NCBI RefSeq assembly: GCF_006152115.1
Contig: NZ_VDFU01000004.1
Coordinates: 124,001-188,000 of the forward strand
Source of the DNA: Rubellimicrobium rubrum
Lineage (GTDB): Bacteria; Pseudomonadota; Alphaproteobacteria; Rhodobacterales; Rhodobacteraceae
Reading direction: 5' to 3'
Length of the DNA: 64,000 nt
The position numbers and the translations under genes are program-made. Positions 1-64,000 of the stretch are shown here, in pieces. Below the pieces are notes generated by a model. It was not told the DNA's origin. It searched no databases and saw only the letters and a list, made by a program, of their open reading frames with translations. Position 1 is the first letter of the stretch; each line of letters opens with the position of its first letter.

Positions 1-1
1 T

Positions 2-541
2 GACCAGGGGGTGACCACGCTCACCCCCCGCCCGCAAGAGGAGCTCGACGCTCTGAGCGAACTCGTGTCCTCGGCCGTGGGCCTCAACACCGAACGGGGC
101 GACGTGATCACCGTCAAATCCATGCCCTTCGAGCCCTTGGGAACGCTCGGCAGCGAAGCGACTCCGCCAGAAGGCAAGCCCCTCGACCTGATGGGGCTGC
201 TGCGGCCGGCGTTGCTTGCGCTCGTGGCCATCGTGCTGGGCCTCTTCGTGGTGCGACCCCTGCTCCGGCCGGGACAGGAACCGAACCTCCTGCCGATGGC
301 GCCCGCGCTGGGTTCGCCCGACGCGATGGACGAGGGCATGCCGCCCAGCATGGGATTCGGCCCCATGCTGACCGGCGACTTCGGCTCCTCGGACGGCGGC
401 ATCGCGGATGCCGAGATCGTCGATCCGGCCACCCGCCTGCGCCGCTTGATCGAAGCCCGCCAGGACGAGACCGCGCAGATCCTCCAGGCCTGGATGGACG
501 ACACGCCGGTACCGTCCGCCGCGGAACGCGAGGGCGTCTGA
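2..541 (+). CDS. fliF: Flagellar MS-ring protein FliF, C-terminal part (5' end outside window)
   Basis: FliF forms the MS ring, the membrane platform of the flagellar basal body and export gate. The reading frame is open from base 2, so the protein begins upstream; 179 codons remain. The visible part starts with the end of the periplasmic ring-building region (ELDALSELVSSAVGLNTERGD and VKSMPF, typical of FliF just before its last membrane helix). A hydrophobic helix follows at about residues 65-85, then a Pro/Gly/Met-rich cytoplasmic tail that ends in a helical segment (RLRRLIEARQDETAQILQAW). In this family that tail helix binds the rotor protein FliG. The stop is one base before the FliH start, so the genes are co-transcribed. 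Confidence 0.9.
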   Translation, partial: DQGVTTLTPRPQEELDALSELVSSAVGLNTERGDVITVKSMPFEPLGTLGSEATPPEGKPLDLMGLLRPALLALVAIVLGLFVVRPLLRPGQEPNLLPMAPALGSPDAMDEGMPPSMGFGPMLTGDFGSSDGGIADAEIVDPATRLRRLIEARQDETAQILQAWMDDTPVPSAAEREGV

Positions 542-542
542 A

Positions 543-1121
543 ATGCCCCTTTTCCTTGAAGCCTTCGACGCGCCGGATCCATTTGTCGTTTCCGACGTCC
601 CGGAAGGCCCTTCGGCCGATTGGCTCGATGGGTTCGCCGCCGGCCAGGCCGAAGGCCTTGCCATGGGTCGGGCCGAGGCGGAGGCGGAAGCTTCCCATAT
701 CTCTCAGGATCTGGCGCGGACGCTGCAGGACATGGCCTTTGCCTATGCCGAGGCGCGTGGCCAAGTTCTCGCCTCCCTGCGCCCGTTGTTCACGCTCCTG
801 ATCGATCGCATGCTGCCGGCCTTGGCCGCCGAATCGCTGGGGCCCTGGATCGCCGAGGCGCTGCTCGATGCGGCACGGACCGACAGCGCGTCGCCCCTTG
901 TGATCGACCTCCACCCCGACCGCATCGACGCCATCCGCGCCTGCCTGCCGCCTTCGCCACCGGCCCGTCTGCGGGCCGAGCCGATGCTGGGCCCCAACGC
1001 CGCGCGTCTCAGCCAGCCGTCGCGGGAAAGCGACCTCGATCTCGATGCTTGCCTCGCCGCTCTCCGCGAGGCGCTCTCCGCCCTTCTCGATGATTCCGCA
1101 GGAAAGGTCCGTCATGGATGA
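543..1121 (+). CDS. fliH: FliH-like flagellar export apparatus protein
   Basis: A 192-residue protein in the position of FliH, the regulator that holds the export ATPase FliI. It begins with a short acidic, hydrophobic segment, followed by a Gly/Ala/Glu helix (residues about 30-60, with GFAAGQAEGLAMGRAEAEAE), which resembles the GxxxG-type helix of FliH. A C-terminal alpha/beta region follows. Sequence identity to well-studied FliH is visibly weak, so the call rests on helix pattern, length and position between fliF and fliN. The start ATG lies one base after the fliF stop. The 3' end overlaps the fliN start by 8 bases, consistent with translational coupling. Confidence 0.7.
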   Translation: MPLFLEAFDAPDPFVVSDVPEGPSADWLDGFAAGQAEGLAMGRAEAEAEASHISQDLARTLQDMAFAYAEARGQVLASLRPLFTLLIDRMLPALAAESLGPWIAEALLDAARTDSASPLVIDLHPDRIDAIRACLPPSPPARLRAEPMLGPNAARLSQPSRESDLDLDACLAALREALSALLDDSAGKVRHG

Positions 1122-1407
1122 CCACCCCTCCCTCCCCCCGACCCTCGGGGCCGACCACCCCCTTCGCGCGTTGCCCATCGAGGTCACCATCTCGGTCGGC
1201 CGGGCCCGCCCGCTCGTCCGCGATCTGCTGGCTCTGGGGCCGGGCGCCGTCCTGCCGCTGGACCGCCGGATCGACGATCCGGTCGAGCTTTACATCGGGG
1301 AACGCCTGATCGCCCGTGGCGAGCTTCAGGAACTCGAAGGCGGTGACCCGGGGCAGCTGGCCGTGCGCCTGACCGAGGTGGCGCGGACGAAAGGCGAGCT
1401 GGCGTGA
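1114..1407 (+). CDS. fliN: Flagellar motor switch protein FliN
   Basis: A 97-residue SpoA/surface-presentation domain protein, the usual size of a minimal FliN, which forms the lower C-ring of the flagellar switch. Landmarks are LPIEVTISVGRARPLVRDLL at about residues 19-38, then the family signature around VLPLDRRIDDPVELYIGERLIARGE. I chose the ATG at 1114 over an in-frame ATG at 1045. The later start gives the normal FliN length and overlaps the end of fliH by only 8 bases, whereas the upstream start would run 77 bases into fliH. The stop TGA overlaps the GTG start of fliP (GTGA). Confidence 0.9.
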   Translation: MDDHPSLPPTLGADHPLRALPIEVTISVGRARPLVRDLLALGPGAVLPLDRRIDDPVELYIGERLIARGELQELEGGDPGQLAVRLTEVARTKGELA

Positions 1408-2249
1408 CCTTCGGCGGGGCGGCAGGGGCCCGGTCGGACCAGACGGGCGGCGCGGAGGGCCAGCACGCCTTCTCAAGGGCGACGCGGCGCTTTGGTGCAT
1501 GGCAGTGCGCCGGGACGTGGACGGCCGCCCTTACGGTGCTGCTGCCATTGATCCTGCTCCTTTCGGCAGGCCCGGCGGCAGCTCAGAGCCTGTCGCTCAA
1601 CCTGGGCGGAGATGGCTCCCTGGCGAACCGCTCGATCCAGCTCCTCGTGCTGGTGACGGTGCTGAGCCTGGTGCCCGGGCTGGCTATCATGGTCACCTGC
1701 TTCCCCTTCATCGTCACGGTGCTTTCGATCCTGCGGCAGGCCTTGGGGCTCCAGCAGGCGCCACCCAACATGCTGATCGTGACGCTGGCGGTGTTCCTGA
1801 CCTGGTTCATCATGGAGCCGGTCTTCACCGAAGCCTGGACGGCGGGAGTCCAGCCATTCATCGACGGCAGCCTGCCGCTCGACCAGGCCTTCTTGGCCGC
1901 GCTGGGGCCGTTCCGAGTCTTCATGGCAGGACGTGTCGTGGCCGACACCTACGATTCCCTGGTGGCGTTGCGACCCCAGGTCGATGCCGGAACCGCCCCG
2001 GTGGACGCGCCGCTGTCGGTGCTGGTGCCGTCCTTCCTCCTGAGCGAGATCACGAGGGCCTTCCAGATCGGCTTCCTGATCTACCTGCCCTTCTTGATCA
2101 TCGACTTGGTTGTGTCGGCGGTCCTGATGTCGATGGGCATGATGATGGTTCCACCCGCGATCGTGGCGCTCCCCTTCAAGCTTGCCTTCTTCGTCGTCGC
2201 CGATGGCTGGAGCCTGGTCGCCGGCAGCCTGGTCCGAAGCTACCTGTAG
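1404..2249 (+). CDS. fliP: Flagellar type III export gate protein FliP
   Basis: FliP is a core subunit of the FliPQR export gate in the inner membrane. The 281-residue product shows a signal-like hydrophobic segment at about residues 42-61 and then the highly conserved family core: SLVPGLAIMVTCFPFIVTVL, LRQALGLQQAPPNMLIV, and near the C-terminus SEITRAFQIGFLIYLPFLII and VLMSMGMMMVPPAIVALPFK. The GTG at 1404 overlaps the fliN stop, which fits coupled translation. It leaves about 40 polar residues before the signal-like segment, so a downstream start is possible. No fliQ or fliR follows; the next gene is convergent. The last gene of this plus-strand flagellar run. Confidence 0.93.
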   Translation: MTFGGAAGARSDQTGGAEGQHAFSRATRRFGAWQCAGTWTAALTVLLPLILLLSAGPAAAQSLSLNLGGDGSLANRSIQLLVLVTVLSLVPGLAIMVTCFPFIVTVLSILRQALGLQQAPPNMLIVTLAVFLTWFIMEPVFTEAWTAGVQPFIDGSLPLDQAFLAALGPFRVFMAGRVVADTYDSLVALRPQVDAGTAPVDAPLSVLVPSFLLSEITRAFQIGFLIYLPFLIIDLVVSAVLMSMGMMMVPPAIVALPFKLAFFVVADGWSLVAGSLVRSYL

Positions 2250-3037
2250 GGGCCTGCGGCCCGGGTCGGCGGCGCGGCCCTCATGTCGTCGCACGCGACG
2301 ACGCCAAGCCCGACTTCCATTGCAGCGGCACGCGGCTCCTCGGTTGTGTTTCGGGCTGCCGCGGCGGCTATGCGGGACTCAGCCGTACTGGTGGCGAACG
2401 CGTTTTGAGAGGCTGGATCGGCAGGGGCCCCGAAGACAGCAGCGACAGGCACCCGCTTCGCCGGGACATAACCAGCGCAGGCTGCACGCGGCTCCAACTG
2501 GCGGGCCTGCCCACCATGGCTGCGTCAAGCGTCAGGACCAACCTGCTCAGACCGGGGCGCTCGACAGTGGGCGACCGATTGGCGCAGAGGTCGCCACTTT
2601 GGGCCTGATGGCCCGCAGGTTCAGCCTTGGCCTGCTCTGGCCCACCCGCCAGTGGCCCCGGGGGAAAAGCCGCTCTCTCATCGACGGATCGCTCAGCCTT
2701 TGCCTCACATTGCGAGCGAGCGATAGCGAGACACAAATCCGCCCCTTCGCGGCATTGACCAGAGCGCTTCCTTCCGAGCCCGGGCCAGGCATCGCTCCGC
2801 TTTCAGAACGAAACTAGCGCATGAGAACGGTTGAGCGCGTGGGTGCGCATGTGAGGTGCCAGCCTTGGCGAGCATCGGTATCGGGACAGGCCAGACTTGT
2901 GGCAACGTACCGCCACCTCATCAAGGAAGCGACCCAGCGAACTCTGGCCCATCGACCACAGCATCATGCTGCCGTAGAGCCGGCGTTGTCGCTCGGCGAG
3001 CCAGTTCGCCAGTCACCTCGCATGATCGCGGCGGCGC
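2250..3037. other. 788-bp convergent intergenic stretch with no convincing gene
   Basis: Lies between the converging 3' ends of fliP and flgI. Frames on both strands are either short or have scrambled, Arg/Pro/Ser-rich translations without recognisable motifs, and none has a good ribosome binding site. No clear terminator hairpin with a T-run was seen. It is unusually long for a gap inside a compact flagellar locus and may hold decayed sequence. Confidence 0.5.
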
Positions 3038-4138
3038 TCAGCGCACAATGAACTCGGCATGCAGCGCACCCGCAGCCTTGATGCTTTTCAGGATGTCGAT
3101 CATGTCGAGCGGGGCCACGCCCAAAGCGTTCAGGCCGGCCACGACCTCGGACAGGGATGTTCCACCGCCGGTTTCTGCCAGACCGCCCTCGCCTTTGGTG
3201 ATGGCGGCCTCGGACCGGGGAACCACGACCGTGTCCCCGGGCGAAAACGGGTTGGGCTGCACCACGAGCGGCGCCTCCTCGATCCGCAGGGTGAGATTAC
3301 CCTGGCTGACCGCGACCCGGTCGACCCGGACATCCTCGCCCATGACGATCGTGCCGGATCGCTGATCCACCACCACGGTCGCGCGCACCTCGGGCTCCAC
3401 GAGGATGTTCTCGAGTCGCGCCAAGGCATGGGCCGGGGATGCGGTGCCGGTCGCCGCCACGTTCAGGGACACCGTGCCGGCGTCCAGCATCAGCGCGACC
3501 GGGCGGCCGAAGTCGTCGTTGACCGCCGCCTCGATCCGAGCAGCCGTCGTGAAGTCGGGGTTGCGGAGGGCCAAGCGAACGGTGTCCAGTGTCGTGAAAT
3601 CGAAGGCTACCTCACGCTCGACGGTAGCCCCCGACGGGATCGTCCCCGCCGTCGGGACGCCCTGGGTCACGGATGCGGCTTCGCCCTCGGCCGAGATCCC
3701 GCCGGCGATGATCGTGCCTTGCGCGACGGCATAGATTTCACCATCGGCGGCGTTGAGCGGGGTCATGATGAGCGTTCCGCCCAGCAACGAGCCTGCGTCG
3801 CCGATCGCTGACACGGTGACGTCGATCGATCCACCCGCCCGGGCGAAGGGAGGCAGCTGGGCGGTCACAAGGACGGCGGCCACGTTGCGGGGGCGGAACT
3901 GCTCGCCCGTGACGTTCACGCCCAGGCGTTCGAGGATGTTGGCCATCATCTCTTCGGTGAAGGGCGAATTGCGCAACCCGTCGCCGCTCCCGTTCAGGCC
4001 CACCACGAGCCCATAGCCCACGAGATCGTTCGAGCGGACACCGTCGAACTCCACGAGGTCCTTGAGACGGATGGGCGCGGCCTGAGCCACCGAATACACG
4101 CCACACAGGATGGCTGCCAAAAGGGACCGGGCAATCAC
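3038..4138 (-). CDS. flgI: Flagellar P-ring protein FlgI
   Basis: A 366-residue precursor of the periplasmic P ring, which acts as a bushing for the rod in the peptidoglycan layer. It has a short Sec signal peptide (residues 1-20, ending SVAQA) followed by the family opening APIRLKDLVEFDGVRSNDLV. Other landmarks are GYGLVVGLNGSGDG, NVAAVLVTAQLPPFARAGG, GGTLIMTPLNAADG and the C-terminal GVAPLDMIDILKSIKAAGALH. Length matches the family. The start overlaps the flgL stop by 4 bases. The gene ends the minus-strand motB-flgE-flgK-flgL-flgI set. Confidence 0.97.
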   Translation of the reverse strand: MIARSLLAAILCGVYSVAQAAPIRLKDLVEFDGVRSNDLVGYGLVVGLNGSGDGLRNSPFTEEMMANILERLGVNVTGEQFRPRNVAAVLVTAQLPPFARAGGSIDVTVSAIGDAGSLLGGTLIMTPLNAADGEIYAVAQGTIIAGGISAEGEAASVTQGVPTAGTIPSGATVEREVAFDFTTLDTVRLALRNPDFTTAARIEAAVNDDFGRPVALMLDAGTVSLNVAATGTASPAHALARLENILVEPEVRATVVVDQRSGTIVMGEDVRVDRVAVSQGNLTLRIEEAPLVVQPNPFSPGDTVVVPRSEAAITKGEGGLAETGGGTSLSEVVAGLNALGVAPLDMIDILKSIKAAGALHAEFIVR

Positions 4139-5133
4139 CTGAGGTAGCTCAGGAGGCTGAGAGAGGACAGGCGGCTGGTCAGCTCGTAATGGGTCTCGAG
4201 TTGGGTGCGAAGCGCCTCGACCTCGGTGGCGGTGGCGTAGGGATCAACTTGCGTCATCTCGTTGCGCATGATGCCCCAGGCCGATGCGCGCGCCGTGTGC
4301 CTGGCTGTCGCCTCCTCGACGCGCGACTGCGCCAGGCCCAACCCGGCCCGCAGTTCCGTCAAGGGGGCGGACAAGGACAGGAGGTCGTCGCGCGACCGCT
4401 CCAGCAGCTTGGCACCCTCGCCATCGGCCAAGGACAGCGTCGCATCGTTGGACAGGATCCCCTTGGCCGCTGCCTTGAGAAGTCCACGAAGGGCCGGATC
4501 GTCCGCGCGAGCACCAAGGGTTACCGTGGTGTCGGTATCCACGGCCCGCGTCAGGTCGGCATCGGAGCCCAGGTAGGCGGATGTCGCAAATCCCCCGGCT
4601 GGATCATCGAACCACGTATCGAGGCGCGTGGCGACGTCCGCCGCGGTGGTCGCACCGGCCACGGCGGTGCGGATCTGTGCCATCATGCTCGAGGACGAGG
4701 ACAGCGCGGCCCCCCCGGCGGCCGTTCCGGAGAACAGGGCGTTCGGCCCTTGCCGAGTGTTCAGGGCCGCTGCCATATCGTCGAATGCGGCTTGGGCGGC
4801 CTCTGCAGCGATCTTGCGGCTCCCTGCCACGCCGGGCGACATAAGCTGGTCGACGAGAGTGGTCCGGATCGCATCCACCTCGCCCAAAGTGTCCTGCATG
4901 AGGGCAAGCCGGTTCCCGGCCTGCTTCGCGGCAGTGCCGTAGGAGTCGGCCATGGCGAGGCGTCGGTCGATATCGGCCAATGGCGCCGTATCGCCCTTGA
5001 GATGGGCGACCATGTCGTTCGCCTGGCCGGACGCCATCTCCTGCGACAGGGTGGCGAGGCGCGAACGGATGTCTGTGTTGTAGCGTTGTCCGGCGAACAA
5101 CTGCGCGCGGTCTCCGAGTCCCGGAACGGCCAT
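4135..5133 (-). CDS. flgL: Flagellar hook-filament junction protein FlgL
   Basis: A 332-residue flagellin-like hook-associated protein placed directly after flgK. The N-terminal helix (RYNTDIRSRLATLSQEMASG) and the C-terminal helix (ELTSRLSSLSLLSYLR) are the polymerisation ends typical of FlgL and flagellin. The middle is a variable, Ala/Gly/Asp-rich domain. The protein joins the hook to the filament and is exported by the flagellar type III system, so no Sec signal is expected or seen. Starts 1 base after the flgK stop, and its own stop overlaps the flgI start (ATGA). Confidence 0.88.
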   Translation of the reverse strand: MAVPGLGDRAQLFAGQRYNTDIRSRLATLSQEMASGQANDMVAHLKGDTAPLADIDRRLAMADSYGTAAKQAGNRLALMQDTLGEVDAIRTTLVDQLMSPGVAGSRKIAAEAAQAAFDDMAAALNTRQGPNALFSGTAAGGAALSSSSSMMAQIRTAVAGATTAADVATRLDTWFDDPAGGFATSAYLGSDADLTRAVDTDTTVTLGARADDPALRGLLKAAAKGILSNDATLSLADGEGAKLLERSRDDLLSLSAPLTELRAGLGLAQSRVEEATARHTARASAWGIMRNEMTQVDPYATATEVEALRTQLETHYELTSRLSSLSLLSYLR

Positions 5134-5134
5134 G

Positions 5135-6580
5135 TCAGATCTCCAGAATGGCTTGCATCATCGCGTCGATGGTCGAAATCACACGAGCGTTCGCGGCGTA
5201 GGCCTTCTCGATCTGGAGAAGCATCTGCATCTCGTGGTCGCTGTCGACGCCGTTCGACAGTTCCGACTCGCGCAGCGTGGACCAGCGTGCGCCCGCAAAG
5301 CTTTCTTCCTGCTCAGCAGAAAGGCGCTGTGCACCCAAGTCGGACAGGAAGCGGGACGCGTGAAACGCAGCCGATCCGCTCGGCCCACCCACAGTCAGGG
5401 TGCGTTCGGTCGTCAGGGCCCTGACCCAGCGGTCGATCTGCCCGGCTTCACTTGCCGGGCCGGGGGTGCCGGCTCCCATGCCATCGCGCAGGCGCCAAAG
5501 AGCCCCGCCAGCGGCCGGATCCACACGGCTGTTGACGGCGATGCGACCCGCAAGACCGGTCGTGGCCAACGGGTCAAGGGCGGCGCCATCGTCGGTCAGA
5601 AGCCCGGCGCCACCGCCAAGCGTCGCGTCAGTGGACGGATCCTCGAACCGCGTGATGAGGTCGCGGGCCAAGGCGTCCAGGTTCGCCCCGGCTGCCGGCA
5701 GGGTCACGTCGCGCAGCGCGAAAGCGGCGCCGAGCGAGCCTCCGGCCAGGCGTCCGATGCCGTCGGCGCCCACCGCCTTGCCATTCAAGGTGAGCCCTTC
5801 AAGGCCGCCCGAGGCAAGGGTCATGTCGGCGGTGATCACCGGCGTGGCCTTGAAGCCCACCGTGGAGGCTTGCGTGCCGTCGAGCAGGGTGGCGCCCTGC
5901 GGCGTGATGAGGGCGATCGCGCCTCCGGGCCGGTCCATCTCGCGCAAGGGCACAATGGTGGCGACCTTGTCCATAAGCACTTGGCGCTGGTCCATCAGCC
6001 CGGTGGCGTCGCGGCCGGTCGTGCGGGCCGTAACGATGTCGCCGTTGAGCTTTGCGATTTTCTGCAGCGAGCCATTCAGGTCCGCGACCTGCGAGGCGAT
6101 GCTGGCATCCGCGTCGGAGCGTCGGCTCTGGATGCCGGCGGCTCCGTCCCTCAGACTGGTTGCGACGCCGTCCACCCGCTCCAGCACCTGCGCAAGCCGC
6201 GTCTCGGACGACGGATCAGCCGAGGCTGACACGAGCGAGGTCTCGAGGGCTTCAAGACGGGCAGACAGGCTCGTCCCGGCCTCCGAAGAGCCGAGGCTGC
6301 CCTCAAGGGCCCGGAGGGCGGAAGCCAGCGTCCGGCGGTCGGACAACGTGGTCTCGGCCCCGCGCCGGTCGGCGAGCAGACCTCGGTCGACATTCCGCGT
6401 GACCCCGTCGACGCGGACGCCAGCCCCCCGTCCGCCCATCGAGACGGTCGAAAGATCGACGGATCGGCGTCCGTACCCTTCGGTCAGGGCGTTGGCGAGG
6501 TTGGCGGACACGACCTCGGCCATGCGGGCGGTGGCCCCTAGGCCCGACAGGGCATTGCCGTAGGCGACGTTCAGGCTCAT
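5135..6580 (-). CDS. flgK: Flagellar hook-associated protein FlgK
   Basis: A 481-residue hook-filament junction protein. The N-terminus (LNVAYGNALSGLGATARMAEVVSANLANALTEGY) is the FlgK/FlgE rod-hook family helix with the conserved SANLANA turn. The C-terminus has the matching helix (SDHEMQMLLQIEKAYAANARVISTIDAMM). The middle contains QRQVLMDKVATIVPLRE, a FlgK landmark. It is exported through the flagellar system and caps the hook before the filament assembles. It sits 24 bases downstream of flgE and 1 base upstream of flgL, consistent with a single transcript. Confidence 0.93.
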   Translation of the reverse strand: MSLNVAYGNALSGLGATARMAEVVSANLANALTEGYGRRSVDLSTVSMGGRGAGVRVDGVTRNVDRGLLADRRGAETTLSDRRTLASALRALEGSLGSSEAGTSLSARLEALETSLVSASADPSSETRLAQVLERVDGVATSLRDGAAGIQSRRSDADASIASQVADLNGSLQKIAKLNGDIVTARTTGRDATGLMDQRQVLMDKVATIVPLREMDRPGGAIALITPQGATLLDGTQASTVGFKATPVITADMTLASGGLEGLTLNGKAVGADGIGRLAGGSLGAAFALRDVTLPAAGANLDALARDLITRFEDPSTDATLGGGAGLLTDDGAALDPLATTGLAGRIAVNSRVDPAAGGALWRLRDGMGAGTPGPASEAGQIDRWVRALTTERTLTVGGPSGSAAFHASRFLSDLGAQRLSAEQEESFAGARWSTLRESELSNGVDSDHEMQMLLQIEKAYAANARVISTIDAMMQAILEI

Positions 6581-6604
6581 GGGAGGGACCCTCCGGGGTC
6601 AGGC

Positions 6605-7909
6605 TCAGCGCTTGATGTTCGTGGTTTCCTGGAGCATCTCGTCCACGGTCTGGATAACCTTGGCGTTCGAGGAATAGGCCCGCTGGGTCCGGATCAGCTG
6701 GGTCAGTTCCTTGGCCACGTCGACGGCCGACTCCTCGCGGGCGTAGCCTTGGATCGCGCCGGTGGGACCGTCGCCGGCATTCCAGAGCATGAAGTCCCCG
6801 GACGACTGGGAGGTCGTGTAAGTCTGGTTCGAGAGCGACGTGAGACCGTTCGGATTGGGAACGTCCACGACGGGGATCTGGTACAGACGGCGGGTGGCGC
6901 CGGTGCTGTAGCTCGCGACGACATAGCCGTTGGGGTCAACTTCGATCCCCGTGAGGCTGGAGGCGGCGGCTCCGTCCTTGGTCATGGTTAGGGGCGTGAA
7001 CTTGCTTGCAAGCTGCGTGAAGCCGCCGGGCTGGTTCGGCCGACCGATGGTGATGTCGATGGGACCGCTGGCCACGTTGACCGAAAGCATGCCGGTCGCT
7101 GCATCATAGGCAGCGGCGGGAACCGAGGTAACGGTCTCGATGCGGCCGCCCTGCCCCGTGTCGTCGTCGAACACGATCGTGGCGTTGCCGACCACCGTGC
7201 CGGTGGCCTCATCGGTGATGGACATGGCCCAGGTGTTGGACGGCGGAGCGCCCGCCGCCGGCACCGTCGGCGTGATCGTGAAGCTGAGGGTCTGCGCCTT
7301 GCCCAGGTTGTCGTAGTAGGTCATCGACAGCGCCTCGGGCCCGCCAGTCGCGCCTGCTTCGGTCGATGCGGCCGGCAGGTTCGCGGTCACCGTCATGGCC
7401 GTAGTCGGCAGGCCCACGATCTCGTTGGTGGAGATCTGGACGGGGACGAGGTCGGCGGTCGAGGTCCGGGAGAACTGCGGCGGCGCGCCGTCGTCGCCCA
7501 CGGGGATGCCCAGGAGCACCATGTTCGAGGGGGTGCGCAGATAGCCGGCGGAGTCCGGTGAGAACGAACCGGTGGTGGTCATCATGAACGATAGGTCGTC
7601 ACCGCCCGCCGCGACATCGTTGGCCGTGGTCACTGGCAGCATCCCGCGCCCCGTGATGGCCAAGTCGGTCGAATTGGCCGTGCTGGTCAGCGATCCCCGG
7701 GCGTCGATCTGCCGCAAGCTAGTGGCCTGCACGCCGCCGGCGGTGTAAGTGGTCCGGTTGCTGCCGATCACCATGGCCGAGAACTCGGTCGTGGCGCGCT
7801 TGTAGCCGGCCGTCGCGGAGTTCGCGATGTTATCCGAGATCGTGGCGAGGTTCGTGGCCTGGGCGGCCAACCCGGCGACGCCGGCGTTCATTGAGGACGA
7901 GATCGACAC
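6605..7909 (-). CDS. flgE: Flagellar hook protein FlgE
   Basis: A 434-residue hook subunit. The N-terminus carries the rod/hook family motif (ATISDNIANSATAGYKRATTEFSAMV). The C-terminus has the paired coiled helix (AVDVAKELTQLIRTQRAYSSNAKVIQTVDEML). Between them are FlgE-type beta domains with YYDNLGKAQTLSFTITP and a SSLTGIEVDPNGYVVASYSTG block. Length is normal for alphaproteobacterial FlgE. It follows motB after a 78-bp gap that contains a TTAG-N7-TTAG element, so it may have its own promoter in addition to read-through from motB. Confidence 0.95.
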   Translation of the reverse strand: MSISSSMNAGVAGLAAQATNLATISDNIANSATAGYKRATTEFSAMVIGSNRTTYTAGGVQATSLRQIDARGSLTSTANSTDLAITGRGMLPVTTANDVAAGGDDLSFMMTTTGSFSPDSAGYLRTPSNMVLLGIPVGDDGAPPQFSRTSTADLVPVQISTNEIVGLPTTAMTVTANLPAASTEAGATGGPEALSMTYYDNLGKAQTLSFTITPTVPAAGAPPSNTWAMSITDEATGTVVGNATIVFDDDTGQGGRIETVTSVPAAAYDAATGMLSVNVASGPIDITIGRPNQPGGFTQLASKFTPLTMTKDGAAASSLTGIEVDPNGYVVASYSTGATRRLYQIPVVDVPNPNGLTSLSNQTYTTSQSSGDFMLWNAGDGPTGAIQGYAREESAVDVAKELTQLIRTQRAYSSNAKVIQTVDEMLQETTNIKR

Positions 7910-7961
7910 GATGAGGGGTCCTTCTGCGGCTTTCGTCGCCTTCCGTCCTAGCCCGTCTGCC

Positions 7962-7976
7962 CTAACAACCTGCTAA
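7962..7976 (-). promoter_or_regulatory. CtrA-like element upstream of flgE (tentative)
   Basis: Read on the minus strand the sequence is TTAG-N7-TTAG, differing by one base per half from the CtrA consensus TTAA-N7-TTAA. It lies about 53 bases upstream of the flgE start. CtrA control of flagellar genes is established for this group. The element is short and imperfect, so this is a suggestion only. Confidence 0.3.
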
Positions 7977-7987
7977 CGGCAAAGGGA

Positions 7988-8824
7988 TCAGACCCCGCGG
8001 CGCAGCAGCGTGATCTCCACGCGGTCGTTGCGAGGCGCCAGGGGGTCTGCCACGGCAGGGGAACGGTCGGCGTGCCCGACCACGCGGTCGAATCGCTTGG
8101 CGTCGAGGCTGTACTCGGCCAAAAGCAGGCGCACCCGTTCGGCGCGGGCCATGGAAAGGTCCCAGACGGGATTATCGGCGAGAACAACCGGTTGAGCCGG
8201 CACATGGGCCCCCACCGCCACATCGTTTGTGACGAGATTCGCGACCTCCGCCACCATGGCGAGTAGCTCGCGGGTCACAAGACGCGGGGTGTCGCGATCA
8301 TCGAAAAGAGGGGCACCGGGCATGGAGAAAAGCTCGATCACCAGACCCTCGTCGGTCAGCCGTGTCACCACATGCTGGAGCGCCTCCTCGGACAGGAGGC
8401 TTTCGCCTCCGCGACCCAGGAGCTTGTCCTCGATCTTGAGAAGGGCTGCCGTTTCGGCGGCCTCGGCGGCCGAATCGCCTTCGTTACCCTCGTGCTCGGG
8501 AAAGCCGGACGGGCCGATCAGGGCTGGGGCCGACGGGCTGCCGTCCTCGGCGCTCGAGTCCATGGAGCTTGGGGCGTCGCCGCCGAACATGCCATCCGAT
8601 CCGCCCGACACGCGCGAGAGCGGAACGTCCGGCGAGAAATAGTCCGCCAAGCCCTTGCGCTGCTGCTCCGTGGTGGCGTTGAGCAGCCACATGAGCAGGA
8701 AGAAGGCCATCATGGCCGTCACGAAGTCGGCATAGGCCACCTTCCATGCGCCGCCGTGGTGACCATCGCCCCCCGACACCTTCTTGCGCTTCAGGATAAT
8801 CGGCGCTTCGGACCCCCGAGCCAT
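7988..8824 (-). CDS. motB: Flagellar stator protein MotB
   Basis: A 278-residue stator subunit that anchors the proton channel to peptidoglycan. The N-terminus has the MotB plug-and-helix pattern: a basic leader (ILKRKKVSGGDGHHGGAWKV), then YADFVTAMMAFFLLMWLLNA, with Asp33 matching the family's essential proton-binding aspartate. The C-terminal half (about residues 150-275) is an OmpA/MotB peptidoglycan-binding domain (MARAERVRLLLAEYSLDAKR, VVGHADRSPAV), rather divergent from enterobacterial MotB. The partner motA is not next to it; in roseobacter-type clusters motA usually lies near fliF, which here would be just outside the window. First gene of the minus-strand flagellar set. Confidence 0.93.
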   Translation of the reverse strand: MARGSEAPIILKRKKVSGGDGHHGGAWKVAYADFVTAMMAFFLLMWLLNATTEQQRKGLADYFSPDVPLSRVSGGSDGMFGGDAPSSMDSSAEDGSPSAPALIGPSGFPEHEGNEGDSAAEAAETAALLKIEDKLLGRGGESLLSEEALQHVVTRLTDEGLVIELFSMPGAPLFDDRDTPRLVTRELLAMVAEVANLVTNDVAVGAHVPAQPVVLADNPVWDLSMARAERVRLLLAEYSLDAKRFDRVVGHADRSPAVADPLAPRNDRVEITLLRRGV

Positions 8825-8869
8825 GTCACGTTCTCCATCTCACCCGACACAGGCATAGGGGTTGAGACG

Positions 8870-8884
8870 GAAACGTTTGCTTAA
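8870..8884 (-). promoter_or_regulatory. CtrA-like element upstream of motB (tentative)
   Basis: On the minus strand the sequence reads TTAA-N7-TTTC, a full left half and a degenerate right half of the CtrA motif, about 46 bases upstream of the motB start. A second CtrA-like element upstream of flgE makes the idea more attractive, but neither is perfect. Confidence 0.3.
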
Positions 8885-8893
8885 CGCTTCAAA

Positions 8894-9667
8894 TCACTCG
8901 GAAAGTCCTCGACGCATCCACAGCTCGTCGGGCCCGCAGAACTCCACGAGGTCGTGGCCGGCGGCGCGCATGATGCGACCGATCGCCGGGGCGCCGGTGT
9001 TGTTCTCGATCGCCCAGACCCCGATTCGGTGGCGTTCGAATGGAAAGGCCGCCAGCGCCGCCTCCTCGCCACCCTCGATATCGAGGGATACGAAGTCGGG
9101 ATTCGGGAGCCCCGCCTCGGTGAGAAGGCGGGACAGGGTCCGCGTCTCGACGTGCAGGGTCCGCTCCTTGTGGCGCGGATCGGCCCGGACTTGGGCGAGC
9201 AGGCCCGAATCATAGCTGCCGGCCAGGCCGCTCATCTGGGTGTAGCCTTCGGCGACCTCCAGGAACTCGGCTTCCCCGTCGGCGCCGGCGACGGCGTAGG
9301 GCAGGCAATCGCAACGGCGCACCATCCGGGCCAGCGCGAGCTGGGCTGGAACCGGCTCGACCAGAAGGCCCGTCCAGCCGCGCCGCTGTTCGAGGAAGAA
9401 GGTGTTGGAGCCGGTCACGCCGTCGTAGCCGCCGATGTCGGCAAAGGTCAGCCCTCGCCGGCCGCCAAAGATCCGGTCGACCACGGCGTCCTGTCCGGCC
9501 TGGGACGTGTAGGCGTAACCGGGGTCCAGCATCCGCCGCAGCTCATGAAGGCGGCGCTGGAGACCGCCTCGGCGGCGGGTCCGCTCCGTCTTCAGTTCGT
9601 CCACCGTGTCGTTCAGAACGGCGCGCAACTCGGCCGTCGCCTGGGCAATCCGCTGGTCAGGATGCAT
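8894..9667 (-). CDS. FkbM-family SAM-dependent methyltransferase
   Basis: A 257-residue protein with the FkbM pattern. The motif TFADIGGYDGVTGSNTFFLEQRRGW forms the SAM-binding loop, followed by LLVEPVP and the hallmark PDFVSLDIEGGEEAAL in the second half. These enzymes methylate hydroxyl or sugar groups and are common in glycan gene clusters. The N-terminal 45 residues are helical and charged. I chose the ATG at 9667 (MHPDQRI) because it overlaps the end of the DUF6165 gene by 11 bases; an earlier in-frame start would overlap more deeply. It is the last gene of a run of overlapping genes, just before motB, so a role in decorating flagellin or a cell-surface glycan is plausible but unproven. 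Confidence 0.82.
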   Translation of the reverse strand: MHPDQRIAQATAELRAVLNDTVDELKTERTRRRGGLQRRLHELRRMLDPGYAYTSQAGQDAVVDRIFGGRRGLTFADIGGYDGVTGSNTFFLEQRRGWTGLLVEPVPAQLALARMVRRCDCLPYAVAGADGEAEFLEVAEGYTQMSGLAGSYDSGLLAQVRADPRHKERTLHVETRTLSRLLTEAGLPNPDFVSLDIEGGEEAALAAFPFERHRIGVWAIENNTGAPAIGRIMRAAGHDLVEFCGPDELWMRRGLSE

Positions 9668-10067
9668 CGGACTTCCCGGAGTGGTCGTGGTAGGACTTTT
9701 CCTCCACCAGCATCGAGCCGGTGACACGGTTGATCTCGCGCTTGAGGGCGGCCCGGCGATCGTTGGTCCGGTACACGGCCTGCGCCAGTCGGACGAAGTC
9801 CGTGCCGAAGTCGCCGGCCGCGTCGCGGGCCCGGATGTCGTCCTCGATGTCCCACAACGCCTCGTTCACGGCCCGAAGCTCGTCTTCAAGCGGGGGCAGC
9901 GCAGGGTCAGGCTGGATACCCTGCATGGCCACGCCCTCCAGCGCCAGGAGTTCCCTGGTGACGTTCGCCACCTTCTCCGGGCTCGTGATGCGCGCGGCCT
10001 TGATCCGCAGGATGGCGATCTTGTCCAGAAGCTCGCCGGCCGACACTGGCACCAGAAGCTCGGTCAT
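9657..10067 (-). CDS. DUF6165 family protein
   Basis: A 136-residue protein matching my memory of the DUF6165 family: MTELLVPVSAGELLDKIAIL at the start, then RLAQAVYRTNDRRAALKREI and GSMLVEEKSYHDH at the end. The product is all-alpha and hydrophilic, with no signal or membrane segment. The biochemical role is not known. The family is commonly found beside TPR/glycosyltransferase and FkbM genes, as here. The start ATG at 10067 overlaps the stop of the upstream TPR gene by 4 bases (ATGA), and its end overlaps the FkbM start by 11 bases, so it is almost certainly co-translated with both. Confidence 0.78.
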   Translation of the reverse strand: MTELLVPVSAGELLDKIAILRIKAARITSPEKVANVTRELLALEGVAMQGIQPDPALPPLEDELRAVNEALWDIEDDIRARDAAGDFGTDFVRLAQAVYRTNDRRAALKREINRVTGSMLVEEKSYHDHSGKSDAS

Positions 10068-11449
10068 GCGACCCTCCGGGGATTCGGGGCCAGTGCCGCC
10101 AGTTCGGCACGTAGCTGGGCGAAGACACCGGCCCAGTCGCGCGGGGCCGGCTGGCGGATGAGCCGCATCGACGGATACCAGGGCGTCGTGTCGCCTTCGG
10201 GACGCCAGAGCCAGAAGGCATCCCAATGCAGCAGGGTCCAGACCGGCACGCCGAGGCTGCCCGCCAGATGGGCGGTCGCGGTGTCGGAGGTCACGACCAA
10301 GTCCATCTCCTGCATCATCGCAGCGCAATCCGCGAAGTCGCGGTCCGAGCTGCCTGCGTCCACGATAAAGGCCGATGTGCCGTCGGCGTGGAAAGCCGCC
10401 AGTTCCGGCCCCTTATAGAGGGAGACCATCTGCAGGCCGGGGACGTCCACCAGCTTGTGCAACTCGGTATGGGGGAAGCTGCGGAAGGCGTTGCCCCGGT
10501 ATGTGACCGAGCCGCACCACACGACGCCGACCTTGAACCGGTCCTGGAAGGGTGCCGTGATCCGGCGCGCCCGCACTTTGGAGTCCTCGGGCACTGTCAG
10601 CCGCGTGGGGGCCTGGATGGCCGGATCAGCTGCGAAATGCAACGTGGGCAGGTCCATCAGGTCCACCCAGACGTCGAAACCCTCGGGCGGGAGGCCCTGC
10701 CCGACCCAATCGGCCCCCTCTGCGGCGGCCATGAGCCGGAGAAGAGGCCGTTCGCACGACAAGGCCACGCGCGCGGGGTTGTAGCGGCGCAGGACCGGCA
10801 TGAACCGGGCAAAGCACAGCGCATCGCCAAAGCCCTGCTCGGGCAGGACCAAGATGGTCTTGCCATCGAGCGGCTCGCCCTTCCAACGGGGTGCATCAAG
10901 CGTGCGGGGCGCGAGTTCGCCGGTCAGCCAACGGGCGGCGTAATGCTGGAAGCCCTCCGCGTAGCGGCCTGCCGCCAGTTCCGTCAGGGCCAGTTGGATC
11001 GTCAACTCGGCATAGGCGGGAAAGCGGTCCACGGCCGAACGGAGCAGCGCGATCCCTTCGTCGCAATGACCAAGCGCCCGGAGCGACTTGCCCGCCATGG
11101 CCAGGTGATTGGGATCGTTGGGTAGGTCCCGGATCAGGTCGAGCCGCAGGGCCAGGCTTCGCTTGTGCTCGCCCACGTCGTTCAGGATGTTGGCGAGGTT
11201 GTTACGGATGCCGTCATTGACGGGGTCGATGGCAAAGGCCTTCTCCTGCGCGCGAAGGGCCTGGTCGTGGCGTCCTTCGGTGCGGAACAGCGCGCCGAGG
11301 TTGGTCCAGACGCTGGCATCGCTTGGCACGCGGGCCAGATAGGCGGCATAGAGGGGCAGCGCGTCGGCGCGTCGGCCCGCCCGGTGGGCGGCGATGGCGC
11401 GATCGCGCAGCGTGGCGGGATCGTCCTCGGGCGATGGGGGGACGTTCAT
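10064..11449 (-). CDS. TPR protein with GT9-like glycosyltransferase domain
   Basis: A 461-residue soluble protein. Residues about 15-175 are tetratricopeptide repeats (AIAAHRAGRRADALPLYAAY, VWTNLGALFRTEGRHDQAL, GIRNNLANILNDVGEHKRSL). The C-terminal half resembles heptosyltransferase/GT9-type proteins that follow TPRs: ILVLPEQGFGDALCFARFMP near residue 200, FKVGVVWCGS, and DLVVTSDTATAHLAGSLGVP near residue 400. Such proteins are linked to glycosylation of flagellin or surface polymers. The start ATG at 11449 shares one base with the stop of the upstream gene (TGATG), and the stop overlaps the DUF6165 start. Confidence 0.8.
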   Translation of the reverse strand: MNVPPSPEDDPATLRDRAIAAHRAGRRADALPLYAAYLARVPSDASVWTNLGALFRTEGRHDQALRAQEKAFAIDPVNDGIRNNLANILNDVGEHKRSLALRLDLIRDLPNDPNHLAMAGKSLRALGHCDEGIALLRSAVDRFPAYAELTIQLALTELAAGRYAEGFQHYAARWLTGELAPRTLDAPRWKGEPLDGKTILVLPEQGFGDALCFARFMPVLRRYNPARVALSCERPLLRLMAAAEGADWVGQGLPPEGFDVWVDLMDLPTLHFAADPAIQAPTRLTVPEDSKVRARRITAPFQDRFKVGVVWCGSVTYRGNAFRSFPHTELHKLVDVPGLQMVSLYKGPELAAFHADGTSAFIVDAGSSDRDFADCAAMMQEMDLVVTSDTATAHLAGSLGVPVWTLLHWDAFWLWRPEGDTTPWYPSMRLIRQPAPRDWAGVFAQLRAELAALAPNPRRVA

Positions 11450-12252
11450 CACTGGGCCGCCCGCTCGCGCCGCTTGATCGGTTGGACCAGACGCTCGGGC
11501 CGGCGGGCCTCGGCGGCCTCGAACAGCGAAAAGGTCTGGTTGACGTAGTTCACAGCGCCCGCGATCAGGTCCATGTAATCCTTGAGATCCTGCGTGACCT
11601 CGGTTTCCACGACGACCACCCCGCGATCGGGCGGGGTCGTCTCGAACATCGCGTAGAAGAGCGGGTCGCCGCGCCGGAGCCGGATGGGCTTTTCGGGCTC
11701 GTGCCACTCGAAGGCCCACATCAGGGGACGCGGCCAGACGTCGATGGGAAAGCGTCCGCCGAAGATGGTGCCGGGCAGCGGGTCCGGCGTGTAGTGCATG
11801 AAGGGCGCGACCTGGCTCATGTAGACCGGCTCGTCCGAGACGAAGAGGTAGGGCAGCGAAAGCTGGATCGTCGGCACGCCCGGATGGCGCCATTCGGGTT
11901 CGGAGGTCAGGTGGAGCTTTTCCCCGAGCTTGGAGGCCCGGATCGCACTGGCCTCCCCGGACAGGTTGCGCAGCGCGGGCTTGCCCTTGTCGTCGCGGGC
12001 AAACCCCACATGAATGTCGAAGGGACAGCGGATCAGGAAATGCCGGGATTCGAGGTTGATCACCGCCGGGCAGCGTGAGGCGCTCTTGGCGTGGCGGCGG
12101 TCGAGGTCCACGCTGCGCACCCGTTCGGGCGGGGCATAGATGATGCCGCCCTTCTGCTCGGTCAGGCACCAGCCGACCGTGACGGGCCCACGTCCGCCCT
12201 CATGCGCGGGCTGAGGCTCCTCGCCCCGTTCGAAGGTCACCGACAGCTTCAT
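11449..12252 (-). CDS. Unrecognised protein in glycan-type cluster
   Basis: A 267-residue protein I do not recognise with confidence. It looks globular, with no signal peptide or membrane helix, and is rich in aromatic residues: CPAVINLESRHFLIRCPFDI, VAPFMHYTPDPLPGTIFGGR, RPLMWAFEWHEPEKPIRLRR. A Cys-Pro-Phe-Asp-rich middle and a C-terminal helix ending in a basic tail are visible. The start ATG at 12252 (MKLSVTFERG) was preferred to one five codons upstream, because it begins the regular beta-strand pattern. It is the fifth gene of the overlapping run and shares its stop with the start of the TPR/GT9-like gene. A role in precursor supply or modification of a surface glycan is inferred only from position. 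Confidence 0.72.
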   Translation of the reverse strand: MKLSVTFERGEEPQPAHEGGRGPVTVGWCLTEQKGGIIYAPPERVRSVDLDRRHAKSASRCPAVINLESRHFLIRCPFDIHVGFARDDKGKPALRNLSGEASAIRASKLGEKLHLTSEPEWRHPGVPTIQLSLPYLFVSDEPVYMSQVAPFMHYTPDPLPGTIFGGRFPIDVWPRPLMWAFEWHEPEKPIRLRRGDPLFYAMFETTPPDRGVVVVETEVTQDLKDYMDLIAGAVNYVNQTFSLFEAAEARRPERLVQPIKRRERAAQ

Positions 12253-12346
12253 GGATCGACTCCTCACACCTTGGGTGCAGAAAAGCGGAAAGAGCGGCGG
12301 AACGCAAAGGCGGCCTGCAACGACTCGTCACGCCCGTGGCCCCGGA

Positions 12347-14074
12347 TCATCGCCGCAGCGGCGGCTCCTCCAGGCGGAGCGCGTCGGATTTGGCGAGCGA
12401 CAGCGACGCCGTGCCCATGGCCGTGCGTTCCATACCCAGGCGCCGGGCCAGATCCGCCACCGTCAGGCCGGGCTGGGCGCGAACCTCGGCCAGAATCCGC
12501 AAGGCCACCTCGATCGTCACGAGATGACGGCGGTACAGGTCGCGGCCCGACAGATGGTCAATCAGCGCCAGGAACTCGGGTCCGACCTCGCGGCCAGGAT
12601 AAAGCGGCGTGTCGGCCGACAGGGTGGTGGACGGATAACCGGCGTAAAGGTCGAAGGTGTCGATCTCCAGCGGGTTCGGGGAGCCCGGACGAAGCGCCGG
12701 GGTCGTGGGAACAGCCCCGGCCCGCCGTTCGGCCAGGGCACGGGCGAGGTCAAGATAGCGCGGGATGACGCGCGACCAGTCGAGATGCTCCCGCACGTGC
12801 CATTGACCCGCCGCCCCCATCCGGGCGCGCAGGGTTGCGTCCCCGGCCAAGGCACCCAGCGCCCGCGCATAGGCCGGCACGTCGATCTGCACGTGCCCCT
12901 GCACCAGAGTCAGGTGGTGAAGGTAGCCGTCGGTCCGGTCGCCGAACCGGCGGGCGAGGCTGGCCCCCATCCCAGGCGGCGCCATGCGCGTCGGCACTAG
13001 GAAGCCCGTCTCGCCATGCAGCACGGTGTCCCGGAAGCCGTCCCAGTCCGGCATCACCACCGGAAGGCCAGCGGCCATGGCCTCCACCGGTACGAGTCCG
13101 AAGGTTTCCTGGATCGAATCGGATGGCAGCGTAAAGATGTCGGCGCCCGCCCACACATCGCGACGGATCGCCGGAAGCCGGCCATCCAGGAGGCGCACGG
13201 TGACCGAAGGGGCCAGTTGAGCCATCTCGCGGTGGAGCGCCTCCTCCTCCGGTCGGCTCGCCCAACCGGTCAACCATAGATGCACCGGCCGGTCGAGCCC
13301 GCGCGCCACCTCCTCCAGCGCAAGGAGGAGTGGGACGGGGTTGGCCTTCTCGACCACCGACAGACGGCCCATCGTCATGACCACGACGGCCTGCTCGGGC
13401 ACGCCCTGGGCCTGACGGATGGCCTCGCGTCCGCCCGGGCGAGGGACGAAGGCAGCCGCGTCGATGCCCAGGGGGATGACCGGCAACTGCGGCTGCGGCA
13501 CCCGCCTGGCCCCGAATCGCTGCCGGAAGTAGTCGGCTTCCATTTCAAACTGGCGCGCGACGACCGATTGCACGGCGCGCGAGGTGCAGATGATGGCGTC
13601 CCATTCCTCCACAGGCTCGGACATCAGGGCATGAAGGCCCTCGATGATGCGGCGCGTGGAGACCGTATGGGTAAGGCCCACCAGCGAGCAGTTCTGCGGC
13701 CCCAGTCGCTGGCGTCGCCAGGACGCGCCGTGATAGCCGGGGCCCGGGAAGAAGACGCAGTCCGCCGCCGAGAAGTCGCCCCCGCCCTGAAGGGCCGTGA
13801 CGCGGAGGGGGCGCGGCTCCCCCCGGTCGCGCAGGAGCTGTTCCAGCGCCCGGCCGTGGTCGGCGGTTTCAACCAGGGCGCGGATCTCGGCCCCCCCGGC
13901 ATGGGCCAGCCAGCCGTTCAGGAAGCCGGTCCCCGCCGAACGGCGGCCGACCAGATCCTTGCCCTCGCCCTCGATCTGGTCGGTGTGGAAGAAGATCGCG
14001 GGCACGGCGCCAGCAAACGGGGCCGGTCCAGTCAGGCTTGAGGGGGCGGGCCGCTGGCTCATCCCACGCGCCAT
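12347..14074 (-). CDS. GT4-family glycosyltransferase with C-terminal helix-turn-helix-like tail
   Basis: A 575-residue protein. Residues about 25-450 form a GT-B glycosyltransferase of family 4. The nucleotide-sugar side has VVVMTMGRLSVVEKANPVPL, and the conserved EX7E-type block appears as GADIFTLPSDSIQETFGLVPVEAM followed by GLPVVMPDWDGFRDTV. The last 120 residues are not part of GT4. They end in ILAEVRAQPGLTVADLARRL and GMERTAMGTASLSLAK, which reads like a winged-helix fold. The start ATG at 14074 shares a base with the stop of the oxidoreductase gene (TGATG). Donor and acceptor are unknown; the context suggests surface or flagellar glycan. Confidence 0.85.
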   Translation of the reverse strand: MARGMSQRPAPSSLTGPAPFAGAVPAIFFHTDQIEGEGKDLVGRRSAGTGFLNGWLAHAGGAEIRALVETADHGRALEQLLRDRGEPRPLRVTALQGGGDFSAADCVFFPGPGYHGASWRRQRLGPQNCSLVGLTHTVSTRRIIEGLHALMSEPVEEWDAIICTSRAVQSVVARQFEMEADYFRQRFGARRVPQPQLPVIPLGIDAAAFVPRPGGREAIRQAQGVPEQAVVVMTMGRLSVVEKANPVPLLLALEEVARGLDRPVHLWLTGWASRPEEEALHREMAQLAPSVTVRLLDGRLPAIRRDVWAGADIFTLPSDSIQETFGLVPVEAMAAGLPVVMPDWDGFRDTVLHGETGFLVPTRMAPPGMGASLARRFGDRTDGYLHHLTLVQGHVQIDVPAYARALGALAGDATLRARMGAAGQWHVREHLDWSRVIPRYLDLARALAERRAGAVPTTPALRPGSPNPLEIDTFDLYAGYPSTTLSADTPLYPGREVGPEFLALIDHLSGRDLYRRHLVTIEVALRILAEVRAQPGLTVADLARRLGMERTAMGTASLSLAKSDALRLEEPPLRR

Positions 14075-15231
14075 CAGACCGCCATGTCGAGCGAGCGCGC
14101 CTCATCCGAGGCAACGGCCAGATCGAGGATCTTCTGGAGAGCCGCGCCGCGCGCGAAGTCGGGGAGAACCGGCGTGCCGGCCCGGATCGCGGCGATGAAG
14201 CGTTGGTAGTTGGTCGGGACCGCCGGGGCCGGCAGGTCGCGCCAGGTTCCGGTCAGCATGTCCTCGCCCAGGGAGCCGCGCAGGACGCTCTTCTCGTTGC
14301 TGCCCTGAACCTCGAGGCCGCCCTTGGTGCCGAAGAGCTTCAGCGTCAGGTCGTTCAGATGACCCGAGGCGAAGCGGGAGGCATGGACCACGCCGGTCGC
14401 GCCGTTGGACAGGCGCAGGTGCATCACCGCGCTGTCGTTCGCGTCCAGCATGTATTCCCCGATCCTGTCATCCGGGGCCTTGTGGAAGGTCGCAAGGCGG
14501 CAGGACACGTTGGTCGGGCTCGAACCGGCCGCATAGGTCGCGAAATCGAGGATGTGGACGCCCACATCGCCCAGCACGCCCATGGAGCCGTGCCCCTTGG
14601 ACAGGCGCCAGAGCCAAGTGCTGCTGGTGGACCATTCGCCCCAGGCGGGCTGCGTGAGCCAGGACTGGAGATAGGACGCCTCGAAGTGCCGCACCTCGCC
14701 GATGGCGCCATCGGCCACTAGGCGCGCCGCCTCGTTGATGGCGGGAACATTGCGGTAGGTGAGGTTCACCATGTTGATCACGCCCGCGAGCGAGGCCGCC
14801 TGCGCCATCTCGGCCGCGTGGGCATAGTTGGCGGCCAGGGGCTTTTCGCACATGACGTGCTTGCCTGCCGACAGGAAGGGCAGCGTCGTCATGTAGTGGA
14901 CCGCGTCGGGGGTGACGTTGGTCACGGCATCGAACTCGCCCCAGTTCAGTGCGTCCTGCACCGAGGCGAACCCCGTCGGGATGCCATGCGCCTCCTGAAA
15001 GGCCGCGAGGCGCTCGGGATTGGTGTCGATCCCGGCCACGAGGCTCACTCCGGGGATGGCGGCGTACTTCTCGGCGTGCTGGCGCGCCATGCCGCCCGTG
15101 CCCACGATCAAGAGGCGAACCGGCCGTTCGGATCCCTCCGCTACCGAGGCGGGCGCCTGATCCGGAGCCATGACCGCGCTGTCGGCGGGTTGTGTGGCGG
15201 CCGTGGTCGCGTTCTGGGCCTCGCCGGTCAT
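14074..15231 (-). CDS. Gfo/Idh/MocA-family NAD(P)-dependent oxidoreductase
   Basis: A 385-residue sugar or inositol dehydrogenase-type enzyme. After a 36-residue low-complexity N-terminus comes the Rossmann fold with [18 protein letters not shown] (GxGxxA-like). The family motif [19 protein letters not shown] follows at about residue 120; its EKP lysine is the catalytic residue. The substrate domain contains [19 protein letters not shown], with the conserved Asp and His. The gene overlaps the ThuA gene by 4 bases and the GT4 gene by 1. ThuA plus Gfo/Idh/MocA is a recurrent pair in sugar (trehalose/disaccharide) catabolism, which contrasts with the glycosyltransferases downstream. The exact substrate cannot be told from sequence. 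Confidence 0.88.
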
Positions 15232-16013
15232 CGGTATCCCTCCTCGCCGGCGTGATGGAGCTTGGGGCCGCGCTCCTCGATCGGCTCGAGCGCCGTTTCC
15301 ACGGGGATATTCGGCGCCTCGGTCGGATCGGCTTGGCGCGGGCCGGGGTTGTAGGCCCATTTGACCGCGTTCTTCAGCACCAGTTGGACATTCGCGTCGT
15401 GGTAGGTCGGGTAGGTCTCGTGGCCGGGGCGGAAGTAGAAGACGCTGCCCGCGCCGCGCTTGTAGGTCAGGCCCGAGCGGAACACCTCGCCACCCTGGAA
15501 CCACGACACGAACACCGTCTCCAGCGGCTCGGGCACGCCGAAGGGCTCGCCGTACATTTCCTCCTGCTCAAGCTCGAAGTGGTCGGGCAGGCCCGCCGCG
15601 ATCGGGTGATTGCGCGAGGTGACCCAAAGCCGCTCGCGCTCTCCGGCCTCGCGCCAGGTGAGGTTGCAGGGCGCGCCCATGAGCCGCTTGAAGATCTTGG
15701 AAAAGTGGCCCGAATGCAGGACGAGCAGGCCCATGCCGCTCCAGACCGCCTCGGCCACCCGCTCCACCACCTCGTCCGAGACCTCCTTGTGGGCGGCGTG
15801 GCCCCACCAGAGCAGGACGTCCGTGGCGTCGAGACGCTCCTGCGGCAACCCGTGCTCGGGCTCCTGGAGCGTGGCGGTGGTGGCCTGGATGGCGGGGTCC
15901 TGGTTCAGGGCGTCGGCGATGGCCTGGTGCATGCCCTGGGGATAGACCCCAGCGACGATCCTGTTCTTGGTCTCGTGGACGTTCTCGCCCCAAACGACGG
16001 TGCGGATGGCCAT
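15228..16013 (-). CDS. ThuA-domain protein (trehalose-utilisation type)
   Basis: A 261-residue ThuA-like protein with a class-I glutamine-amidotransferase-like fold. Landmarks are [20 protein letters not shown] at the start, [39 protein letters not shown] near residue 115, and [20 protein letters not shown] near residue 205. ThuA helps convert disaccharides to 3-keto derivatives in rhizobia, in partnership with Gfo/Idh/MocA dehydrogenases; the next gene is one. The start ATG at 16013 (MAIRTVVW) fits the family; an in-frame upstream extension looks like non-coding sequence. It overlaps the oxidoreductase start by 4 bases. Confidence 0.87.
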
Positions 16014-16077
16014 GATCGGTAGTCTCCCGGTGGATTGGCGCGAAGATGCATGGGGCGCGACGGTAGCGCAACCGGCC

Positions 16078-16845
16078 TCAGAGTCCCGTGAGTCCGTCCC
16101 AGATGAGCTTGACCCCAACCAGAGCCGTCAGTGCGTAGGTGATCGGGTAAAAGACCTCGGCCCGCATGCGGTTGATGATCCAGGCGCCCACGAAGGTGAA
16201 GGCGACGGCCACCGGAGCCAGCAACGCCGAGGTGCCGAGGTTCTGCGTGTCGAACTCGCCCAAGGCGGCATAGGGGATCAGCTTGACGTAGTTGACGATG
16301 GTGAAGAACGCCACGCTGGTTCCAGTCAGCACCCGAGGGTCGAGGCCGAGAGGCAAGGTATAGACCTGGAACGGGGGACCGCCTGCATGGGCCACGAAGC
16401 TCGTGTAGCCGGCGAGCCCTCCCCAGAAGGAAGCCGGGGCGACCCCCTCGGGACGCGCGGCCTCGGGCCGGCGATGCCAGAGCTGCCATAGCCAGCGTCC
16501 GACGAAGGCCACCGCCACCACCCCCACGATGAGCCGGACCACCGCATCCGAGACCAGCGCTGCCGTCAGCCAGCCCACGCCAATGCCGGCCATGGCACCG
16601 GGCAGCATGAGCGCGAGCGTCCGGCGGCTCCAGGTGCCCCACCAGGTCCATGTCGCCACGAGGTCGGTCAGGCACAGGATCGGCAGCAGGATCGCCGCCG
16701 CTTGGATGGGCGGCAGCACCAGCACGAGCAGCGGCACGCCCATGATGCCGACACTTCCAAGTCCCCCCTTGGAGAGCCCCACGACAGCCGCGGCCAGTCC
16801 CATGACCGCAAGCGCCCAGGGATCGTGGAAATCCGTCATGTCCAT
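16078..16845 (-). CDS. TSUP-family (TauE/SafE) membrane permease
   Basis: A 255-residue integral membrane protein with about eight hydrophobic segments. The N-terminal repeat opens with [20 protein letters not shown] and the second repeat has [20 protein letters not shown], both hallmarks of the TauE/SafE anion exporter family. These proteins move small sulfur- or carbon-containing organic anions across the inner membrane. It is separated from the ThuA gene by 64 bases, so it could head the transcript that runs into the glycan-type genes or stand alone. The 145-bp gap to the divergent transaldolase must hold promoters for both directions. Confidence 0.9.
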
Positions 16846-16990
16846 CGGTCGCCCGCCTTGTCCTGCCCGGAGCTTCGTCTGCTCCTTTCACGGACGGGGG
16901 TCAACGGCGACCCGGATCGGGGACGGCGCGTTTGCGGAGGGGCTCGGGATGGCCTACATAGGAGGTGCAGCCTTTCGGAGGACATCAGCA

Positions 16991-17956
16991 ATGGCCAGCA
17001 AGCTCGAGCAACTCCGGTCCATGACCGTCGTGGTGGCCGACACCGGCGACCTCGAGGCGGTGCGGCGGCTCCAGCCGCAGGACTGCACCACGAACCCGTC
17101 CCTGGTGCTCAAGGCAATCCAGAACCCCGCCATGGAGGAGCATCTGGTCCGCGCCGTGGACCAGGGCCGCCATTCGGACCGCCCCGAGGAGACTATCGCG
17201 CAGGAACTCACCGTAGGATTGGGCGCGGAGCTGGCCAAGATCGTGCCGGGCCGCGTCTCCACCGAGGTGGACGCGCAACTGTCCTTCGACACCGAAGCGT
17301 CCATCGCCAAGGCCCATGCCATCATCGAGGCCTACGACAAGCTCGGCGTGGGCAAGGATCGCATCCTCATCAAGCTCGCCTCGACCTGGGAAGGCATCCG
17401 CGCGGCCGAGCGGCTGGAGCGCGAGGGCATCCAGTGCAACCTGACGCTCCTGTTTTCCATGGCCCAGGCCAAGGCCTGCGCCGATGCGGGCGTGTTCCTG
17501 ATCTCGCCCTTTGTGGGCCGGATCACCGACTGGCACGCCAAGAGCACGGGGCAGACCTACACGCCCGAAACCGATCCGGGCGTCCTGTCGGTCCGGCGGA
17601 TCTACGACCACTACAAGGCGCATGGCATCGACACGGTCGTGATGGGCGCGTCCTTCCGCAACACCGGGCAGATCGAGGCTCTGGCGGGCTGCGACCGCCT
17701 CACCATCTCGCCCGAGCTGATCACGAAGCTCGGCGAGGACCAGGGAGACTTGCCGCGCCAGCTGTCGCCCGGACAGGCTCAGGGCCGGGCCGAGCCCATC
17801 TCGGAGCAAGCCTTCCGCTGGGAGATGAACGAGGACGCCATGGCAACCGAGAAGCTGGCCGAAGGTATCCGCAACTTCCACGCCGACGCGCTGAAGCTGG
17901 GAAAGATCATCGAAGAACGGCTCGCCAAGGGGCAGGTCGCGCCAGCGGCGGAGTGA
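16991..17956 (+). CDS. tal: Transaldolase
   Basis: A 321-residue class I transaldolase of the TalB type (non-oxidative pentose phosphate pathway), interconverting sedoheptulose-7-phosphate plus glyceraldehyde-3-phosphate with erythrose-4-phosphate plus fructose-6-phosphate. Visible landmarks are [20 protein letters not shown] with [28 protein letters not shown], and the Schiff-base lysine in [20 protein letters not shown]. The block [20 protein letters not shown] with [12 protein letters not shown] follows. Length is normal. The ATG at 16991 has a GGAGG about 9 bases upstream. It stands alone on the plus strand between two minus-strand loci, with a hairpin terminator after it. Confidence 0.97.
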
Positions 17957-17979
17957 GGCGCAGGACCCTGAGACGAAAG

Positions 17980-18009
17980 AGGGCGGGCCCAGCAGAGGGG
18001 TCCGCCCTT
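17980..18009. terminator. GC-rich hairpin between tal and phoB
   Basis: Arms GGGCGGGCCC and GGGTCCGCCC enclose a short AGCAGAG loop, 24 bases after the transaldolase stop. The genes on either side converge, so the hairpin can serve both tal and phoB. The following T-run is weak on the plus strand (TTCGG). Confidence 0.65.
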
Positions 18010-18034
18010 CGGCATTCAGGGGTGCCCTGCCCCC

Positions 18035-18733
18035 TCAGCCGAGCGAATAGCCCGCCCCACGGACCGTCCGCAGCGGATCGTCGCCTCCATGGGCCATGAG
18101 GGCCTTTCGCAGGCGTCCGACATGGACATCCACCGTCCGGGTATCGACATACACGTCACGCCCCCAGACCCGGTCCAGCAGCTGCTCGCGCGACCAGACC
18201 CGGCCGGGCTTTTCCATCAGGACGGCCAGAAGCCGGAACTCGGTGGGGCCAAGTTTCACTAGGCTCTCGCCTCGCGTCACCCGATGTGTTTCGGCGTCGA
18301 GAGCGATGTCCCCGAATTCCAGGACCTGTCCCATCGCTGACGGACGGACGCGACGAAGCTGGGCCCGCACCCGCGCCAGAAGCTCGGCCACGGCATAAGG
18401 CTTGATGACGTAATCATCGGCCCCCATCTCGAGGCCCCGCACCCGGTCCACCTCTTCGGATCGGGCGGACAGCATGATGACGGGGAGGCCCCGCGTCTCG
18501 GGGCGGAGGCGGATGCGGCGGCAGATCTCGATGCCCGACACGCCCGGCAGCATCCAGTCGAGCACGACGACATCGGGAGGGTCTTCCCGGAGGCTGTTCA
18601 GCCCCTCGTCTCCCGAGGCGGCCTGGCTGACCCGGAAGCCCTCGGCCTCCAGGTTGTAGGCCAGCATCTCCCGTTGCGCGGGCTCGTCCTCCACCAGCAG
18701 CACATGCGGCGCGAGGGTGGCACGCTGGTTCAC
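18035..18733 (-). CDS. phoB: Phosphate-regulon response regulator PhoB
   Basis: A 232-residue OmpR/PhoB-class regulator. The receiver domain shows the acidic pocket (LLVEDEPAQ), the phospho-acceptor Asp59 in VVVLDWMLPG, and the conserved Lys111 in YVIKPYAVAELLARVRAQLR. The C-terminal winged helix begins near residue 130 and has LGPTEFRLLAVLMEKPGRVW and YVDTRTVDVHVGRLRKAL. It activates Pho-box promoters, such as the array upstream of pstS here. The start overlaps the phoU stop by 4 bases, so it is the last gene of pstSCAB-phoU-phoB. The partner kinase PhoR is not in the window. Confidence 0.96.
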   Translation of the reverse strand: MNQRATLAPHVLLVEDEPAQREMLAYNLEAEGFRVSQAASGDEGLNSLREDPPDVVVLDWMLPGVSGIEICRRIRLRPETRGLPVIMLSARSEEVDRVRGLEMGADDYVIKPYAVAELLARVRAQLRRVRPSAMGQVLEFGDIALDAETHRVTRGESLVKLGPTEFRLLAVLMEKPGRVWSREQLLDRVWGRDVYVDTRTVDVHVGRLRKALMAHGGDDPLRTVRGAGYSLG

Positions 18734-19437
18734 GGCGCGCCCATATAGGCGGTCCGGTCACCCTTGGGCCGGTCCTCCTGCGGCTTCTCGCCGGTGACGA
18801 AGTAGATCACCTGCTCGGCCATGTTGGTCACGAGGTCGCCCATGCGCTCCAGATTCTTGGCAATGAAGTGGAGATGCATGGCGGGCGTAATGGTGCGTGG
18901 ATCCTCAAGCATGAAGGTCAGGATCTCGCGGAAGAGCGCGTTGTACATCTGGTCCACGCTTTCGTCGCGGGCCAGAACCTCGCGGGCCAGCTCGGCGTCG
19001 CGCCGGACAAAGGCGTCCAGCGTGTCGCGCAGCATGCCCTGCACCTCGCGCGCCATGCGGCGCAGGGAGGCATCGGCCCCTTCGATGCCACGCGTGTCGG
19101 CCAGCACGGTCACGCGCTTGGCCATGTTCTTTGCATAATCGCCGATCCTCTCGAGAGAGGCCGCAAGGCGCAGCACCGACAGGAGGATGCGCAGATCGCG
19201 GCTGACGGGCGCGCGCAGTGCGATGGTGCGGGCCACCTCCTCGTTGATTTGCTCCTCCAAGGCGTCGATGGCCTTATCGCCCTTGCGGACGCGTTCGGCG
19301 GCTTCGATGTCGCGGGCCGTGAGCGCCTCGCTGCCCAGAAGGATGGCGTCTTCCACAAGGCCGCCCATCTTGAGGATGGTGGCCTGTATGGCTTCGAGGT
19401 CGCGGTCGTAGGATTTGACGATGTGCTGGTCGTTCAT
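18730..19437 (-). CDS. phoU: Phosphate-transport regulator PhoU
   Basis: A 235-residue all-helical protein with the two PhoU three-helix repeats. Landmarks are the start HIVKSYDRDLEAIQATILKM, the motif RDLRILLSVLRLAASLERIG followed by DYAKNMAKR in repeat one, and HFIAKNLERMGDLVTNMAEQ in repeat two. The E/D-rich metal-binding patches (ERIGDYAKN, ERMGDLVTN) are intact. PhoU links the PstSCAB transporter to PhoR/PhoB signalling and represses the regulon when phosphate is plentiful. It lies 11 bases after pstB and overlaps phoB. Confidence 0.96.
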   Translation of the reverse strand: MNDQHIVKSYDRDLEAIQATILKMGGLVEDAILLGSEALTARDIEAAERVRKGDKAIDALEEQINEEVARTIALRAPVSRDLRILLSVLRLAASLERIGDYAKNMAKRVTVLADTRGIEGADASLRRMAREVQGMLRDTLDAFVRRDAELAREVLARDESVDQMYNALFREILTFMLEDPRTITPAMHLHFIAKNLERMGDLVTNMAEQVIYFVTGEKPQEDRPKGDRTAYMGAP

Positions 19438-19448
19438 GACGCGCCCTT

Positions 19449-20246
19449 TCAGCCGATCCGGCCGGAGATGTAGGACTCGGTGCGGGGATCGCGGGGGTTG
19501 GTGAAGATGTCGCCGGTTTCACCGTATTCCACCAGATGGCCTAGGTGGAAGAACGCGGTCCGCTGGCTCACCCGTGCGGCCTGCTGCATGGAATGGGTGA
19601 CGATCACCACCGAATAGGTCTGGCGCAGTTCGTCGATCAGCTCCTCGATCTGCGCGGTGGCGATGGGGTCGAGCGCCGAGGCAGGCTCGTCCATCAGAAG
19701 AACCTCGGGCTCGGTCGCGATGGCTCTGGCGATACACAGGCGCTGCTGCTGGCCGCCCGACAGGCCGGTGCCCGGAGACTGCAGCCGGTCCTTGGCCTCG
19801 TTCCACAGGGCGGCGCGGCGAAGCGCCTTTTCGACGATCTCGTCCAGTTCGGCACGGGTGCGGGCCAGGCCGTGGATGCGGGGCCCGTAGGCCACGTTCT
19901 CGTAGATCGACTTGGGAAAGGGGTTCGGCTTCTGGAACACCATCCCGACCTTGGCGCGCAACTGGACCGGATCGACGCGGCGGTCGTAGATGTCTTGGCC
20001 GTCCAGTTCAATCGCCCCGGTGACGCGGGCCGCGGCAATGGTGTCGTTCATCCGGTTCAGGCAGCGCAGGAACGTGGACTTCCCACAGCCCGAAGGCCCG
20101 ATGAAGGCCGTCACGAGGCGGTCGCCAATATCGACCGACACATCCTTGAGCGCATGGGCGATGCCATAATGGACGTTCACGTCCTTGGCCCTGATCTTTA
20201 CCTCGTCCACGGTCGCGGCCCTTTCGAACAGTCGCATGTCATTCAT
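19449..20246 (-). CDS. pstB: Phosphate ABC transporter ATP-binding protein PstB
   Basis: A 265-residue ATPase that energises high-affinity phosphate import. Walker A is [20 protein letters not shown] at about residue 48, the Q-loop region is [20 protein letters not shown], the ABC signature is [16 protein letters not shown], and Walker B is [16 protein letters not shown] with the H-loop in IVTHSMQQA. Length and motif order match PstB. It starts 12 bases after pstA and is followed 11 bases later by phoU. A second in-frame Met at codon 4 is an alternative start. Confidence 0.97.
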
Positions 20247-20258
20247 GAGGATAGCCCT

Positions 20259-21626
20259 TTACCAGCGGCGTTCGAAGCGGCGGCGCACAAGGACCGCCAT
20301 CAGGTTCATGACGAGCAGGAACACGAGCAGCACGATGATCCCGCCCCAGGCTCGTTCATAGAAGGCCGGGTCGGCGCGCTTGGCCCATTCGTAGATCTGC
20401 GCCGGCATGGCCGAGTTCGGCGACGTGAAGCCGTCCAGCACCCCGCCCGGATAGTTCGAGGCCACGAACCCCACCATCCCGATCAGGAGAAGGGGCGCGG
20501 TCTCGCCCAGGGCGTGGGCCATGCCGATGATCGTCCCGGTCATGATGCCCGGCACCGCCAGGGGAAGGACATGGTGGAACACCGCCTGCATCTTGGAGGC
20601 GCCCACGCCCAGCGCCGCGTCGCGGATCGAGGGCGGCACTGCCCGGAGCGAGGCGCGCGTGGCGATGATGATCGTGGGCAACGTGAGCAGCGTCAGCACG
20701 AGGCCGCCCACCAGCGGCGCGGACTGCGGCAGGCCGGCGAATTGGATGAACACCGCGAGTCCCAGGATGCCGTAAACGATCGACGGCACCGCCGCGAGGT
20801 TCGCGATGTTGACCTCGATGAGGTCCGTGAAACGGTTCTTGGGCGCGAACTCCTCAAGGTAGATCGAAGCCGCGACGCCGATGGGGAGCGACAGGCCCAG
20901 CACGACCAGCATCATGTAGAACGAGCCGATCATGGCCACGCCGATGCCCGCCTCCTCGGGCCGCTTCTCGGACGCGTCCGCGCCGGTGATGAAGGACAGG
21001 TTGAAACCGCGGTCCAGCGTCCCTTGCGCCACCAAGGCATCCACGATGTCGAGATGCTCGGGGCTCAGGTTCTTGTCGTTGGCCAGGCTTTCGCGGGTGA
21101 CCCGGCCCTTGATGTAGCCATCCACGCGCGAGGATGGGAGCACGTCGAAGGTCACCGTTTGCCCGACCAGCGAAGGGTCGGCTATGACCGCGTCGCGGAT
21201 GCGTGCGGCGGTCCCGGACGACAGCAGGTCGTCGAGGTCGCCAGCCTCCAGCCCGGTCTGCACCCCGGTCGCGGCCACGGTGCGGACCAGCGCGGCCTCG
21301 ATCAGGTCGCCGTAGCCGAAGGTCGAGGTTTCGGCCAGAACGGCAGGATCGCGCGTGCCTTCGGGATCGAGCTCGGATTCGAGCAGCTCGACTTCCAGGG
21401 TCATGCGGGTCTGCATAAAGGCGCCCATGCCGTTCCAGAGAATGGACCCGAGCAGCAGGACAAGGAAGAACAGCCCGACGAGAAGGGCCGCCAACCCATA
21501 GGCCCGGAAGCGGGCCTCGGCGCGGTTGCGGGCACGGGTACGGGCATCCGTCTCGAGGATGGATCGGGCCGGGCGCGGAAAGTCGGGGATCGCTCCGGCG
21601 GCCCCATTCAAAGGCAGGTCGGTCAT
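20259..21626 (-). CDS. pstA: Phosphate ABC transporter permease PstA
   Basis: A 455-residue inner-membrane permease. It is longer than the enterobacterial PstA because a large periplasmic insert (about residues 60-220) follows the first membrane helix, as is common in this bacterial group. The transport core has GVAASIYLEEFAPKNRFTDL, VPSIVYGILGLAVFIQFAGL, and the EAA loop RDAALGVGASKMQAVFHHVL with PLAVPGIMTG. The ATG at 21626 (MTDLPLNG) overlaps the pstC stop by 4 bases, which fixes the start. Confidence 0.95.
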   Translation of the reverse strand: MTDLPLNGAAGAIPDFPRPARSILETDARTRARNRAEARFRAYGLAALLVGLFFLVLLLGSILWNGMGAFMQTRMTLEVELLESELDPEGTRDPAVLAETSTFGYGDLIEAALVRTVAATGVQTGLEAGDLDDLLSSGTAARIRDAVIADPSLVGQTVTFDVLPSSRVDGYIKGRVTRESLANDKNLSPEHLDIVDALVAQGTLDRGFNLSFITGADASEKRPEEAGIGVAMIGSFYMMLVVLGLSLPIGVAASIYLEEFAPKNRFTDLIEVNIANLAAVPSIVYGILGLAVFIQFAGLPQSAPLVGGLVLTLLTLPTIIIATRASLRAVPPSIRDAALGVGASKMQAVFHHVLPLAVPGIMTGTIIGMAHALGETAPLLLIGMVGFVASNYPGGVLDGFTSPNSAMPAQIYEWAKRADPAFYERAWGGIIVLLVFLLVMNLMAVLVRRRFERRW

Positions 21627-23047
21627 TCGTACTGCTCCCGGTAGCGGCGCACGATCCAGAGCGCGACGATGTTGAGGCACAGGGTGACGACGAACAAGCT
21701 CATGGCCAGCGCGAAGGCCACCAACGCCTCGGGCGAGGAGAAGTCCTGGTCGCCGGTGAGCTGGCTCACGATCTTGGCGGTGATCGTGGTCATGGCCTCG
21801 AAGGGGTTGAGCGACAGGCGGGCTGCGGCTCCAGCCCCCAGGACCACGATCATCGTCTCGCCGATGGCGCGGGAGGCTGCCAGCAGGACCGCTCCCATGA
21901 TGCCCGGCAGCGCCGCGGGCAGCACGACCTGGCGGATCGTCTCGGACCGGGTCGCGCCCAGGCCCAGCGAGCCGTCGCGCATCGCCTGCGGCACGGCGTT
22001 GATGATGTCGTCCGACAGCGAGGACACGAAGGGGATGAGCATGATGCCCATGACGAGGCCTGCGGTGATCACGGCCGTCCCCCCCTGCATCCAGCCCAGG
22101 CCGCCGTCCCCGAAGACCAGCATCAACGCGGGGCCGACCGTCAGGAGGGCGAACAGGCCGTAGACGATGGAGGGGATGCCGGCCAGCACCTCGAGCATCG
22201 GCTTGGCCCAGGCGCGGACGCGGGACGAGGCGTATTCGGACAGATAGACGGCCGACAGGAGGCCGAGGGGCACGGCTACGAAAAGCGCTATGGTTGAGAT
22301 GTAGAGTGTTCCCCAGACGAGCGGCAGGATGCCAAGCTCGGAGCCGCCGCCAAAGGAGGGGGTCCAGGTCGTGCCGAAGAAGAACTCCGAGGCCGGGTAG
22401 ATCTGGAAGAACTTGATCGTGTTGAAGATGAGGGCCAGGACGATGCCCACGGTGGTCGCGATCGCCACGAGTGCGGCGGCGATCAGGAGGCCCCGGATCC
22501 CCCGCTCCACCTCGTTGCGGGCGCGAAGCGTGGGCGTCGTCCGCCGGACGGCCAAAGCGGCTGCGCCCAGGGCAACGCTCAGCACGAGGATGGTGAGCAG
22601 CCAGTGGGACCACGCGCCCAGCACGTCGTAACGGGCGGCTGCGGCGAGGGTGGCGTTTGATACATCCTGACCCAGGGCAACGCCGGCTTCGGCCAGGCGG
22701 TCGCGCAGGCCTTCGGTCGTGATGGAGGCCGGATCCTCCCCGAGAAGGAGCAGGCCGTCAGCCACCCGGCGGACATCGCTCATCAGGAGGGACAGGTTCC
22801 CCTCCTGCCCTGCCATCATCGGCGTCACGAGACGGCCCAGCACCGCAGGGGCGACCAGGGTCCAGACCGCGAGGATCAGGAGCGAGGGGATGAGTACCGC
22901 CATCGCCACGTTCCAGCCATAGGCGCCGGGAAGCGAATGCATCGTCCGCAGGCTTCCGCCCGTGGCGCTGAGGGCCCGGCTCCGTCCAAGGACGTAGCCT
23001 GCCGCGGCGATCAGGAGGACGAGAAGAAAGAGCCAGCCTGGAGACAT
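21623..23047 (-). CDS. pstC: Phosphate ABC transporter permease PstC
   Basis: A 474-residue permease. The N-terminal 170 residues carry two membrane helices and a periplasmic segment not present in E. coli PstC, again typical for the group. The core follows: FFQIYPASEFFFGTTWTPSF, VPLGLLSAVYLSEYASSRVR, GIPSIVYGLFALLTVGPAL, the EAA loop DGSLGLGATRSETIRQVVLP and the membrane segment after it. The start lies 63 bases downstream of pstS; that gap contains a hairpin that likely lowers expression relative to pstS. Confidence 0.95.
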   Translation of the reverse strand: MSPGWLFLLVLLIAAAGYVLGRSRALSATGGSLRTMHSLPGAYGWNVAMAVLIPSLLILAVWTLVAPAVLGRLVTPMMAGQEGNLSLLMSDVRRVADGLLLLGEDPASITTEGLRDRLAEAGVALGQDVSNATLAAAARYDVLGAWSHWLLTILVLSVALGAAALAVRRTTPTLRARNEVERGIRGLLIAAALVAIATTVGIVLALIFNTIKFFQIYPASEFFFGTTWTPSFGGGSELGILPLVWGTLYISTIALFVAVPLGLLSAVYLSEYASSRVRAWAKPMLEVLAGIPSIVYGLFALLTVGPALMLVFGDGGLGWMQGGTAVITAGLVMGIMLIPFVSSLSDDIINAVPQAMRDGSLGLGATRSETIRQVVLPAALPGIMGAVLLAASRAIGETMIVVLGAGAAARLSLNPFEAMTTITAKIVSQLTGDQDFSSPEALVAFALAMSLFVVTLCLNIVALWIVRRYREQYE

Positions 23048-23068
23048 CGGGGGCGCACCAAAGCAAAG

Positions 23069-23098
23069 GGGCCGGCTCGCGAAAAGGCGGGCCGGCCC
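23069..23098 (-). terminator. Intercistronic hairpin between pstS and pstC
   Basis: Twelve-base arms GGGCCGGCTCGC and GCGGGCCGGCCC (one G-T pair) with a loop of six. On the minus strand the stem is followed by CCTTTGCTTT, a weak T-rich tail. The position suggests a partial terminator or mRNA-stabilising stem that gives more PstS than PstCAB, a common arrangement for binding-protein operons. Confidence 0.6.
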
Positions 23099-23110
23099 GA
23101 GAAGGTCAGG

Positions 23111-24148
23111 TCAGTTGGCGGGGGCGGTCATGACCGTTTCGTCGGCAACGACTTGCTGGACCGAGGCAAGCTCGGGATCCGAGACGAGGCCGTATTCGGC
23201 CAGCGGGCCACCCTCACCGGCGATGTCATCGGAGACGAAGAACTCCGCATACTCCTTAAGGCCGGGGATCACGCCGAAATGCGCCTTCTTGATGTAGAAG
23301 AACAGTGGGCGCGAGACCGGGTACTCGCCGGAGGCGATGCTTTCGGTCGAGGGGGTGACGCCGGACATGGTCGCGACCTGAAGGCGATCGGTGTTGTTCT
23401 CGTAGAACGCCAGGCCGAACACGCCCACGCCGGTCGGGTTCGCCTCGAGACGGGCCAGCGTCTCGTTGTAGTCGCCGTCGATGTCGTTCGACAGGCCGTC
23501 GGTGCGCAGCGTGAGGCAGGCCTCTTCGGCGGCGTCCTCGTCCATGCCGGAGGCCACGAAGGCTTCCATGGCGCCGGTCGACTCACAGCCTTCGAGGATC
23601 ACGCGCTCCTCGAAGACCTCACGGGTGCCGTGCTTGGTGCCGGGAATGAAGGCCAGGATCTCCTGGTCGGGCAGGGCGGCGTCGACTTGCGACCAGTTGG
23701 TATTGGGGTTGGCCACGAGTTGCCCGTCCTGCACCACCTGTGCGGCCAGGGCGTTGTACCAATGCTCGGGCGTGAAGGCGAAGGACGCTCCGCCCGCCTG
23801 GGACGCAAAGACGATCCCGTCGTAACCGATGCGGACTTCGACGATGTCGGTCACGCCATTGGCTTGGCAGGTCTCGAACTCGCCGGCTCGCATGGGACGC
23901 GAGGCGTTGGCGATGTCGATCTGGTTCTCGCCCACGCCTTCGCAGAAGCGCGCCAGGCCAGCGCCCGTGCCACCACCCTCGACCACCGGGGTCGGGAAGT
24001 CGAAGTTCTCGCCAAAGGCCTCGGCCACGATGGTGGCATAAGGCAGAACGGTCGACGACCCTGCCACCTGGACGTTGTCGCGGGCCAGGGCCGGGGTGGC
24101 CAGGGCGATCAGGGCGACAGCCGTCAGCGGGTGTTTCACGTGAAACAT
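23111..24148 (-). CDS. pstS: Phosphate-binding protein PstS
   Basis: A 345-residue periplasmic phosphate receptor. The start MFHVKHPLTAVALIALATPA is a signal peptide ending ALA before RDNVQVAGSSTVLPYATIVA. The AGSST motif and GGGTGAGLARFCEG form the phosphate pocket, and PGTKHGTREVFEE and NPTGVGVFGLAFYENN follow. The ATG at 24148 was chosen over a start 18 codons upstream because it gives a clean signal peptide. The first six codons are encoded by the parS palindrome, so the unusual FHVKH sequence is dictated by the DNA site. First gene of the pst-pho operon, with a Pho-box array 85 bases upstream. Confidence 0.96.
   Translation of the reverse strand: MFHVKHPLTAVALIALATPALARDNVQVAGSSTVLPYATIVAEAFGENFDFPTPVVEGGGTGAGLARFCEGVGENQIDIANASRPMRAGEFETCQANGVTDIVEVRIGYDGIVFASQAGGASFAFTPEHWYNALAAQVVQDGQLVANPNTNWSQVDAALPDQEILAFIPGTKHGTREVFEERVILEGCESTGAMEAFVASGMDEDAAEEACLTLRTDGLSNDIDGDYNETLARLEANPTGVGVFGLAFYENNTDRLQVATMSGVTPSTESIASGEYPVSRPLFFYIKKAHFGVIPGLKEYAEFFVSDDIAGEGGPLAEYGLVSDPELASVQQVVADETVMTAPAN
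24132..24147. promoter_or_regulatory. parS chromosome-partition site (ParB-binding), perfect 16-bp palindrome
   Basis: The sequence TGTTTCACGTGAAACA is a perfect inverted repeat and matches the conserved bacterial parS consensus TGTTNCACGTGAAACA. It overlaps codons 1-6 of pstS. parS sites are bound by ParB and usually lie near the replication origin, so the window is probably within the origin-proximal part of the chromosome. Only one copy was seen in the window. Confidence 0.85.
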
Positions 24149-24232
24149 GGAAGCTCCTGTTTGTCTTGATGACCGGCGAAGCATGCCGCCGGCCCACGAC
24201 ACGATCCGTTAGACCTGTCCGGCGACGCTTCT

Positions 24233-24261
24233 GTAACAACGGTGTAATAGCTTTATGACAC
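24233..24261 (-). promoter_or_regulatory. Pho-box array upstream of pstS
   Basis: Read on the minus strand there are three 7-bp repeats, GTGTCAT, CTATTAC and TTGTTAC, separated by exactly 4 bases each (11-bp period). The first closely matches the PhoB repeat CTGTCAT; the others are degenerate. The array ends 85 bases upstream of the pstS start, the right place for activation by PhoB, whose gene ends this operon. Confidence 0.75.
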
Positions 24262-25131
24262 CTATCGAGCAGCGGCTCGTAGGAGCGAAGCACCATCTGC
24301 ATCGACAGGCCGGACGGCTCTCGGCCGACCCGATGCCCGAGACCACCGAGAACAGACCACTTGGCGACACACGCGGTCGGCCCCCCTGCAGGTTGCATGC
24401 GCAAACGGCCATGAAGGCCGGACGGCGGCCTGCAGCCCACCACATCCCCCAAGATCTCAGAGCGCCCGAGCACAACCGCTGCGGTTACACGTCCGGCAAA
24501 AGTCGTAACGCCAAGAGTGATCGTGCAAGGCAGTCAAGCTGACATGAGCCAACGGTTCACTCCTACGGGTGGATTCGGGCCGAAAAGCGTGGCGGATGCT
24601 CTGCTTCCCTGCCCCAGCCAAAGCGGACCCCTTTGAGTCAAGGGCCCCGGAGCGAGCATGCCTACGGGAGGGCACCTTCAAGGGGCGACCGTGACGCCTT
24701 GGGCCTTTCCCACTGGTGATGCACCAGCAAAGGAAAGACAGCCCTGATCACGGTGGCCAGCAAACCTGCCGAGGAAAGAAGGTCGGGATCGGGGACAAGC
24801 CCGGGCCGGAACTGACCAGGGCCGTGCCGCGCCCAAGCAAGTTCCCGGCAGCCGGCCGGAGTGGACCCGTCCCGGCGCCCGAGCATGCCTCCGCTTACAC
24901 CCCGGCCGCAGTCACGATGTTTCTACCTGCTGATCCATCGAGATTGCGCTTGGTAGTCCAAGAACGAGTTGTCCCCGTTTTCCTAGTAGGTCAGAGATGT
25001 TCCGTGAACTGGGCCGGCGAGTCACGCAGGGCGTCGCCTTCCCTCGATTTCATGGACGTACCCTGCAAGACCGGCTTCGGCGACCGTCTATTCCGTCCAA
25101 ATCCAATCCATAACACAGCAGGCGGCGGCAG
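24262..25131. other. 870-bp stretch with no convincing gene
   Basis: Lies between the pstS promoter and the divergent exosortase gene. Open frames on both strands give scrambled translations without motifs or good ribosome binding sites. The position where phoR might be expected is empty. Promoter elements for the exosortase gene must be near its right end but none is clear enough to mark. Confidence 0.5.
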
Positions 25132-26826
25132 ATGCGGGAACGAGCGGAACCGGGTAGAAAGGTCTCTTGGCCGATACTGCGCCGGGCTTGGTCTTCTGCA
25201 CGGTTGCGCCCGTATGCCATGGCAGGTCTGATCGCGGCGGAGTTGGCCGGTCTGGCCTTGGCCTATCAGGTCCTCAGTGATCTCGAATGCCGCCGCACCG
25301 AAGCGCAACTCGGGTGCGACCTGCTGCGAAGCCTCGTCGCCCGGGCTGTGGTCGTGACGATGGCGTTCGGCCTGTTCATCTGGGCTCGTCCAGGGACTTG
25401 GCTGGCTGCGCAAGAGGAAAGATCTCCTCCGGCCAGAGAAAGGCCAACTCTGCCTTCACCCGGCAGGAACGGCGGGGCGTCGTACATGTGGCTGGCTGTG
25501 CATGGCCTGGGGGTAGCGCTTCTCGCGATGCCTTTGGCCCTGAGCCCGGCCACGGTGGCAGAGTCCGACCTCTTCTTCGATCGGGCGCTGCCATTCTGGA
25601 TCGCGGGCGCAGCTCTCGCCATTGTCGGAGCCCTGTTCTACGCAGCCAAGCCACTGGCTTGGAGACGCTGGCTAGCGGCCGAGTCCTATAGCCCCTTGAT
25701 CATCCTGGCCTTGGTTGCCCTCGGCCCCGACCTCGGTCGCGCCCTCCTGCCGGTCTGGGAATGGCAGGGGCTGGCCCGCGTCACCTTTGCCGCAGTGAGC
25801 CTGCTGCTGACGAGCACCGGCGCGGAGGTCTATGTGGACCCGGCGGCCTATGTGATCGGCTTGCGCGACTTCTTCGTCGAGATCGGCCCACCCTGTGCGG
25901 GAACCGAGGGCTTTGTCCTGATCACCGCTTTCGTGGCGCTTTACGGCTATCTATTTCGCGGGGATCTGCGGTTTCCCCAGTACTGGCTGATCGTCCTCCC
26001 GCTCGGCCTGATCCTGAGCTGGGTCTTCAATGTCGTTCGAATTGCGACCCTCCTGCTGATCGGGGCTCGAGCCTCGCCCGAGATCGCGGTGAACGGGTTC
26101 CACAGCCATGCCGGTTGGATGTTCTTTGCGCTGCTGGCATTGGGGCTGATCGCCGTGGTGCATGCGACACCAGCGCTCCACACTCCAAAGCAGGCGCCTG
26201 TCCCACTGCCCCTGATGGAGGATTGGTATGCAGCCCGGATCCTGCCCTTTGCCGTCTTTCTTCTCACGGGAACCGTGGGTTCGGCTCTGACCGTCCATCC
26301 CGACCTGGCGTTTCCGGCCCGTGCGTTGGCCGTTGCCGCGGCTCTGGCGCTGTTCTGGCGACACTACCGTCGGATCGAATGGACACCGGACCCGGTCGCC
26401 GTGATCGCGGGCCTGAGCGTCGGAATTGCCTGGATCGCCCTGCAACCGCCCCTGTCGTCGTCAGGATCCCTGTTGATGGACGCCGTTGCCAGCCTTTCAG
26501 GACCCATGCTGGCCGTCTGGGTCGCGGCCCGTCTGCTAGGCACATCCATTCTGGTTCCTGTCGTGGAGGAACTCTTCTTCCGGGGCTACCTCTTGGAACG
26601 GCTCGACGGGCCTGGTGTTTCTCGGCGCATCCTTGCCGTGGCCGCTTCAAGCGCCGCCTTTGCCATGATGCACGGCCGCTGGCTGGAAGCTGGGATGGCC
26701 GGAGTCGTCTTCGCCGGAGTCATGCTGAGACGACAACGAGTTGGAGACGCCATAGTAGCGCATGTGGCGGCCAACAGCCTGATCGGGCTGTGGGCCATCA
26801 TATCATCGGATTGGTCTGTGCTTTGA
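25132..26826 (+). CDS. xrtE: Exosortase E/protease fusion, VPEID-CTERM system
   Basis: A 564-residue polytopic membrane protein made of two enzymes. Residues about 25-345 are an exosortase with the triad in place: Cys255 in GPPCAGTEGF, Arg303 in VVRIATLL and His326 in SHAGWM. Residues about 365-564 form a CPBP-family (CAAX-type) protease with VVEELFFRGYLLER (Glu479, Glu480, Arg484), a His in MMHGRW and HVAANSLIG at the end. This is the architecture described for exosortase E, which cleaves and probably anchors VPEID-CTERM proteins. Its presumed substrate is encoded convergently 22 bases downstream. The ATG at 25132 was taken as start; a later Met at codon 30 is possible. Confidence 0.92.
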   Translation: MRERAEPGRKVSWPILRRAWSSARLRPYAMAGLIAAELAGLALAYQVLSDLECRRTEAQLGCDLLRSLVARAVVVTMAFGLFIWARPGTWLAAQEERSPPARERPTLPSPGRNGGASYMWLAVHGLGVALLAMPLALSPATVAESDLFFDRALPFWIAGAALAIVGALFYAAKPLAWRRWLAAESYSPLIILALVALGPDLGRALLPVWEWQGLARVTFAAVSLLLTSTGAEVYVDPAAYVIGLRDFFVEIGPPCAGTEGFVLITAFVALYGYLFRGDLRFPQYWLIVLPLGLILSWVFNVVRIATLLLIGARASPEIAVNGFHSHAGWMFFALLALGLIAVVHATPALHTPKQAPVPLPLMEDWYAARILPFAVFLLTGTVGSALTVHPDLAFPARALAVAAALALFWRHYRRIEWTPDPVAVIAGLSVGIAWIALQPPLSSSGSLLMDAVASLSGPMLAVWVAARLLGTSILVPVVEELFFRGYLLERLDGPGVSRRILAVAASSAAFAMMHGRWLEAGMAGVVFAGVMLRRQRVGDAIVAHVAANSLIGLWAIISSDWSVL

Positions 26827-26848
26827 CCAGTCCGCGACCTGTACAAGA

Positions 26849-27061
26849 CTAGGACTGGCTGCTGCGCCGCCGTCCACGCTCCCAGGTGAGCAGAAGGATA
26901 GCACCGACTGCGGCCAAGGCGAGCAGGCCTGCCGACGCGTCGATCTCGGGAACCTGCGTCGCCCGCGGTGGTCCGCCGTTATGCCCGACCCTGTGATGAG
27001 CCAAAGCAGGCGCGGCAGCCAGCAGATAGGCCGGCAATCCGGCAAGCGCTGTCTTGATCAT
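26849..27061 (-). CDS. VPEID-CTERM sorting-signal protein, very short
   Basis: A 70-residue precursor. Residues 1-20 look like a signal peptide (ending APALA), then a short His/Gly-rich stretch (HHRVGHNGGPP), the sorting motif VPEID at 37-41, a hydrophobic helix at about 43-59, and a basic tail ERGRRR. This tripartite end is the VPEID-CTERM signal recognised by exosortase E, which is encoded next door on the opposite strand. After removal of both ends only about 16-20 residues would remain. The ATG at 27061 is preceded by GGAGGT at good spacing. Function of the mature peptide is unknown. Confidence 0.88.
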   Translation of the reverse strand: MIKTALAGLPAYLLAAAPALAHHRVGHNGGPPRATQVPEIDASAGLLALAAVGAILLLTWERGRRRSSQS

Positions 27062-27523
27062 GGAAACACCTCCGTAGGCTTCAACTCTGATATGATGCCG
27101 CCTTCTGTCGAGCCAACACAATAGAAACTGATCGTTTCAAGATATCACATTTTGAGAGGCCTGACTGTCCGAACGTGATCGCACAGAGATGTTTCCCTCC
27201 CAGATCGTATCCCCCGTCCGTCATGGGGGAGGAAGGCCCGGGAAAAGGCATGCCTGTGTCGGGAGTGATCCGGCAGAGAGGATGATCCCGGTTTCTGGAT
27301 GGTTCGCACCGATCAGGCCGGTCTGGCGACTGCCGTAAGATCGTGGGACACCACGGAACAGCGCTGCTGGGACGTGCGCCGCTCCATCGGAGGGCAGCAC
27401 TGCACCGACGATAGAGGAGGTTCGCAGGGCCTGGGAGCCATTTGGATAAACACGGCTTGGCCAGGGTTCCCGGGCCAAGCCATGCCATCAGCGGGACGGG
27501 AGACAGCCCGCACTTTGTACGGC
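27062..27523. other. 462-bp gap upstream of the VPEID gene
   Basis: Contains the 5' region of the VPEID-CTERM gene, including an AT-richer patch at about 27120-27160 that may hold its promoter. The rest lies beyond the 3' end of the chemoreceptor gene. No convincing gene or strong terminator was seen. Confidence 0.45.
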
Positions 27524-29215
27524 TTACCGACTCCGCGTGGCGCGGGTGAACTGGGCGTCCAGCTCATCCTCTCCGGCATCGTCCAGGTCGAAAGCGAACC
27601 CGCTGGATGCAGCGGCACCTACCGGCTTGGGTTTACGGCGCACCGGCACGGCCGCCACCAAAGGCTGCACTTCGGCGACCGGCGCCCGTGGAGCGGGCTG
27701 CGCCTGTGATGCATCCATCCGGAAGAAGGCCATCCCCGTCTGCAGCGCCTCGGCGCGGCCCGCCAACTCGCCCGCGGTGGTGGAGACCTGCTCGGACGCA
27801 GTCGTGTTCTGCTGCGTGACATCGTTGAGCTGCTCGATCGCCAGGGCCACCTGGGTCGCGCCGGTCGAGAGTTCCTCGTTGGCACGGGCGATCTGGCTCA
27901 TGAGCTCTGCCGTACGCGCGATGTCGGCCACCAGTTGCTCGAGCTTGGGACGTGCCTGCTCCGTTCCCTTGAGAGTCTGCCCAGAGAGGTGCGCCACTTC
28001 CACGGCCGCAGTCTGGCTGCGCTCGGCAAGCTTCCGCACCTCCGAGGCGACGACGGCGAAGCCGCGCCCATGCTCCCCGGCCCGCGCGGCCTCCACGGCG
28101 GCATTGAGCGCAAGGAGGTCGGTCTGGCGCGCGATCTCCTGCATGACGAGGATCTTCTCAGCGATGGCCTGCATGCTCGTCATCGAGTCGCCCGCCATGA
28201 CTCCGACCTCGCGAGCGCTGTCGAGCGATTGGCGCGCGGCCCGCTCCGTCTCTCCGGCGCTGTGCGCGGTCTGCTTGATGTTGGCCGCCATCTGCTCGAC
28301 GGAGGCCGAGGCCTGCTCGGTCGCGGAGGCCTGTTCGGTGGCACCCTGGCTCAGTTGTGCCGCGGTTGTGGCCATTTCGCTCGAAGCGGCTGCTACTCGG
28401 CGGGCGTTGGAGTTCGTTTCGGTGACGACGTCCCGCAAACGTCCGACCATGGTACCGACGCCGGACAGGAGAACCGCAATCTCGTCGTGCCCGCGCTCGG
28501 CCTTGGGAGCCGTGAGATCGCCGGACATGACCCGCTGCAGTGCGGCTTGAGCCCGGCCCAGACCACGCGACAACGACAGCAGGGTCCAGATCGCGCTGAC
28601 CAGCCCTACGGCAACGGCTCCGATCGCGGCCACGATCACGAGCATGCGGCTGTTCTGATAACTTTCGGCTGCCCGCAACACCTGCTGATCGATCACCGCG
28701 TTCAACTCCTCGTCGGCGGCGTCGATGATGTCGCGCATCGCGTTGAACTGCGCGTCGACCTCTGTGAGGCTTCGGTTGATGACGGGTCGGTTGCCAGTCC
28801 GGCTTTGACCGGCTTCCTTGATGACCCCCAGGCTCGCTTCCTTCCAAGCGTCGAGCTGCGGCCAGAACTGTTCCATGAGAGTGTTCGACCAGTCGGCATC
28901 GACGAGCGCCGCATAGGCCTCCATGCGTTCGCTGATCTGCGTGATGTTGTCGGCGTGTTCCTGAAGCTGGGCTTGGAACCCCTCCGACGTCGGCGAGAGC
29001 AGCAGCAGGCTACGCTCTGCGACGAGGGCCTGCTGGGCGTCGCGATCGGCGTTCAGCAGATGGCCCTGCGCGGGCGTGTACACCTCTGCGATCTGCGCGA
29101 CCTGATCGTTATAGGTCTGAAGTTGATTGATACTGAAAATCGCGATACCGAACAGCGCGACGGCAAGGATGCCGAAGGCTCCGGCTAGCTTGAGCTTGAG
29201 AGTAAGACGCACCAC
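27524..29215 (-). CDS. Methyl-accepting chemotaxis protein
   Basis: A 563-residue transmembrane chemoreceptor. Membrane helices are at about 8-28 and 190-213. Between them is an all-helical periplasmic sensor domain of the four-helix-bundle (TarH/4HB) type with no evident ligand motif. A HAMP domain follows, then the signalling domain with the hairpin tip [20 protein letters not shown] and [20 protein letters not shown]. The C-terminal 70 residues are Pro/Ala/Asp-rich, with no terminal CheR-binding pentapeptide. It is an orphan with no che genes adjacent. It would feed the CheA/CheY pathway controlling the flagella encoded earlier in the window. Confidence 0.93.
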
Positions 29216-29406
29216 GGCAGCCCTTTGCTGAAAAACGCAGCCCCGAGAAGCTTTGGGGCGTTGCCGGGCATCCGAGCATACAGAAGTGAAAGCCTAGTTA
29301 TCGGGCGAGCCTTCCGTAGCGTCAGACAGCGATCTTCAGGACTATTGGCGGCCTGTTCTGCCTGCCCGCGTAAGTTCGGAGGCAAGACCGGCAGGTCCCA
29401 AAAGAG

Positions 29407-29436
29407 CGCGGCTCCGCCTTGCAAGGCGGAGCCGCG
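29407..29436 (-). terminator. Rho-independent terminator of katG
   Basis: A perfect 30-base palindrome: arm CGCGGCTCCGCCTTG and its exact complement, 20 bases past the katG stop. On the minus strand it is followed by CTCTTTT, a proper T-run. A strong, textbook terminator. Confidence 0.88.
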
Positions 29437-29456
29437 TCACGTCCCGAGTGAGTCGG

Positions 29457-31824
<2,368 letters not shown>

Positions 31825-32739
31825 ATGACACACCTCACCCTCAGGCAGTTGCGCTACTTCGAGGCCGTGGCCCGGCATGGTCACTTCGGGCGCGCCGCCG
31901 ACGCCTGCGCCGTGTCGCAGCCTGCCCTGTCCATGCAGATCCGGGAGTTGGAGGAGGCTTTGGGAACCGTGCTGTTCGAACGGGGTGCCCGCCAAGTCCG
32001 GCTGACCACCTTTGGTGAGAGCTTGGTCTTGCGGGCGCGTGACATCCTTCGTTCGGTGGACGAGATCGGCGATCTGGCCCGCGCAAAGGGCGACAGGCTG
32101 GCGGGGCGGCTGCGGCTCGGAGTCATCCCGACGGTCGCGCCCTACCTGCTGCCGACGGTCATCGGCCACCTGCGGCGGACGAACCCCGACCTCGACGTTC
32201 AAGCCCGCGAGACGGTAACGCCCAAGCTCCTGCAAGAGTTGACCGAAGGCAGGCTCGACACGGCTATCGTCGCCCTGCCCGTCTCGGAGCCGACCCTGGC
32301 CGAAGCCGCCTTGTTCTCAGAAGACTTCGTTCTGGTCCGTCCGGTCGAGGATGACGGCCGTCCCGTGCCGGACCCCGAGACGCTGCGCGAGATGCGGCTC
32401 CTGCTTCTGGAGGAGGGCCACTGCTTCCGCGACCAGGCCTTGTCGGTCTGTGGACTGCCCTCGAACCGTCCGCGCGAACTTCTCGATGCAAGCTCCTTGT
32501 CGACGCTCGTGCAGATGGTGGGCGCGGGCTTGGGCGTCACCCTGATCCCCGAGATGGCGGTGGCCGTCGAGACGCGCTCGGCTCCTGTCTGCATCGCCCG
32601 CTTCGGCCCTCCCACGCCTTCGCGGACCATCGGCATGGTGTGGCGCAGGTCCAGCCCGCTGGGACCCCATCTGTCCAGGATCGCCGAGGTGGTCCACGGA
32701 GCCGCAGAGGCGCTGCGCGGCGGTTCAAGGACGATGTGA
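31825..32739 (+). CDS. oxyR: Peroxide-sensing LysR-type regulator OxyR
   Basis: A 304-residue LysR-family regulator. The N-terminal winged helix-turn-helix has LRQLRYFEAVARHGHFGRAA and SQPALSMQIRELEEALGTVL. The effector domain carries the OxyR redox site: Cys200 and Cys209 in EEGHCFRDQALSVCG, spaced as in E. coli OxyR. When oxidised these form a disulfide that converts the protein to an activator. Divergent to katG, its expected target, which supports the name. The ATG at 31825 gives the standard LysR start (MTHLTLRQLRYF). Confidence 0.95.
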   Translation: MTHLTLRQLRYFEAVARHGHFGRAADACAVSQPALSMQIRELEEALGTVLFERGARQVRLTTFGESLVLRARDILRSVDEIGDLARAKGDRLAGRLRLGVIPTVAPYLLPTVIGHLRRTNPDLDVQARETVTPKLLQELTEGRLDTAIVALPVSEPTLAEAALFSEDFVLVRPVEDDGRPVPDPETLREMRLLLLEEGHCFRDQALSVCGLPSNRPRELLDASSLSTLVQMVGAGLGVTLIPEMAVAVETRSAPVCIARFGPPTPSRTIGMVWRRSSPLGPHLSRIAEVVHGAAEALRGGSRTM

Positions 32740-33232
32740 ACATCCAAGCCGGATCCGGGCCCGTGTCGCTGCTTGGCCTTCGGCCCCGGCCTCAGGGCCA
32801 CATGGCGGAACGACGTGCGGGACCAAGGCCACGACCCCTGCCGATCTGGTCCGGCTCGGCAGCTTTCCATGCCCCGGCCCCCTTCGAAGTCGTGAACCAT
32901 ATCACGGAAATTGCCTCGGCACGGCCGAGCGATCCTGGACCGCAGAGAGGCCTAGGGAATCGGGGCGCCCGAGGTGACGCTCCCATCCGGGAAAGCTCAG
33001 TGCCGGAGGGCCCACTACGAACGTGCTCGGGTCATTCGCGAATACGGATCGGGCGGGTCCAGATGGCTTGCCGCGTCGCTGTCCGGTACATCGCTCATGA
33101 GCCTGGATGGCGACCGACGCTCGACATTCACGCGGAGATCGACCGGGTCGGCCTGCCCTAGCCAGCGAGCCTGGGGCCTGCAACCGGGTGCCCAGCAAAG
33201 CCTTTCGGCCGGCTAACCGACTGCGCGACCCT
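32740..33232. other. 493-bp gap with no convincing gene
   Basis: Lies between the converging ends of oxyR and the small membrane-protein gene. Frames here give compositionally odd translations without recognisable motifs. No terminator with a T-run was found. Confidence 0.45.
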
Positions 33233-33745
33233 TCATGGAACGAGACTCCAGATCCACCACAGGAGCGCCATGACGGAGGTCAGGTTCAGCGTCCAGAACA
33301 GATTGGCCAGGACCGAGGAGCCGGCGAAGACGATCCAGTCCCGCCGGGCAAAGCCGTTGTACAGATGGCTCCCCCGGCGGAGATAAAGCGTCACGACGAC
33401 CGGATCTTCGAACCAAGACAGGAGCACGAAGGCCGGCAGGTCGCCGGCACGCTGCAGGCGGGCGAGCTTGCGCCGCCACCAAGGCCCTGTCTCGCAGGAC
33501 CGGAACTCCTTCATGCCTTCCAGGAACAGGAAATCCATACGGGCCCAGTCATAGGCGCGGATCACCAGGATGTTCATGACCACGGAGACAGCCGTCATCA
33601 GAAGACCTCCGGCCACCGTACCGAGAGCCAGCAGCGCGGCCGGATAAACCCCGTAGTCGAAGAGGTAGTCCATCGCCTTTTTCAGGACCAACCCCGACGC
33701 CAAGAGGCCCAGGCGGCGCGGCAGGCGCACCATTCCGACTGTCAT
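33233..33745 (-). CDS. Small membrane protein coupled to a GGDEF/EAL gene
   Basis: A 170-residue protein I do not recognise. Two N-terminal hydrophobic segments (about residues 30-65, ALLALGTVAGGLLMTAVSVV) are followed by a cytoplasmic-looking charged stretch (FLEGMKEFRSCETGPWWRRK) and a final hydrophobic segment (NLFWTLNLTSVMALLWWIW). The start at 33745 overlaps the stop of the upstream GGDEF/EAL gene by 4 bases (ATGA), so the two are translationally coupled. The nearby frame open upstream of this ATG lies inside the other gene and was rejected. The coupling suggests the protein works with, or responds to, the c-di-GMP enzyme. Confidence 0.75.
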   Translation of the reverse strand: MTVGMVRLPRRLGLLASGLVLKKAMDYLFDYGVYPAALLALGTVAGGLLMTAVSVVMNILVIRAYDWARMDFLFLEGMKEFRSCETGPWWRRKLARLQRAGDLPAFVLLSWFEDPVVVTLYLRRGSHLYNGFARRDWIVFAGSSVLANLFWTLNLTSVMALLWWIWSLVP

Positions 33746-36069
33746 GGCAACCGTGTCCCAGCCTCGAGAGGATGATGCAGCGCAAGAACGGTGGCGGTCG
33801 GCTCTGCCCCGGGCCGCAACGGTAAGGCCCGCCGGTCCCTCAACCCCACCACCGGCGACGGCGCTGCGCTGTCCAGCCAGCGCGTGGCAAGGTCCCGGAT
33901 CGGCATGGGCTGGTCGAACAGGTAACCCTGCGCCAGGTCGCATCCGAGGTCACGCAACAGGCGTTCGTCTTCGCCCGTCTCCACGCCCTCGGCCACCACT
34001 GTCAGGTCGAAACCGTGCGCAAGCTGGATCATGGCGCCAAGAACCTTGCGCCGCTTGAGCGAGGTCGCGGCCCCTTGGACGAAGCTGCGGTCGATCTTGA
34101 GCGTGTCGAATCCGATCTGACCCAGATAGCCGATCGAGGAATACCCCGAGCCGAAATCGTCGAGAGAGGTCAGGAACCCGGCTTCTCGCAGGGCGCGCAG
34201 ACGCTCGGCGGCGAGCTTGGTATCGCGCACCAGCACCGATTCGGTCAGCTCGATCTCGATGCGAGCCGGATTCACGCCGCGCTGCGCAAGCTCCGCGACG
34301 AGGTCCGGAAGGAAGTCCGGCATGACAAGCTGGAGCGGCGACAGGTTCAGGCTGACCCGGAGGTCGGGATGGGTGGCGAGATCGTCGCAGATCAGGTGAA
34401 GGAGGTGACGCCCCAGCTCGACCATGAGGCCGGATCGCTCGGCCACAGGGATGAAGCGGTCGGGCGAGACAGACCCCAGCGACGGCGACACCCAGCGGGC
34501 CAGGGCTTCGGCCCGGACGAAGGAGCCGCCAAGCCGGATGATGGGCTGGTACGCGATCGCGAACTCGCCGCCGTCCCGCAGGGCGGCACGAAGCGCCTGC
34601 TCTATGGCCGAAGCATCGATCGAAGCCCGTTCGATCACCTCTGTGAAGCCGATGGCGTTGTCGCGCCCTTGGCGCTTGGCCTCATACATCGCGAGGTCGG
34701 CTTGCCGCAGGAGGTCGTCGCCCGTCATCGATTCTGTCCGTTGCACGGCATACCCGATGGCTGCGCGGATCTGCAGCTTGTGCCCATGCACCCAGATCGG
34801 TGCCGTCAGCGCCAAGGCAACGGCGTGGGTCAGGTCACCCGTAAGCCGCTCCACATCGGGGCCGGACACAAGCACGGCGAACTCATCGCCCGAGATCCGC
34901 GCCAGGAACGCTTGCGGCTGTACCGATCGCCGCAGTCGGTCGGCCACTCCGACGATGGCCTGATCACCGGCGGCATGACCCAAGCTATCGTTGATGAGCT
35001 TGAAGTTGTTGATGTCGAGAAAGATGACGGCCCGCTCACCCGCGCGCCCCGGTCGGCCCAAGGCGTCCTGGAACGCCGACCGGTTCGGCAGGCCGGTCAG
35101 CCCATCGGTCGCGGCGGCCTGGACCGCGGCCCGCTTCGCCTCGACCAGCCCTTGGGCGATGCGCTGCACGAAGAACTGGGCCAAGGCCATCAGCCCGGCC
35201 GACACCGCCGCCACGCCCAGCAGGAGAGGCAGAAGCTCGGCCAGCGCGGTTTGGCCCGGACGCGGCTGATCCCAACTCAGGTAGGCGACGGGTCTGCCGT
35301 CTAGTCCCAGAAGCGGCAGGCTCAGGGCGCTGTTCGGGGTGGATCGGGACAGGGTCAGCTGTCTCAGGAGGAAGGACTCCGCGATATCGTCCAGGTTATC
35401 CCCGGACATACGGATTCCCATTACCAAGAAGCCGAGATCGGCCAGCCGTGGCCGGCCGGGCACCGGCTCCATGAACTCGAAGCTGGACGCGGCAAGCGCA
35501 TAGAGATCATCGCCCACCCAGGCGAAGAAGGGCAGCCCGCCGTCGTAGCCGCTGGGCACGTGGCGAAGCCTCTGCTCGAGAGCGTCGAGGCTGGCCGCGT
35601 CGAGGAGGTCTGAACGGCCTTCAAGGACATCGTCGTCGGTCCAGCCCAAGGCCGTCGGCTGGTCTGGAAGCGAGATCACGGCCAACTGGACGACCTGCCC
35701 CACCGTTGCCGACGAGCCCACATTGTCGAAAAGCCAGGGCACGTCGTCGCTCACGGCGGCTTCGGCCGCTGCGTCCCACTTGGTGTAGTCGATGGCGGCC
35801 GCTCGTACGCGCGCAAGCAGGCTTGCCTGGGCGGTCCGCACCTGGGCGAGCGACTGGATCGCGGCTTGATCGTCGAGCGCCCGGGTGGTGGACAGGACGG
35901 AAAAGCCCACTGTCAGCAACAGCAGCGCGATGGTGACCACCATGACCGCTGCAATGCCCCAGGGCAGGTGATCCCCGACATCCCGGATTTGCGGCACGAG
36001 ACGCGCAACAGCGTGTCCCCGCCGGTCCGGCGTGGGATCGTTCGTGCTGGCCTGCAGGCCAACCGCCAT
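33742..36069 (-). CDS. c-di-GMP signalling protein with CHASE4-like sensor, GGDEF and EAL domains
   Basis: A 775-residue membrane protein. A helix at about 38-60 and another at about 280-308 flank a periplasmic domain with AAIDYTKWDAAAEAAVSDDV, resembling CHASE4. The GGDEF domain begins near 325 (DGLTGLPNRSAF) and its signature reads SGDEF (ARISGDEFAV), one residue off GGDEF, which is often still active. The EAL domain follows with FVRAEALARW, the metal-site pattern EIELTESVLV, LDDFGSGYSSIGYL and VVAEGVETGEDE. Both catalytic cores look complete, so it could make and degrade c-di-GMP. Probably influences motility or surface attachment. The next gene overlaps its stop. Confidence 0.93.
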   Translation of the reverse strand: MAVGLQASTNDPTPDRRGHAVARLVPQIRDVGDHLPWGIAAVMVVTIALLLLTVGFSVLSTTRALDDQAAIQSLAQVRTAQASLLARVRAAAIDYTKWDAAAEAAVSDDVPWLFDNVGSSATVGQVVQLAVISLPDQPTALGWTDDDVLEGRSDLLDAASLDALEQRLRHVPSGYDGGLPFFAWVGDDLYALAASSFEFMEPVPGRPRLADLGFLVMGIRMSGDNLDDIAESFLLRQLTLSRSTPNSALSLPLLGLDGRPVAYLSWDQPRPGQTALAELLPLLLGVAAVSAGLMALAQFFVQRIAQGLVEAKRAAVQAAATDGLTGLPNRSAFQDALGRPGRAGERAVIFLDINNFKLINDSLGHAAGDQAIVGVADRLRRSVQPQAFLARISGDEFAVLVSGPDVERLTGDLTHAVALALTAPIWVHGHKLQIRAAIGYAVQRTESMTGDDLLRQADLAMYEAKRQGRDNAIGFTEVIERASIDASAIEQALRAALRDGGEFAIAYQPIIRLGGSFVRAEALARWVSPSLGSVSPDRFIPVAERSGLMVELGRHLLHLICDDLATHPDLRVSLNLSPLQLVMPDFLPDLVAELAQRGVNPARIEIELTESVLVRDTKLAAERLRALREAGFLTSLDDFGSGYSSIGYLGQIGFDTLKIDRSFVQGAATSLKRRKVLGAMIQLAHGFDLTVVAEGVETGEDERLLRDLGCDLAQGYLFDQPMPIRDLATRWLDSAAPSPVVGLRDRRALPLRPGAEPTATVLALHHPLEAGTRLP

Positions 36070-36294
36070 GACATGGCTCCTTGCGCAACTCAGTGCAGAT
36101 GGGGCAGCCCGACTTGCCGGAGGTGAAGCGATTCCAGAGCGGGATCGAATGCAATGCCTCCGATCCGCTCAGCCTAGGCGAATGCGGTTAACACATCCTT
36201 AAAATGGAGGGGCACCGGGCAGCAACGCTGGTCCGAGTCAGCCTTCCCTCGCGAAGCGAGCGGCTGGGCGACCACCCGCGCAAGAACGCCTGGA

Positions 36295-36534
36295 TCAGTC
36301 CGTCGCTTCCGGCTCGGGCCCGAGGCTTCGGTTACTGGATCTCAGGGTCTGGCCGATGCAGGGCCGGGCGGCGTCAAAGCCCGGCGCAAGCCACGCAGTC
36401 GCGCCTTGTCCCGCGAACGACGCATCATCGAGCGGAAATACGGCCTCGAGACGCTCCTCGACGTCGTGGTCATCGGCGGCATCCATGACCGGCAGGGCGG
36501 TGATGATCTCTTCGAACCAGGTCCTGACGGTCAC
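36295..36534 (-). CDS. Small hypothetical protein (79 aa)
   Basis: A possible 79-residue protein starting at GTG with a good AGGAGA seven bases upstream. The sequence is acidic in its first half (FEEIITALPVMDAADDHDVE, ERLEAVFPLDD) and ends in a polar tail. No domain is recognised. An in-frame ATG at 36648 would add 38 basic residues of poor quality, so the GTG is preferred. Support is limited to the ribosome binding site and composition. Confidence 0.42.
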   Translation of the reverse strand: MTVRTWFEEIITALPVMDAADDHDVEERLEAVFPLDDASFAGQGATAWLAPGFDAARPCIGQTLRSSNRSLGPEPEATD

Positions 36535-36740
36535 TGATCTTCTCCTCTGTCGCCCCCCGAATCTCAGGTCCAGCGAGGCACTGGCCCTTGATGAAGGATC
36601 GAATAGGTGACGTGCGACCGATGATGGGGTGTGATTGTGAACAATCAATCGGACTGTTCATGAATTTGGGGCAAGTTCGTTCAGGGGTTATTAGAGCATT
36701 GAAGCAATCTTGATCGAAATGAGCAAGATGCGAGGGCCTC

Positions 36741-37604
36741 GTGCTGGACAACTGGATTATTGGGGCGGAGCACCGCTTTGCACCGTGCGATGGCCCGATC
36801 GCGACGCAGCCGATGTTGGCCGGAACTGCCTCCACGGCCTTCGGAGCGGGCATCCCCGGCGACAACACGCCCTGGTGGGCCGGACAGGATGACGGGCTTT
36901 ATCTTTCTCCGGGCGCGGCCAGCCTGCTTGCAAGCTGTCCGGCCCGCCTGCCCGAGCCTTGGTCGAAGCTGGTGCCCGACCCCCAAAGCCAGCGGCCCCT
37001 GGCGATCCTTGCCCGGCAGGTGGCCACCCCCAACTACGAGACGCTATGGTTTGTGCGCCTGGCCAGGCGGCAAGGCTGGCAAACGCTCATCCTGGAGCAT
37101 CGCTCGGACCGCTTCACCGTGAACAACGCCACGAAATGCGACCTGGGCCGTCCTCGGGTCGTCGCAGGGCGCAGCCGGGACGGTCGGGTCATCACCCAGC
37201 GCCATAAGCTGCTCGATGCCACCGCAGCCGAGGGTCGCCGCCTGGACGAACTTCGCACCCAGAGTGGCGAGGGCCTGATCGACTACCACCACCGCAAGCT
37301 ACGGCAAGTCCTCGGGGCCGACACGCCGGCCATCGCCGACATGTCCGAAGCCGTCGAGAGCTGGAATCAGGGCCCCAGCGCCTATTATGTCGAGTTCTTC
37401 CGTCGGTTGACCGGCCCGGTGGCGCTGTTCGAGGACTTCGTCGTTGATGAACGGACGGCCCGGTTCTTCGGACGCGTCGTCCAGCCAGCCTTTGAGCAGG
37501 TGCTCTCAGAAGGCCAGCGGCCCCAGATCATCAAGCTGACGCCCGGGCCGCAGATGAGTTCCTCCCTGTGGAGCAGCTATCCGGCCTCCATCGTCGGCGA
37601 CTGA
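36741..37604 (+). CDS. Hypothetical protein of unknown function
   Basis: A 287-residue soluble protein I do not recognise. It has regular alpha/beta composition and no signal peptide. Notable segments are GIPGDNTPWWAGQDDGLYLS near residue 36, ARQVATPNYETLWFVRLARR near 90, and YYVEFFRRLTGPVALFEDFV near 215. The start is GTG at 36741, with GAGGG a few bases upstream; no in-frame ATG precedes it. It stands alone between a small minus-strand gene and a gap. Codon and amino-acid composition look like its neighbours, so it is probably a real gene. Confidence 0.6.
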   Translation: MLDNWIIGAEHRFAPCDGPIATQPMLAGTASTAFGAGIPGDNTPWWAGQDDGLYLSPGAASLLASCPARLPEPWSKLVPDPQSQRPLAILARQVATPNYETLWFVRLARRQGWQTLILEHRSDRFTVNNATKCDLGRPRVVAGRSRDGRVITQRHKLLDATAAEGRRLDELRTQSGEGLIDYHHRKLRQVLGADTPAIADMSEAVESWNQGPSAYYVEFFRRLTGPVALFEDFVVDERTARFFGRVVQPAFEQVLSEGQRPQIIKLTPGPQMSSSLWSSYPASIVGD

Positions 37605-38026
37605 AGCAGCCAACGGCGGTCGGAGTTCCGCGACGGGTCGGCCAGCCGCCCGTCCGCCACTCAGGGCCTCTGGACCCATGCGACACAAAGGCCGCATCGT
37701 CGGCCGGCGGGAAACCCGTGCGTCCGTGGCGGGCTGCACCGGGGCGTGCGTCTGGCCCCGGCCATAGGACGAGTTTGGCCGCCCCAGCAGTCCGAGGTAA
37801 GGACCGGACCCCGCGATGGCCTTCTCGACGGGGATGCAGGCCAGGTCGCAAGGCCAGGGCCGGGCAGACCGGTCGCCCTCCCTTCAGCCGGCGCTGAACG
37901 AAGAGGCCCGAAGGGAATGCCGTCGCCGCGTCATGCTTCAGCCTCATTTCCAACGCCGCTATCCGTGATCCGGTGTGGCAGTGCAGGTACGGACCCGCCC
38001 TTGACCCGCAAAGGACTGCCCACTTC
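37605..38026. other. 422-bp gap with no convincing gene
   Basis: Between the hypothetical gene and the secreted PDZ protein, on the same strand. Open frames give Arg/Pro-rich translations with no motifs. The right end must contain the promoter of the PDZ gene, but no clear element is seen. Confidence 0.45.
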
Positions 38027-38854
38027 ATGCCCTCGCCCGTTCAACTGACCCTCTCGGCCTACGCAATGACCGTCACGCTCGGTGCTTCCGCGGCCCTTGC
38101 CGATGTCGCGCTGCCCGCGCCGTATGTGTCGCGCGCGCTCGATGCCGTGCTCCTCCCCATCGACGCCGAGGTCCAGAGCGCCTTTGATCTCTCCGAGGAT
38201 GACAAGGGTGTCCTGGTTCTCGCGACCGAGCCCGGCGGCGTTGCTGACACCTATGGGATGATCCCCGGCGACGTGATCGAAATGGTGGCCGGCCAGCGGG
38301 TCGCCTCGCCTGTCGAGGTGGACGAGATCGTCTACTACTGGATCCTTGAGGGGATCAACGACATCGACATGGGCGTCTGGCGTGGCGGCAATCAGGTCGA
38401 GGTCATCGGCACGATCACCGAAGAAAGCTACTGGGAGGTGATCGAGGTCACCACCGTCGAGACCTGGTCGAGTTGGGAGGTCGAAACCTCGTTCAGCTAT
38501 GAGGACTACTATGCCGAGTACTCCGAGGAGATCGTCGAGACCTACGAAACCTCGGAGACCCTGATCGAAGAAACCGTCACCTCGGAAGAGTACACCTCCG
38601 AGATGTCCGAGGAGTTCAGCGACGAGGAGGCCGAGGAGGCCGTCGATGACACCGGAGAGGAGGATCTCTCCGAAGAAGCCGTCGACGACGACGTCGAGGA
38701 CGGGATGACGGACGAGGAGGAGGTCGCATCCGAGGACGACGTTTCCGACGACGAGGCCGTCGAGGATGAAGCGTCGGATGAAGCCTCCGACGAGGCGGCA
38801 GAGGAGGAAACCTCCGACGATGCCGGTGATGAGGCGGATGGCGAGGAGTCCTGA
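38027..38854 (+). CDS. Secreted PDZ-like protein with long acidic Ser/Thr tail
   Basis: A 275-residue protein. Residues 1-25 are a signal peptide ending ASAALA. Residues about 45-115 look like a PDZ domain (GVLVLATEPGGVADTYGMIP, GDVIEMVAGQRVASPVEVDE). From about 135 the sequence is low-complexity: first a Glu/Thr/Ser/Tyr/Trp-rich stretch (SWEVETSFSYEDYYAEYSEE), then an Asp/Glu/Ser/Ala-rich stretch to the end. The mature protein must carry a very large negative charge and could bind cations or a basic partner outside the cell or in the periplasm. No protease domain accompanies the PDZ. The ATG at 38027 gives the signal peptide. Confidence 0.75.
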   Translation: MPSPVQLTLSAYAMTVTLGASAALADVALPAPYVSRALDAVLLPIDAEVQSAFDLSEDDKGVLVLATEPGGVADTYGMIPGDVIEMVAGQRVASPVEVDEIVYYWILEGINDIDMGVWRGGNQVEVIGTITEESYWEVIEVTTVETWSSWEVETSFSYEDYYAEYSEEIVETYETSETLIEETVTSEEYTSEMSEEFSDEEAEEAVDDTGEEDLSEEAVDDDVEDGMTDEEEVASEDDVSDDEAVEDEASDEASDEAAEEETSDDAGDEADGEES

Positions 38855-39511
38855 GTCCCTGCGCCCCATGTCTCATGGCCAGTCATAGGCCGGCCGAGAC
38901 ACTTTTCACCCCAGACAGAAGGGCCGCTGCACCGCGCGTTGACGGACCGCGGCAGCCCTCGATCGCCTTTTTCGGCCTGCTAAGGGCGGTCGGGCCGAGC
39001 AGGACGCCTCACCAGCCGACAAAGGTCACGGCCGCCTGTGGTTGATCGGGTGATCCCTCGTTTCCGGGTCCTCGCCTTGCCTCGCTGGCGACGTCGCGGG
39101 AATACGCGCGGGGCAGGGGACCCCTGCCCCGCGCAACGTATCGGACCTCGTCGAGTGCCCGGATGTCGGGCCTGGGGACCAACTCCCTTCCAGGCCCATG
39201 ACCAGGCTGCCAACTGGATGATCCGACAGCACGATATTTGAGTTGCGGAACGAGCCGCGCTGGATTGCCTAGCAGGATCGCGTCGCAGCCTGGTGCACAG
39301 GAATCCGGGCCCGCCCTTCGACGCGCGCGAGGAAGGCGAGCCGTGGTATCACGCCCGAGCCGGAAGCCGGCCTGCTTGGTGCGGGTGACCTTCGGCCCCA
39401 GGCATGCTAGCGTCCTTGGGTGCGACGCGGCCTCCGCGACCGAACGACCGCTTCGACCTGCGCTCCCTGCAGCAGGGCAGCGGCACCGGGCCGCACCACG
39501 GAGGACTGAGC
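38855..39511. other. 657-bp gap with no convincing gene
   Basis: Follows the PDZ gene. It contains a strong GC inverted repeat at 39106-39134 but no open frame with recognisable features or a good ribosome binding site. An unstructured stretch rich in CG follows to the next small gene. Confidence 0.45.
39106..39134. repeat. Perfect GC-rich inverted repeat
   Basis: Arms GCGCGGGGCAGGGG and CCCCTGCCCCGCGC (14 bases each) around a single A. No T-run follows on either side, so it does not look like a standard terminator. It may fold as a stem with a few unpaired central bases. Confidence 0.7.
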
Positions 39512-39862
39512 ATGAGCGACACATCGTCCGGAGAGCCTGCCCCAGAGCCTAACTGGGCCGCTCTCCTTCCAGTGGCCAACGAACTCCAGCGGTGGGTCGG
39601 CGTGATGCCGGTCTGGTCCGAGGACTCCTGGCAATCGTGGGAGCAGTTCTCCCGTCATCATGGCAAGCTGGAGCAGGAGTTGGCGAGACGGCTTCGGCTG
39701 CTGCCGGGCTGCAACATCGCGCGGAGCACGAGCGGCTCTGCGACGACCCTGAGCCTTGCGGGTGTCGAGGTCCGGGCCCAGGGGGGCCTCGCCGGTGCGT
39801 GCCAGGCCTGGATCGCCAGGGTCCGAGGCTCCGTCCCGCAGAAGCGCCCCGGGGCGGGTTAA
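39512..39862 (+). CDS. Hypothetical protein (116 aa)
   Basis: A 116-residue protein with no recognised domain. The first 60 residues are predicted helical with several tryptophans (NWAALLPVANELQRWVGVMP, WSEDSWQSWEQFSRHHGKLE); the rest is more basic (LARRLRLLPGCNIARS). There is no signal peptide. The ATG at 39512 has a GGAGG seven bases upstream, which decided the start over an earlier in-frame ATG at 39404. It stands alone and its role is unknown. Confidence 0.55.
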   Translation: MSDTSSGEPAPEPNWAALLPVANELQRWVGVMPVWSEDSWQSWEQFSRHHGKLEQELARRLRLLPGCNIARSTSGSATTLSLAGVEVRAQGGLAGACQAWIARVRGSVPQKRPGAG

Positions 39863-40194
39863 AAGGGAGGAGCCCGCCGCCGGTCTGCGCCAAGCCTGCC
39901 TGGATCGTCGCGGGATGCTGTCGGTTGAAGAAGCGGGTGGCGGCGGCCCCTTGGCCCCTCCGTCCAACCCAGCTGACTGACGCCGCTTGCTTTCGGAACG
40001 GGGCAGCCGCCTGACACGGCCGACGCTGCATGGCCGTCGCATGGGGCTCTGGGCCAGGCCTGAGCATGGGACCGAGGCACGCCGGATCGGGCGTTCTTGC
40101 AGGTCCGGCAACGCGTTCGAGCGGCAGCGCCTGAACCATCATCTCCGGCCATGCCTTGACTGAAGCCGCATGGGCCTCGCCTTTTCGATCGCGC
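39863..40194. other. 332-bp gap with no convincing gene
   Basis: Lies between the small hypothetical gene and the 3' end of the convergent ABC exporter gene. Nothing recognisable was seen, neither a gene nor a clear terminator. Confidence 0.4.
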
Positions 40195-42063
40195 TCATCG
40201 GTATCCGGCCGCCTGCAATTCGAACAGTTCCGCATAGCGTCCGCCCTGTGCCAGAAGCTGATCGTGGGTGCCGCTGGCCTCCACCCGTCCGCCATCGAGC
40301 ACGAGGATGCGATCGGCCATCCGGACCGAGGAGAACCGGTGCGAGATCAGGACCGCCGTGCGCCCCGCGCTGAGTTCCTTGAACCGTTGGAACACCTCGA
40401 ACTCGGATCGGGCATCGAGAGCGGCTGTGGGTTCATCGAGGATCAGCACGTCGGCGTCTCGCATGTAGGCCCGCGCGATGGCGATCTTCTGCCATTCGCC
40501 GCCCGACAGTTCCACGCCGTTGCGGAATCGCTTGCCGACCATCTGGTCATACCCGGCCGGAAGCCGGGCGATCACCGCGTCCGCAAGGCTTTTCCGGGCG
40601 GCGGCTTCGATGCGGGGGCGGTCGTCCCTTGCTGCGATGCGGCCTACGGCGATGTTGTCGCCGGCCGTCAGGTTGAAGCGCACGAAATCCTGGAAGATGA
40701 CCCCGATCCGCGCCCGAAGCGCATCGAGGTCGTAGTCCCGCAGATCCCGCCCATCGAGAAGGATGCGCCCCTCCACAGGATCGTAGAGGCGGGCGAGGAG
40801 CTTGACCAAAGTGGTCTTGCCTGCCCCGTTCTCACCCACGAGCGCCAGCGTCTCGCCTGCGTGCAGGGTGAAGTCGAGGTGGCGCACCGCCCAGCGCTCT
40901 ACGCCCGGGTAGCGGAAGCCGACATTCTCGAAGCGGAAGCCCTCCTCGATGGGCGAGGGCGCAGGACGCGCGCCGGGAACGGACCGGATCGTGGGGCTGG
41001 CCTCGAAGAAGCCGAACAGATCCTCGAGATACAGCGCCTGCGCGGCGGTGGAGGAGAAGCTGGTGAGGAGCCCCTCGAACAGCGACCGGAGGCGCCGGAA
41101 GGATCCGGCCAGGAACGTGAGGTCCCCGATGGTGAGTTGCCCCGACAGGGTGGCGAGGATGATCCAGCCATAGGCCAGATAGTAACCCACCGTACCGAGC
41201 CCGGCAAAAAGCGCCCCCCAGGCGGCGCGGGTGCGGGCAAGCTGCCGGTTGGCGGCATAGAAGCCCAGCGACAACTCGCGGTAGCGGTCCCGGAGGAAGC
41301 CGTTCAGCCCGAAGATCTTGACCTCCTTGGCCGTCTCGACGCTGGCGGCGGTCTGGCGGACATAGTCGAGTTCGCGCCGCTCGGGCGTGCGGCTGTAGTC
41401 GAGGCTGTAGGAGCGGGCGTTGAAATGCGCCTCGCCCAGGAAGGCCGGAACCAGGGCCACCACGAGCAGGAGGATGAGCCAAGGATTGTAGATCACCAGC
41501 CCCGCCGCAAAGGTCAGAACCGTGATCCCGTCCTGCATCTGCCCCAGGATCTGGCCCAGCAACGTCATGCGCCCGCTGGCCTGCCGCCGTGCCCGCTCCA
41601 GCCGGTCCTGAAAGCCCGCGTCCTCGAATTGCTCCAGATCCAGCGTGGCCGCATGGTCCATGAGCCGCAGCGACATCGACACGGTGAGGCGCTCGGACAG
41701 GAGCGAGTCCACGAGGCCGGCGACACGGCCCAGGAGGTCGGACACAATCGCGAGGCCAAGCTCGGCCAGCACATAGAGGACGAGGAGCCACCCCTCGCCG
41801 CCGCTCCACCATTCCAGCAGGGTCGAAGGCGGATCGGGCAGATCCGTCAGGCGCACCACCTCGTCGATGATGAGCTTGCCGATCCACAGCGAGGCCACCG
41901 GCAGCACCGCCCGCACGAGCCGCAGCCCGGCGCTGGTGAGTGCAAGAAGGGGGCTCGCCCTCCAGACCATCCGCAGGAACGGCCCGATGTTGCGAAGCGC
42001 AGCCCAGCGGGCACGGAAGGTCAGGGCGGCGCGGGTGCGAGAGGTCGAGGTGGGGTCAGACAC
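40195..42063 (-). CDS. ABC transporter, fused permease and ATPase (exporter type)
   Basis: A 622-residue half-transporter of the ABC exporter class. The N-terminal 330 residues hold about six membrane helices (LGLAIVSDLLGRVAGLVDSL, VIYNPWLILLLVVALVPAFL, GYYLAYGWIILATLSGQLTI). The ATPase domain follows, with Walker A LVGENGAGKTTLVKLLARLY, signature LSGGEWQKIAIARAY, Walker B VLILDEPTAALDARSE and the H-loop in VLISHRFSSVRMADR. Exporters of this kind act as dimers on lipids, peptides or drugs; the substrate cannot be inferred. It is transcribed away from the large operon that follows, with 467 bases between the starts. Confidence 0.92.
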   Translation of the reverse strand: MSDPTSTSRTRAALTFRARWAALRNIGPFLRMVWRASPLLALTSAGLRLVRAVLPVASLWIGKLIIDEVVRLTDLPDPPSTLLEWWSGGEGWLLVLYVLAELGLAIVSDLLGRVAGLVDSLLSERLTVSMSLRLMDHAATLDLEQFEDAGFQDRLERARRQASGRMTLLGQILGQMQDGITVLTFAAGLVIYNPWLILLLVVALVPAFLGEAHFNARSYSLDYSRTPERRELDYVRQTAASVETAKEVKIFGLNGFLRDRYRELSLGFYAANRQLARTRAAWGALFAGLGTVGYYLAYGWIILATLSGQLTIGDLTFLAGSFRRLRSLFEGLLTSFSSTAAQALYLEDLFGFFEASPTIRSVPGARPAPSPIEEGFRFENVGFRYPGVERWAVRHLDFTLHAGETLALVGENGAGKTTLVKLLARLYDPVEGRILLDGRDLRDYDLDALRARIGVIFQDFVRFNLTAGDNIAVGRIAARDDRPRIEAAARKSLADAVIARLPAGYDQMVGKRFRNGVELSGGEWQKIAIARAYMRDADVLILDEPTAALDARSEFEVFQRFKELSAGRTAVLISHRFSSVRMADRILVLDGGRVEASGTHDQLLAQGGRYAELFELQAAGYR

Positions 42064-42530
42064 GTCGGCACTTTCTCATGGGACCCCTTCGCTGGCTGTC
42101 CGGCCTGACGTCGATACCACGAGCCCGCGACGCTTGCTCCTCCCACGGCCCGGGTTTGGACCACCTCCGCACGGCCCGGACCAAGGCGAGGGGCCAGGGG
42201 GCCGGAGTGCAGCATGGCGAAGCAAGGCCATCAGCTTCGCACGATGAGCCGCTCCGGGCTTTCCACACCAACCGCTCTGGTGTCCATCCGCTCAGGGCAA
42301 CCGCGCCCGATCCGGGACCACGGACTCCGTGACACCCGGCCCATCCTCAAAGCGAGGGGCTGGCCCTGTCCTAAAGGTCAGCACTGTTTCGCCGTTAACT
42401 ACAATCGTGGCGGATCATCCCTCAAAACACTTGCAGTGAAGGACAACTAGGCTCACGCTAAAGGTCAAGAGCTTTGCAACGACGAAAAGGCTCGCACAGG
42501 AGGCGGTTCTTATCCAGGGCGGAGAGGGCC
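42064..42530. promoter_or_regulatory. Divergent control region before the five-gene operon
   Basis: A 467-bp gap between the exporter gene and the phosphatase gene. It is AT-richer than its surroundings from about 42370 to 42480. A 10-bp direct repeat CTAAAGGTCA occurs at 42371-42380 and 42458-42467. The second copy lies about 64 bases before the ATG of the first operon gene, so the pair could be binding sites for a regulator. No gene was seen here. Confidence 0.45.
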
Positions 42531-45038
42531 ATGCCACTACCCCTTGTGCTTGCTGGACCGATCGTACGACGCGTCGATTCGCGGTCGGCGACCTTCTGGA
42601 TCGCCCTGTCGGAAGCGGCTGTCGTCGAAGCCTGGGCATGGCGGGGCGAGCAGACGAGCACCGGCAACGGGACCGTCGAGTCCGGCGAGCCGTTCGCCGC
42701 GCACAGTCAGGTCACGGCGACCCGGGCCTGGGGCGACCGGCTGCACATCGCCACCGTCACGGCCCCGGTCGTCGAGGGGGCGGGCGCTCTCGATCCCGGG
42801 TCTCTGTACGCGTATGACATCACCGTCGCCGGCCATGGGGGCCTGAAGGAGCTTGGCCTGCTGGCCGATGCGTCGGGGAGCGGCGACGGGATCGATGCGG
42901 CGGCTCCCGCCCGGCTGGCGCTGGGCTACGTCCCAGACCGGCTTCCTACCTTCACCACGCCGGCCGCGTCGATTCCCGGTCTCCGGCTGGCCCATACCTC
43001 CTGCCGCAAGCCGCACGGGGCGGGCCCGGATGCGCTGGCCTGGCTGGACGACACCATCAGGGAGAACAGGACAAACCCCGACCAGCGGCCAGCGCAGCTG
43101 TTCCTGACGGGTGACCAGATCTACGCGGACGACGTGGCGGCCCCCCTGCTGGGGATGCTGCAGCCTCTCGCGGCCGAACTGCTGGGCTATGACGAGACCG
43201 TGCCACTGGCCGGGGGGACTCGGGTCACGGTCAAGGACCTGCCCCCGATGCGGCGGGGCCGCTTGGTGTTCGAGGTGGCGAAGTTCACCTCCACCTCGGC
43301 GTCCAGCCATCTCCTGGGGTTTGGTGAGTTCGCTGCCATGTACCTGGCCGCCTGGAGCCCACGGGTCTGGCGCCCCCTGCCCGACCGGGCGGCCCTCTTC
43401 GCCGAGGTGGCACCGTCCGACCGGGAAGCGCGCCACCTGACCGACTTCGAGACGGCCCATGGCAGCCGTGACGAATGGGAAGCCACGGATCGCGAACTCG
43501 AGTCCAAGAAAAAAGGAGGAACGGCCGAGGAGCGGGCCCGTGTGGAAGCCTTCGCCCTGACCGTGCCCAAGGTCGCCCGCGCGCTGGCCAATTGCGCCAC
43601 CTACATGATCTTCGATGACCACGAGATCACCGACGACTGGTACGTCAGCGCGCCATGGCGGACACGTGTCCTCACCTCTCCGCTGGGTCGCGCGGTATTG
43701 CGGAACGGGCTTCTGGCCTATGTGGCGTTCCAGGCGACCGGGAACGATCCCGGTCCTTGGGGCGATCCGCCGACGGTCACCGCCCCTCCGCCACCCACGC
43801 CCGAGCTCCAGCTGATCGAAAAGGCAGGAACGCTGCTCGCCGACCGGGAGGCGCCGACCGTCGCCCACGAGAACGAGGTCGACCCGCTCCTCGGGCTGGC
43901 GAGCCCCACGGAAGGGCCAGGGGTCCGCTTCCACTACACGGTGGACGGGCCACGTCACCGGGTCGTGGCGCTCGATACGCGGAGCCGGCGCACCTACGAC
44001 TCGGCGGTCCGCCACTCGCCGCCCAAGCTGCTGGGCTCGTCCCTGGACGCGATGCTTCCCAGCGGCCCCTTGCAGGATGGACGCGAGCTGCTGGTCGTGA
44101 TCTCGGCGGCGCCCATCCTGTTCCCGCGCATCTTCGACGTGCTGCTCCAGCCCGCGGCGGCGGCCATCTTCGACCTCAAGACACACATGGTCCGCACCGA
44201 GGCCTTCGATCCGGCCCGGCCGAAGCCCTCGATCGTCGGCAGCGAGCATTGGGATTTGGAAGGCTGGGGCGCCCATGAGTCGGGCTTCCACGAGATGCTG
44301 CGGCGGCTTGGGACCTATCCGCGCGTGGTCGTGCTCAGCGGCGACGTGCACTTCGCGTCGAGCCTGGCCTGCGATCTTTGGACCAAGGGCGACGACGTTG
44401 CCGACAGCCGTATCCTTCAATGCACCAGCAGCGCGGCCAAGAACCAGCCGGCGGCCGCGGAGCGCGCGGTGCTGCGGGGCCAGCGCGCGGCACAGCACCT
44501 GCTGCAGGGGCAGGCGGTCGAGCGGTTGGGCTGGGACGGCGATCATGGCGTGGTGCTGCCCGCCGGGGGCAGCATCCGGCCGGGACGACGCGGGCGGCTC
44601 CTGCGAAAGCCGGTGTTCGTTCCGGCGGTGGGGTGGCCTTCGGGCACCAGCTTGGACCCTGCCAAGCCCCCCGACCTCCGCTATCGCATCACGGTGCTTC
44701 GCGACGACAGGCCTGCGGCCGAACTGGGCATCGGCGCACCGAGGACACCGATGCTGCCCGCCTGGGATGCAGCCGACCCCATCGCGATGTATGCCCAGGT
44801 GGCCGGGGCCCATCAGCAGCTTCTGGAGGTCGGCAAGGATCCTATCCGGCTCCTGGTTTTCGCCAGCAATCTCGGCCTCGTGTCCTTTGCGCCCTCGCCC
44901 GCAGGCGGGGATGAGGTCGTCGCGACCCATGCGGTGATGTCGCCCGTCGGGGACGGAACCACCGGGGCGCCTTTCACTCATCACCGCGCTGATTTCGCGC
45001 GGCTGGCGGCTCCTCCCACTCTGACGGCGACGGGGTGA
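42531..45038 (+). CDS. PhoD-like metallophosphatase (alkaline phosphatase D-type)
   Basis: An 835-residue protein with the PhoD-type metal site. GDQIYADD lies at 194-201, FDDHEITDDW at 361-370 and LSGDVHFASS at 602-611, all motifs that hold the two metal ions in this hydrolase family. TSCRKPHGAGPDALAWLDDT precedes the first motif. An N-terminal beta domain (about 1-130) and a long C-terminal region (about 660-835) surround the catalytic part. It is roughly 300 residues longer than classic PhoD. No signal peptide or Tat motif was found, unlike secreted PhoD, so it is probably cytoplasmic or exported differently. First gene of the five-gene operon; the next gene starts 6 bases after its stop. 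Confidence 0.88.
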   Translation: MPLPLVLAGPIVRRVDSRSATFWIALSEAAVVEAWAWRGEQTSTGNGTVESGEPFAAHSQVTATRAWGDRLHIATVTAPVVEGAGALDPGSLYAYDITVAGHGGLKELGLLADASGSGDGIDAAAPARLALGYVPDRLPTFTTPAASIPGLRLAHTSCRKPHGAGPDALAWLDDTIRENRTNPDQRPAQLFLTGDQIYADDVAAPLLGMLQPLAAELLGYDETVPLAGGTRVTVKDLPPMRRGRLVFEVAKFTSTSASSHLLGFGEFAAMYLAAWSPRVWRPLPDRAALFAEVAPSDREARHLTDFETAHGSRDEWEATDRELESKKKGGTAEERARVEAFALTVPKVARALANCATYMIFDDHEITDDWYVSAPWRTRVLTSPLGRAVLRNGLLAYVAFQATGNDPGPWGDPPTVTAPPPPTPELQLIEKAGTLLADREAPTVAHENEVDPLLGLASPTEGPGVRFHYTVDGPRHRVVALDTRSRRTYDSAVRHSPPKLLGSSLDAMLPSGPLQDGRELLVVISAAPILFPRIFDVLLQPAAAAIFDLKTHMVRTEAFDPARPKPSIVGSEHWDLEGWGAHESGFHEMLRRLGTYPRVVVLSGDVHFASSLACDLWTKGDDVADSRILQCTSSAAKNQPAAAERAVLRGQRAAQHLLQGQAVERLGWDGDHGVVLPAGGSIRPGRRGRLLRKPVFVPAVGWPSGTSLDPAKPPDLRYRITVLRDDRPAAELGIGAPRTPMLPAWDAADPIAMYAQVAGAHQQLLEVGKDPIRLLVFASNLGLVSFAPSPAGGDEVVATHAVMSPVGDGTTGAPFTHHRADFARLAAPPTLTATG

Positions 45039-45044
45039 CCTGCA

Positions 45045-48000
45045 ATGGCCGAGGAAAAGAAACCCCCGAACGTGTTCCAGAAGACCGCCAAGTGGGCCGA
45101 GGAGGTGGTCGAGTGGATCGAGGCGACCTTCGGCGACCCAGCCTTGGCCACGCAGATCCTTGCGGATCTTGGGCTGGACGCCTCCGGGCCAGCGGCGCCC
45201 CAGCCAGCCTCGGACGCAAACAGGGCCAAAATCGATGAGTTCGTGGCCAAGCAGGACGTGGACGAAGCGGCCCTCATGGCGGTCGTCGCGGAGCTGAAGG
45301 CCCTTGTCCAGACCGGCCTGACCTTTGCCGATGCGGTAAAGACGGACAGCGTGGACGCCAACGACGTGCTCTGGCTCCTGTTCAAGGTATGGGTCGCGGA
45401 CTCCTTGCGTGCCCGCAATCCGGCAGCCTATGGCTTGTGCAGCCTGGCCGGCCTCCTCACCGAGGACGAGGAAGCATTGGGTGCGCTGGATCTGGCCCCG
45501 CTCGGCCGGTTCCTGCAGGGCGATGCAGCGGCCGACACCGAGGCGGTCATCAATCGCCTTTCCTTCCTGACCGGCACGATCCTGGTGATGCTGGATGCCA
45601 TGGTCGATGGGGCCGAGGGCACCATCGAGGCGGCCTATGGCTGGGACCCCGACCCATCCGATGACCCCGGCGCCGCCGCGGTGGCGGGCCGGGCGCTGAC
45701 CGTCAAGTTCCACATCCCGGAGGTGCCGGTCGCGCCGGCGCTCAGCCTCATCGGCGTCCCTCGGGCGCATGGCGGTCCTGGCGTCCTGCTGTCGCTGAGC
45801 GCGGCGCTCGAGTTCGCCAGCGTCATTGGCGCGACCAAGTATACCTTCAGCGCCGGAGCCCATGGGGCCTTCGCCGCCTATCTCGGGGCCCCCTCCCCTC
45901 GGCTCCTGAGCGGCGCGCGCCCGTCCTTTGCGCTGCGGACGGAGCCCTCGGCCGAGGCCGGAGGCAAGCCGGCGCTGGTCCTGGGCACCAGCGACGGCAG
46001 CCGGCTCGAGATCGGGGCGCTGACCTGGGGAATCGAAGCGGGGTCCGACTTCGCCGGGTTCCGCGCGACGGCCCGCAACGGCAAGCTCGTCATCGCGCTC
46101 GGCCAGGGGGACGGCTTCCTGAGCAGCCTCCCCGGCGGCACCATCGAGGCGCCGTTCGACCTGGGGCTGCTGGCCGATACAAGGGACGGCGTGCGCTTCG
46201 AGGGCGGGTCCGGGCTCAAGGTGAACCTGCCCGTCGCCGCATCGGTCTTCGGAGTGTTCCGGATCCAGTACGTCGAAATGGAACTCCTGCTGTCGGGCCG
46301 CACGGCGGTCGAGGTCCGGGGCGGTTTCTCACTCAAGCTCGGGCCGTTCACGGCGTCGGTGGACAAGCTGGGCCTTCGGGCCGATCTCGCCTCGCTCGCC
46401 GAGGGTGCGGATATCGGGAAGGTGGTGGAGTTCCTGCCGCCCAAGGGGATCGGGCTTCGGCTCGATGCAGGGGTGGTCAAGGGCGGGGGCTACCTGTTCG
46501 TCGATGCGGAGCGCGGCGAGTATGCCGGCGCATTGGAGCTGACCTTCGTCGGCGTCTTCAGCGTCAAGGCCATCTGCCTTCTCACCACCAAGCGGCCCGA
46601 CGGAAAGCCGGGCTGGGCGCTTCTGCTGCTGATCTTCGGGCAGTTCTCCGTCCACATCGCCTTCGGCATCTTCCTCAACGGTATCGGCGGCCTGATCGGG
46701 CTGCACCACCGCATCGACACCAAGGCGCTGACCGAGGGGATGCGGACCGGTGCATTGGACGACATCCTCTTTCCCAAGGACCCCGTGGGCGACGCGCCCC
46801 GCATCATCAATCGCTACCGCCAGCTGTTTCCTATCGAGCCGGACACCCTGATCCTGGGGCCGATGCTGGAGCTCGCCTTCAGCCAGCCACCCATCGTCTA
46901 CGTCCGGCTGGGTCTCCTGTTCGAGGTCCGCAACGCGCTGGGCGGCGACCGGCCTGTTGCGCTGAGCCAGGTGGTGCTGATCGGGCAACTCCTGGCGCAG
47001 ATGCCCCCCAAGGCGACGGGCGCTCCGGCGATCCTCAAGCTTCTCGTGGATGTCGTGGGCTTCTATGACGCGCAGGAGCAGTTCCTGATGATCCGGGCGC
47101 GTCTGCGCGACTCTTTTGTGGGCATCGAGGGCTTCGCCAAGCTGGACCTGTCGGGCGAGCTTCTGCTGGCCATGCAGTTCGGGGACGATCCGTCCTTCGT
47201 GCTCTCGGCCGGCGGCTTCCATCCGACGTTCAAGGATCTGCCCAAGGGGGTGCCGGCCGTCCTGGAGCGGTTGGCGGTGTCCTTCGGGATCGGCCCCATC
47301 CGGCTGCGGTGCGAGCAGTACTTCGCGATCACCAGCAATTCCGTGCAGGGCGGCATCAAGTGCCTGCTGGTTGCGAAGCTGGGGCCGGCCAGCATCGAAG
47401 GGCACCTCGCCTTCGACGCCATCCTTTACCTCACGCCACGGTTCCGGTTCATCGTCGGCCTGGACTTCGCCGTCGCGCTCAAGGCATTCGGGGAGTCCTT
47501 GTGCTCGGTCAGCGTCACCATGTCCCTCGAAGGCCCGGGCGAATGGCGCGCCAAGGGGCATTTCACCTTCTCGATCCTGTTCTGGGACGTCGATGTGGAC
47601 TTCGACGAGGGTTGGGGCAGCGCCCCCGCCATCGCAGAGGAAACGGTTCAGATCAAGCAGGCGCTCATCGACGAGCTGTCCGACTCCGCCCGCCTCCTGC
47701 CCGAGGCGCCGGTCGGCGGCTCCGGGCTCGTGACCCTGGCCGCCGTGGACGCGGGCCCGGTGCCTCTGGCCCATCCCCTGGGGCGCCTCACCATCCGGCA
47801 GCGGCTTGTTCCGTTCGAGGTCACGGTGGACCGGCTGGGCACGAAGCGATTGGACGGAGGTCCGGCCCTGTTCGCCGTGTCCGGCGTCACCGTGGGCAAA
47901 GAGGAGGCCAAGGCCATCGAGCCGGTCCTGGATCACTTCGCTCGCGGACAGTTCATGGAACTGAGCGAGCAGGAGCGCCTCGGCGGCAAGTCCTTCGAAC

Positions 48001-48413
48001 GCTTCCCTTGCGGGATCAGCGTCGGCACCAGCGCCTACAAGGTGGGCGGCGAGGGGCGAAGGGTAGAGGCGAGCTACGAGGAGAAGATCCTCGAGCCGCA
48101 GATCTTCATCGACCGCTTCCCCTGGTCGGTGCTCCGGCTGGAGAGGCGCGCCCTGTCCGACGTCCTGCTCGACACGCATGTCGCTCTTGGGGCGGCGGCC
48201 AAGTCATCGCGCGCCCTTCGCGGCGCCCTGGCGTCCGGCGGCCCCGGCGCGGCCAGCGTGACCAAGGACCTGCCGCTCACCCTCGTGGACCCGGACTCCC
48301 TGGCCGAGACGGCGCGGCTGAAGGCGGTGGTGGCTGGGTCGGACGCCGTGGCCCACGAGGTCGGCGGCGGGCGCATGCTGGTCATGGAGTCGTTTGAACT
48401 GGTGGGAGGCTGA
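45045..48413 (+). CDS. Large DUF6603-type protein
   Basis: A 1122-residue protein. The first 180 residues are helical; the rest is mainly beta, with many strand-like repeats. The C-terminal region fits my memory of DUF6603: AKGHFTFSILFWDVDVDFDE near residue 840, HPLGRLTIRQRLVPFEVTVD near 905, then FARGQFMELSEQERLGGKSF near 965. A hydrophobic stretch at about 525-555 (LLLLIFGQFSVHIAFGIFLN) could insert in a membrane or form a buried strand core. No signal peptide is visible. The family has no established function. It starts 6 bases after the phosphatase gene and its stop is one base before the next start. Confidence 0.85.
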   Translation: MAEEKKPPNVFQKTAKWAEEVVEWIEATFGDPALATQILADLGLDASGPAAPQPASDANRAKIDEFVAKQDVDEAALMAVVAELKALVQTGLTFADAVKTDSVDANDVLWLLFKVWVADSLRARNPAAYGLCSLAGLLTEDEEALGALDLAPLGRFLQGDAAADTEAVINRLSFLTGTILVMLDAMVDGAEGTIEAAYGWDPDPSDDPGAAAVAGRALTVKFHIPEVPVAPALSLIGVPRAHGGPGVLLSLSAALEFASVIGATKYTFSAGAHGAFAAYLGAPSPRLLSGARPSFALRTEPSAEAGGKPALVLGTSDGSRLEIGALTWGIEAGSDFAGFRATARNGKLVIALGQGDGFLSSLPGGTIEAPFDLGLLADTRDGVRFEGGSGLKVNLPVAASVFGVFRIQYVEMELLLSGRTAVEVRGGFSLKLGPFTASVDKLGLRADLASLAEGADIGKVVEFLPPKGIGLRLDAGVVKGGGYLFVDAERGEYAGALELTFVGVFSVKAICLLTTKRPDGKPGWALLLLIFGQFSVHIAFGIFLNGIGGLIGLHHRIDTKALTEGMRTGALDDILFPKDPVGDAPRIINRYRQLFPIEPDTLILGPMLELAFSQPPIVYVRLGLLFEVRNALGGDRPVALSQVVLIGQLLAQMPPKATGAPAILKLLVDVVGFYDAQEQFLMIRARLRDSFVGIEGFAKLDLSGELLLAMQFGDDPSFVLSAGGFHPTFKDLPKGVPAVLERLAVSFGIGPIRLRCEQYFAITSNSVQGGIKCLLVAKLGPASIEGHLAFDAILYLTPRFRFIVGLDFAVALKAFGESLCSVSVTMSLEGPGEWRAKGHFTFSILFWDVDVDFDEGWGSAPAIAEETVQIKQALIDELSDSARLLPEAPVGGSGLVTLAAVDAGPVPLAHPLGRLTIRQRLVPFEVTVDRLGTKRLDGGPALFAVSGVTVGKEEAKAIEPVLDHFARGQFMELSEQERLGGKSFERFPCGISVGTSAYKVGGEGRRVEASYEEKILEPQIFIDRFPWSVLRLERRALSDVLLDTHVALGAAAKSSRALRGALASGGPGAASVTKDLPLTLVDPDSLAETARLKAVVAGSDAVAHEVGGGRMLVMESFELVGG

Positions 48414-48414
48414 C

Positions 48415-51400
48415 ATGGCGACGGCATACCGCTTTCTGCCCTGGGCCCGGCGGGGCCTGGCTGCGGCGCTTCCCGAAACGACCGCAAGCTCCTCCCTGCC
48501 GCAGCACCCCGAGGTGGCTGTCAGGATGACGGTGACCGGCGCCGGAGACGCCGAGGCAAAGGTGATGCTCCATGGCCCCGGTGACGTGACCGGGATCGAG
48601 GGCGGCCAGATCCTCCGCACCTATCCCCGTCCCGACGTCACGGACGCCGAGCCCAACTTCCTGGCCGCCATCGACCTTGATGCGCCCGAACTGCCTTGGC
48701 TTTTCACGCCCCGCAGCGTCGCAGGATCCGGCCGGCTGCCGCCGTGGATCGTGCTGGTGGTCGTGGAACGGCGGACTGGCGTGACCGTCTCCTCACCCCG
48801 CGGAGCCCCCCTGCCGCAGTTGCGGATCGAGTCTGGCGCGGCTGCCGAGCTGCCCGACCTCACCGACTCCTGGGCCTGGGCTCATGTGCAGCTCGTCGAA
48901 GGTACAGGCGGCGCGAACTCGGCCGAGGCGGCCGCGGCGGCCCTTGCCGCGCAGCCCGATCGCAACGTGGCCCGGCTCGTCTGTCCGCGCCGCCTGGCCC
49001 CGAACCGCCGTTGGATCGCCGCGCTGGTTCCGGCCTTCGACGCTGGTCGGGTGCGGGGCCTCGGCGGGGTGCCCGCCCAGAACGCGCCGCTGGCGGATGC
49101 CTGGACGGCCGGAACGGACGCGGTGACCCTGCCGATGTTCTTCCATTGGGAATTCCAGACCGGACCCGAGGGCGATTTCGAAGCCTTGGCGCAGCGGCTC
49201 AAGCCCATGAAGGCGCTGACGACGGTGGGCCTGATGCCGATGCATGTGGGCGAGGCCGCGCCGCCGCTACGCGTGCCGGCCGACCAGGCCCGCATCCTGC
49301 CGATGGACGGCGCCCTGAGGGCTCCGGCGCAGTCGGACGGCCGGCTGGACCAGGTTCCCGATGCGCTGCGCGACGGGCTGAAGGAGGTTACCCGCACGCT
49401 GGCCGATGCGGCCGACGGAACCCTGGACGGCCAAACCCTTGAGGATGCGTCGCGCCAGCCGGTCGGGCCGCCCATCTACGCCTCGTCGCATGTCCAGCGG
49501 TGGCTGGTGCGGGACCGCGAAACCGCGCAGGACGCCGACTGGTTCCGCGAGCTGAACCTCGACCCTCGGGCCCGGGTCGCCGCCGGTCTTGGCGCCGAAT
49601 GCATCCGCGAAAACCAGGAAGACATCGTGAACGCCGCCTGGAAGCAGGTGGGCGACGTCCTGTCAGCCGAAGCGGCGCTGCAGCGTGCGGCCCTGTCGGA
49701 GCTGGTGTCGAAGTCTTACTTCCGACGCCACATCGAGCCCATGTCAGCCGACCGGCTGCTGCAGGTCGCGGCCCCAGTCGCGGCCCGGGTCCCCCTGGCC
49801 GGAGCGAGCGTGAAGATCTCGGTCCGCGCGTCATCGCTGCCCGACGCGGTGCTTGAAGGCGGGGTGCGCCGGGCCATGGCGCCTGCGGGCCGTGCCGTGG
49901 CCCGCGCGGCCCGCCGCCTAGGCGTCACGGGCCCCGATCTCCGCAGCGGGCTGACCATAGCGCTGGCCGAGACACGGGCCGAGGTGGACCCGACCCGCTT
50001 TGCCCGCCCGACTTTGACCGGAGTCGCCCCGGAAGCCCTGTCGGAACGCAATCTGGAGGCCATGGGCCTATCCATCGCCGTCGAGGCGGAAACCCTGACG
50101 CAGCTGACCGCAGCGGCGCGCGACCTGGCTGCCACGCCGGCCGTCGCCGATGCGGAGCGGCTGGAGCTTCGAGCAGAGGCCCGGACGAACGGCTTGCTGG
50201 GCCAGGCGCATGTCGAGGCCGCACGCAATCTCGCAGCGATGACAAAGACGTCCCTGATGGCGTCGCTGGATGCGGGCGCCACGCTGTCGGCCTCGGCCCT
50301 GTCGGCAGCGGCCTCCGCGACGCTGCTCGACGGCATCGTTGCCGGAGCGGCCACGGCCATGACAGAGAATCCGGCGGCCGGACCGGGCCTGGGGCTTGTC
50401 CTCGAGGGTCCGACCCTGAAGCAGGAGTCCGGCGCATTGGCGGTCGAGGGGGCGGCGGTCCGGGTGGGGGTTCTCGACCTCGATGCGGGCGGCACCCTCG
50501 TGGTGCGCACGCGGCCGGGCCGCCCGAACGAGCATCTGGCGGTTCTCGACCAGTCGCTGTCGGGCCAGGACCTTGGCGCCTTCCTGTCACGCCTGCCCCC
50601 CAACTCCGTCCGACGCTCCGACGCCAAAGCGCCCCCGACCCGGAGCGAGCTGCCGGAACTGCGGATGGGACGTGCGCTCGGTGGCGTGGCCCGGGTGCTG
50701 CGGTCGCCGTCTTCGGGAGCGGTCGGGAGCATGGGGGAGACGGTCACCCGCCGGGGTTCCGGGATCGACGTCCGCCCGGATCGCGGTGGCCCATTCCGCC
50801 CCGGCCGGGGCGGCCTGCCTAACGTGGTCGTCATTCCCGAGCCTCAGGTCACGATTCCAGCCGGCGGGGCTCCGGCGGGATCGCGTCCCACGGTCGTGAC
50901 CCCGCCGCTCCTTCGGGATCCGAGTGTGATGGCGCGGTTCGAGACGGCGCTCGCCCTGCAGATCGACTCCACCGTCCTTGCCATGCCGTCGCCAGTCGCA
51001 ACCCCGGTGCGGTTCGACCTGGGTGCGGCGACCGCGGCCCTGCGGGCCCATGTCGATCCCCGGATCGCGCAGCCGTTGCGGCGGGACGCGCGGATCGGGT
51101 TCGGCGGACGGACCCTGCCGGAGCTTCGGCCAAGGCCTGGGGCCTTCGCCGTGGACGGCTGGTGGGCGAGCCGGGCGCTTGACCGGGTCATGGCTTATCC
51201 GACCTTCCCGGTGGCGGCCTCGGACTATCTGGCCCGCTACGACCGCGACCGCTTCTGCCCCGGCATCGACACGGTCCCCCCCAACTCCATCACCCTGCTG
51301 GAGACGAACCCGCGCTTCATCGCGGCCTTCATGGCCGGTCTCAACCACGAGACCAACCGCGAGTTGCTGTGGCGCGGCTTTCCGACGGACAGCCGGGGCA

Positions 51401-51987
51401 CCCCGTTCCGCCGGTTCTGGCGGCGACTGGATGGCAAGGACGACATCCCGCCGATCCATGGCTGGCGAACGGGAACGCTGGCAGAGCAGACCACCGATCC
51501 GAAGGGCAACCTCGTGCTTCTCGTGCGGGGCGACCTCCTTCGCCGCTATCCCAATACGGTCGTCGTGGCTCTCCCGGCTCTGGGGCCAAGGCAGCCCGAC
51601 CATTCCAGGGTGCTCAAGCCGGTCTTCGAGGGGCAGTTCGAGCCTGACGTGTCGTTCTTCGGCTTTCCCCTGGTGGACACCCAACTCGCGGAAGGCGAGG
51701 GCTGGTTCTTCGGCCTGATGGAACCGGTCACCGAGCCGCGCTTCGGGCTTGACGAAACGGCGGGCGGCCCCTCGGGCGGTGGAGCCGCGACGGCCGGCGA
51801 TACCCTGGCCTGGCCGCGCACCGGCGTCGAGCCGGGCGGCCATCTAACCGGGAACCACCTTCCCAAGCTGGGGCTGAACGTGGCTACAGCCGGCGCGCAC
51901 GATCTGGCCGCGACGCTCTTCCAGCGCCCCTTCACCCTTTACGTCCACGCCAAGCATCTCGTCGCACCGCTGCCAACCCAGCGGTAA
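48415..51987 (+). CDS. Unknown large protein (1190 aa), operon gene 3
   Basis: I do not assign a function. The product has mixed alpha/beta composition, no signal peptide and no membrane helix. Landmarks are AYRFLPWARRGLAAALP at the start, FFHWEFQTGPEGDFEALAQR near residue 243, WFRELNLDPRARVAAGLGAE near 375, and a proline- and aromatic-rich C-terminal third (SLAVDG-like turns, ELLWRGFPTDSRGTPFRRFW near 980). I have a general memory of similar hypothetical proteins beside DUF6603 genes in other bacteria, but cannot verify it. The ATG at 48415 was preferred to one 21 bases upstream: it has GGGAGG five bases before it and begins one base after the preceding stop. Confidence 0.85.
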   Translation: MATAYRFLPWARRGLAAALPETTASSSLPQHPEVAVRMTVTGAGDAEAKVMLHGPGDVTGIEGGQILRTYPRPDVTDAEPNFLAAIDLDAPELPWLFTPRSVAGSGRLPPWIVLVVVERRTGVTVSSPRGAPLPQLRIESGAAAELPDLTDSWAWAHVQLVEGTGGANSAEAAAAALAAQPDRNVARLVCPRRLAPNRRWIAALVPAFDAGRVRGLGGVPAQNAPLADAWTAGTDAVTLPMFFHWEFQTGPEGDFEALAQRLKPMKALTTVGLMPMHVGEAAPPLRVPADQARILPMDGALRAPAQSDGRLDQVPDALRDGLKEVTRTLADAADGTLDGQTLEDASRQPVGPPIYASSHVQRWLVRDRETAQDADWFRELNLDPRARVAAGLGAECIRENQEDIVNAAWKQVGDVLSAEAALQRAALSELVSKSYFRRHIEPMSADRLLQVAAPVAARVPLAGASVKISVRASSLPDAVLEGGVRRAMAPAGRAVARAARRLGVTGPDLRSGLTIALAETRAEVDPTRFARPTLTGVAPEALSERNLEAMGLSIAVEAETLTQLTAAARDLAATPAVADAERLELRAEARTNGLLGQAHVEAARNLAAMTKTSLMASLDAGATLSASALSAAASATLLDGIVAGAATAMTENPAAGPGLGLVLEGPTLKQESGALAVEGAAVRVGVLDLDAGGTLVVRTRPGRPNEHLAVLDQSLSGQDLGAFLSRLPPNSVRRSDAKAPPTRSELPELRMGRALGGVARVLRSPSSGAVGSMGETVTRRGSGIDVRPDRGGPFRPGRGGLPNVVVIPEPQVTIPAGGAPAGSRPTVVTPPLLRDPSVMARFETALALQIDSTVLAMPSPVATPVRFDLGAATAALRAHVDPRIAQPLRRDARIGFGGRTLPELRPRPGAFAVDGWWASRALDRVMAYPTFPVAASDYLARYDRDRFCPGIDTVPPNSITLLETNPRFIAAFMAGLNHETNRELLWRGFPTDSRGTPFRRFWRRLDGKDDIPPIHGWRTGTLAEQTTDPKGNLVLLVRGDLLRRYPNTVVVALPALGPRQPDHSRVLKPVFEGQFEPDVSFFGFPLVDTQLAEGEGWFFGLMEPVTEPRFGLDETAGGPSGGGAATAGDTLAWPRTGVEPGGHLTGNHLPKLGLNVATAGAHDLAATLFQRPFTLYVHAKHLVAPLPTQR

Positions 51988-52001
51988 CCGGGGGAACGCC
52001 C

Positions 52002-55000
52002 ATGCCTGACCTCGATCTGGATACCGTGGCAAGCGTCCGCAGGCAGGCGGATGCGGTGCAGGACGACCTGCAACAGACGCGAATGGCTCTCGCCATCGCA
52101 CGGCTCCGAGCGGCGGAGGCCAAGGCCATCGGGGACACGGCGACGGTGGCCGCGGCCGCGCAAGAAGCCGAGGCCCTCGACCAGCGCCGGGCCACCCTGA
52201 TCGCTAGCCTGCGCGAGAGTTCGGCGTCGGTGCGCGCCGCCTCGGAGGCACTCTTGGCGGCGGTGACGGCCGAGCAGGCCGTGGCCTCGCTGTCGGGCCG
52301 ACATCCGGTGCTCCTGCTGCCCGTGCGAATCGAGACGCGCTTCTTCGATGGGGGCGACACGCTGAAGGTCCGCATCTTTCCCGACCAGATCCACGTCACA
52401 GCCCACGATCCGGCCCTGACCGACACGGAGGTCGCGGGCCTGTCCTGGTATTGGGCTCATCGCTGGCCAAGCCCCGACGCGGGCACCGAAGCCGGCCTCG
52501 CCCTTGCCGAACAGGCGTGGCAAGGCCTGACCCAAAGGCTGAGCCCGGGCCGTGCGGCCTTCGTGGTGCGGACCTATCCGCCCGACAACCTGGGCAGCGG
52601 CGAGCCCGGACCTGCCTGGGGCAACCTCCCCCGGCGCGCGGTGGACGCGATGACTCCTGCGCGGGCCACCCTCCTGCCGGACCGCTGGTGCGTCATCGGG
52701 TACCGCGCGGACGGCGAGGGCCGCCACACGGAGATCTTCCGGCGCTGGGGAGCCGCCGTTCCCGACCGGCTGGCTGCGGGACCGAGCGCCGATCTTGGCC
52801 CCGCCGCGACGTCGCGCGGCCTGCCGGACGACCCAGAGCTGCTCTGGCTGCGCGACCCCGACGAAGCCGAGCGTCTGGGCATGATGGTGACCGTGCGCCA
52901 AGCCGATCTCCGGGCGGGCGCCGTCCTGAGGGAGGGCGTGGACCGCTTGGTCGTGGTGGGCGTCGACTGGACGCTGGGCCCCGAAGCCGCGGGTGCGGCG
53001 GTCGAGGCTCATCTGCGGGCCCATGCCAACGAGGGGCGGCTGGGGTTCGTGCCCCAGGGCGCGCCCACGAATTCGAACGGCTTGGCGCGCAGCGGGTTCA
53101 CGACGGATCCCGCGGTGGCGCAACGCGTGCTCGCCCCTCATCGGCCGCCAGCCGCAGCGCCGGACGCCGCGGGGCCGGTGACGGCCAAGACCCTGGGCCT
53201 GGGCGATGGCGCGCTGTCCCGCGTTCCCGGCGCCCACCTGCGCGAGCAGGGCTGGCAGGCCGCTCTTCTCGATGCCACCTGGTCGGCGATCGGCGGCTAC
53301 TACCTGACCGAGATGCTCGATCCGATCGCCGACGGGCCTGCCATCGAGACTTCGCTGCGGCGGCACGTCGTGGACCATCTGCGCGCCTCGGGTCCGGTGC
53401 CGACCCTGCGTGTCGGCGCGCAGCCATACGGCATGCTCCCGGTCATGCCGCGCGACCGCTTCGAACCCGACATCCGGCGACGGGCCCAGGCCGATGTCGC
53501 TCAGGTCGCCGCGGCCCTGCGGAGGCTGGCGGAGCCGCTGGTCGCGAAGGTTCCCCGCCTAAGTCATGTGCGCGGCCGCGGGGATGTGGACGACGTGCTG
53601 CTGGCGCTGCTCCAGCGCATGCCGGTCGCATGGTCACTCACGTTCCGCAAGCTGATCGGCCCGGTGGAACGCAAGGCCGTCAGCGTTGACTGGGACCGGA
53701 TCGCCGCGTTCCAGGGCAACGTGACGGCCATCCTCTTGGCCCAACTCGGCTGCCAGGGGATTCCCCACCTTTACGAGCTTACGCATGACAACCGTGACCA
53801 TCCGCTGGATGTGCCCCTGGTGCTGAAGCCCGATCCGACGCCCGAGGACGCGACCCGGCGCAGCACGGAGTACCTGGGCGAGATCCGCAGCCTGCTCGTC
53901 GAGGCCAATGGCACGGACATTCTCGACGCCCGCCAGAACTCGATCGCCCTGCTCGAAGCCTTCATCGCCTGCGCGGCGAGCCACGAGAACCGCAAGGCCG
54001 GCGGCAAGCTGGTCGAAGGCGCCGCCGGCGGGCTGGACCTGTCGCCCGCGTTCACGGAATTCCTGAGGCATCCCTCGGGGCGGATCCCCTACACGCTCCG
54101 GATCGAGGCCACGGCCGTCGCGCCCGCCGCAGCCAGCGCGACGATGGGCGTCCCCCTCACCCCGCGCGAGTTCGGCCAGATGATCATCCCGGCCGTGACA
54201 GGGGAGCGGACCATCACCCAGCACGTCGCGACCCAGTTCCTGGAGCGCCTTCGTCGGCCGGGATCGCTCGATGCGCCGGACGACCCGTTGCACTGGCTTT
54301 CTCGGTTCGACGCTGCTCTGGCTGCCTTGGAGACGGCACCGGCCGACGAGTTGGAATGGGCGTTCCGGGGCGTCCTCGACCTTTACTCGACGCGGCTGGA
54401 TGCGTGGATCACCTCTCTGGCGACGGCCCGGCTGGCCGAGCACCGGACGGCGGCTCCCGCAGGGCTTCACATCGGCGGCTGGGGGGTGGTCGAGGATCTT
54501 CGGCCCGATCTAGGGCGGGTGCCCGAAAGCCTGGGCTTCGTGCATGCGCCATCGCTGGGCCAGGCAGCGTCGGCGGCTGTGATGCGCAGCGCACGCCTGT
54601 CGCACCGCGACGCCGAGGGGCGTCTCTTCGACATCGACCTGACCTCCCGACGCGTACGGGAGGGGCTTCGGATCCTTGAAGGGGTCGCGGCGGGCCAGCG
54701 GCTTGCGGCTCTCCTAGGCTACCGGATCGAGCGCGGGCTTCAGGAGCGTGACCTCGCCCTGGCGCAATGGATCCTGCCGCTGCGCCAGCAGTGCCCGTTG
54801 CGAAGCGAGCGTCCGAACGACACCCCCGCGACGGAGCCCTTGGAGTCCGTCGCCGCCCGGGACGTTGTCGACGGGCTGGCCCTGCTCGCCCGGTGGGGGG
54901 CCGAGCGCGACGGGCTGCTTGTAGCGGCGGAGATCCCCTCCGGACCGGCGCGCGACGGCACCGCCGCCGTGCTGGACGACGTCGCCGGTCTGGCCGATGC

Positions 55001-56777
55001 GGTGAGCGACCTCCTCATGTCCGAGGCGGTCCATCAGGCGACGATGGGAAACCTGGAACGGTCGGGGGCTGCCTTGGCCGCGCACGACCGCCAGGAGCGC
55101 GCGCCCGACCCGGATTTTGTCCGCACGCCCCGGAGCGGTCCCGTGCTGACCCACCGGGCGGGCCTTTGGCTGCCCCGCGATGCGGCCGGGCCCGCCCCCG
55201 GCTGGCCGGCCGACCTGCGAAGTCTGGCCGAGCCTCGGCTGGACCGCTGGCTGGGGCGGATCCTCGGCGATCCGTCCCGCTGGACGGTGGAGGCCGCGCT
55301 GGTTCGTCCGTTGGATCCACAGTCCGAAGGCGTTCCGGCCGATGCAGAACCCGAGCGGGTCACCCTGCCGTCGCTCGCGATCCGCGACCTGGGCCTGTCG
55401 GCGCTATCGGTGGTGCTGGCGGCGCGGCGCCCCGGAGCCGCTCAGCCCAGCGAGTTGGAGGCAAGGCTGGCCCTTCTGTTCACCCGTGCCGCCACGCAGG
55501 ACGGGCTTGCCTTGGACGGCAACGTGCGGATCGACCTAGCGGCGGACAGCCTGGCCCCTCTCCTGGATCTGGCGAGCTGGGCCGGCGAAGTTGTCGGCAG
55601 CGCTCCTCTCGCTCCGGAGCACCTCGCTGCCGCCGACGATCTGGGACGTATGCCGAGCCCGGCTGCGGCCCCGGACATCGCCGAGGCCACCAGCCGGGCC
55701 CAGGCGGTGATCGAGCAGGTGAGCGGACTGGCCGACGCTGCCGAAGGGTCATTGTCCGCTTGGATCGCCAGCCCGGACGACCATCATCTTGGACCTCTGC
55801 TGGATGGGCTTCTAGCACTGGCCGAGGTCGAAGGTCCCGAGGCGTTGCCGGCCGGAGAGGCCGAAGGGTTGGCCGATCACGCTGCCCACATCCTTGCCCG
55901 GGTGCGCAGCCGCCTTGCGGCTGCGCACAACCTTCCTCTTCCTGCCATGCCCGCTCAAGTCCCCGGAGAGCCCGCACCCCCTAGCATCGGCGAGCCTGCG
56001 GAACTGGTTCGCGCGCGGGGGATCGTGCGGCTGCTCCTTGGCAACGGTCAGCCGTTCCTCCCGGTCCTTGCCCCAGCCCTGCCGGAGCGGCTCGCCGCAC
56101 CGGTCGCGGCGCGGGACGGGCTCTTGGGCGGGGATGGCACGGCGGTGGCGGCCTGGGTCCATCGTAGCGCGCTCGTACGGCCCCTGCTTGATCCGTTGGC
56201 CGCGCTCCTGGTCCATGCGGAGGCGGATGGCGCCCCCGTGTCCGAGGATCTGGCCGTCATCCAGTTGCCGCATGATCCCCAGGGCCGGTGGATCGCCCTG
56301 CCCTTCGGCGCTGCGGGTCCACCTCCCGAAGGCACGATGGGCCTTGTGCTGCATGCGCCGGATGGCTTTGCCCCAGCCAATGGAGGAGCTGGTCTCATCG
56401 TGGACTCGTGGACCGAGACCGTGCCGACAGCCAGCGAGACGACGGCGGTCACGTTCCACTATGACGCCCCCGGCGCGCGACCGCCGCAGGCGATGTTGCT
56501 GGCCGTCCATCCAGCGCTGTCGCCCGACCGCTGGGACTTCGACACCCTTGTGGGAAGCGTCAACGAAGCGGTCGATCTGGCGCGGCTGCGCACGCTCGGC
56601 TCTCGCGAACTCGCCGGGTTGTCGACCCTTGTCCCAGCGATCTTCCTGCCGGATGTCTACTCGCGCGACGTGCCCAGCCTGCGCTTCTTCGACCTTGCGA
56701 AGAACGCCAAGCTGGCCGCGGTGGGCGGCCTGATCGGCGACCATGTCCTTGGCCAGGCGGAGGTCCGGAATGGCTGA
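52002..56777 (+). CDS. Unknown very large protein (1591 aa), operon gene 4
   Basis: The largest gene in the window, unrecognised. Residues 8-95 form an Ala/Arg/Glu-rich coiled coil (DDLQQTRMALAIARLRAAEA). The rest is globular. A strand-rich block near residue 100-135 reads HPVLLLPVRIETRFFDG followed by LKVRIFPDQIHV. Further landmarks are RVGAQPYGMLPVMPRDRFEP near 470 and a Pro/Ala-rich stretch near 1300. No signal peptide or membrane helix was noted. The ATG at 52002 has GGGGGA 9 bases upstream, 14 bases after the preceding stop. The final 8 bases overlap the start of the next gene. Confidence 0.85.
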   Translation: MPDLDLDTVASVRRQADAVQDDLQQTRMALAIARLRAAEAKAIGDTATVAAAAQEAEALDQRRATLIASLRESSASVRAASEALLAAVTAEQAVASLSGRHPVLLLPVRIETRFFDGGDTLKVRIFPDQIHVTAHDPALTDTEVAGLSWYWAHRWPSPDAGTEAGLALAEQAWQGLTQRLSPGRAAFVVRTYPPDNLGSGEPGPAWGNLPRRAVDAMTPARATLLPDRWCVIGYRADGEGRHTEIFRRWGAAVPDRLAAGPSADLGPAATSRGLPDDPELLWLRDPDEAERLGMMVTVRQADLRAGAVLREGVDRLVVVGVDWTLGPEAAGAAVEAHLRAHANEGRLGFVPQGAPTNSNGLARSGFTTDPAVAQRVLAPHRPPAAAPDAAGPVTAKTLGLGDGALSRVPGAHLREQGWQAALLDATWSAIGGYYLTEMLDPIADGPAIETSLRRHVVDHLRASGPVPTLRVGAQPYGMLPVMPRDRFEPDIRRRAQADVAQVAAALRRLAEPLVAKVPRLSHVRGRGDVDDVLLALLQRMPVAWSLTFRKLIGPVERKAVSVDWDRIAAFQGNVTAILLAQLGCQGIPHLYELTHDNRDHPLDVPLVLKPDPTPEDATRRSTEYLGEIRSLLVEANGTDILDARQNSIALLEAFIACAASHENRKAGGKLVEGAAGGLDLSPAFTEFLRHPSGRIPYTLRIEATAVAPAAASATMGVPLTPREFGQMIIPAVTGERTITQHVATQFLERLRRPGSLDAPDDPLHWLSRFDAALAALETAPADELEWAFRGVLDLYSTRLDAWITSLATARLAEHRTAAPAGLHIGGWGVVEDLRPDLGRVPESLGFVHAPSLGQAASAAVMRSARLSHRDAEGRLFDIDLTSRRVREGLRILEGVAAGQRLAALLGYRIERGLQERDLALAQWILPLRQQCPLRSERPNDTPATEPLESVAARDVVDGLALLARWGAERDGLLVAAEIPSGPARDGTAAVLDDVAGLADAVSDLLMSEAVHQATMGNLERSGAALAAHDRQERAPDPDFVRTPRSGPVLTHRAGLWLPRDAAGPAPGWPADLRSLAEPRLDRWLGRILGDPSRWTVEAALVRPLDPQSEGVPADAEPERVTLPSLAIRDLGLSALSVVLAARRPGAAQPSELEARLALLFTRAATQDGLALDGNVRIDLAADSLAPLLDLASWAGEVVGSAPLAPEHLAAADDLGRMPSPAAAPDIAEATSRAQAVIEQVSGLADAAEGSLSAWIASPDDHHLGPLLDGLLALAEVEGPEALPAGEAEGLADHAAHILARVRSRLAAAHNLPLPAMPAQVPGEPAPPSIGEPAELVRARGIVRLLLGNGQPFLPVLAPALPERLAAPVAARDGLLGGDGTAVAAWVHRSALVRPLLDPLAALLVHAEADGAPVSEDLAVIQLPHDPQGRWIALPFGAAGPPPEGTMGLVLHAPDGFAPANGGAGLIVDSWTETVPTASETTAVTFHYDAPGARPPQAMLLAVHPALSPDRWDFDTLVGSVNEAVDLARLRTLGSRELAGLSTLVPAIFLPDVYSRDVPSLRFFDLAKNAKLAAVGGLIGDHVLGQAEVRNG

Positions 56778-58626
56778 GCGGAATTGGACGATCGCGGCGG
56801 AAGCGGCATCCCTGACCTTGAAGGAATGGCGCACGCTTCCCGTGATCCCCAGCTGGTCGCGGTTGGAGCCGATGACCCTGACCCGTGGAGACCTGGGGCC
56901 GGGGGCAGCCGCGCTGGTGGCCGACCCCTTGTGGATGATCGGTCGCCAGTGGCAGTTCGACGAGTTGCGGGGCGAAGATGCCGGCAGCCCGATCCAAGCC
57001 ACGGTCATTGGGGAGACCGCGCCGTTGACGCGTTTTCACGCCGGCCTGCCCGGGGCGGATCCGGCCGGGGCCACGGTGGACCTGCCCCGCCCCGGCACGC
57101 CCGGCTCCATTCCCTTGGAGGCAAGGGTCGAGGCGGAGCTGCCCGCCGTGCTGCCCCTGCGCCTGCGGATCCAGGCGGGGCTCCACCTCCTGCGCCTCCT
57201 CCGGGCGGGCGGCTTCGATGCGGTGGCCACGGCAGCGGCAGGCGCCTTTCCCGTTGCGCTGGAGCCGGTGCCCGCTCCGGGCGGCGGCGTCGTGTCGGAT
57301 CCTGTAGGCGAGGCGCGCGCACGTCTTGCCGGTGGCCGGGTTCCGGATGGCGCATTGGTCGCGGCCGCCCTGAATGCGCTCGATGACGGTGCAGGTGGGC
57401 TGTCGGGCTTGCCGCCGCCGCTTAAGGACGCGGCTGGGGAGGCAAGCGCAGAGGTCACGCGTATCCTGTCCATGTGGCTCATCTGGGCGCATAGTCTTCT
57501 CGCCAGCCCGAATGGTAAGTCGTGGAATCCGCATCGGCTGGAACATGCTTTCGCAGCGCAGGCTTCGCTGGGCGACGGCCCGGTGGTCGTTAAGGTGGAG
57601 GAATACACCGGCGGCACGCTCGACTGGTTCCATGGCGACCTTGCCGCTGGTCCGGATCTTGGGGCAGCGGCCGACCCGCCCGTGCCGGACATCATCCACG
57701 ATGTCACCTTGCCCGCGCCGGTCCGCTTTGCCGGAATGGCCTCGGACCGTCTGTTCGCCTTCGAGGACTCCCGGGTCTATCTGGGAGGCATCGAGGCGGG
57801 ACGCACCGACCTTGCCCGGCTCGCGGTGGTCGAGTTCTCGCTGGCCTATTCGGTCGATTGGTTCGTCGTTCCTTTAGCCTTGCCCTATGGCAGCGTAACG
57901 CGCCTCGATACCGTCCGCGTCGCCGACAGCTTTGGCGTGGTGATCGGCCTGCCGCCCTCGCGCGAGGCGACGTCGCCTGGCTGGACGGTGTTCCAGTCCA
58001 CCCCGGTCACCGACACCACACGGCTGGCGAACATGCTCCTGCTCGCGCCGACGGTGCCAAAGGTGCTGGAAGGTCCGCCCCTGGAGGAGGTGACCCTGTT
58101 CCGCGACGAGATGGCCAATCTCGCCTGGGGGGTCGAACGGGTGGTGCCCGGGCGATCGTCGGGGGAACCGGTGCCCCGCGCGCGCCAGGCGGCTACGGTG
58201 TCGCTGGTCCAGCCCGTTCCCGATGATCTCGGCGATGCCAGGGTCGTGTACCGTCTGATGACGCCGGTGCCGGAGAACTGGATGCCCTTCGTGGCGGTGC
58301 GGGACAGGCCGAACGACAAGACCGCCCATCATATCCTCGAGCGGCGGCCGATGCTCCGCTACCGTCCGGACCGCCAGGCCGAACTCGTGAATCCGCAAGG
58401 GACCATCCTGCTGACCGCTTCGGACGCCGATCCGGCCACCGACCGGCTCCGCATCGCCGAGGAGGAGGTCCCGCGCGAAGGCGTCGTGGTGGTCCGCGCC
58501 TTCCAGCAGGCTCGGACGGAGGACGGCGGCACGGTGCTCTGGATCGGCCGCCGTGTCCGCACCGGCCGAGGCGAGGGCGCAAGCGGGCTGCGCTTCGACA
58601 CCGCGCTGCCGCCCGGAAGCGTCTAG
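56770..58626 (+). CDS. Unknown protein (618 aa), operon gene 5
   Basis: An unrecognised globular protein. Near the start, ADPLWMIGRQWQFDELRGED followed by AGSP at about 51-74 looks like a conserved family motif. Other segments are WFVVPLALPYGSVTRLDTVR near 367 and PVPENWMPFVAVRDRPNDK near 500. There is no signal peptide, membrane segment or nucleotide-binding motif. The ATG at 56770 lies within the last 8 bases of the preceding gene, which indicates coupled translation and fixes the start. It ends the operon; the following ABC-transporter genes are on the other strand. Confidence 0.85.
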   Translation: MAERNWTIAAEAASLTLKEWRTLPVIPSWSRLEPMTLTRGDLGPGAAALVADPLWMIGRQWQFDELRGEDAGSPIQATVIGETAPLTRFHAGLPGADPAGATVDLPRPGTPGSIPLEARVEAELPAVLPLRLRIQAGLHLLRLLRAGGFDAVATAAAGAFPVALEPVPAPGGGVVSDPVGEARARLAGGRVPDGALVAAALNALDDGAGGLSGLPPPLKDAAGEASAEVTRILSMWLIWAHSLLASPNGKSWNPHRLEHAFAAQASLGDGPVVVKVEEYTGGTLDWFHGDLAAGPDLGAAADPPVPDIIHDVTLPAPVRFAGMASDRLFAFEDSRVYLGGIEAGRTDLARLAVVEFSLAYSVDWFVVPLALPYGSVTRLDTVRVADSFGVVIGLPPSREATSPGWTVFQSTPVTDTTRLANMLLLAPTVPKVLEGPPLEEVTLFRDEMANLAWGVERVVPGRSSGEPVPRARQAATVSLVQPVPDDLGDARVVYRLMTPVPENWMPFVAVRDRPNDKTAHHILERRPMLRYRPDRQAELVNPQGTILLTASDADPATDRLRIAEEEVPREGVVVVRAFQQARTEDGGTVLWIGRRVRTGRGEGASGLRFDTALPPGSV

Positions 58627-58777
58627 TCGGATGTGACCCCGCCCCAACCATGGCGGCACGGTCCCTTGGAAGCCCGGTTCATGCAGGGGCGAACCACGCA
58701 CGGGCGGCGAACAGCCGGTCCTGCTCGGAGGCATTCTCCCTTGGGTCCTGACCTCGAAAGCGCAGGGAAAGCCCGAC

Positions 58778-59689
58778 CTATTTCTCGAAGGGCTCGCCCA
58801 AGGAGGCGACGGAGTTCAGTCTCATGCGTCTGCGGTTGGACGAGATCAGGCCGAGCACAACAATGGTCACGAGATAGGGCATGCTTGCGAGGAGTTGCGA
58901 CGGAAGTTGGACGCCGACCACCTGGGCCGCGAGTTCGGCCAAGGACAACGCCCCGAACAGGCAGGCCCCCAGGAACACCCGCCCAGTCTGCCATGTCCCG
59001 AACACCACAAGCGCGATTGCGATCCATCCCCGGCCGGCAATCATCCCGTCCGCCCAGAGGGGCGTGTAGACAGTCGAGGCATACGCCCCTGCCACGCCAG
59101 CCATGCAGCCTCCGAAGGCGAGGGCGGCATAGCGGATCGGAATAACCGGATGGCCGATGGCTTGGGCGGCACGGGGGTTCTCGCCCACGGCGCGGACGAT
59201 GAGGCCGACCTTCGTGTGGCGGAGCATCACATGGATCGCAAGAGTTCCCAGAAGGGCCAGCCATACCACGATGTCCTGTCGGAAGAGGCCACCGATCGTT
59301 GGCAGATCGGATAAGAGGGGAACCTCCAACTTGGGCAGGCCGGTGATGGTGAGGCTTTCGAAGGAGCGCCCGGCGAGAGCGGAAAGGCCCAGGCACAGAA
59401 TACCGATAGCAAGCCCCGCAGCCACTTGGTTCGCCCGGAACGTCAATACGGCCCCTGCAAAAACCAGCGCGGCAACCATCCCGGCCACGGCACCGACGGC
59501 AAAGGCAAGCGCATGCCCGCCACCCTGGTAGACGACGATGAAGGCCAGCGCGGCCGCAAGCGCCATCAGCCCCTCGAGCCCGAGGTTCAGGACGCCCGAC
59601 CGCTCGGCCACCAGTTCGCCCAAGGCGGCGAGCAAGAGTGGCGTCGCGGCCGCCAGCGTGCCGGCAAGGATGAAGGCGAGCGCACTCAA
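58778..59689 (-). CDS. BMP-type nucleoside/purine ABC transporter permease 2
   Basis: A 303-residue inner-membrane permease of the branched-chain/nucleoside type used with BMP-family binding proteins. About eight to ten hydrophobic segments are seen. Landmarks are ALGELVAERSGVLNLGLEGL at the start, GRSFESLTITGLPKLEVPLL, and VGLIVRAVGENPRAAQAIGH, the EAA-like loop that contacts the ATPase. It overlaps the first permease gene by 4 bases (ATGA) and is the last gene of the transporter operon. Together with the ATPase and binding protein it would import a purine or nucleoside. Confidence 0.92.
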   Translation of the reverse strand: MSALAFILAGTLAAATPLLLAALGELVAERSGVLNLGLEGLMALAAALAFIVVYQGGGHALAFAVGAVAGMVAALVFAGAVLTFRANQVAAGLAIGILCLGLSALAGRSFESLTITGLPKLEVPLLSDLPTIGGLFRQDIVVWLALLGTLAIHVMLRHTKVGLIVRAVGENPRAAQAIGHPVIPIRYAALAFGGCMAGVAGAYASTVYTPLWADGMIAGRGWIAIALVVFGTWQTGRVFLGACLFGALSLAELAAQVVGVQLPSQLLASMPYLVTIVVLGLISSNRRRMRLNSVASLGEPFEK

Positions 59690-60762
59690 GACGTGGCCTG
59701 GGTCGCGATGCGGGACCAGACGATGCGGTAGCGAACCCCGACCAGCGCGGCGAGATAGAAGATCAACAAGAGGCCCTGCACGACCCGCACGGCTGCCACA
59801 GGCAGGTCGGCGGTGACCATGGCGCTGTCCCCGCCGATGGTGATCACCGCCATCAGAAAGGACGAGAGCACGATCCCCAGCGGGCGCAGACCTCCCAGAT
59901 AGGCCACCGTGATCGCGGTGAAGCCATAGCCCGAAGCGACCGACCTCTGGAGTTGCCCGATCGGGCCGGCCACTTCAGCGGCACCAGCAAGTCCCGCTGC
60001 AAGGCCGCCCAGGAGCAGAGACACCCAAACCGCCCGCCCCCCCCGGAACCCCGCATACGAGGCAGCTCGGGGCGCCAGTCCGCCGACCACGAGCTGATAG
60101 CCCAGGAAGCTCAGCTGCATCAGCACCCAGGCCGCAAGCGTCGCAGCAAGACCGAACAGGAGGGAGACGTTCACCCGCGTCCCTGGCAGCAGGGTTGGGA
60201 GCATGGCCTCGTATTGGAACATGACGCTTTGGGGAAAGTTGAAACCCGCTGGATCCTTCCATGGTCCTAGCAGCAAGTAGTTCAGCAACTGGCTCGCCAC
60301 GAGGCTCAGCATCAGCGTGACCAGGATCTCGCTTGCGTTGAGCCAAGTCCGCCAGAGTGCCGCGATCGAGGCCCACAGCGCCCCGCCCAAGGCACCCAGA
60401 ACCATCATGGCAGGCCAGAGCCAGGGCGAGGTCGAGGTCGGGAGGTAGACCGGTAGGGCCGAAGCGCAGATGGCACCCAGGATCAGCTGCCCCTCGGCCC
60501 CTATGTTGAACACCTTGGCCCGGAAGCCGATGGCCAGCCCCTGTGCAATGAGCAGGAGCGGCCCCGTTTTCAGGAGAACCTCGGAGAAGCTGTACCAGGA
60601 CAGGAACGGCTCGATAAACAGCGCATGGAGCGCCGCTCCCGACGGCTTACCAAGCAGGGCGAAGAGCACCAGGCTGACCACCACAGTCAGCGCCAAGGCC
60701 AAGAAGGGCGCAAGGACCGAAGCCCGGACGGACGCATGTTCGCGCGGAACGAACTCAGGCAT
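59686..60762 (-). CDS. BMP-type nucleoside/purine ABC transporter permease 1
   Basis: A 358-residue permease. The N-terminus has one helix (LAPFLALALTVVVSLVLFAL), then the family core: SFSEVLLKTGPLLLIAQGLA, GFRAKVFNIGAEGQLILGAI, and WNASEILVTL-like TWLNASEILVTLMLSLVASQ. The start ATG at 60762 (MPEFVPREH) lies 8 bases inside the end of the ATPase gene; a Met seven codons earlier is possible but would lengthen the overlap. Forms a heterodimeric channel with permease 2. Confidence 0.92.
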   Translation of the reverse strand: MPEFVPREHASVRASVLAPFLALALTVVVSLVLFALLGKPSGAALHALFIEPFLSWYSFSEVLLKTGPLLLIAQGLAIGFRAKVFNIGAEGQLILGAICASALPVYLPTSTSPWLWPAMMVLGALGGALWASIAALWRTWLNASEILVTLMLSLVASQLLNYLLLGPWKDPAGFNFPQSVMFQYEAMLPTLLPGTRVNVSLLFGLAATLAAWVLMQLSFLGYQLVVGGLAPRAASYAGFRGGRAVWVSLLLGGLAAGLAGAAEVAGPIGQLQRSVASGYGFTAITVAYLGGLRPLGIVLSSFLMAVITIGGDSAMVTADLPVAAVRVVQGLLLIFYLAALVGVRYRIVWSRIATQATS

Positions 60763-62275
60763 GGGCAGGCTCCCCGGCGGCACCGGTCATCCACTCGCCC
60801 ACCTGTTCGACGGTCGTGCCCTGGACCCGAAGGGATGGCGAGAGCCGTCCCTTGTGGAGCACGTAAAGACGGTCGCAGATCTCGAACAACTCCTCGATCT
60901 CCTCCGAGATCATCAGGATCGCTGCGCCAGAGTCGCGCAGGGCCACGAGCCTGCGTCGGATCGCCGTGGCAGCCCCGATGTCCACCCCCCAGGTAGGTTG
61001 CGCGACAAAGAGGAGCTTAGGCTCCAGCATGATCTCCCGCCCGATGATGAACTTCTGAAGGTTCCCGCCCGACAGCGCTCCTGCCTCGGCCTGGACCGAG
61101 GGCGTGCGGACGTCGAACTCCTCCACGCAGGCCTGCGCGAAGGCAGCCTTATGTTGCCGCCGGACCAGCCCCCGACGAACGAGGCCGCGATCATGCGCGG
61201 TCAGCAGGGCATTGTCCGTCAACGGCATCTCGGGTACGGCACCGCGCCCCATCCGTTCCTCAGGCACGAAGGCAAAGCCGAGCCGGCGTCGCGCGGCCGC
61301 GCCCAAGTGACCGACAGGGCGGTCCATCATGCGGATGACGTCCCGCTGAGCAGAGAGGAGCGCCACCTCCCCCGACAGGATCTCGGCCAGTTCCTTTTGG
61401 CCGTTGCCCGAGATGCCTGCGATTCCTACGATCTCTCCGGCACGGACATCCAGGCTGATGCCAGAAAGCGAGACGCCGAACGGATCGTCGGTGGCATGAT
61501 CGAGGCCAGCAACCTCAAGGACCTTCGGGCCGGGCTTGGCTTTGGCATGGAGCGGAGGTGGCGGCATCTCGCGCCCGATCATCAGCGTCGCCAGGTCGCG
61601 TGACGAGGCCTGCCGCGGATCGACCCGCCCCGTGACCCGCCCCGCCTGCAGGATCGTTGCGGTGTCACAGAGCGCTCGGATCTCTTCGAGCTTGTGCGAG
61701 ATGAACAGGATCGACACCCCTCTGTCGCGCAGAAGCCGCAAAGTTCCGAAGAGCCGCTGCACGCTTTGGGGCGGCAGGACCGATGTCGGCTCGTCCAGGA
61801 TGATGAGCTTGGGGTCGAGCAGGAGACAGCGCAGGATCTCGACCCGCTGGCGCTCGCCTACCGAGAGGGAATGAACATGGGCATTCGGATCCACCTCAAG
61901 CTCGAACGTCGCTCCCAGATCGCGCACCCGGGCGGCGAGCGCGGCCTTGGTCCCCGGTACCAAGAGCGAGATGTTTTCGGCGACGGTCAGCGTCTCGAAA
62001 AGCGAGAAGTGCTGGAACACCATGCCGATCCCGAGCCGTCGCGCCTCGGCCGAGGAGGTGGGCCGCACCTCGCGGCCTTGCCATTCGATCTTCCCCACAT
62101 CCGGCCGCTCCACGCCGTAGATCAGCTTCATCAGCGTGGACTTGCCCGCGCCGTTCTCACCCAGGACGGCGTGGATGGACTGGTGCGATACGTCGAGGTC
62201 GATGGCCCGGTTCGCGTGGACCGAGCCATAGCTCTTCGACACGCCCTGAAGGCGAAGGAGCGCCGCGCCGCTCAC
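60755..62275 (-). CDS. BMP-type nucleoside/purine ABC transporter ATPase (tandem domains)
   Basis: A 506-residue protein with two ABC domains, as in ribose and nucleoside importers. Domain 1 has Walker A LGENGAGKSTLMKLIYG near residue 36, then LSVGERQRVEILRCLL and Walker B KLIILDEPTSVLPPQ. Domain 2 (from about 255) has the degenerate Walker A GISGNGQKELAEILSG and signature ALSGGNLQKFIIGREI. Such asymmetric ATPases are usual for this class. I set the start at GTG 62275, one base after the stop of the binding-protein gene, because the family begins at this point; the upstream frame lies within that gene. Confidence 0.93.
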   Translation of the reverse strand: MSGAALLRLQGVSKSYGSVHANRAIDLDVSHQSIHAVLGENGAGKSTLMKLIYGVERPDVGKIEWQGREVRPTSSAEARRLGIGMVFQHFSLFETLTVAENISLLVPGTKAALAARVRDLGATFELEVDPNAHVHSLSVGERQRVEILRCLLLDPKLIILDEPTSVLPPQSVQRLFGTLRLLRDRGVSILFISHKLEEIRALCDTATILQAGRVTGRVDPRQASSRDLATLMIGREMPPPPLHAKAKPGPKVLEVAGLDHATDDPFGVSLSGISLDVRAGEIVGIAGISGNGQKELAEILSGEVALLSAQRDVIRMMDRPVGHLGAAARRRLGFAFVPEERMGRGAVPEMPLTDNALLTAHDRGLVRRGLVRRQHKAAFAQACVEEFDVRTPSVQAEAGALSGGNLQKFIIGREIMLEPKLLFVAQPTWGVDIGAATAIRRRLVALRDSGAAILMISEEIEELFEICDRLYVLHKGRLSPSLRVQGTTVEQVGEWMTGAAGEPAHA

Positions 62276-62276
62276 G

Positions 62277-63362
62277 TCACTGCGGCAGTGGCGTGACCAC
62301 GCCCTGGACGTGCCAGTCCATCGCCAGGATGGCGTCGTCGGCGAGATTTCCTCCCTCGGCAACGGCTTGGCTTCCGTCTGCCCTGATGAGCGGCCCAGCG
62401 AAAGGCGAGAAGCTCCCGTCGGCGATCCTGGCTTGCGTTTCGTCGATCCGCGTCTTGGCGTCGGCGGGGATGTCCGGATTCCAATCGGCCACGAAGACCA
62501 CGCCGTCCTCCATCCCCAGCCAATGGCTCGCCCCTTGGAAGGACCCGTCGAGATGCGCTTGAGCTTGGGCCGTAAAGAAAGGCGACCAGTCGGTCCCGAC
62601 CACGCCGAGATACTTGGATGGAGCGTAGGACTTCATCGAGGAGTTCAGGTTGAACGCATAGGCCCCCTGCTCCTCGCAGAGCGAGATGACCGACGGCGTG
62701 TCCTGCGCGTTCGAGAAGATCACGTCGATGCCCTGCGAGATGAGGGCGCGGGCCGCTTCCTGCTCCTTGGCGGGGTCGAACCAGGAGTTGACCCAGACGA
62801 CCGAGACCTCCGCATCCGGGTTGACCGCTCGGGCACCCAGCGCAAAGGCGTTCACCGAAGTGATGAGTTCAGGGATCGCGAAGGCCGAGACGGAGCCCAG
62901 CTTGCCCGTCTTGGAGAGCGAGGCGGCCGCCATCCCCATCAGGTAGGTGCCCTGGAAGTAGCGGGCCGCGAAGGGCGAGAAGTTCGGCGCGACCTCGTAG
63001 CCCGAGGCGTGGAGAACGGACACGTCCGGATAGCGCCGGGCGATCTGCAAGGCGCCGTTCTGGTAGCCGAAGGACCCCGCGATCAGGAATCTGGCCCCCT
63101 CCGCGACGGCCTTTTGCATGATACGGTCTGCATCCGGGCCCTCGGGGATGTTCTCGAGCATCGACACGGATCCGCCCACGGCCTCTGCGGCGGCCTGCGC
63201 CCCCTGAAGAAGAGTATGCGACCAGCCGACATCCGCGACGGGCGATGGCGTGATCAGCGCCATCGGGAGCGTGTCCTGTGCCAGGGCACCGCGAGGCAGG
63301 AGCGAGAGGCCCGCCCCGGCGGCAAGAGAGGAGGACAGGAAGCGGCGGCGGGACGTGTTCAC
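62277..63362 (-). CDS. BMP-family purine/nucleoside ABC transporter substrate-binding protein, Tat-exported
   Basis: A 361-residue periplasmic binding protein of the BMP (basic membrane protein) family. The N-terminus NTSRRRFLSSSLAAGAGLSL is a Tat signal (RRRFL), ending near ALAQ. The body shows IADVGW-like SPVADVGWSHTLLQGAQAAA, ARRYPDVSVLHASGYEVAPN, YLMGMAAASLSKTGKLGSVS and GVVGTDWSPFF. The GTG at 63362 has AAGGAG six bases upstream, which decided it over an ATG 25 codons earlier. It lies between a purine deaminase-like gene and the transporter genes, so xanthine, guanine or a related purine is the likely ligand. Confidence 0.92.
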   Translation of the reverse strand: MNTSRRRFLSSSLAAGAGLSLLPRGALAQDTLPMALITPSPVADVGWSHTLLQGAQAAAEAVGGSVSMLENIPEGPDADRIMQKAVAEGARFLIAGSFGYQNGALQIARRYPDVSVLHASGYEVAPNFSPFAARYFQGTYLMGMAAASLSKTGKLGSVSAFAIPELITSVNAFALGARAVNPDAEVSVVWVNSWFDPAKEQEAARALISQGIDVIFSNAQDTPSVISLCEEQGAYAFNLNSSMKSYAPSKYLGVVGTDWSPFFTAQAQAHLDGSFQGASHWLGMEDGVVFVADWNPDIPADAKTRIDETQARIADGSFSPFAGPLIRADGSQAVAEGGNLADDAILAMDWHVQGVVTPLPQ

Positions 63363-63378
63363 GAGGGGCTCCTTCGGG

Positions 63379-64000
63379 TCATGCAAGGGTTTTGGCCAGG
63401 ACGGCTTCGGCTTGGGCGGCGAGGCGGGCTTCATCAAGGCCCGGGAACTCGCCCTTGGCCCAGGCGATCCGCCCGTTGATGAGGGTGAGGTCCACGGCCA
63501 GGCCCACGCCGACCTTGGGGATCAGGCTGACCGGGTCGTGCCGCGTGCCGACATAATCGAGCCGCCGCGTGTCGATGGCGAAAAGGTCGGCGGCCATCCC
63601 AGGCGCCAGCCGCCCGATGTCGCTGCGCCCCAGGATCGAGGCCCCGCCCTCGGTCGCATAGCCGAGGAAGGCACCCGGACGCGGCACCGGGTCCTTGCGC
63701 GTGCCCGCCACGAGGCATTGCAGCATGTAGGCCGAATGCAGGCAGTGCATGAGGTTCGAGTTGTCGTTCGACGCCGCCCCATCCACGCCGAGGCTGATCC
63801 GCAGTCCCGCGGCCTCCATGGCCGGCATGTCGGTGACCTCGGCCCCCACGAGGTAGACGGGCTCGGGGCAGTGCGACATGCCTGTGCCCGAGGCGGCCAT
63901 GCGCGCGATTTCCTCGGGCCGCAGTTCCCAGCAGTGGGCGTACCAGGTGTCGGGCCCCGCGAAGCCCATCGCCTCTAGGTAATCCACGGTCCGCATCCCG
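63379..64000 (-). CDS. Purine deaminase-like amidohydrolase, C-terminal part (5' end outside window)
   Basis: The last 207 residues of a metal-dependent amidohydrolase of the 8-oxoguanine deaminase/AtzB/guanine-deaminase type. TWYAHCWELRPEEIARMAAS is followed by SHCPEPVYLVG and by the metal-ligand segment SLGVDGAASNDNSNLMHCLH. The C-terminus has GGASILGRSDIGRLAPGMAA with DLFAID, the usual end of the beta sandwich. The gene continues past base 64000. It ends 16 bases before the BMP binding-protein start on the same strand, so it probably shares the transcript and breaks down the purine that the transporter brings in. Confidence 0.88.
   Translation of the reverse strand, partial: GMRTVDYLEAMGFAGPDTWYAHCWELRPEEIARMAASGTGMSHCPEPVYLVGAEVTDMPAMEAAGLRISLGVDGAASNDNSNLMHCLHSAYMLQCLVAGTRKDPVPRPGAFLGYATEGGASILGRSDIGRLAPGMAADLFAIDTRRLDYVGTRHDPVSLIPKVGVGLAVDLTLINGRIAWAKGEFPGLDEARLAAQAEAVLAKTLA

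What the first reader, a model, noticed from the sequence alone, without database searches (positions are those of the whole stretch)
42531..58626. Five-gene, 16-kb operon of giant unrecognised proteins with a PhoD-like phosphatase and a DUF6603-type protein
Five same-strand genes with junctions of +6, +1, +14 and -8 bp encode 835, 1122, 1190, 1591 and 618 residues. Only the first has a clear enzymatic signature (GDQIYADD, FDDHEITDDW, LSGDVHFASS). The second fits DUF6603 from memory, and the rest are unrecognised. None has a visible signal peptide or obvious transporter or regulator partner. The size and tight coupling point to one machine or particle, such as a cytosolic or exported assembly with a hydrolase. 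This function is inference; the coupling is seen directly.
Basis: partly seen in the sequence, partly recalled or inferred. Interest (0 to 1): 0.88.

Follow-up and report, generated by a model that had tools for sequence, protein, structure and literature searches.

The report
Swappable enzyme carrier gene system
Bacteria and salt-loving archaea share a set of four giant genes that appears to act as a common chassis for interchangeable enzymes, each arriving with its own matching adaptor half.

Summary
P2 is DUF6603; P1 is PhoD-like by motif but below Pfam's cut-off; P3-P5 match no family, and P5 no known fold. The coupling is real. A scan with P4 returned 70 loci from many phyla, including haloarchaea; 51 hold all of P2-P5 (50 in this order), and in 17 of the other 19 the held sequence ends.

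The unexpected part is modularity. The gene before P2 is an interchangeable enzyme (PhoD-like, subtilase, trypsin-like, M64, phospholipase D, tyrosinase and others), and P2's N-terminal ~450 residues change with it; P2's C-half and P3-P5 follow the organism. Sister Nitrospira loci with ~80% identical chassis carry unrelated enzymes and P2 N-halves. Seven Nitrospirota loci stack two [enzyme][P2] units before one P3-P4-P5, their P2 C-halves 94-100% and N-halves 21-26% identical within a genome. Subtilases and trypsin-like proteases share a ~130-residue domain that P2's N-half tracks.

I conclude: an adaptor-coded enzyme carrier (cassette logic well supported, binding inferred). Extracellular delivery is plausible, not shown. 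Four searches of the held papers found no description. The window's copy looks acquired from Actinomycetota.

The parts
42531..45038 (+). P1, interchangeable enzyme slot; here a PhoD-like phosphoesterase, 835 aa
   Evidence: Motifs GDQIYADD / DDHEITDD / LSGDVH; Pfam PhoD 24.6 bits, below cut-off 27; homologue in Streptomyces klenkii L014 beside the same P2-P5
45045..48413 (+). P2, DUF6603 protein, 1122 aa: proposed adaptor between enzyme and chassis
   Evidence: PF20248 333.6 bits at residues 402-976; AlphaFold model mean pLDDT 77.5, pTM 0.53, long antiparallel beta meander
45045..46394 (+). P2 N-terminal part (about residues 1-450): enzyme-specific half by comparison with relatives
   Evidence: Mosaic breakpoint in relatives at about residues 450-476 of P2; similarity tracks enzyme class
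46395..48410 (+). P2 C-terminal part (about residue 451 on, most of DUF6603): constant, chassis-side half
   Evidence: Follows lineage, and 94-100% identical between tandem copies within a genome in Nitrospirota relatives
42531..46394 (+). inferred exchangeable cassette: P1 plus P2 N-half
   Evidence: By comparison with L041/L043 only: DNA homology absent over 655-4496, 79% from 4497 on
48415..51987 (+). P3, chassis protein, 1190 aa; conserved ends, variable middle
   Evidence: No family; conserved N and C regions; FG-GAP repeats in two relatives
52002..56777 (+). P4, chassis protein, 1591 aa
   Evidence: No family; query of the scan that gave 70 loci
56770..58626 (+). P5, chassis protein, 618 aa
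   Evidence: No Pfam/NCBIfam/PADLOC family; AlphaFold mean pLDDT 78.8, pTM 0.76; no PDB or viral fold match at E <= 0.001

Best explanation
The operon encodes a modular enzyme carrier. P3, P4 and P5 with the constant C-terminal half of P2 form a common chassis. P1 is the cargo enzyme, here a PhoD-like metallophosphoesterase. P2 is the adaptor: its N-terminal ~450 residues recognise the cognate enzyme, and its DUF6603 C-terminal half, an amphipathic beta meander, plugs into the chassis. [Enzyme + P2 N-half] is exchanged between lineages as a cassette, and some genomes feed two enzyme-adaptor pairs into one chassis. Shown by comparison: synteny, cassette exchange, co-variation of enzyme and P2 N-half, tandem units, a domain shared by unrelated proteases. 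Inferred: physical binding, assembly of one complex in the cytosol (no signal peptides seen), and action outside the cell on surfaces or other cells (receptor- or surface-type domains in some chassis proteins).
For: Synteny: P2-P5 together in 51 of 70 loci found with P4, 50 in order; 17 of the other 19 end at the edge of held sequence; also in 9 of 10 plasmid regions examined. P2-P3 fused in one 2846-aa ORF. Distances of P2-P5 correlate over 49 rows, window included: Mantel r 0.92-0.975, 0 of 999 permutations each; Spearman 0.61-0.84. Slot enzymes differ. Sister loci L041/L043: P3 84%, P4 78%, P5 82% identical, enzymes PLD vs PhoD without a BLAST hit, P2 14-15% in each of the first four 100-residue windows, 36% in the fifth, then 75-94%. 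Best P2 N-half match has the same enzyme class in 16 of 18 representatives (permutation mean 6.6, 0 of 5000); the core in 10 of 18 (580 of 5000). Tandem [enzyme][P2] units in 7 of 14 Nitrospirota genomes searched: N-parts 21-26%, C-parts 94-100% identical within a genome. Subtilases and trypsin-like proteases share a ~130-aa domain, and P2 N-halves of L033 and L007 rank the seven other loci with this domain 1-7, and 1-6 plus 9, of 49. P2 N-part at least 469 residues in 42 of 42 loci with a slot gene; shorter in 12 of 19 without, one of these by a split frame.
Against: No binding or secretion data. P2's model has pTM 0.53 and no real fold match (TM by query length at most 0.16 among 50 listed). 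No immunity, lysis or protein-export gene was recognised among the recurring neighbours scanned; an AcrB-type efflux gene lies near 7 loci (one copy scanned). Two loci lack genes with no sequence end to blame (L028 no P2, L072 no P2/P3), one is rearranged (L060), and plasmid region L009 has P5 alone. In pairs with distant cores (score under 0.4) same-class P2 N-halves are, on the median, slightly less alike than different-class ones (0.031 vs 0.050 and 0.055 vs 0.074); the PhoD class is heterogeneous. Eight of 15 PhoD-slot proteins lack the DDHE motif (some are cut), so not all need be active. Class labels were set by me, and c3 was merged into PhoD after seeing the data, on the evidence. The exchange itself was seen in Nitrospira; for the window it is by homology. 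Surface-type domains were seen in four relatives' proteins, not in the window. In two of the seven arrays the P2 repeat is only 91% and 87% identical in DNA.
Confidence: 0.62

Rival explanations
1. A cytosolic enzyme scaffold or storage body: the same adaptor-chassis logic, but it never leaves the cell and serves to cage or regulate enzymes.
For: No signal peptides by hydropathy; no protein-secretion partner recognised among the recurring neighbours scanned; a tyrosinase in the slot.
Against: Chassis proteins of relatives carry LTD, PA14, F5/8-type (below cut-off) and FG-GAP domains, and the slot enzymes are of kinds that are often extracellular (recalled). No shell-type family or fold was found.
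Confidence: 0.22
2. A polymorphic-toxin-like weapon in which P2's N-half is the cognate inhibitor (immunity) of the slot enzyme, fused to the carrier.
For: Enzyme and P2 N-half are exchanged together and stay paired, as toxin and immunity do; Het-C and phospholipase D slots; tandem units resemble effector cassettes.
Against: Tyrosinase and PhoD are not typical toxins (recalled); proteases of two kinds share a separate domain which P2 N-half tracks, which favours docking over active-site inhibition; no separate immunity gene seen in the arrays.
Confidence: 0.2
3. A divergent known delivery machine: insecticidal Tc toxin, type VI or contractile injection system, or phage tail.
For: Giant subunits without signal peptides, interchangeable enzyme, receptor-type insertions; one below-cut-off TcdB_toxin_midN match in L056 P3 (E 0.0074).
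Against: No Pfam, NCBIfam or PHROG hit to sheath, tube, baseplate, Rhs or Tc families in P1-P5; P5 has no fold match in PDB or the viral set; P4 relatives not found in viral contigs with the patterns tried.
Confidence: 0.06
4. Unrelated large genes that merely lie together.
For: Only L009, where P5 stands alone.
Confidence: 0.01

Closest known systems
Type VI secretion VgrG-adaptor-effector units (DUF4123 and others; PMC8668125 and PMC6684961, start of abstracts seen in the listing; the rest recalled)
   Same: Different effectors, each with a cognate adaptor, loaded on one carrier; effector and adaptor genes adjacent.
   Different: No T6SS component recognised here; adaptor and chassis-plug are one protein; also in Gram-positives and archaea.
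Insecticidal Tc (ABC) toxins (PMC6868009, PMC10847048, start of abstracts seen in the listing; the rest recalled)
   Same: Very large subunits, a non-conserved enzyme, receptor-binding parts.
   Different: No sequence relation above cut-off; the enzyme is a separate gene paired with an adaptor half, not the C-terminus of TcC.
Polymorphic toxin systems (PMC3482391, start of abstract seen in the listing; the rest recalled)
   Same: Exchange of catalytic modules by recombination on a constant carrier; tandem cassettes.
   Different: The variable region is an upstream gene plus the N-half of the next gene; no immunity gene recognised; that the enzymes are toxins is not shown.
PF20248 / DUF6603
   Same: P2 is a clear member.
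   Different: Pfam gives the family no function; the mosaic N-half lies mostly outside the Pfam domain.

Membership tests
DUF6603 (PF20248) | profile score above cut-off 27 bits | tested here: met
   333.6 bits
PhoD-like phosphatase (PF09423) | profile score above cut-off 27 bits | tested here: not met
   24.6 bits
PhoD-like phosphatase (PF09423) | metal-site motifs GDxxY, DDHE, SGDxH (recalled as characteristic) | tested here: met
   all three in P1; not in all slot relatives: 12, 7 and 12 of 15 have the three motifs as searched
PhoD-like phosphatase (PF09423) | phosphodi/monoesterase activity | not testable with these tools
   needs an assay
Type VI / contractile injection system | sheath, tube, baseplate or VgrG family in the operon | tested here: not met
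   no hit for P1-P5
Tc toxin | TcA/TcB/TcC (SpvB, TcdB, Rhs) families above cut-off | tested here: not met
   none in P1-P5; one below-cut-off match in a relative's P3
Polymorphic toxin system | variable toxin module on a constant carrier, exchanged by recombination | tested here: inconclusive
   exchange of a catalytic module is seen in Nitrospira relatives; that the module is a toxin is not shown
Polymorphic toxin system | dedicated immunity gene next to the toxin | tested here: inconclusive
   no separate gene between enzyme and P2 in the arrays; P2 N-half could play the part
Known anti-phage defence system | PADLOC model | tested here: not met
   no hit

The most novel reading that the evidence does not exclude
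A new class of enzyme-delivery particle, shared by Bacteria and haloarchaea and unrelated to phage tails or Tc toxins, whose cargo is coded by exchangeable [enzyme + adaptor-half] cassettes and whose DUF6603 half, an amphipathic beta meander, either inserts into target membranes or carries lipid; one chassis can load several enzymes.
Probability: 0.35. Interest if true: 0.95.

Novelty: categorically new. Interest (0 to 1): 0.83.

Why it matters
Four giant protein families, three of them without a profile in Pfam, NCBIfam or PADLOC, turn out to be one conserved system: its marker P5 is in 24 of 29 sampled genomes of the Nitrospira defluvii genus, and the set is scattered over many phyla and haloarchaea. 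The cassette logic says which half of P2 to test against which enzyme, so a question with no handle (what are these hypothetical giants for?) becomes a direct binding experiment. If it is a delivery system, its enzyme slot is naturally interchangeable.

Tried and rejected
Known families: Pfam, NCBIfam, PHROGs, PADLOC and PDB sequences gave nothing significant for P3-P5. P3, P4 and P5 are not detectably related to one another (hhalign). Viral contigs gave no P4 relative with the patterns tried. P5's fold: no PDB or viral match at E <= 0.001. P2's fold: weak resemblance to outer-membrane proteins, LptD, SlpA and ApoB100 (best E 2e-5, TM by query length 0.15); I take only 'long amphipathic beta meander' from it. 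The alternation was tested on 22 strands that I picked from the DSSP list (1.46 vs 0.61 in shuffles, 0 of 1000) and would also fit a soluble beta sheet.

First I thought DUF6603 often stands alone, because in a sample of the order of Streptomyces klenkii 33 of 197 genomes have it and only 9 have P5. I then read 12 regions around DUF6603 places without P5 beside them: all 12 share one ~1200-aa family; in 5 I aligned a P3-like neighbour (hhalign to our P3 92.8%, E 4e-7); a last-gene family recurs in 7. Their ~1200-aa protein is not detectably related to our P3, P4 or P5; their last protein was not compared by profile. So DUF6603 serves at least two types of chassis.

The c3 class of slot protein proved to be the cut-off end of PhoD fusions (two read in full). 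Cross-class hhalign of slot proteins found a shared domain only between the subtilase and trypsin-like groups, besides PhoD-c3. Of the recurring or adjacent downstream genes scanned with Pfam some are ordinary (dehydrogenase, regulator, efflux pump, glycosyltransferase), several have no family. Promoter and terminator scans found nothing above chance.
Full report
OBSERVATION. P2 is DUF6603 (PF20248, 333.6 bits). P1 carries the three PhoD-type motifs, but its Pfam score (24.6) is below the cut-off of 27. P3, P4 and P5 have no match in Pfam, NCBIfam or PADLOC, only a weak PHROG for P5, and none of significance among PDB sequences. The genome holds one DUF6603 place.

CONSERVED SYNTENY. P5 relatives were found on 14 plasmid records; I examined 10 regions. 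Nine hold P2-P5 (Streptomyces, Rhizobium, Paraburkholderia, Nocardia, haloarchaea; in L005 and L012 P3 and P4 are split over several frames), and one (L009, Streptomyces anthocyanicus) has P5 alone. A profile of P4 then fetched 70 loci from one genome per species: Actinomycetota, Nitrospirota, Pseudomonadota, Bacteroidota, Acidobacteriota, Bacillota, haloarchaea and others. 51 of 70 hold P2, P3, P4 and P5, 50 of them in this order (the fused frame of L067 counted as in order). Of the other 19, 17 end at the edge of held sequence; L028 lacks P2 and L072 lacks P2 and P3 without that excuse. L060 has the four genes in another order. In Micromonospora fulviviridis (L067) P2 and P3 are one open frame of 2846 aa. 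Pairwise distances of P2, P3, P4 and P5 correlate over the 49 rows with all four, window included (Mantel r 0.917-0.975, 0 of 999 permutations each; Spearman 0.61-0.84; near relatives raise these).

SAMPLES. In a sample of the order of Streptomyces klenkii, DUF6603 is in 33 of 197 genomes and P5 in 9 of 197; all 9 are among the 33, and in 8 of the 9 a P5 place starts about 9-13 kb from a DUF6603 place on one contig (the ninth, G374, has them on different contigs). In the genus of Nitrospira defluvii, P5 is in 24 of 29 genomes. In a sample of the window's own phylum P5 was found in 1 of 299, the window's own genome.

THE FIRST GENE IS A SLOT. The gene directly before P2 differs. Among the 70 loci I assign 33: PhoD-like 12, PhoD fusions cut at the locus edge 4 (two read in full), subtilase S8 6, M64 peptidase 4, phospholipase D 2, DUF2515 2, and one each of trypsin-like, Het-C and tyrosinase. 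Four have an unassigned gene there (L036, L060, L064, L076). In the other 33 the sequence ends, or I saw or assigned no same-strand neighbour. Pfam was run on representatives of the non-PhoD classes; the others are by BLAST clusters, and PhoD relatives by their match to P1. Of 15 PhoD-slot proteins (window included, two cut), 12, 7 and 12 have the three motifs as I searched them, so some may be altered or inactive. Metallo-beta-lactamase proteins lie in the slot of two of the second-type operons.

P2 IS A MOSAIC. In Nitrospira the sister loci L041 and L043 have P3 84%, P4 78% and P5 82% identical, but phospholipase D against PhoD in the slot, with no BLAST similarity. Their P2 proteins are 14-15% identical in each of the first four 100-residue windows, 36% in the fifth, and 75-94% beyond. 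At DNA level homology is found at 298-654, absent at 655-4496, and 79% from 4497 to beyond P5. The break maps to residues about 450-476 of the window's P2.

P2'S N-HALF FOLLOWS THE ENZYME ACROSS PHYLA. The nearest N-half of Nitrospira L041 (PLD) is acidobacterial L020 (PLD); that of N. defluvii (M64) is, after its own genus, betaproteobacterial Propionivibrio (M64). Over 22 representatives, 18 of which have a partner of the same class, the best N-half match has the same class in 16 (permutation mean 6.6, 0 of 5000); the best core match in 10 (mean 6.6, 580 of 5000). With the finer labels used first it was 14 of 17 (0 of 5000) against 8 of 17 (75 of 5000). In pairs with close cores (score 0.6 or more) same-class N-halves score 0.59 and 0.74 on the median and no different-class pair exceeds 0.104. 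Against this reading, in pairs whose cores are far apart (under 0.4) same-class N-halves are slightly less alike on the median than different-class ones; the PhoD class is heterogeneous. Within 12 PhoD loci, enzyme and N-half similarity correlate given the core (partial rank correlation 0.69 over 66 pairs).

A LIKELY DOCKING DOMAIN. Six subtilases of Nitrospirota and three slot proteins elsewhere (L033, and two in L007) share a ~130-residue domain, C-terminal in eight and internal in one (the first gene of L007). It was found by BLAST, supported by profile comparison (97.7%), and a profile built from these nine matched only them among the ORFs held. One L007 protein has Trypsin_2 above cut-off, L033 has Nal1_C just above cut-off (a trypsin-like fold as I recall), and the second L007 protein has no Pfam family. 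By P2 N-half, L033 (Williamsia) ranks the seven other loci with this domain 1-7 of 49, and L007 (Paraburkholderia) ranks its seven 1-6 and 9; by the core these ranks are 7-48 and 9-25. So P2's N-half tracks the shared domain rather than the catalytic kind. I infer that it binds it.

N-HALF PRESENT WHERE AN ENZYME IS PRESENT. In 42 of 42 loci with a slot gene (five of unassigned class; window included; some ORF starts are overlong) the part of P2 before the core is at least 469 residues. Of 19 without one (4 more near a sequence end were dropped), 12 have 434 or fewer (Fisher p 2.9e-8). In one of the 12 (L049) P2 is split over two frames; moving it gives 1.8e-7, and leaving out the five unassigned 5e-7. 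Related loci are not independent. Several of the other 7 have candidate genes nearby that I did not count.

TANDEM UNITS. In 7 of 14 Nitrospirota genomes searched for DUF6603, [enzyme][P2][enzyme][P2] stands before a single P3-P4-P5: PLD then M64 in N. defluvii, PLD then S8 in five, PhoD then S8 in one. Within a genome the two P2 N-parts are 21-26% identical and the C-parts 94-100%; distal and single (PLD) C-parts between genomes are 73-94%. The repeat is about 1.6-1.8 kb: 5 mismatches in 1604 bases in the finished N. defluvii genome (match cut by the end of the locus), 99.5-99.9% in three others, 96.7% in one, and only 91.0% and 86.8% in the last two. In at least five of seven this looks like recent exchange or gene conversion that keeps the chassis half common; in the last two no clear excess is seen.

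STRUCTURE. P5 gave a fair model (mean pLDDT 78.8, pTM 0.76; the N-terminal 70 residues poor) with no match in PDB or viral structures at E <= 0.001. P2 (77.5, 0.53) is a helical N-terminus followed by a long antiparallel beta meander; 22 strands that I picked alternate hydrophobic and polar residues far above shuffles. Foldseek lists outer-membrane proteins, LptD and ApoB100 with low TM scores. P3 and P4 were not folded.

WHERE IT MIGHT ACT. No signal peptide is apparent by hydropathy, but 47 of 53 P2 relatives, 21 of 62 P4, 9 of 64 P3 and 6 of 59 P5 have a 19-residue stretch at 1.6 or more, as have some slot proteins (2.6 in L041); I take those in P2 for beta strands, yet membrane segments are not excluded. 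Relatives insert LTD domains (Salinigranum P5), PA14 and a below-cut-off F5/8C match (Caulobacter P5), and FG-GAP or propeller repeats (Streptomyces and Humibacillus P3) into chassis proteins (4 of 6 proteins scanned); these are mostly surface or receptor-type domains (recalled). That suggests action outside the cell, by release of an assembled complex; it remains inference. An AcrB-type efflux gene recurs near seven loci, six Nitrospirota and L060 (Pfam on one copy); I did not follow it up.

ORIGIN OF THE WINDOW COPY. In the P5 tree (quick method) the window joins a Sporichthyaceae MAG contig (71% identical; an 8-kb contig that may be misbinned) and the isolate Streptomyces klenkii, both forks starred at 100. 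A nearby ABC-transporter gene (60755-62362) is 66-69% identical to Rhizobium and Agrobacterium in the 12 best plasmid records, and the operon's G+C is 67-72% against 64-70% around it. So the host looks alphaproteobacterial and the operon acquired from Actinomycetota; the host's name was not determined.

LITERATURE. No held paper contains DUF6603 or PF20248. Two broader searches for the combination of parts found none. Of the comparators I saw only listings with the start of abstracts.

VERDICT. The coupling and the cassette logic are strongly supported. Adaptor binding is the natural reading, and action outside the cell the likeliest but unproven purpose. No component was matched to a described system by the searches above, hence 'categorically new'; the working principle resembles effector-adaptor loading.

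Noticed in passing
L083-L094 (for example L090:4174-14815): A second type of DUF6603 operon in relatives of Streptomyces klenkii: DUF6603, a P3-like protein (aligned in 5 of 12), a ~1200-aa protein in all 12 regions, and a last protein (family in 7 regions) with LTVNG-like repeats that remind of tail fibres; metallo-beta-lactamase in the slot of two.
   Followed up: partly
L028:8526-9647, L039:8985-9794 and 17 others: In 19 loci, mostly Nitrospira, a gene of about 270-374 aa lies between P3 and P4; only weak coiled-coil-type Pfam hits for the one scanned.
   Followed up: partly
L096:6085-10436 (Nitrospira sp. UBC2): A PhoD-P2 unit with a shortened P2 lies far from the P3-P4-P5 locus (L028), which has no P2.
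   Followed up: no
L067:1398-9938: P2 and P3 fused in one open frame of 2846 aa.
   Followed up: partly
L009:19386-21191 (Streptomyces anthocyanicus plasmid): P5 alone, without P2-P4 within 20 kb.
   Followed up: no
L051:4029-17007; L049:2557-6251: P2 (and in L051 also P4 and P5) spread over several frames: decayed copies or sequencing errors.
   Followed up: no
L028:20424-23621 and six other loci: An AcrB-type efflux gene recurs near seven loci (six Nitrospirota, and L060); in five of them a second shared gene of about 400 aa precedes it.
   Followed up: no
L008:20984-24694; L017/L073/L077/L081 downstream of P5: In some Actinomycetota without an upstream enzyme, a subtilase (L008) or a recurring unassigned protein follows P5, so the slot may also lie downstream.
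   Followed up: no
G551, G537: Some Nitrospira genomes hold two full P5 copies, one of them divergent.
   Followed up: no
L005:23756-37011 (Rhizobium lusitanum plasmid p_3): Cyanovirin-N, GH25 lysozyme and glucosaminidase genes follow the operon.
   Followed up: no
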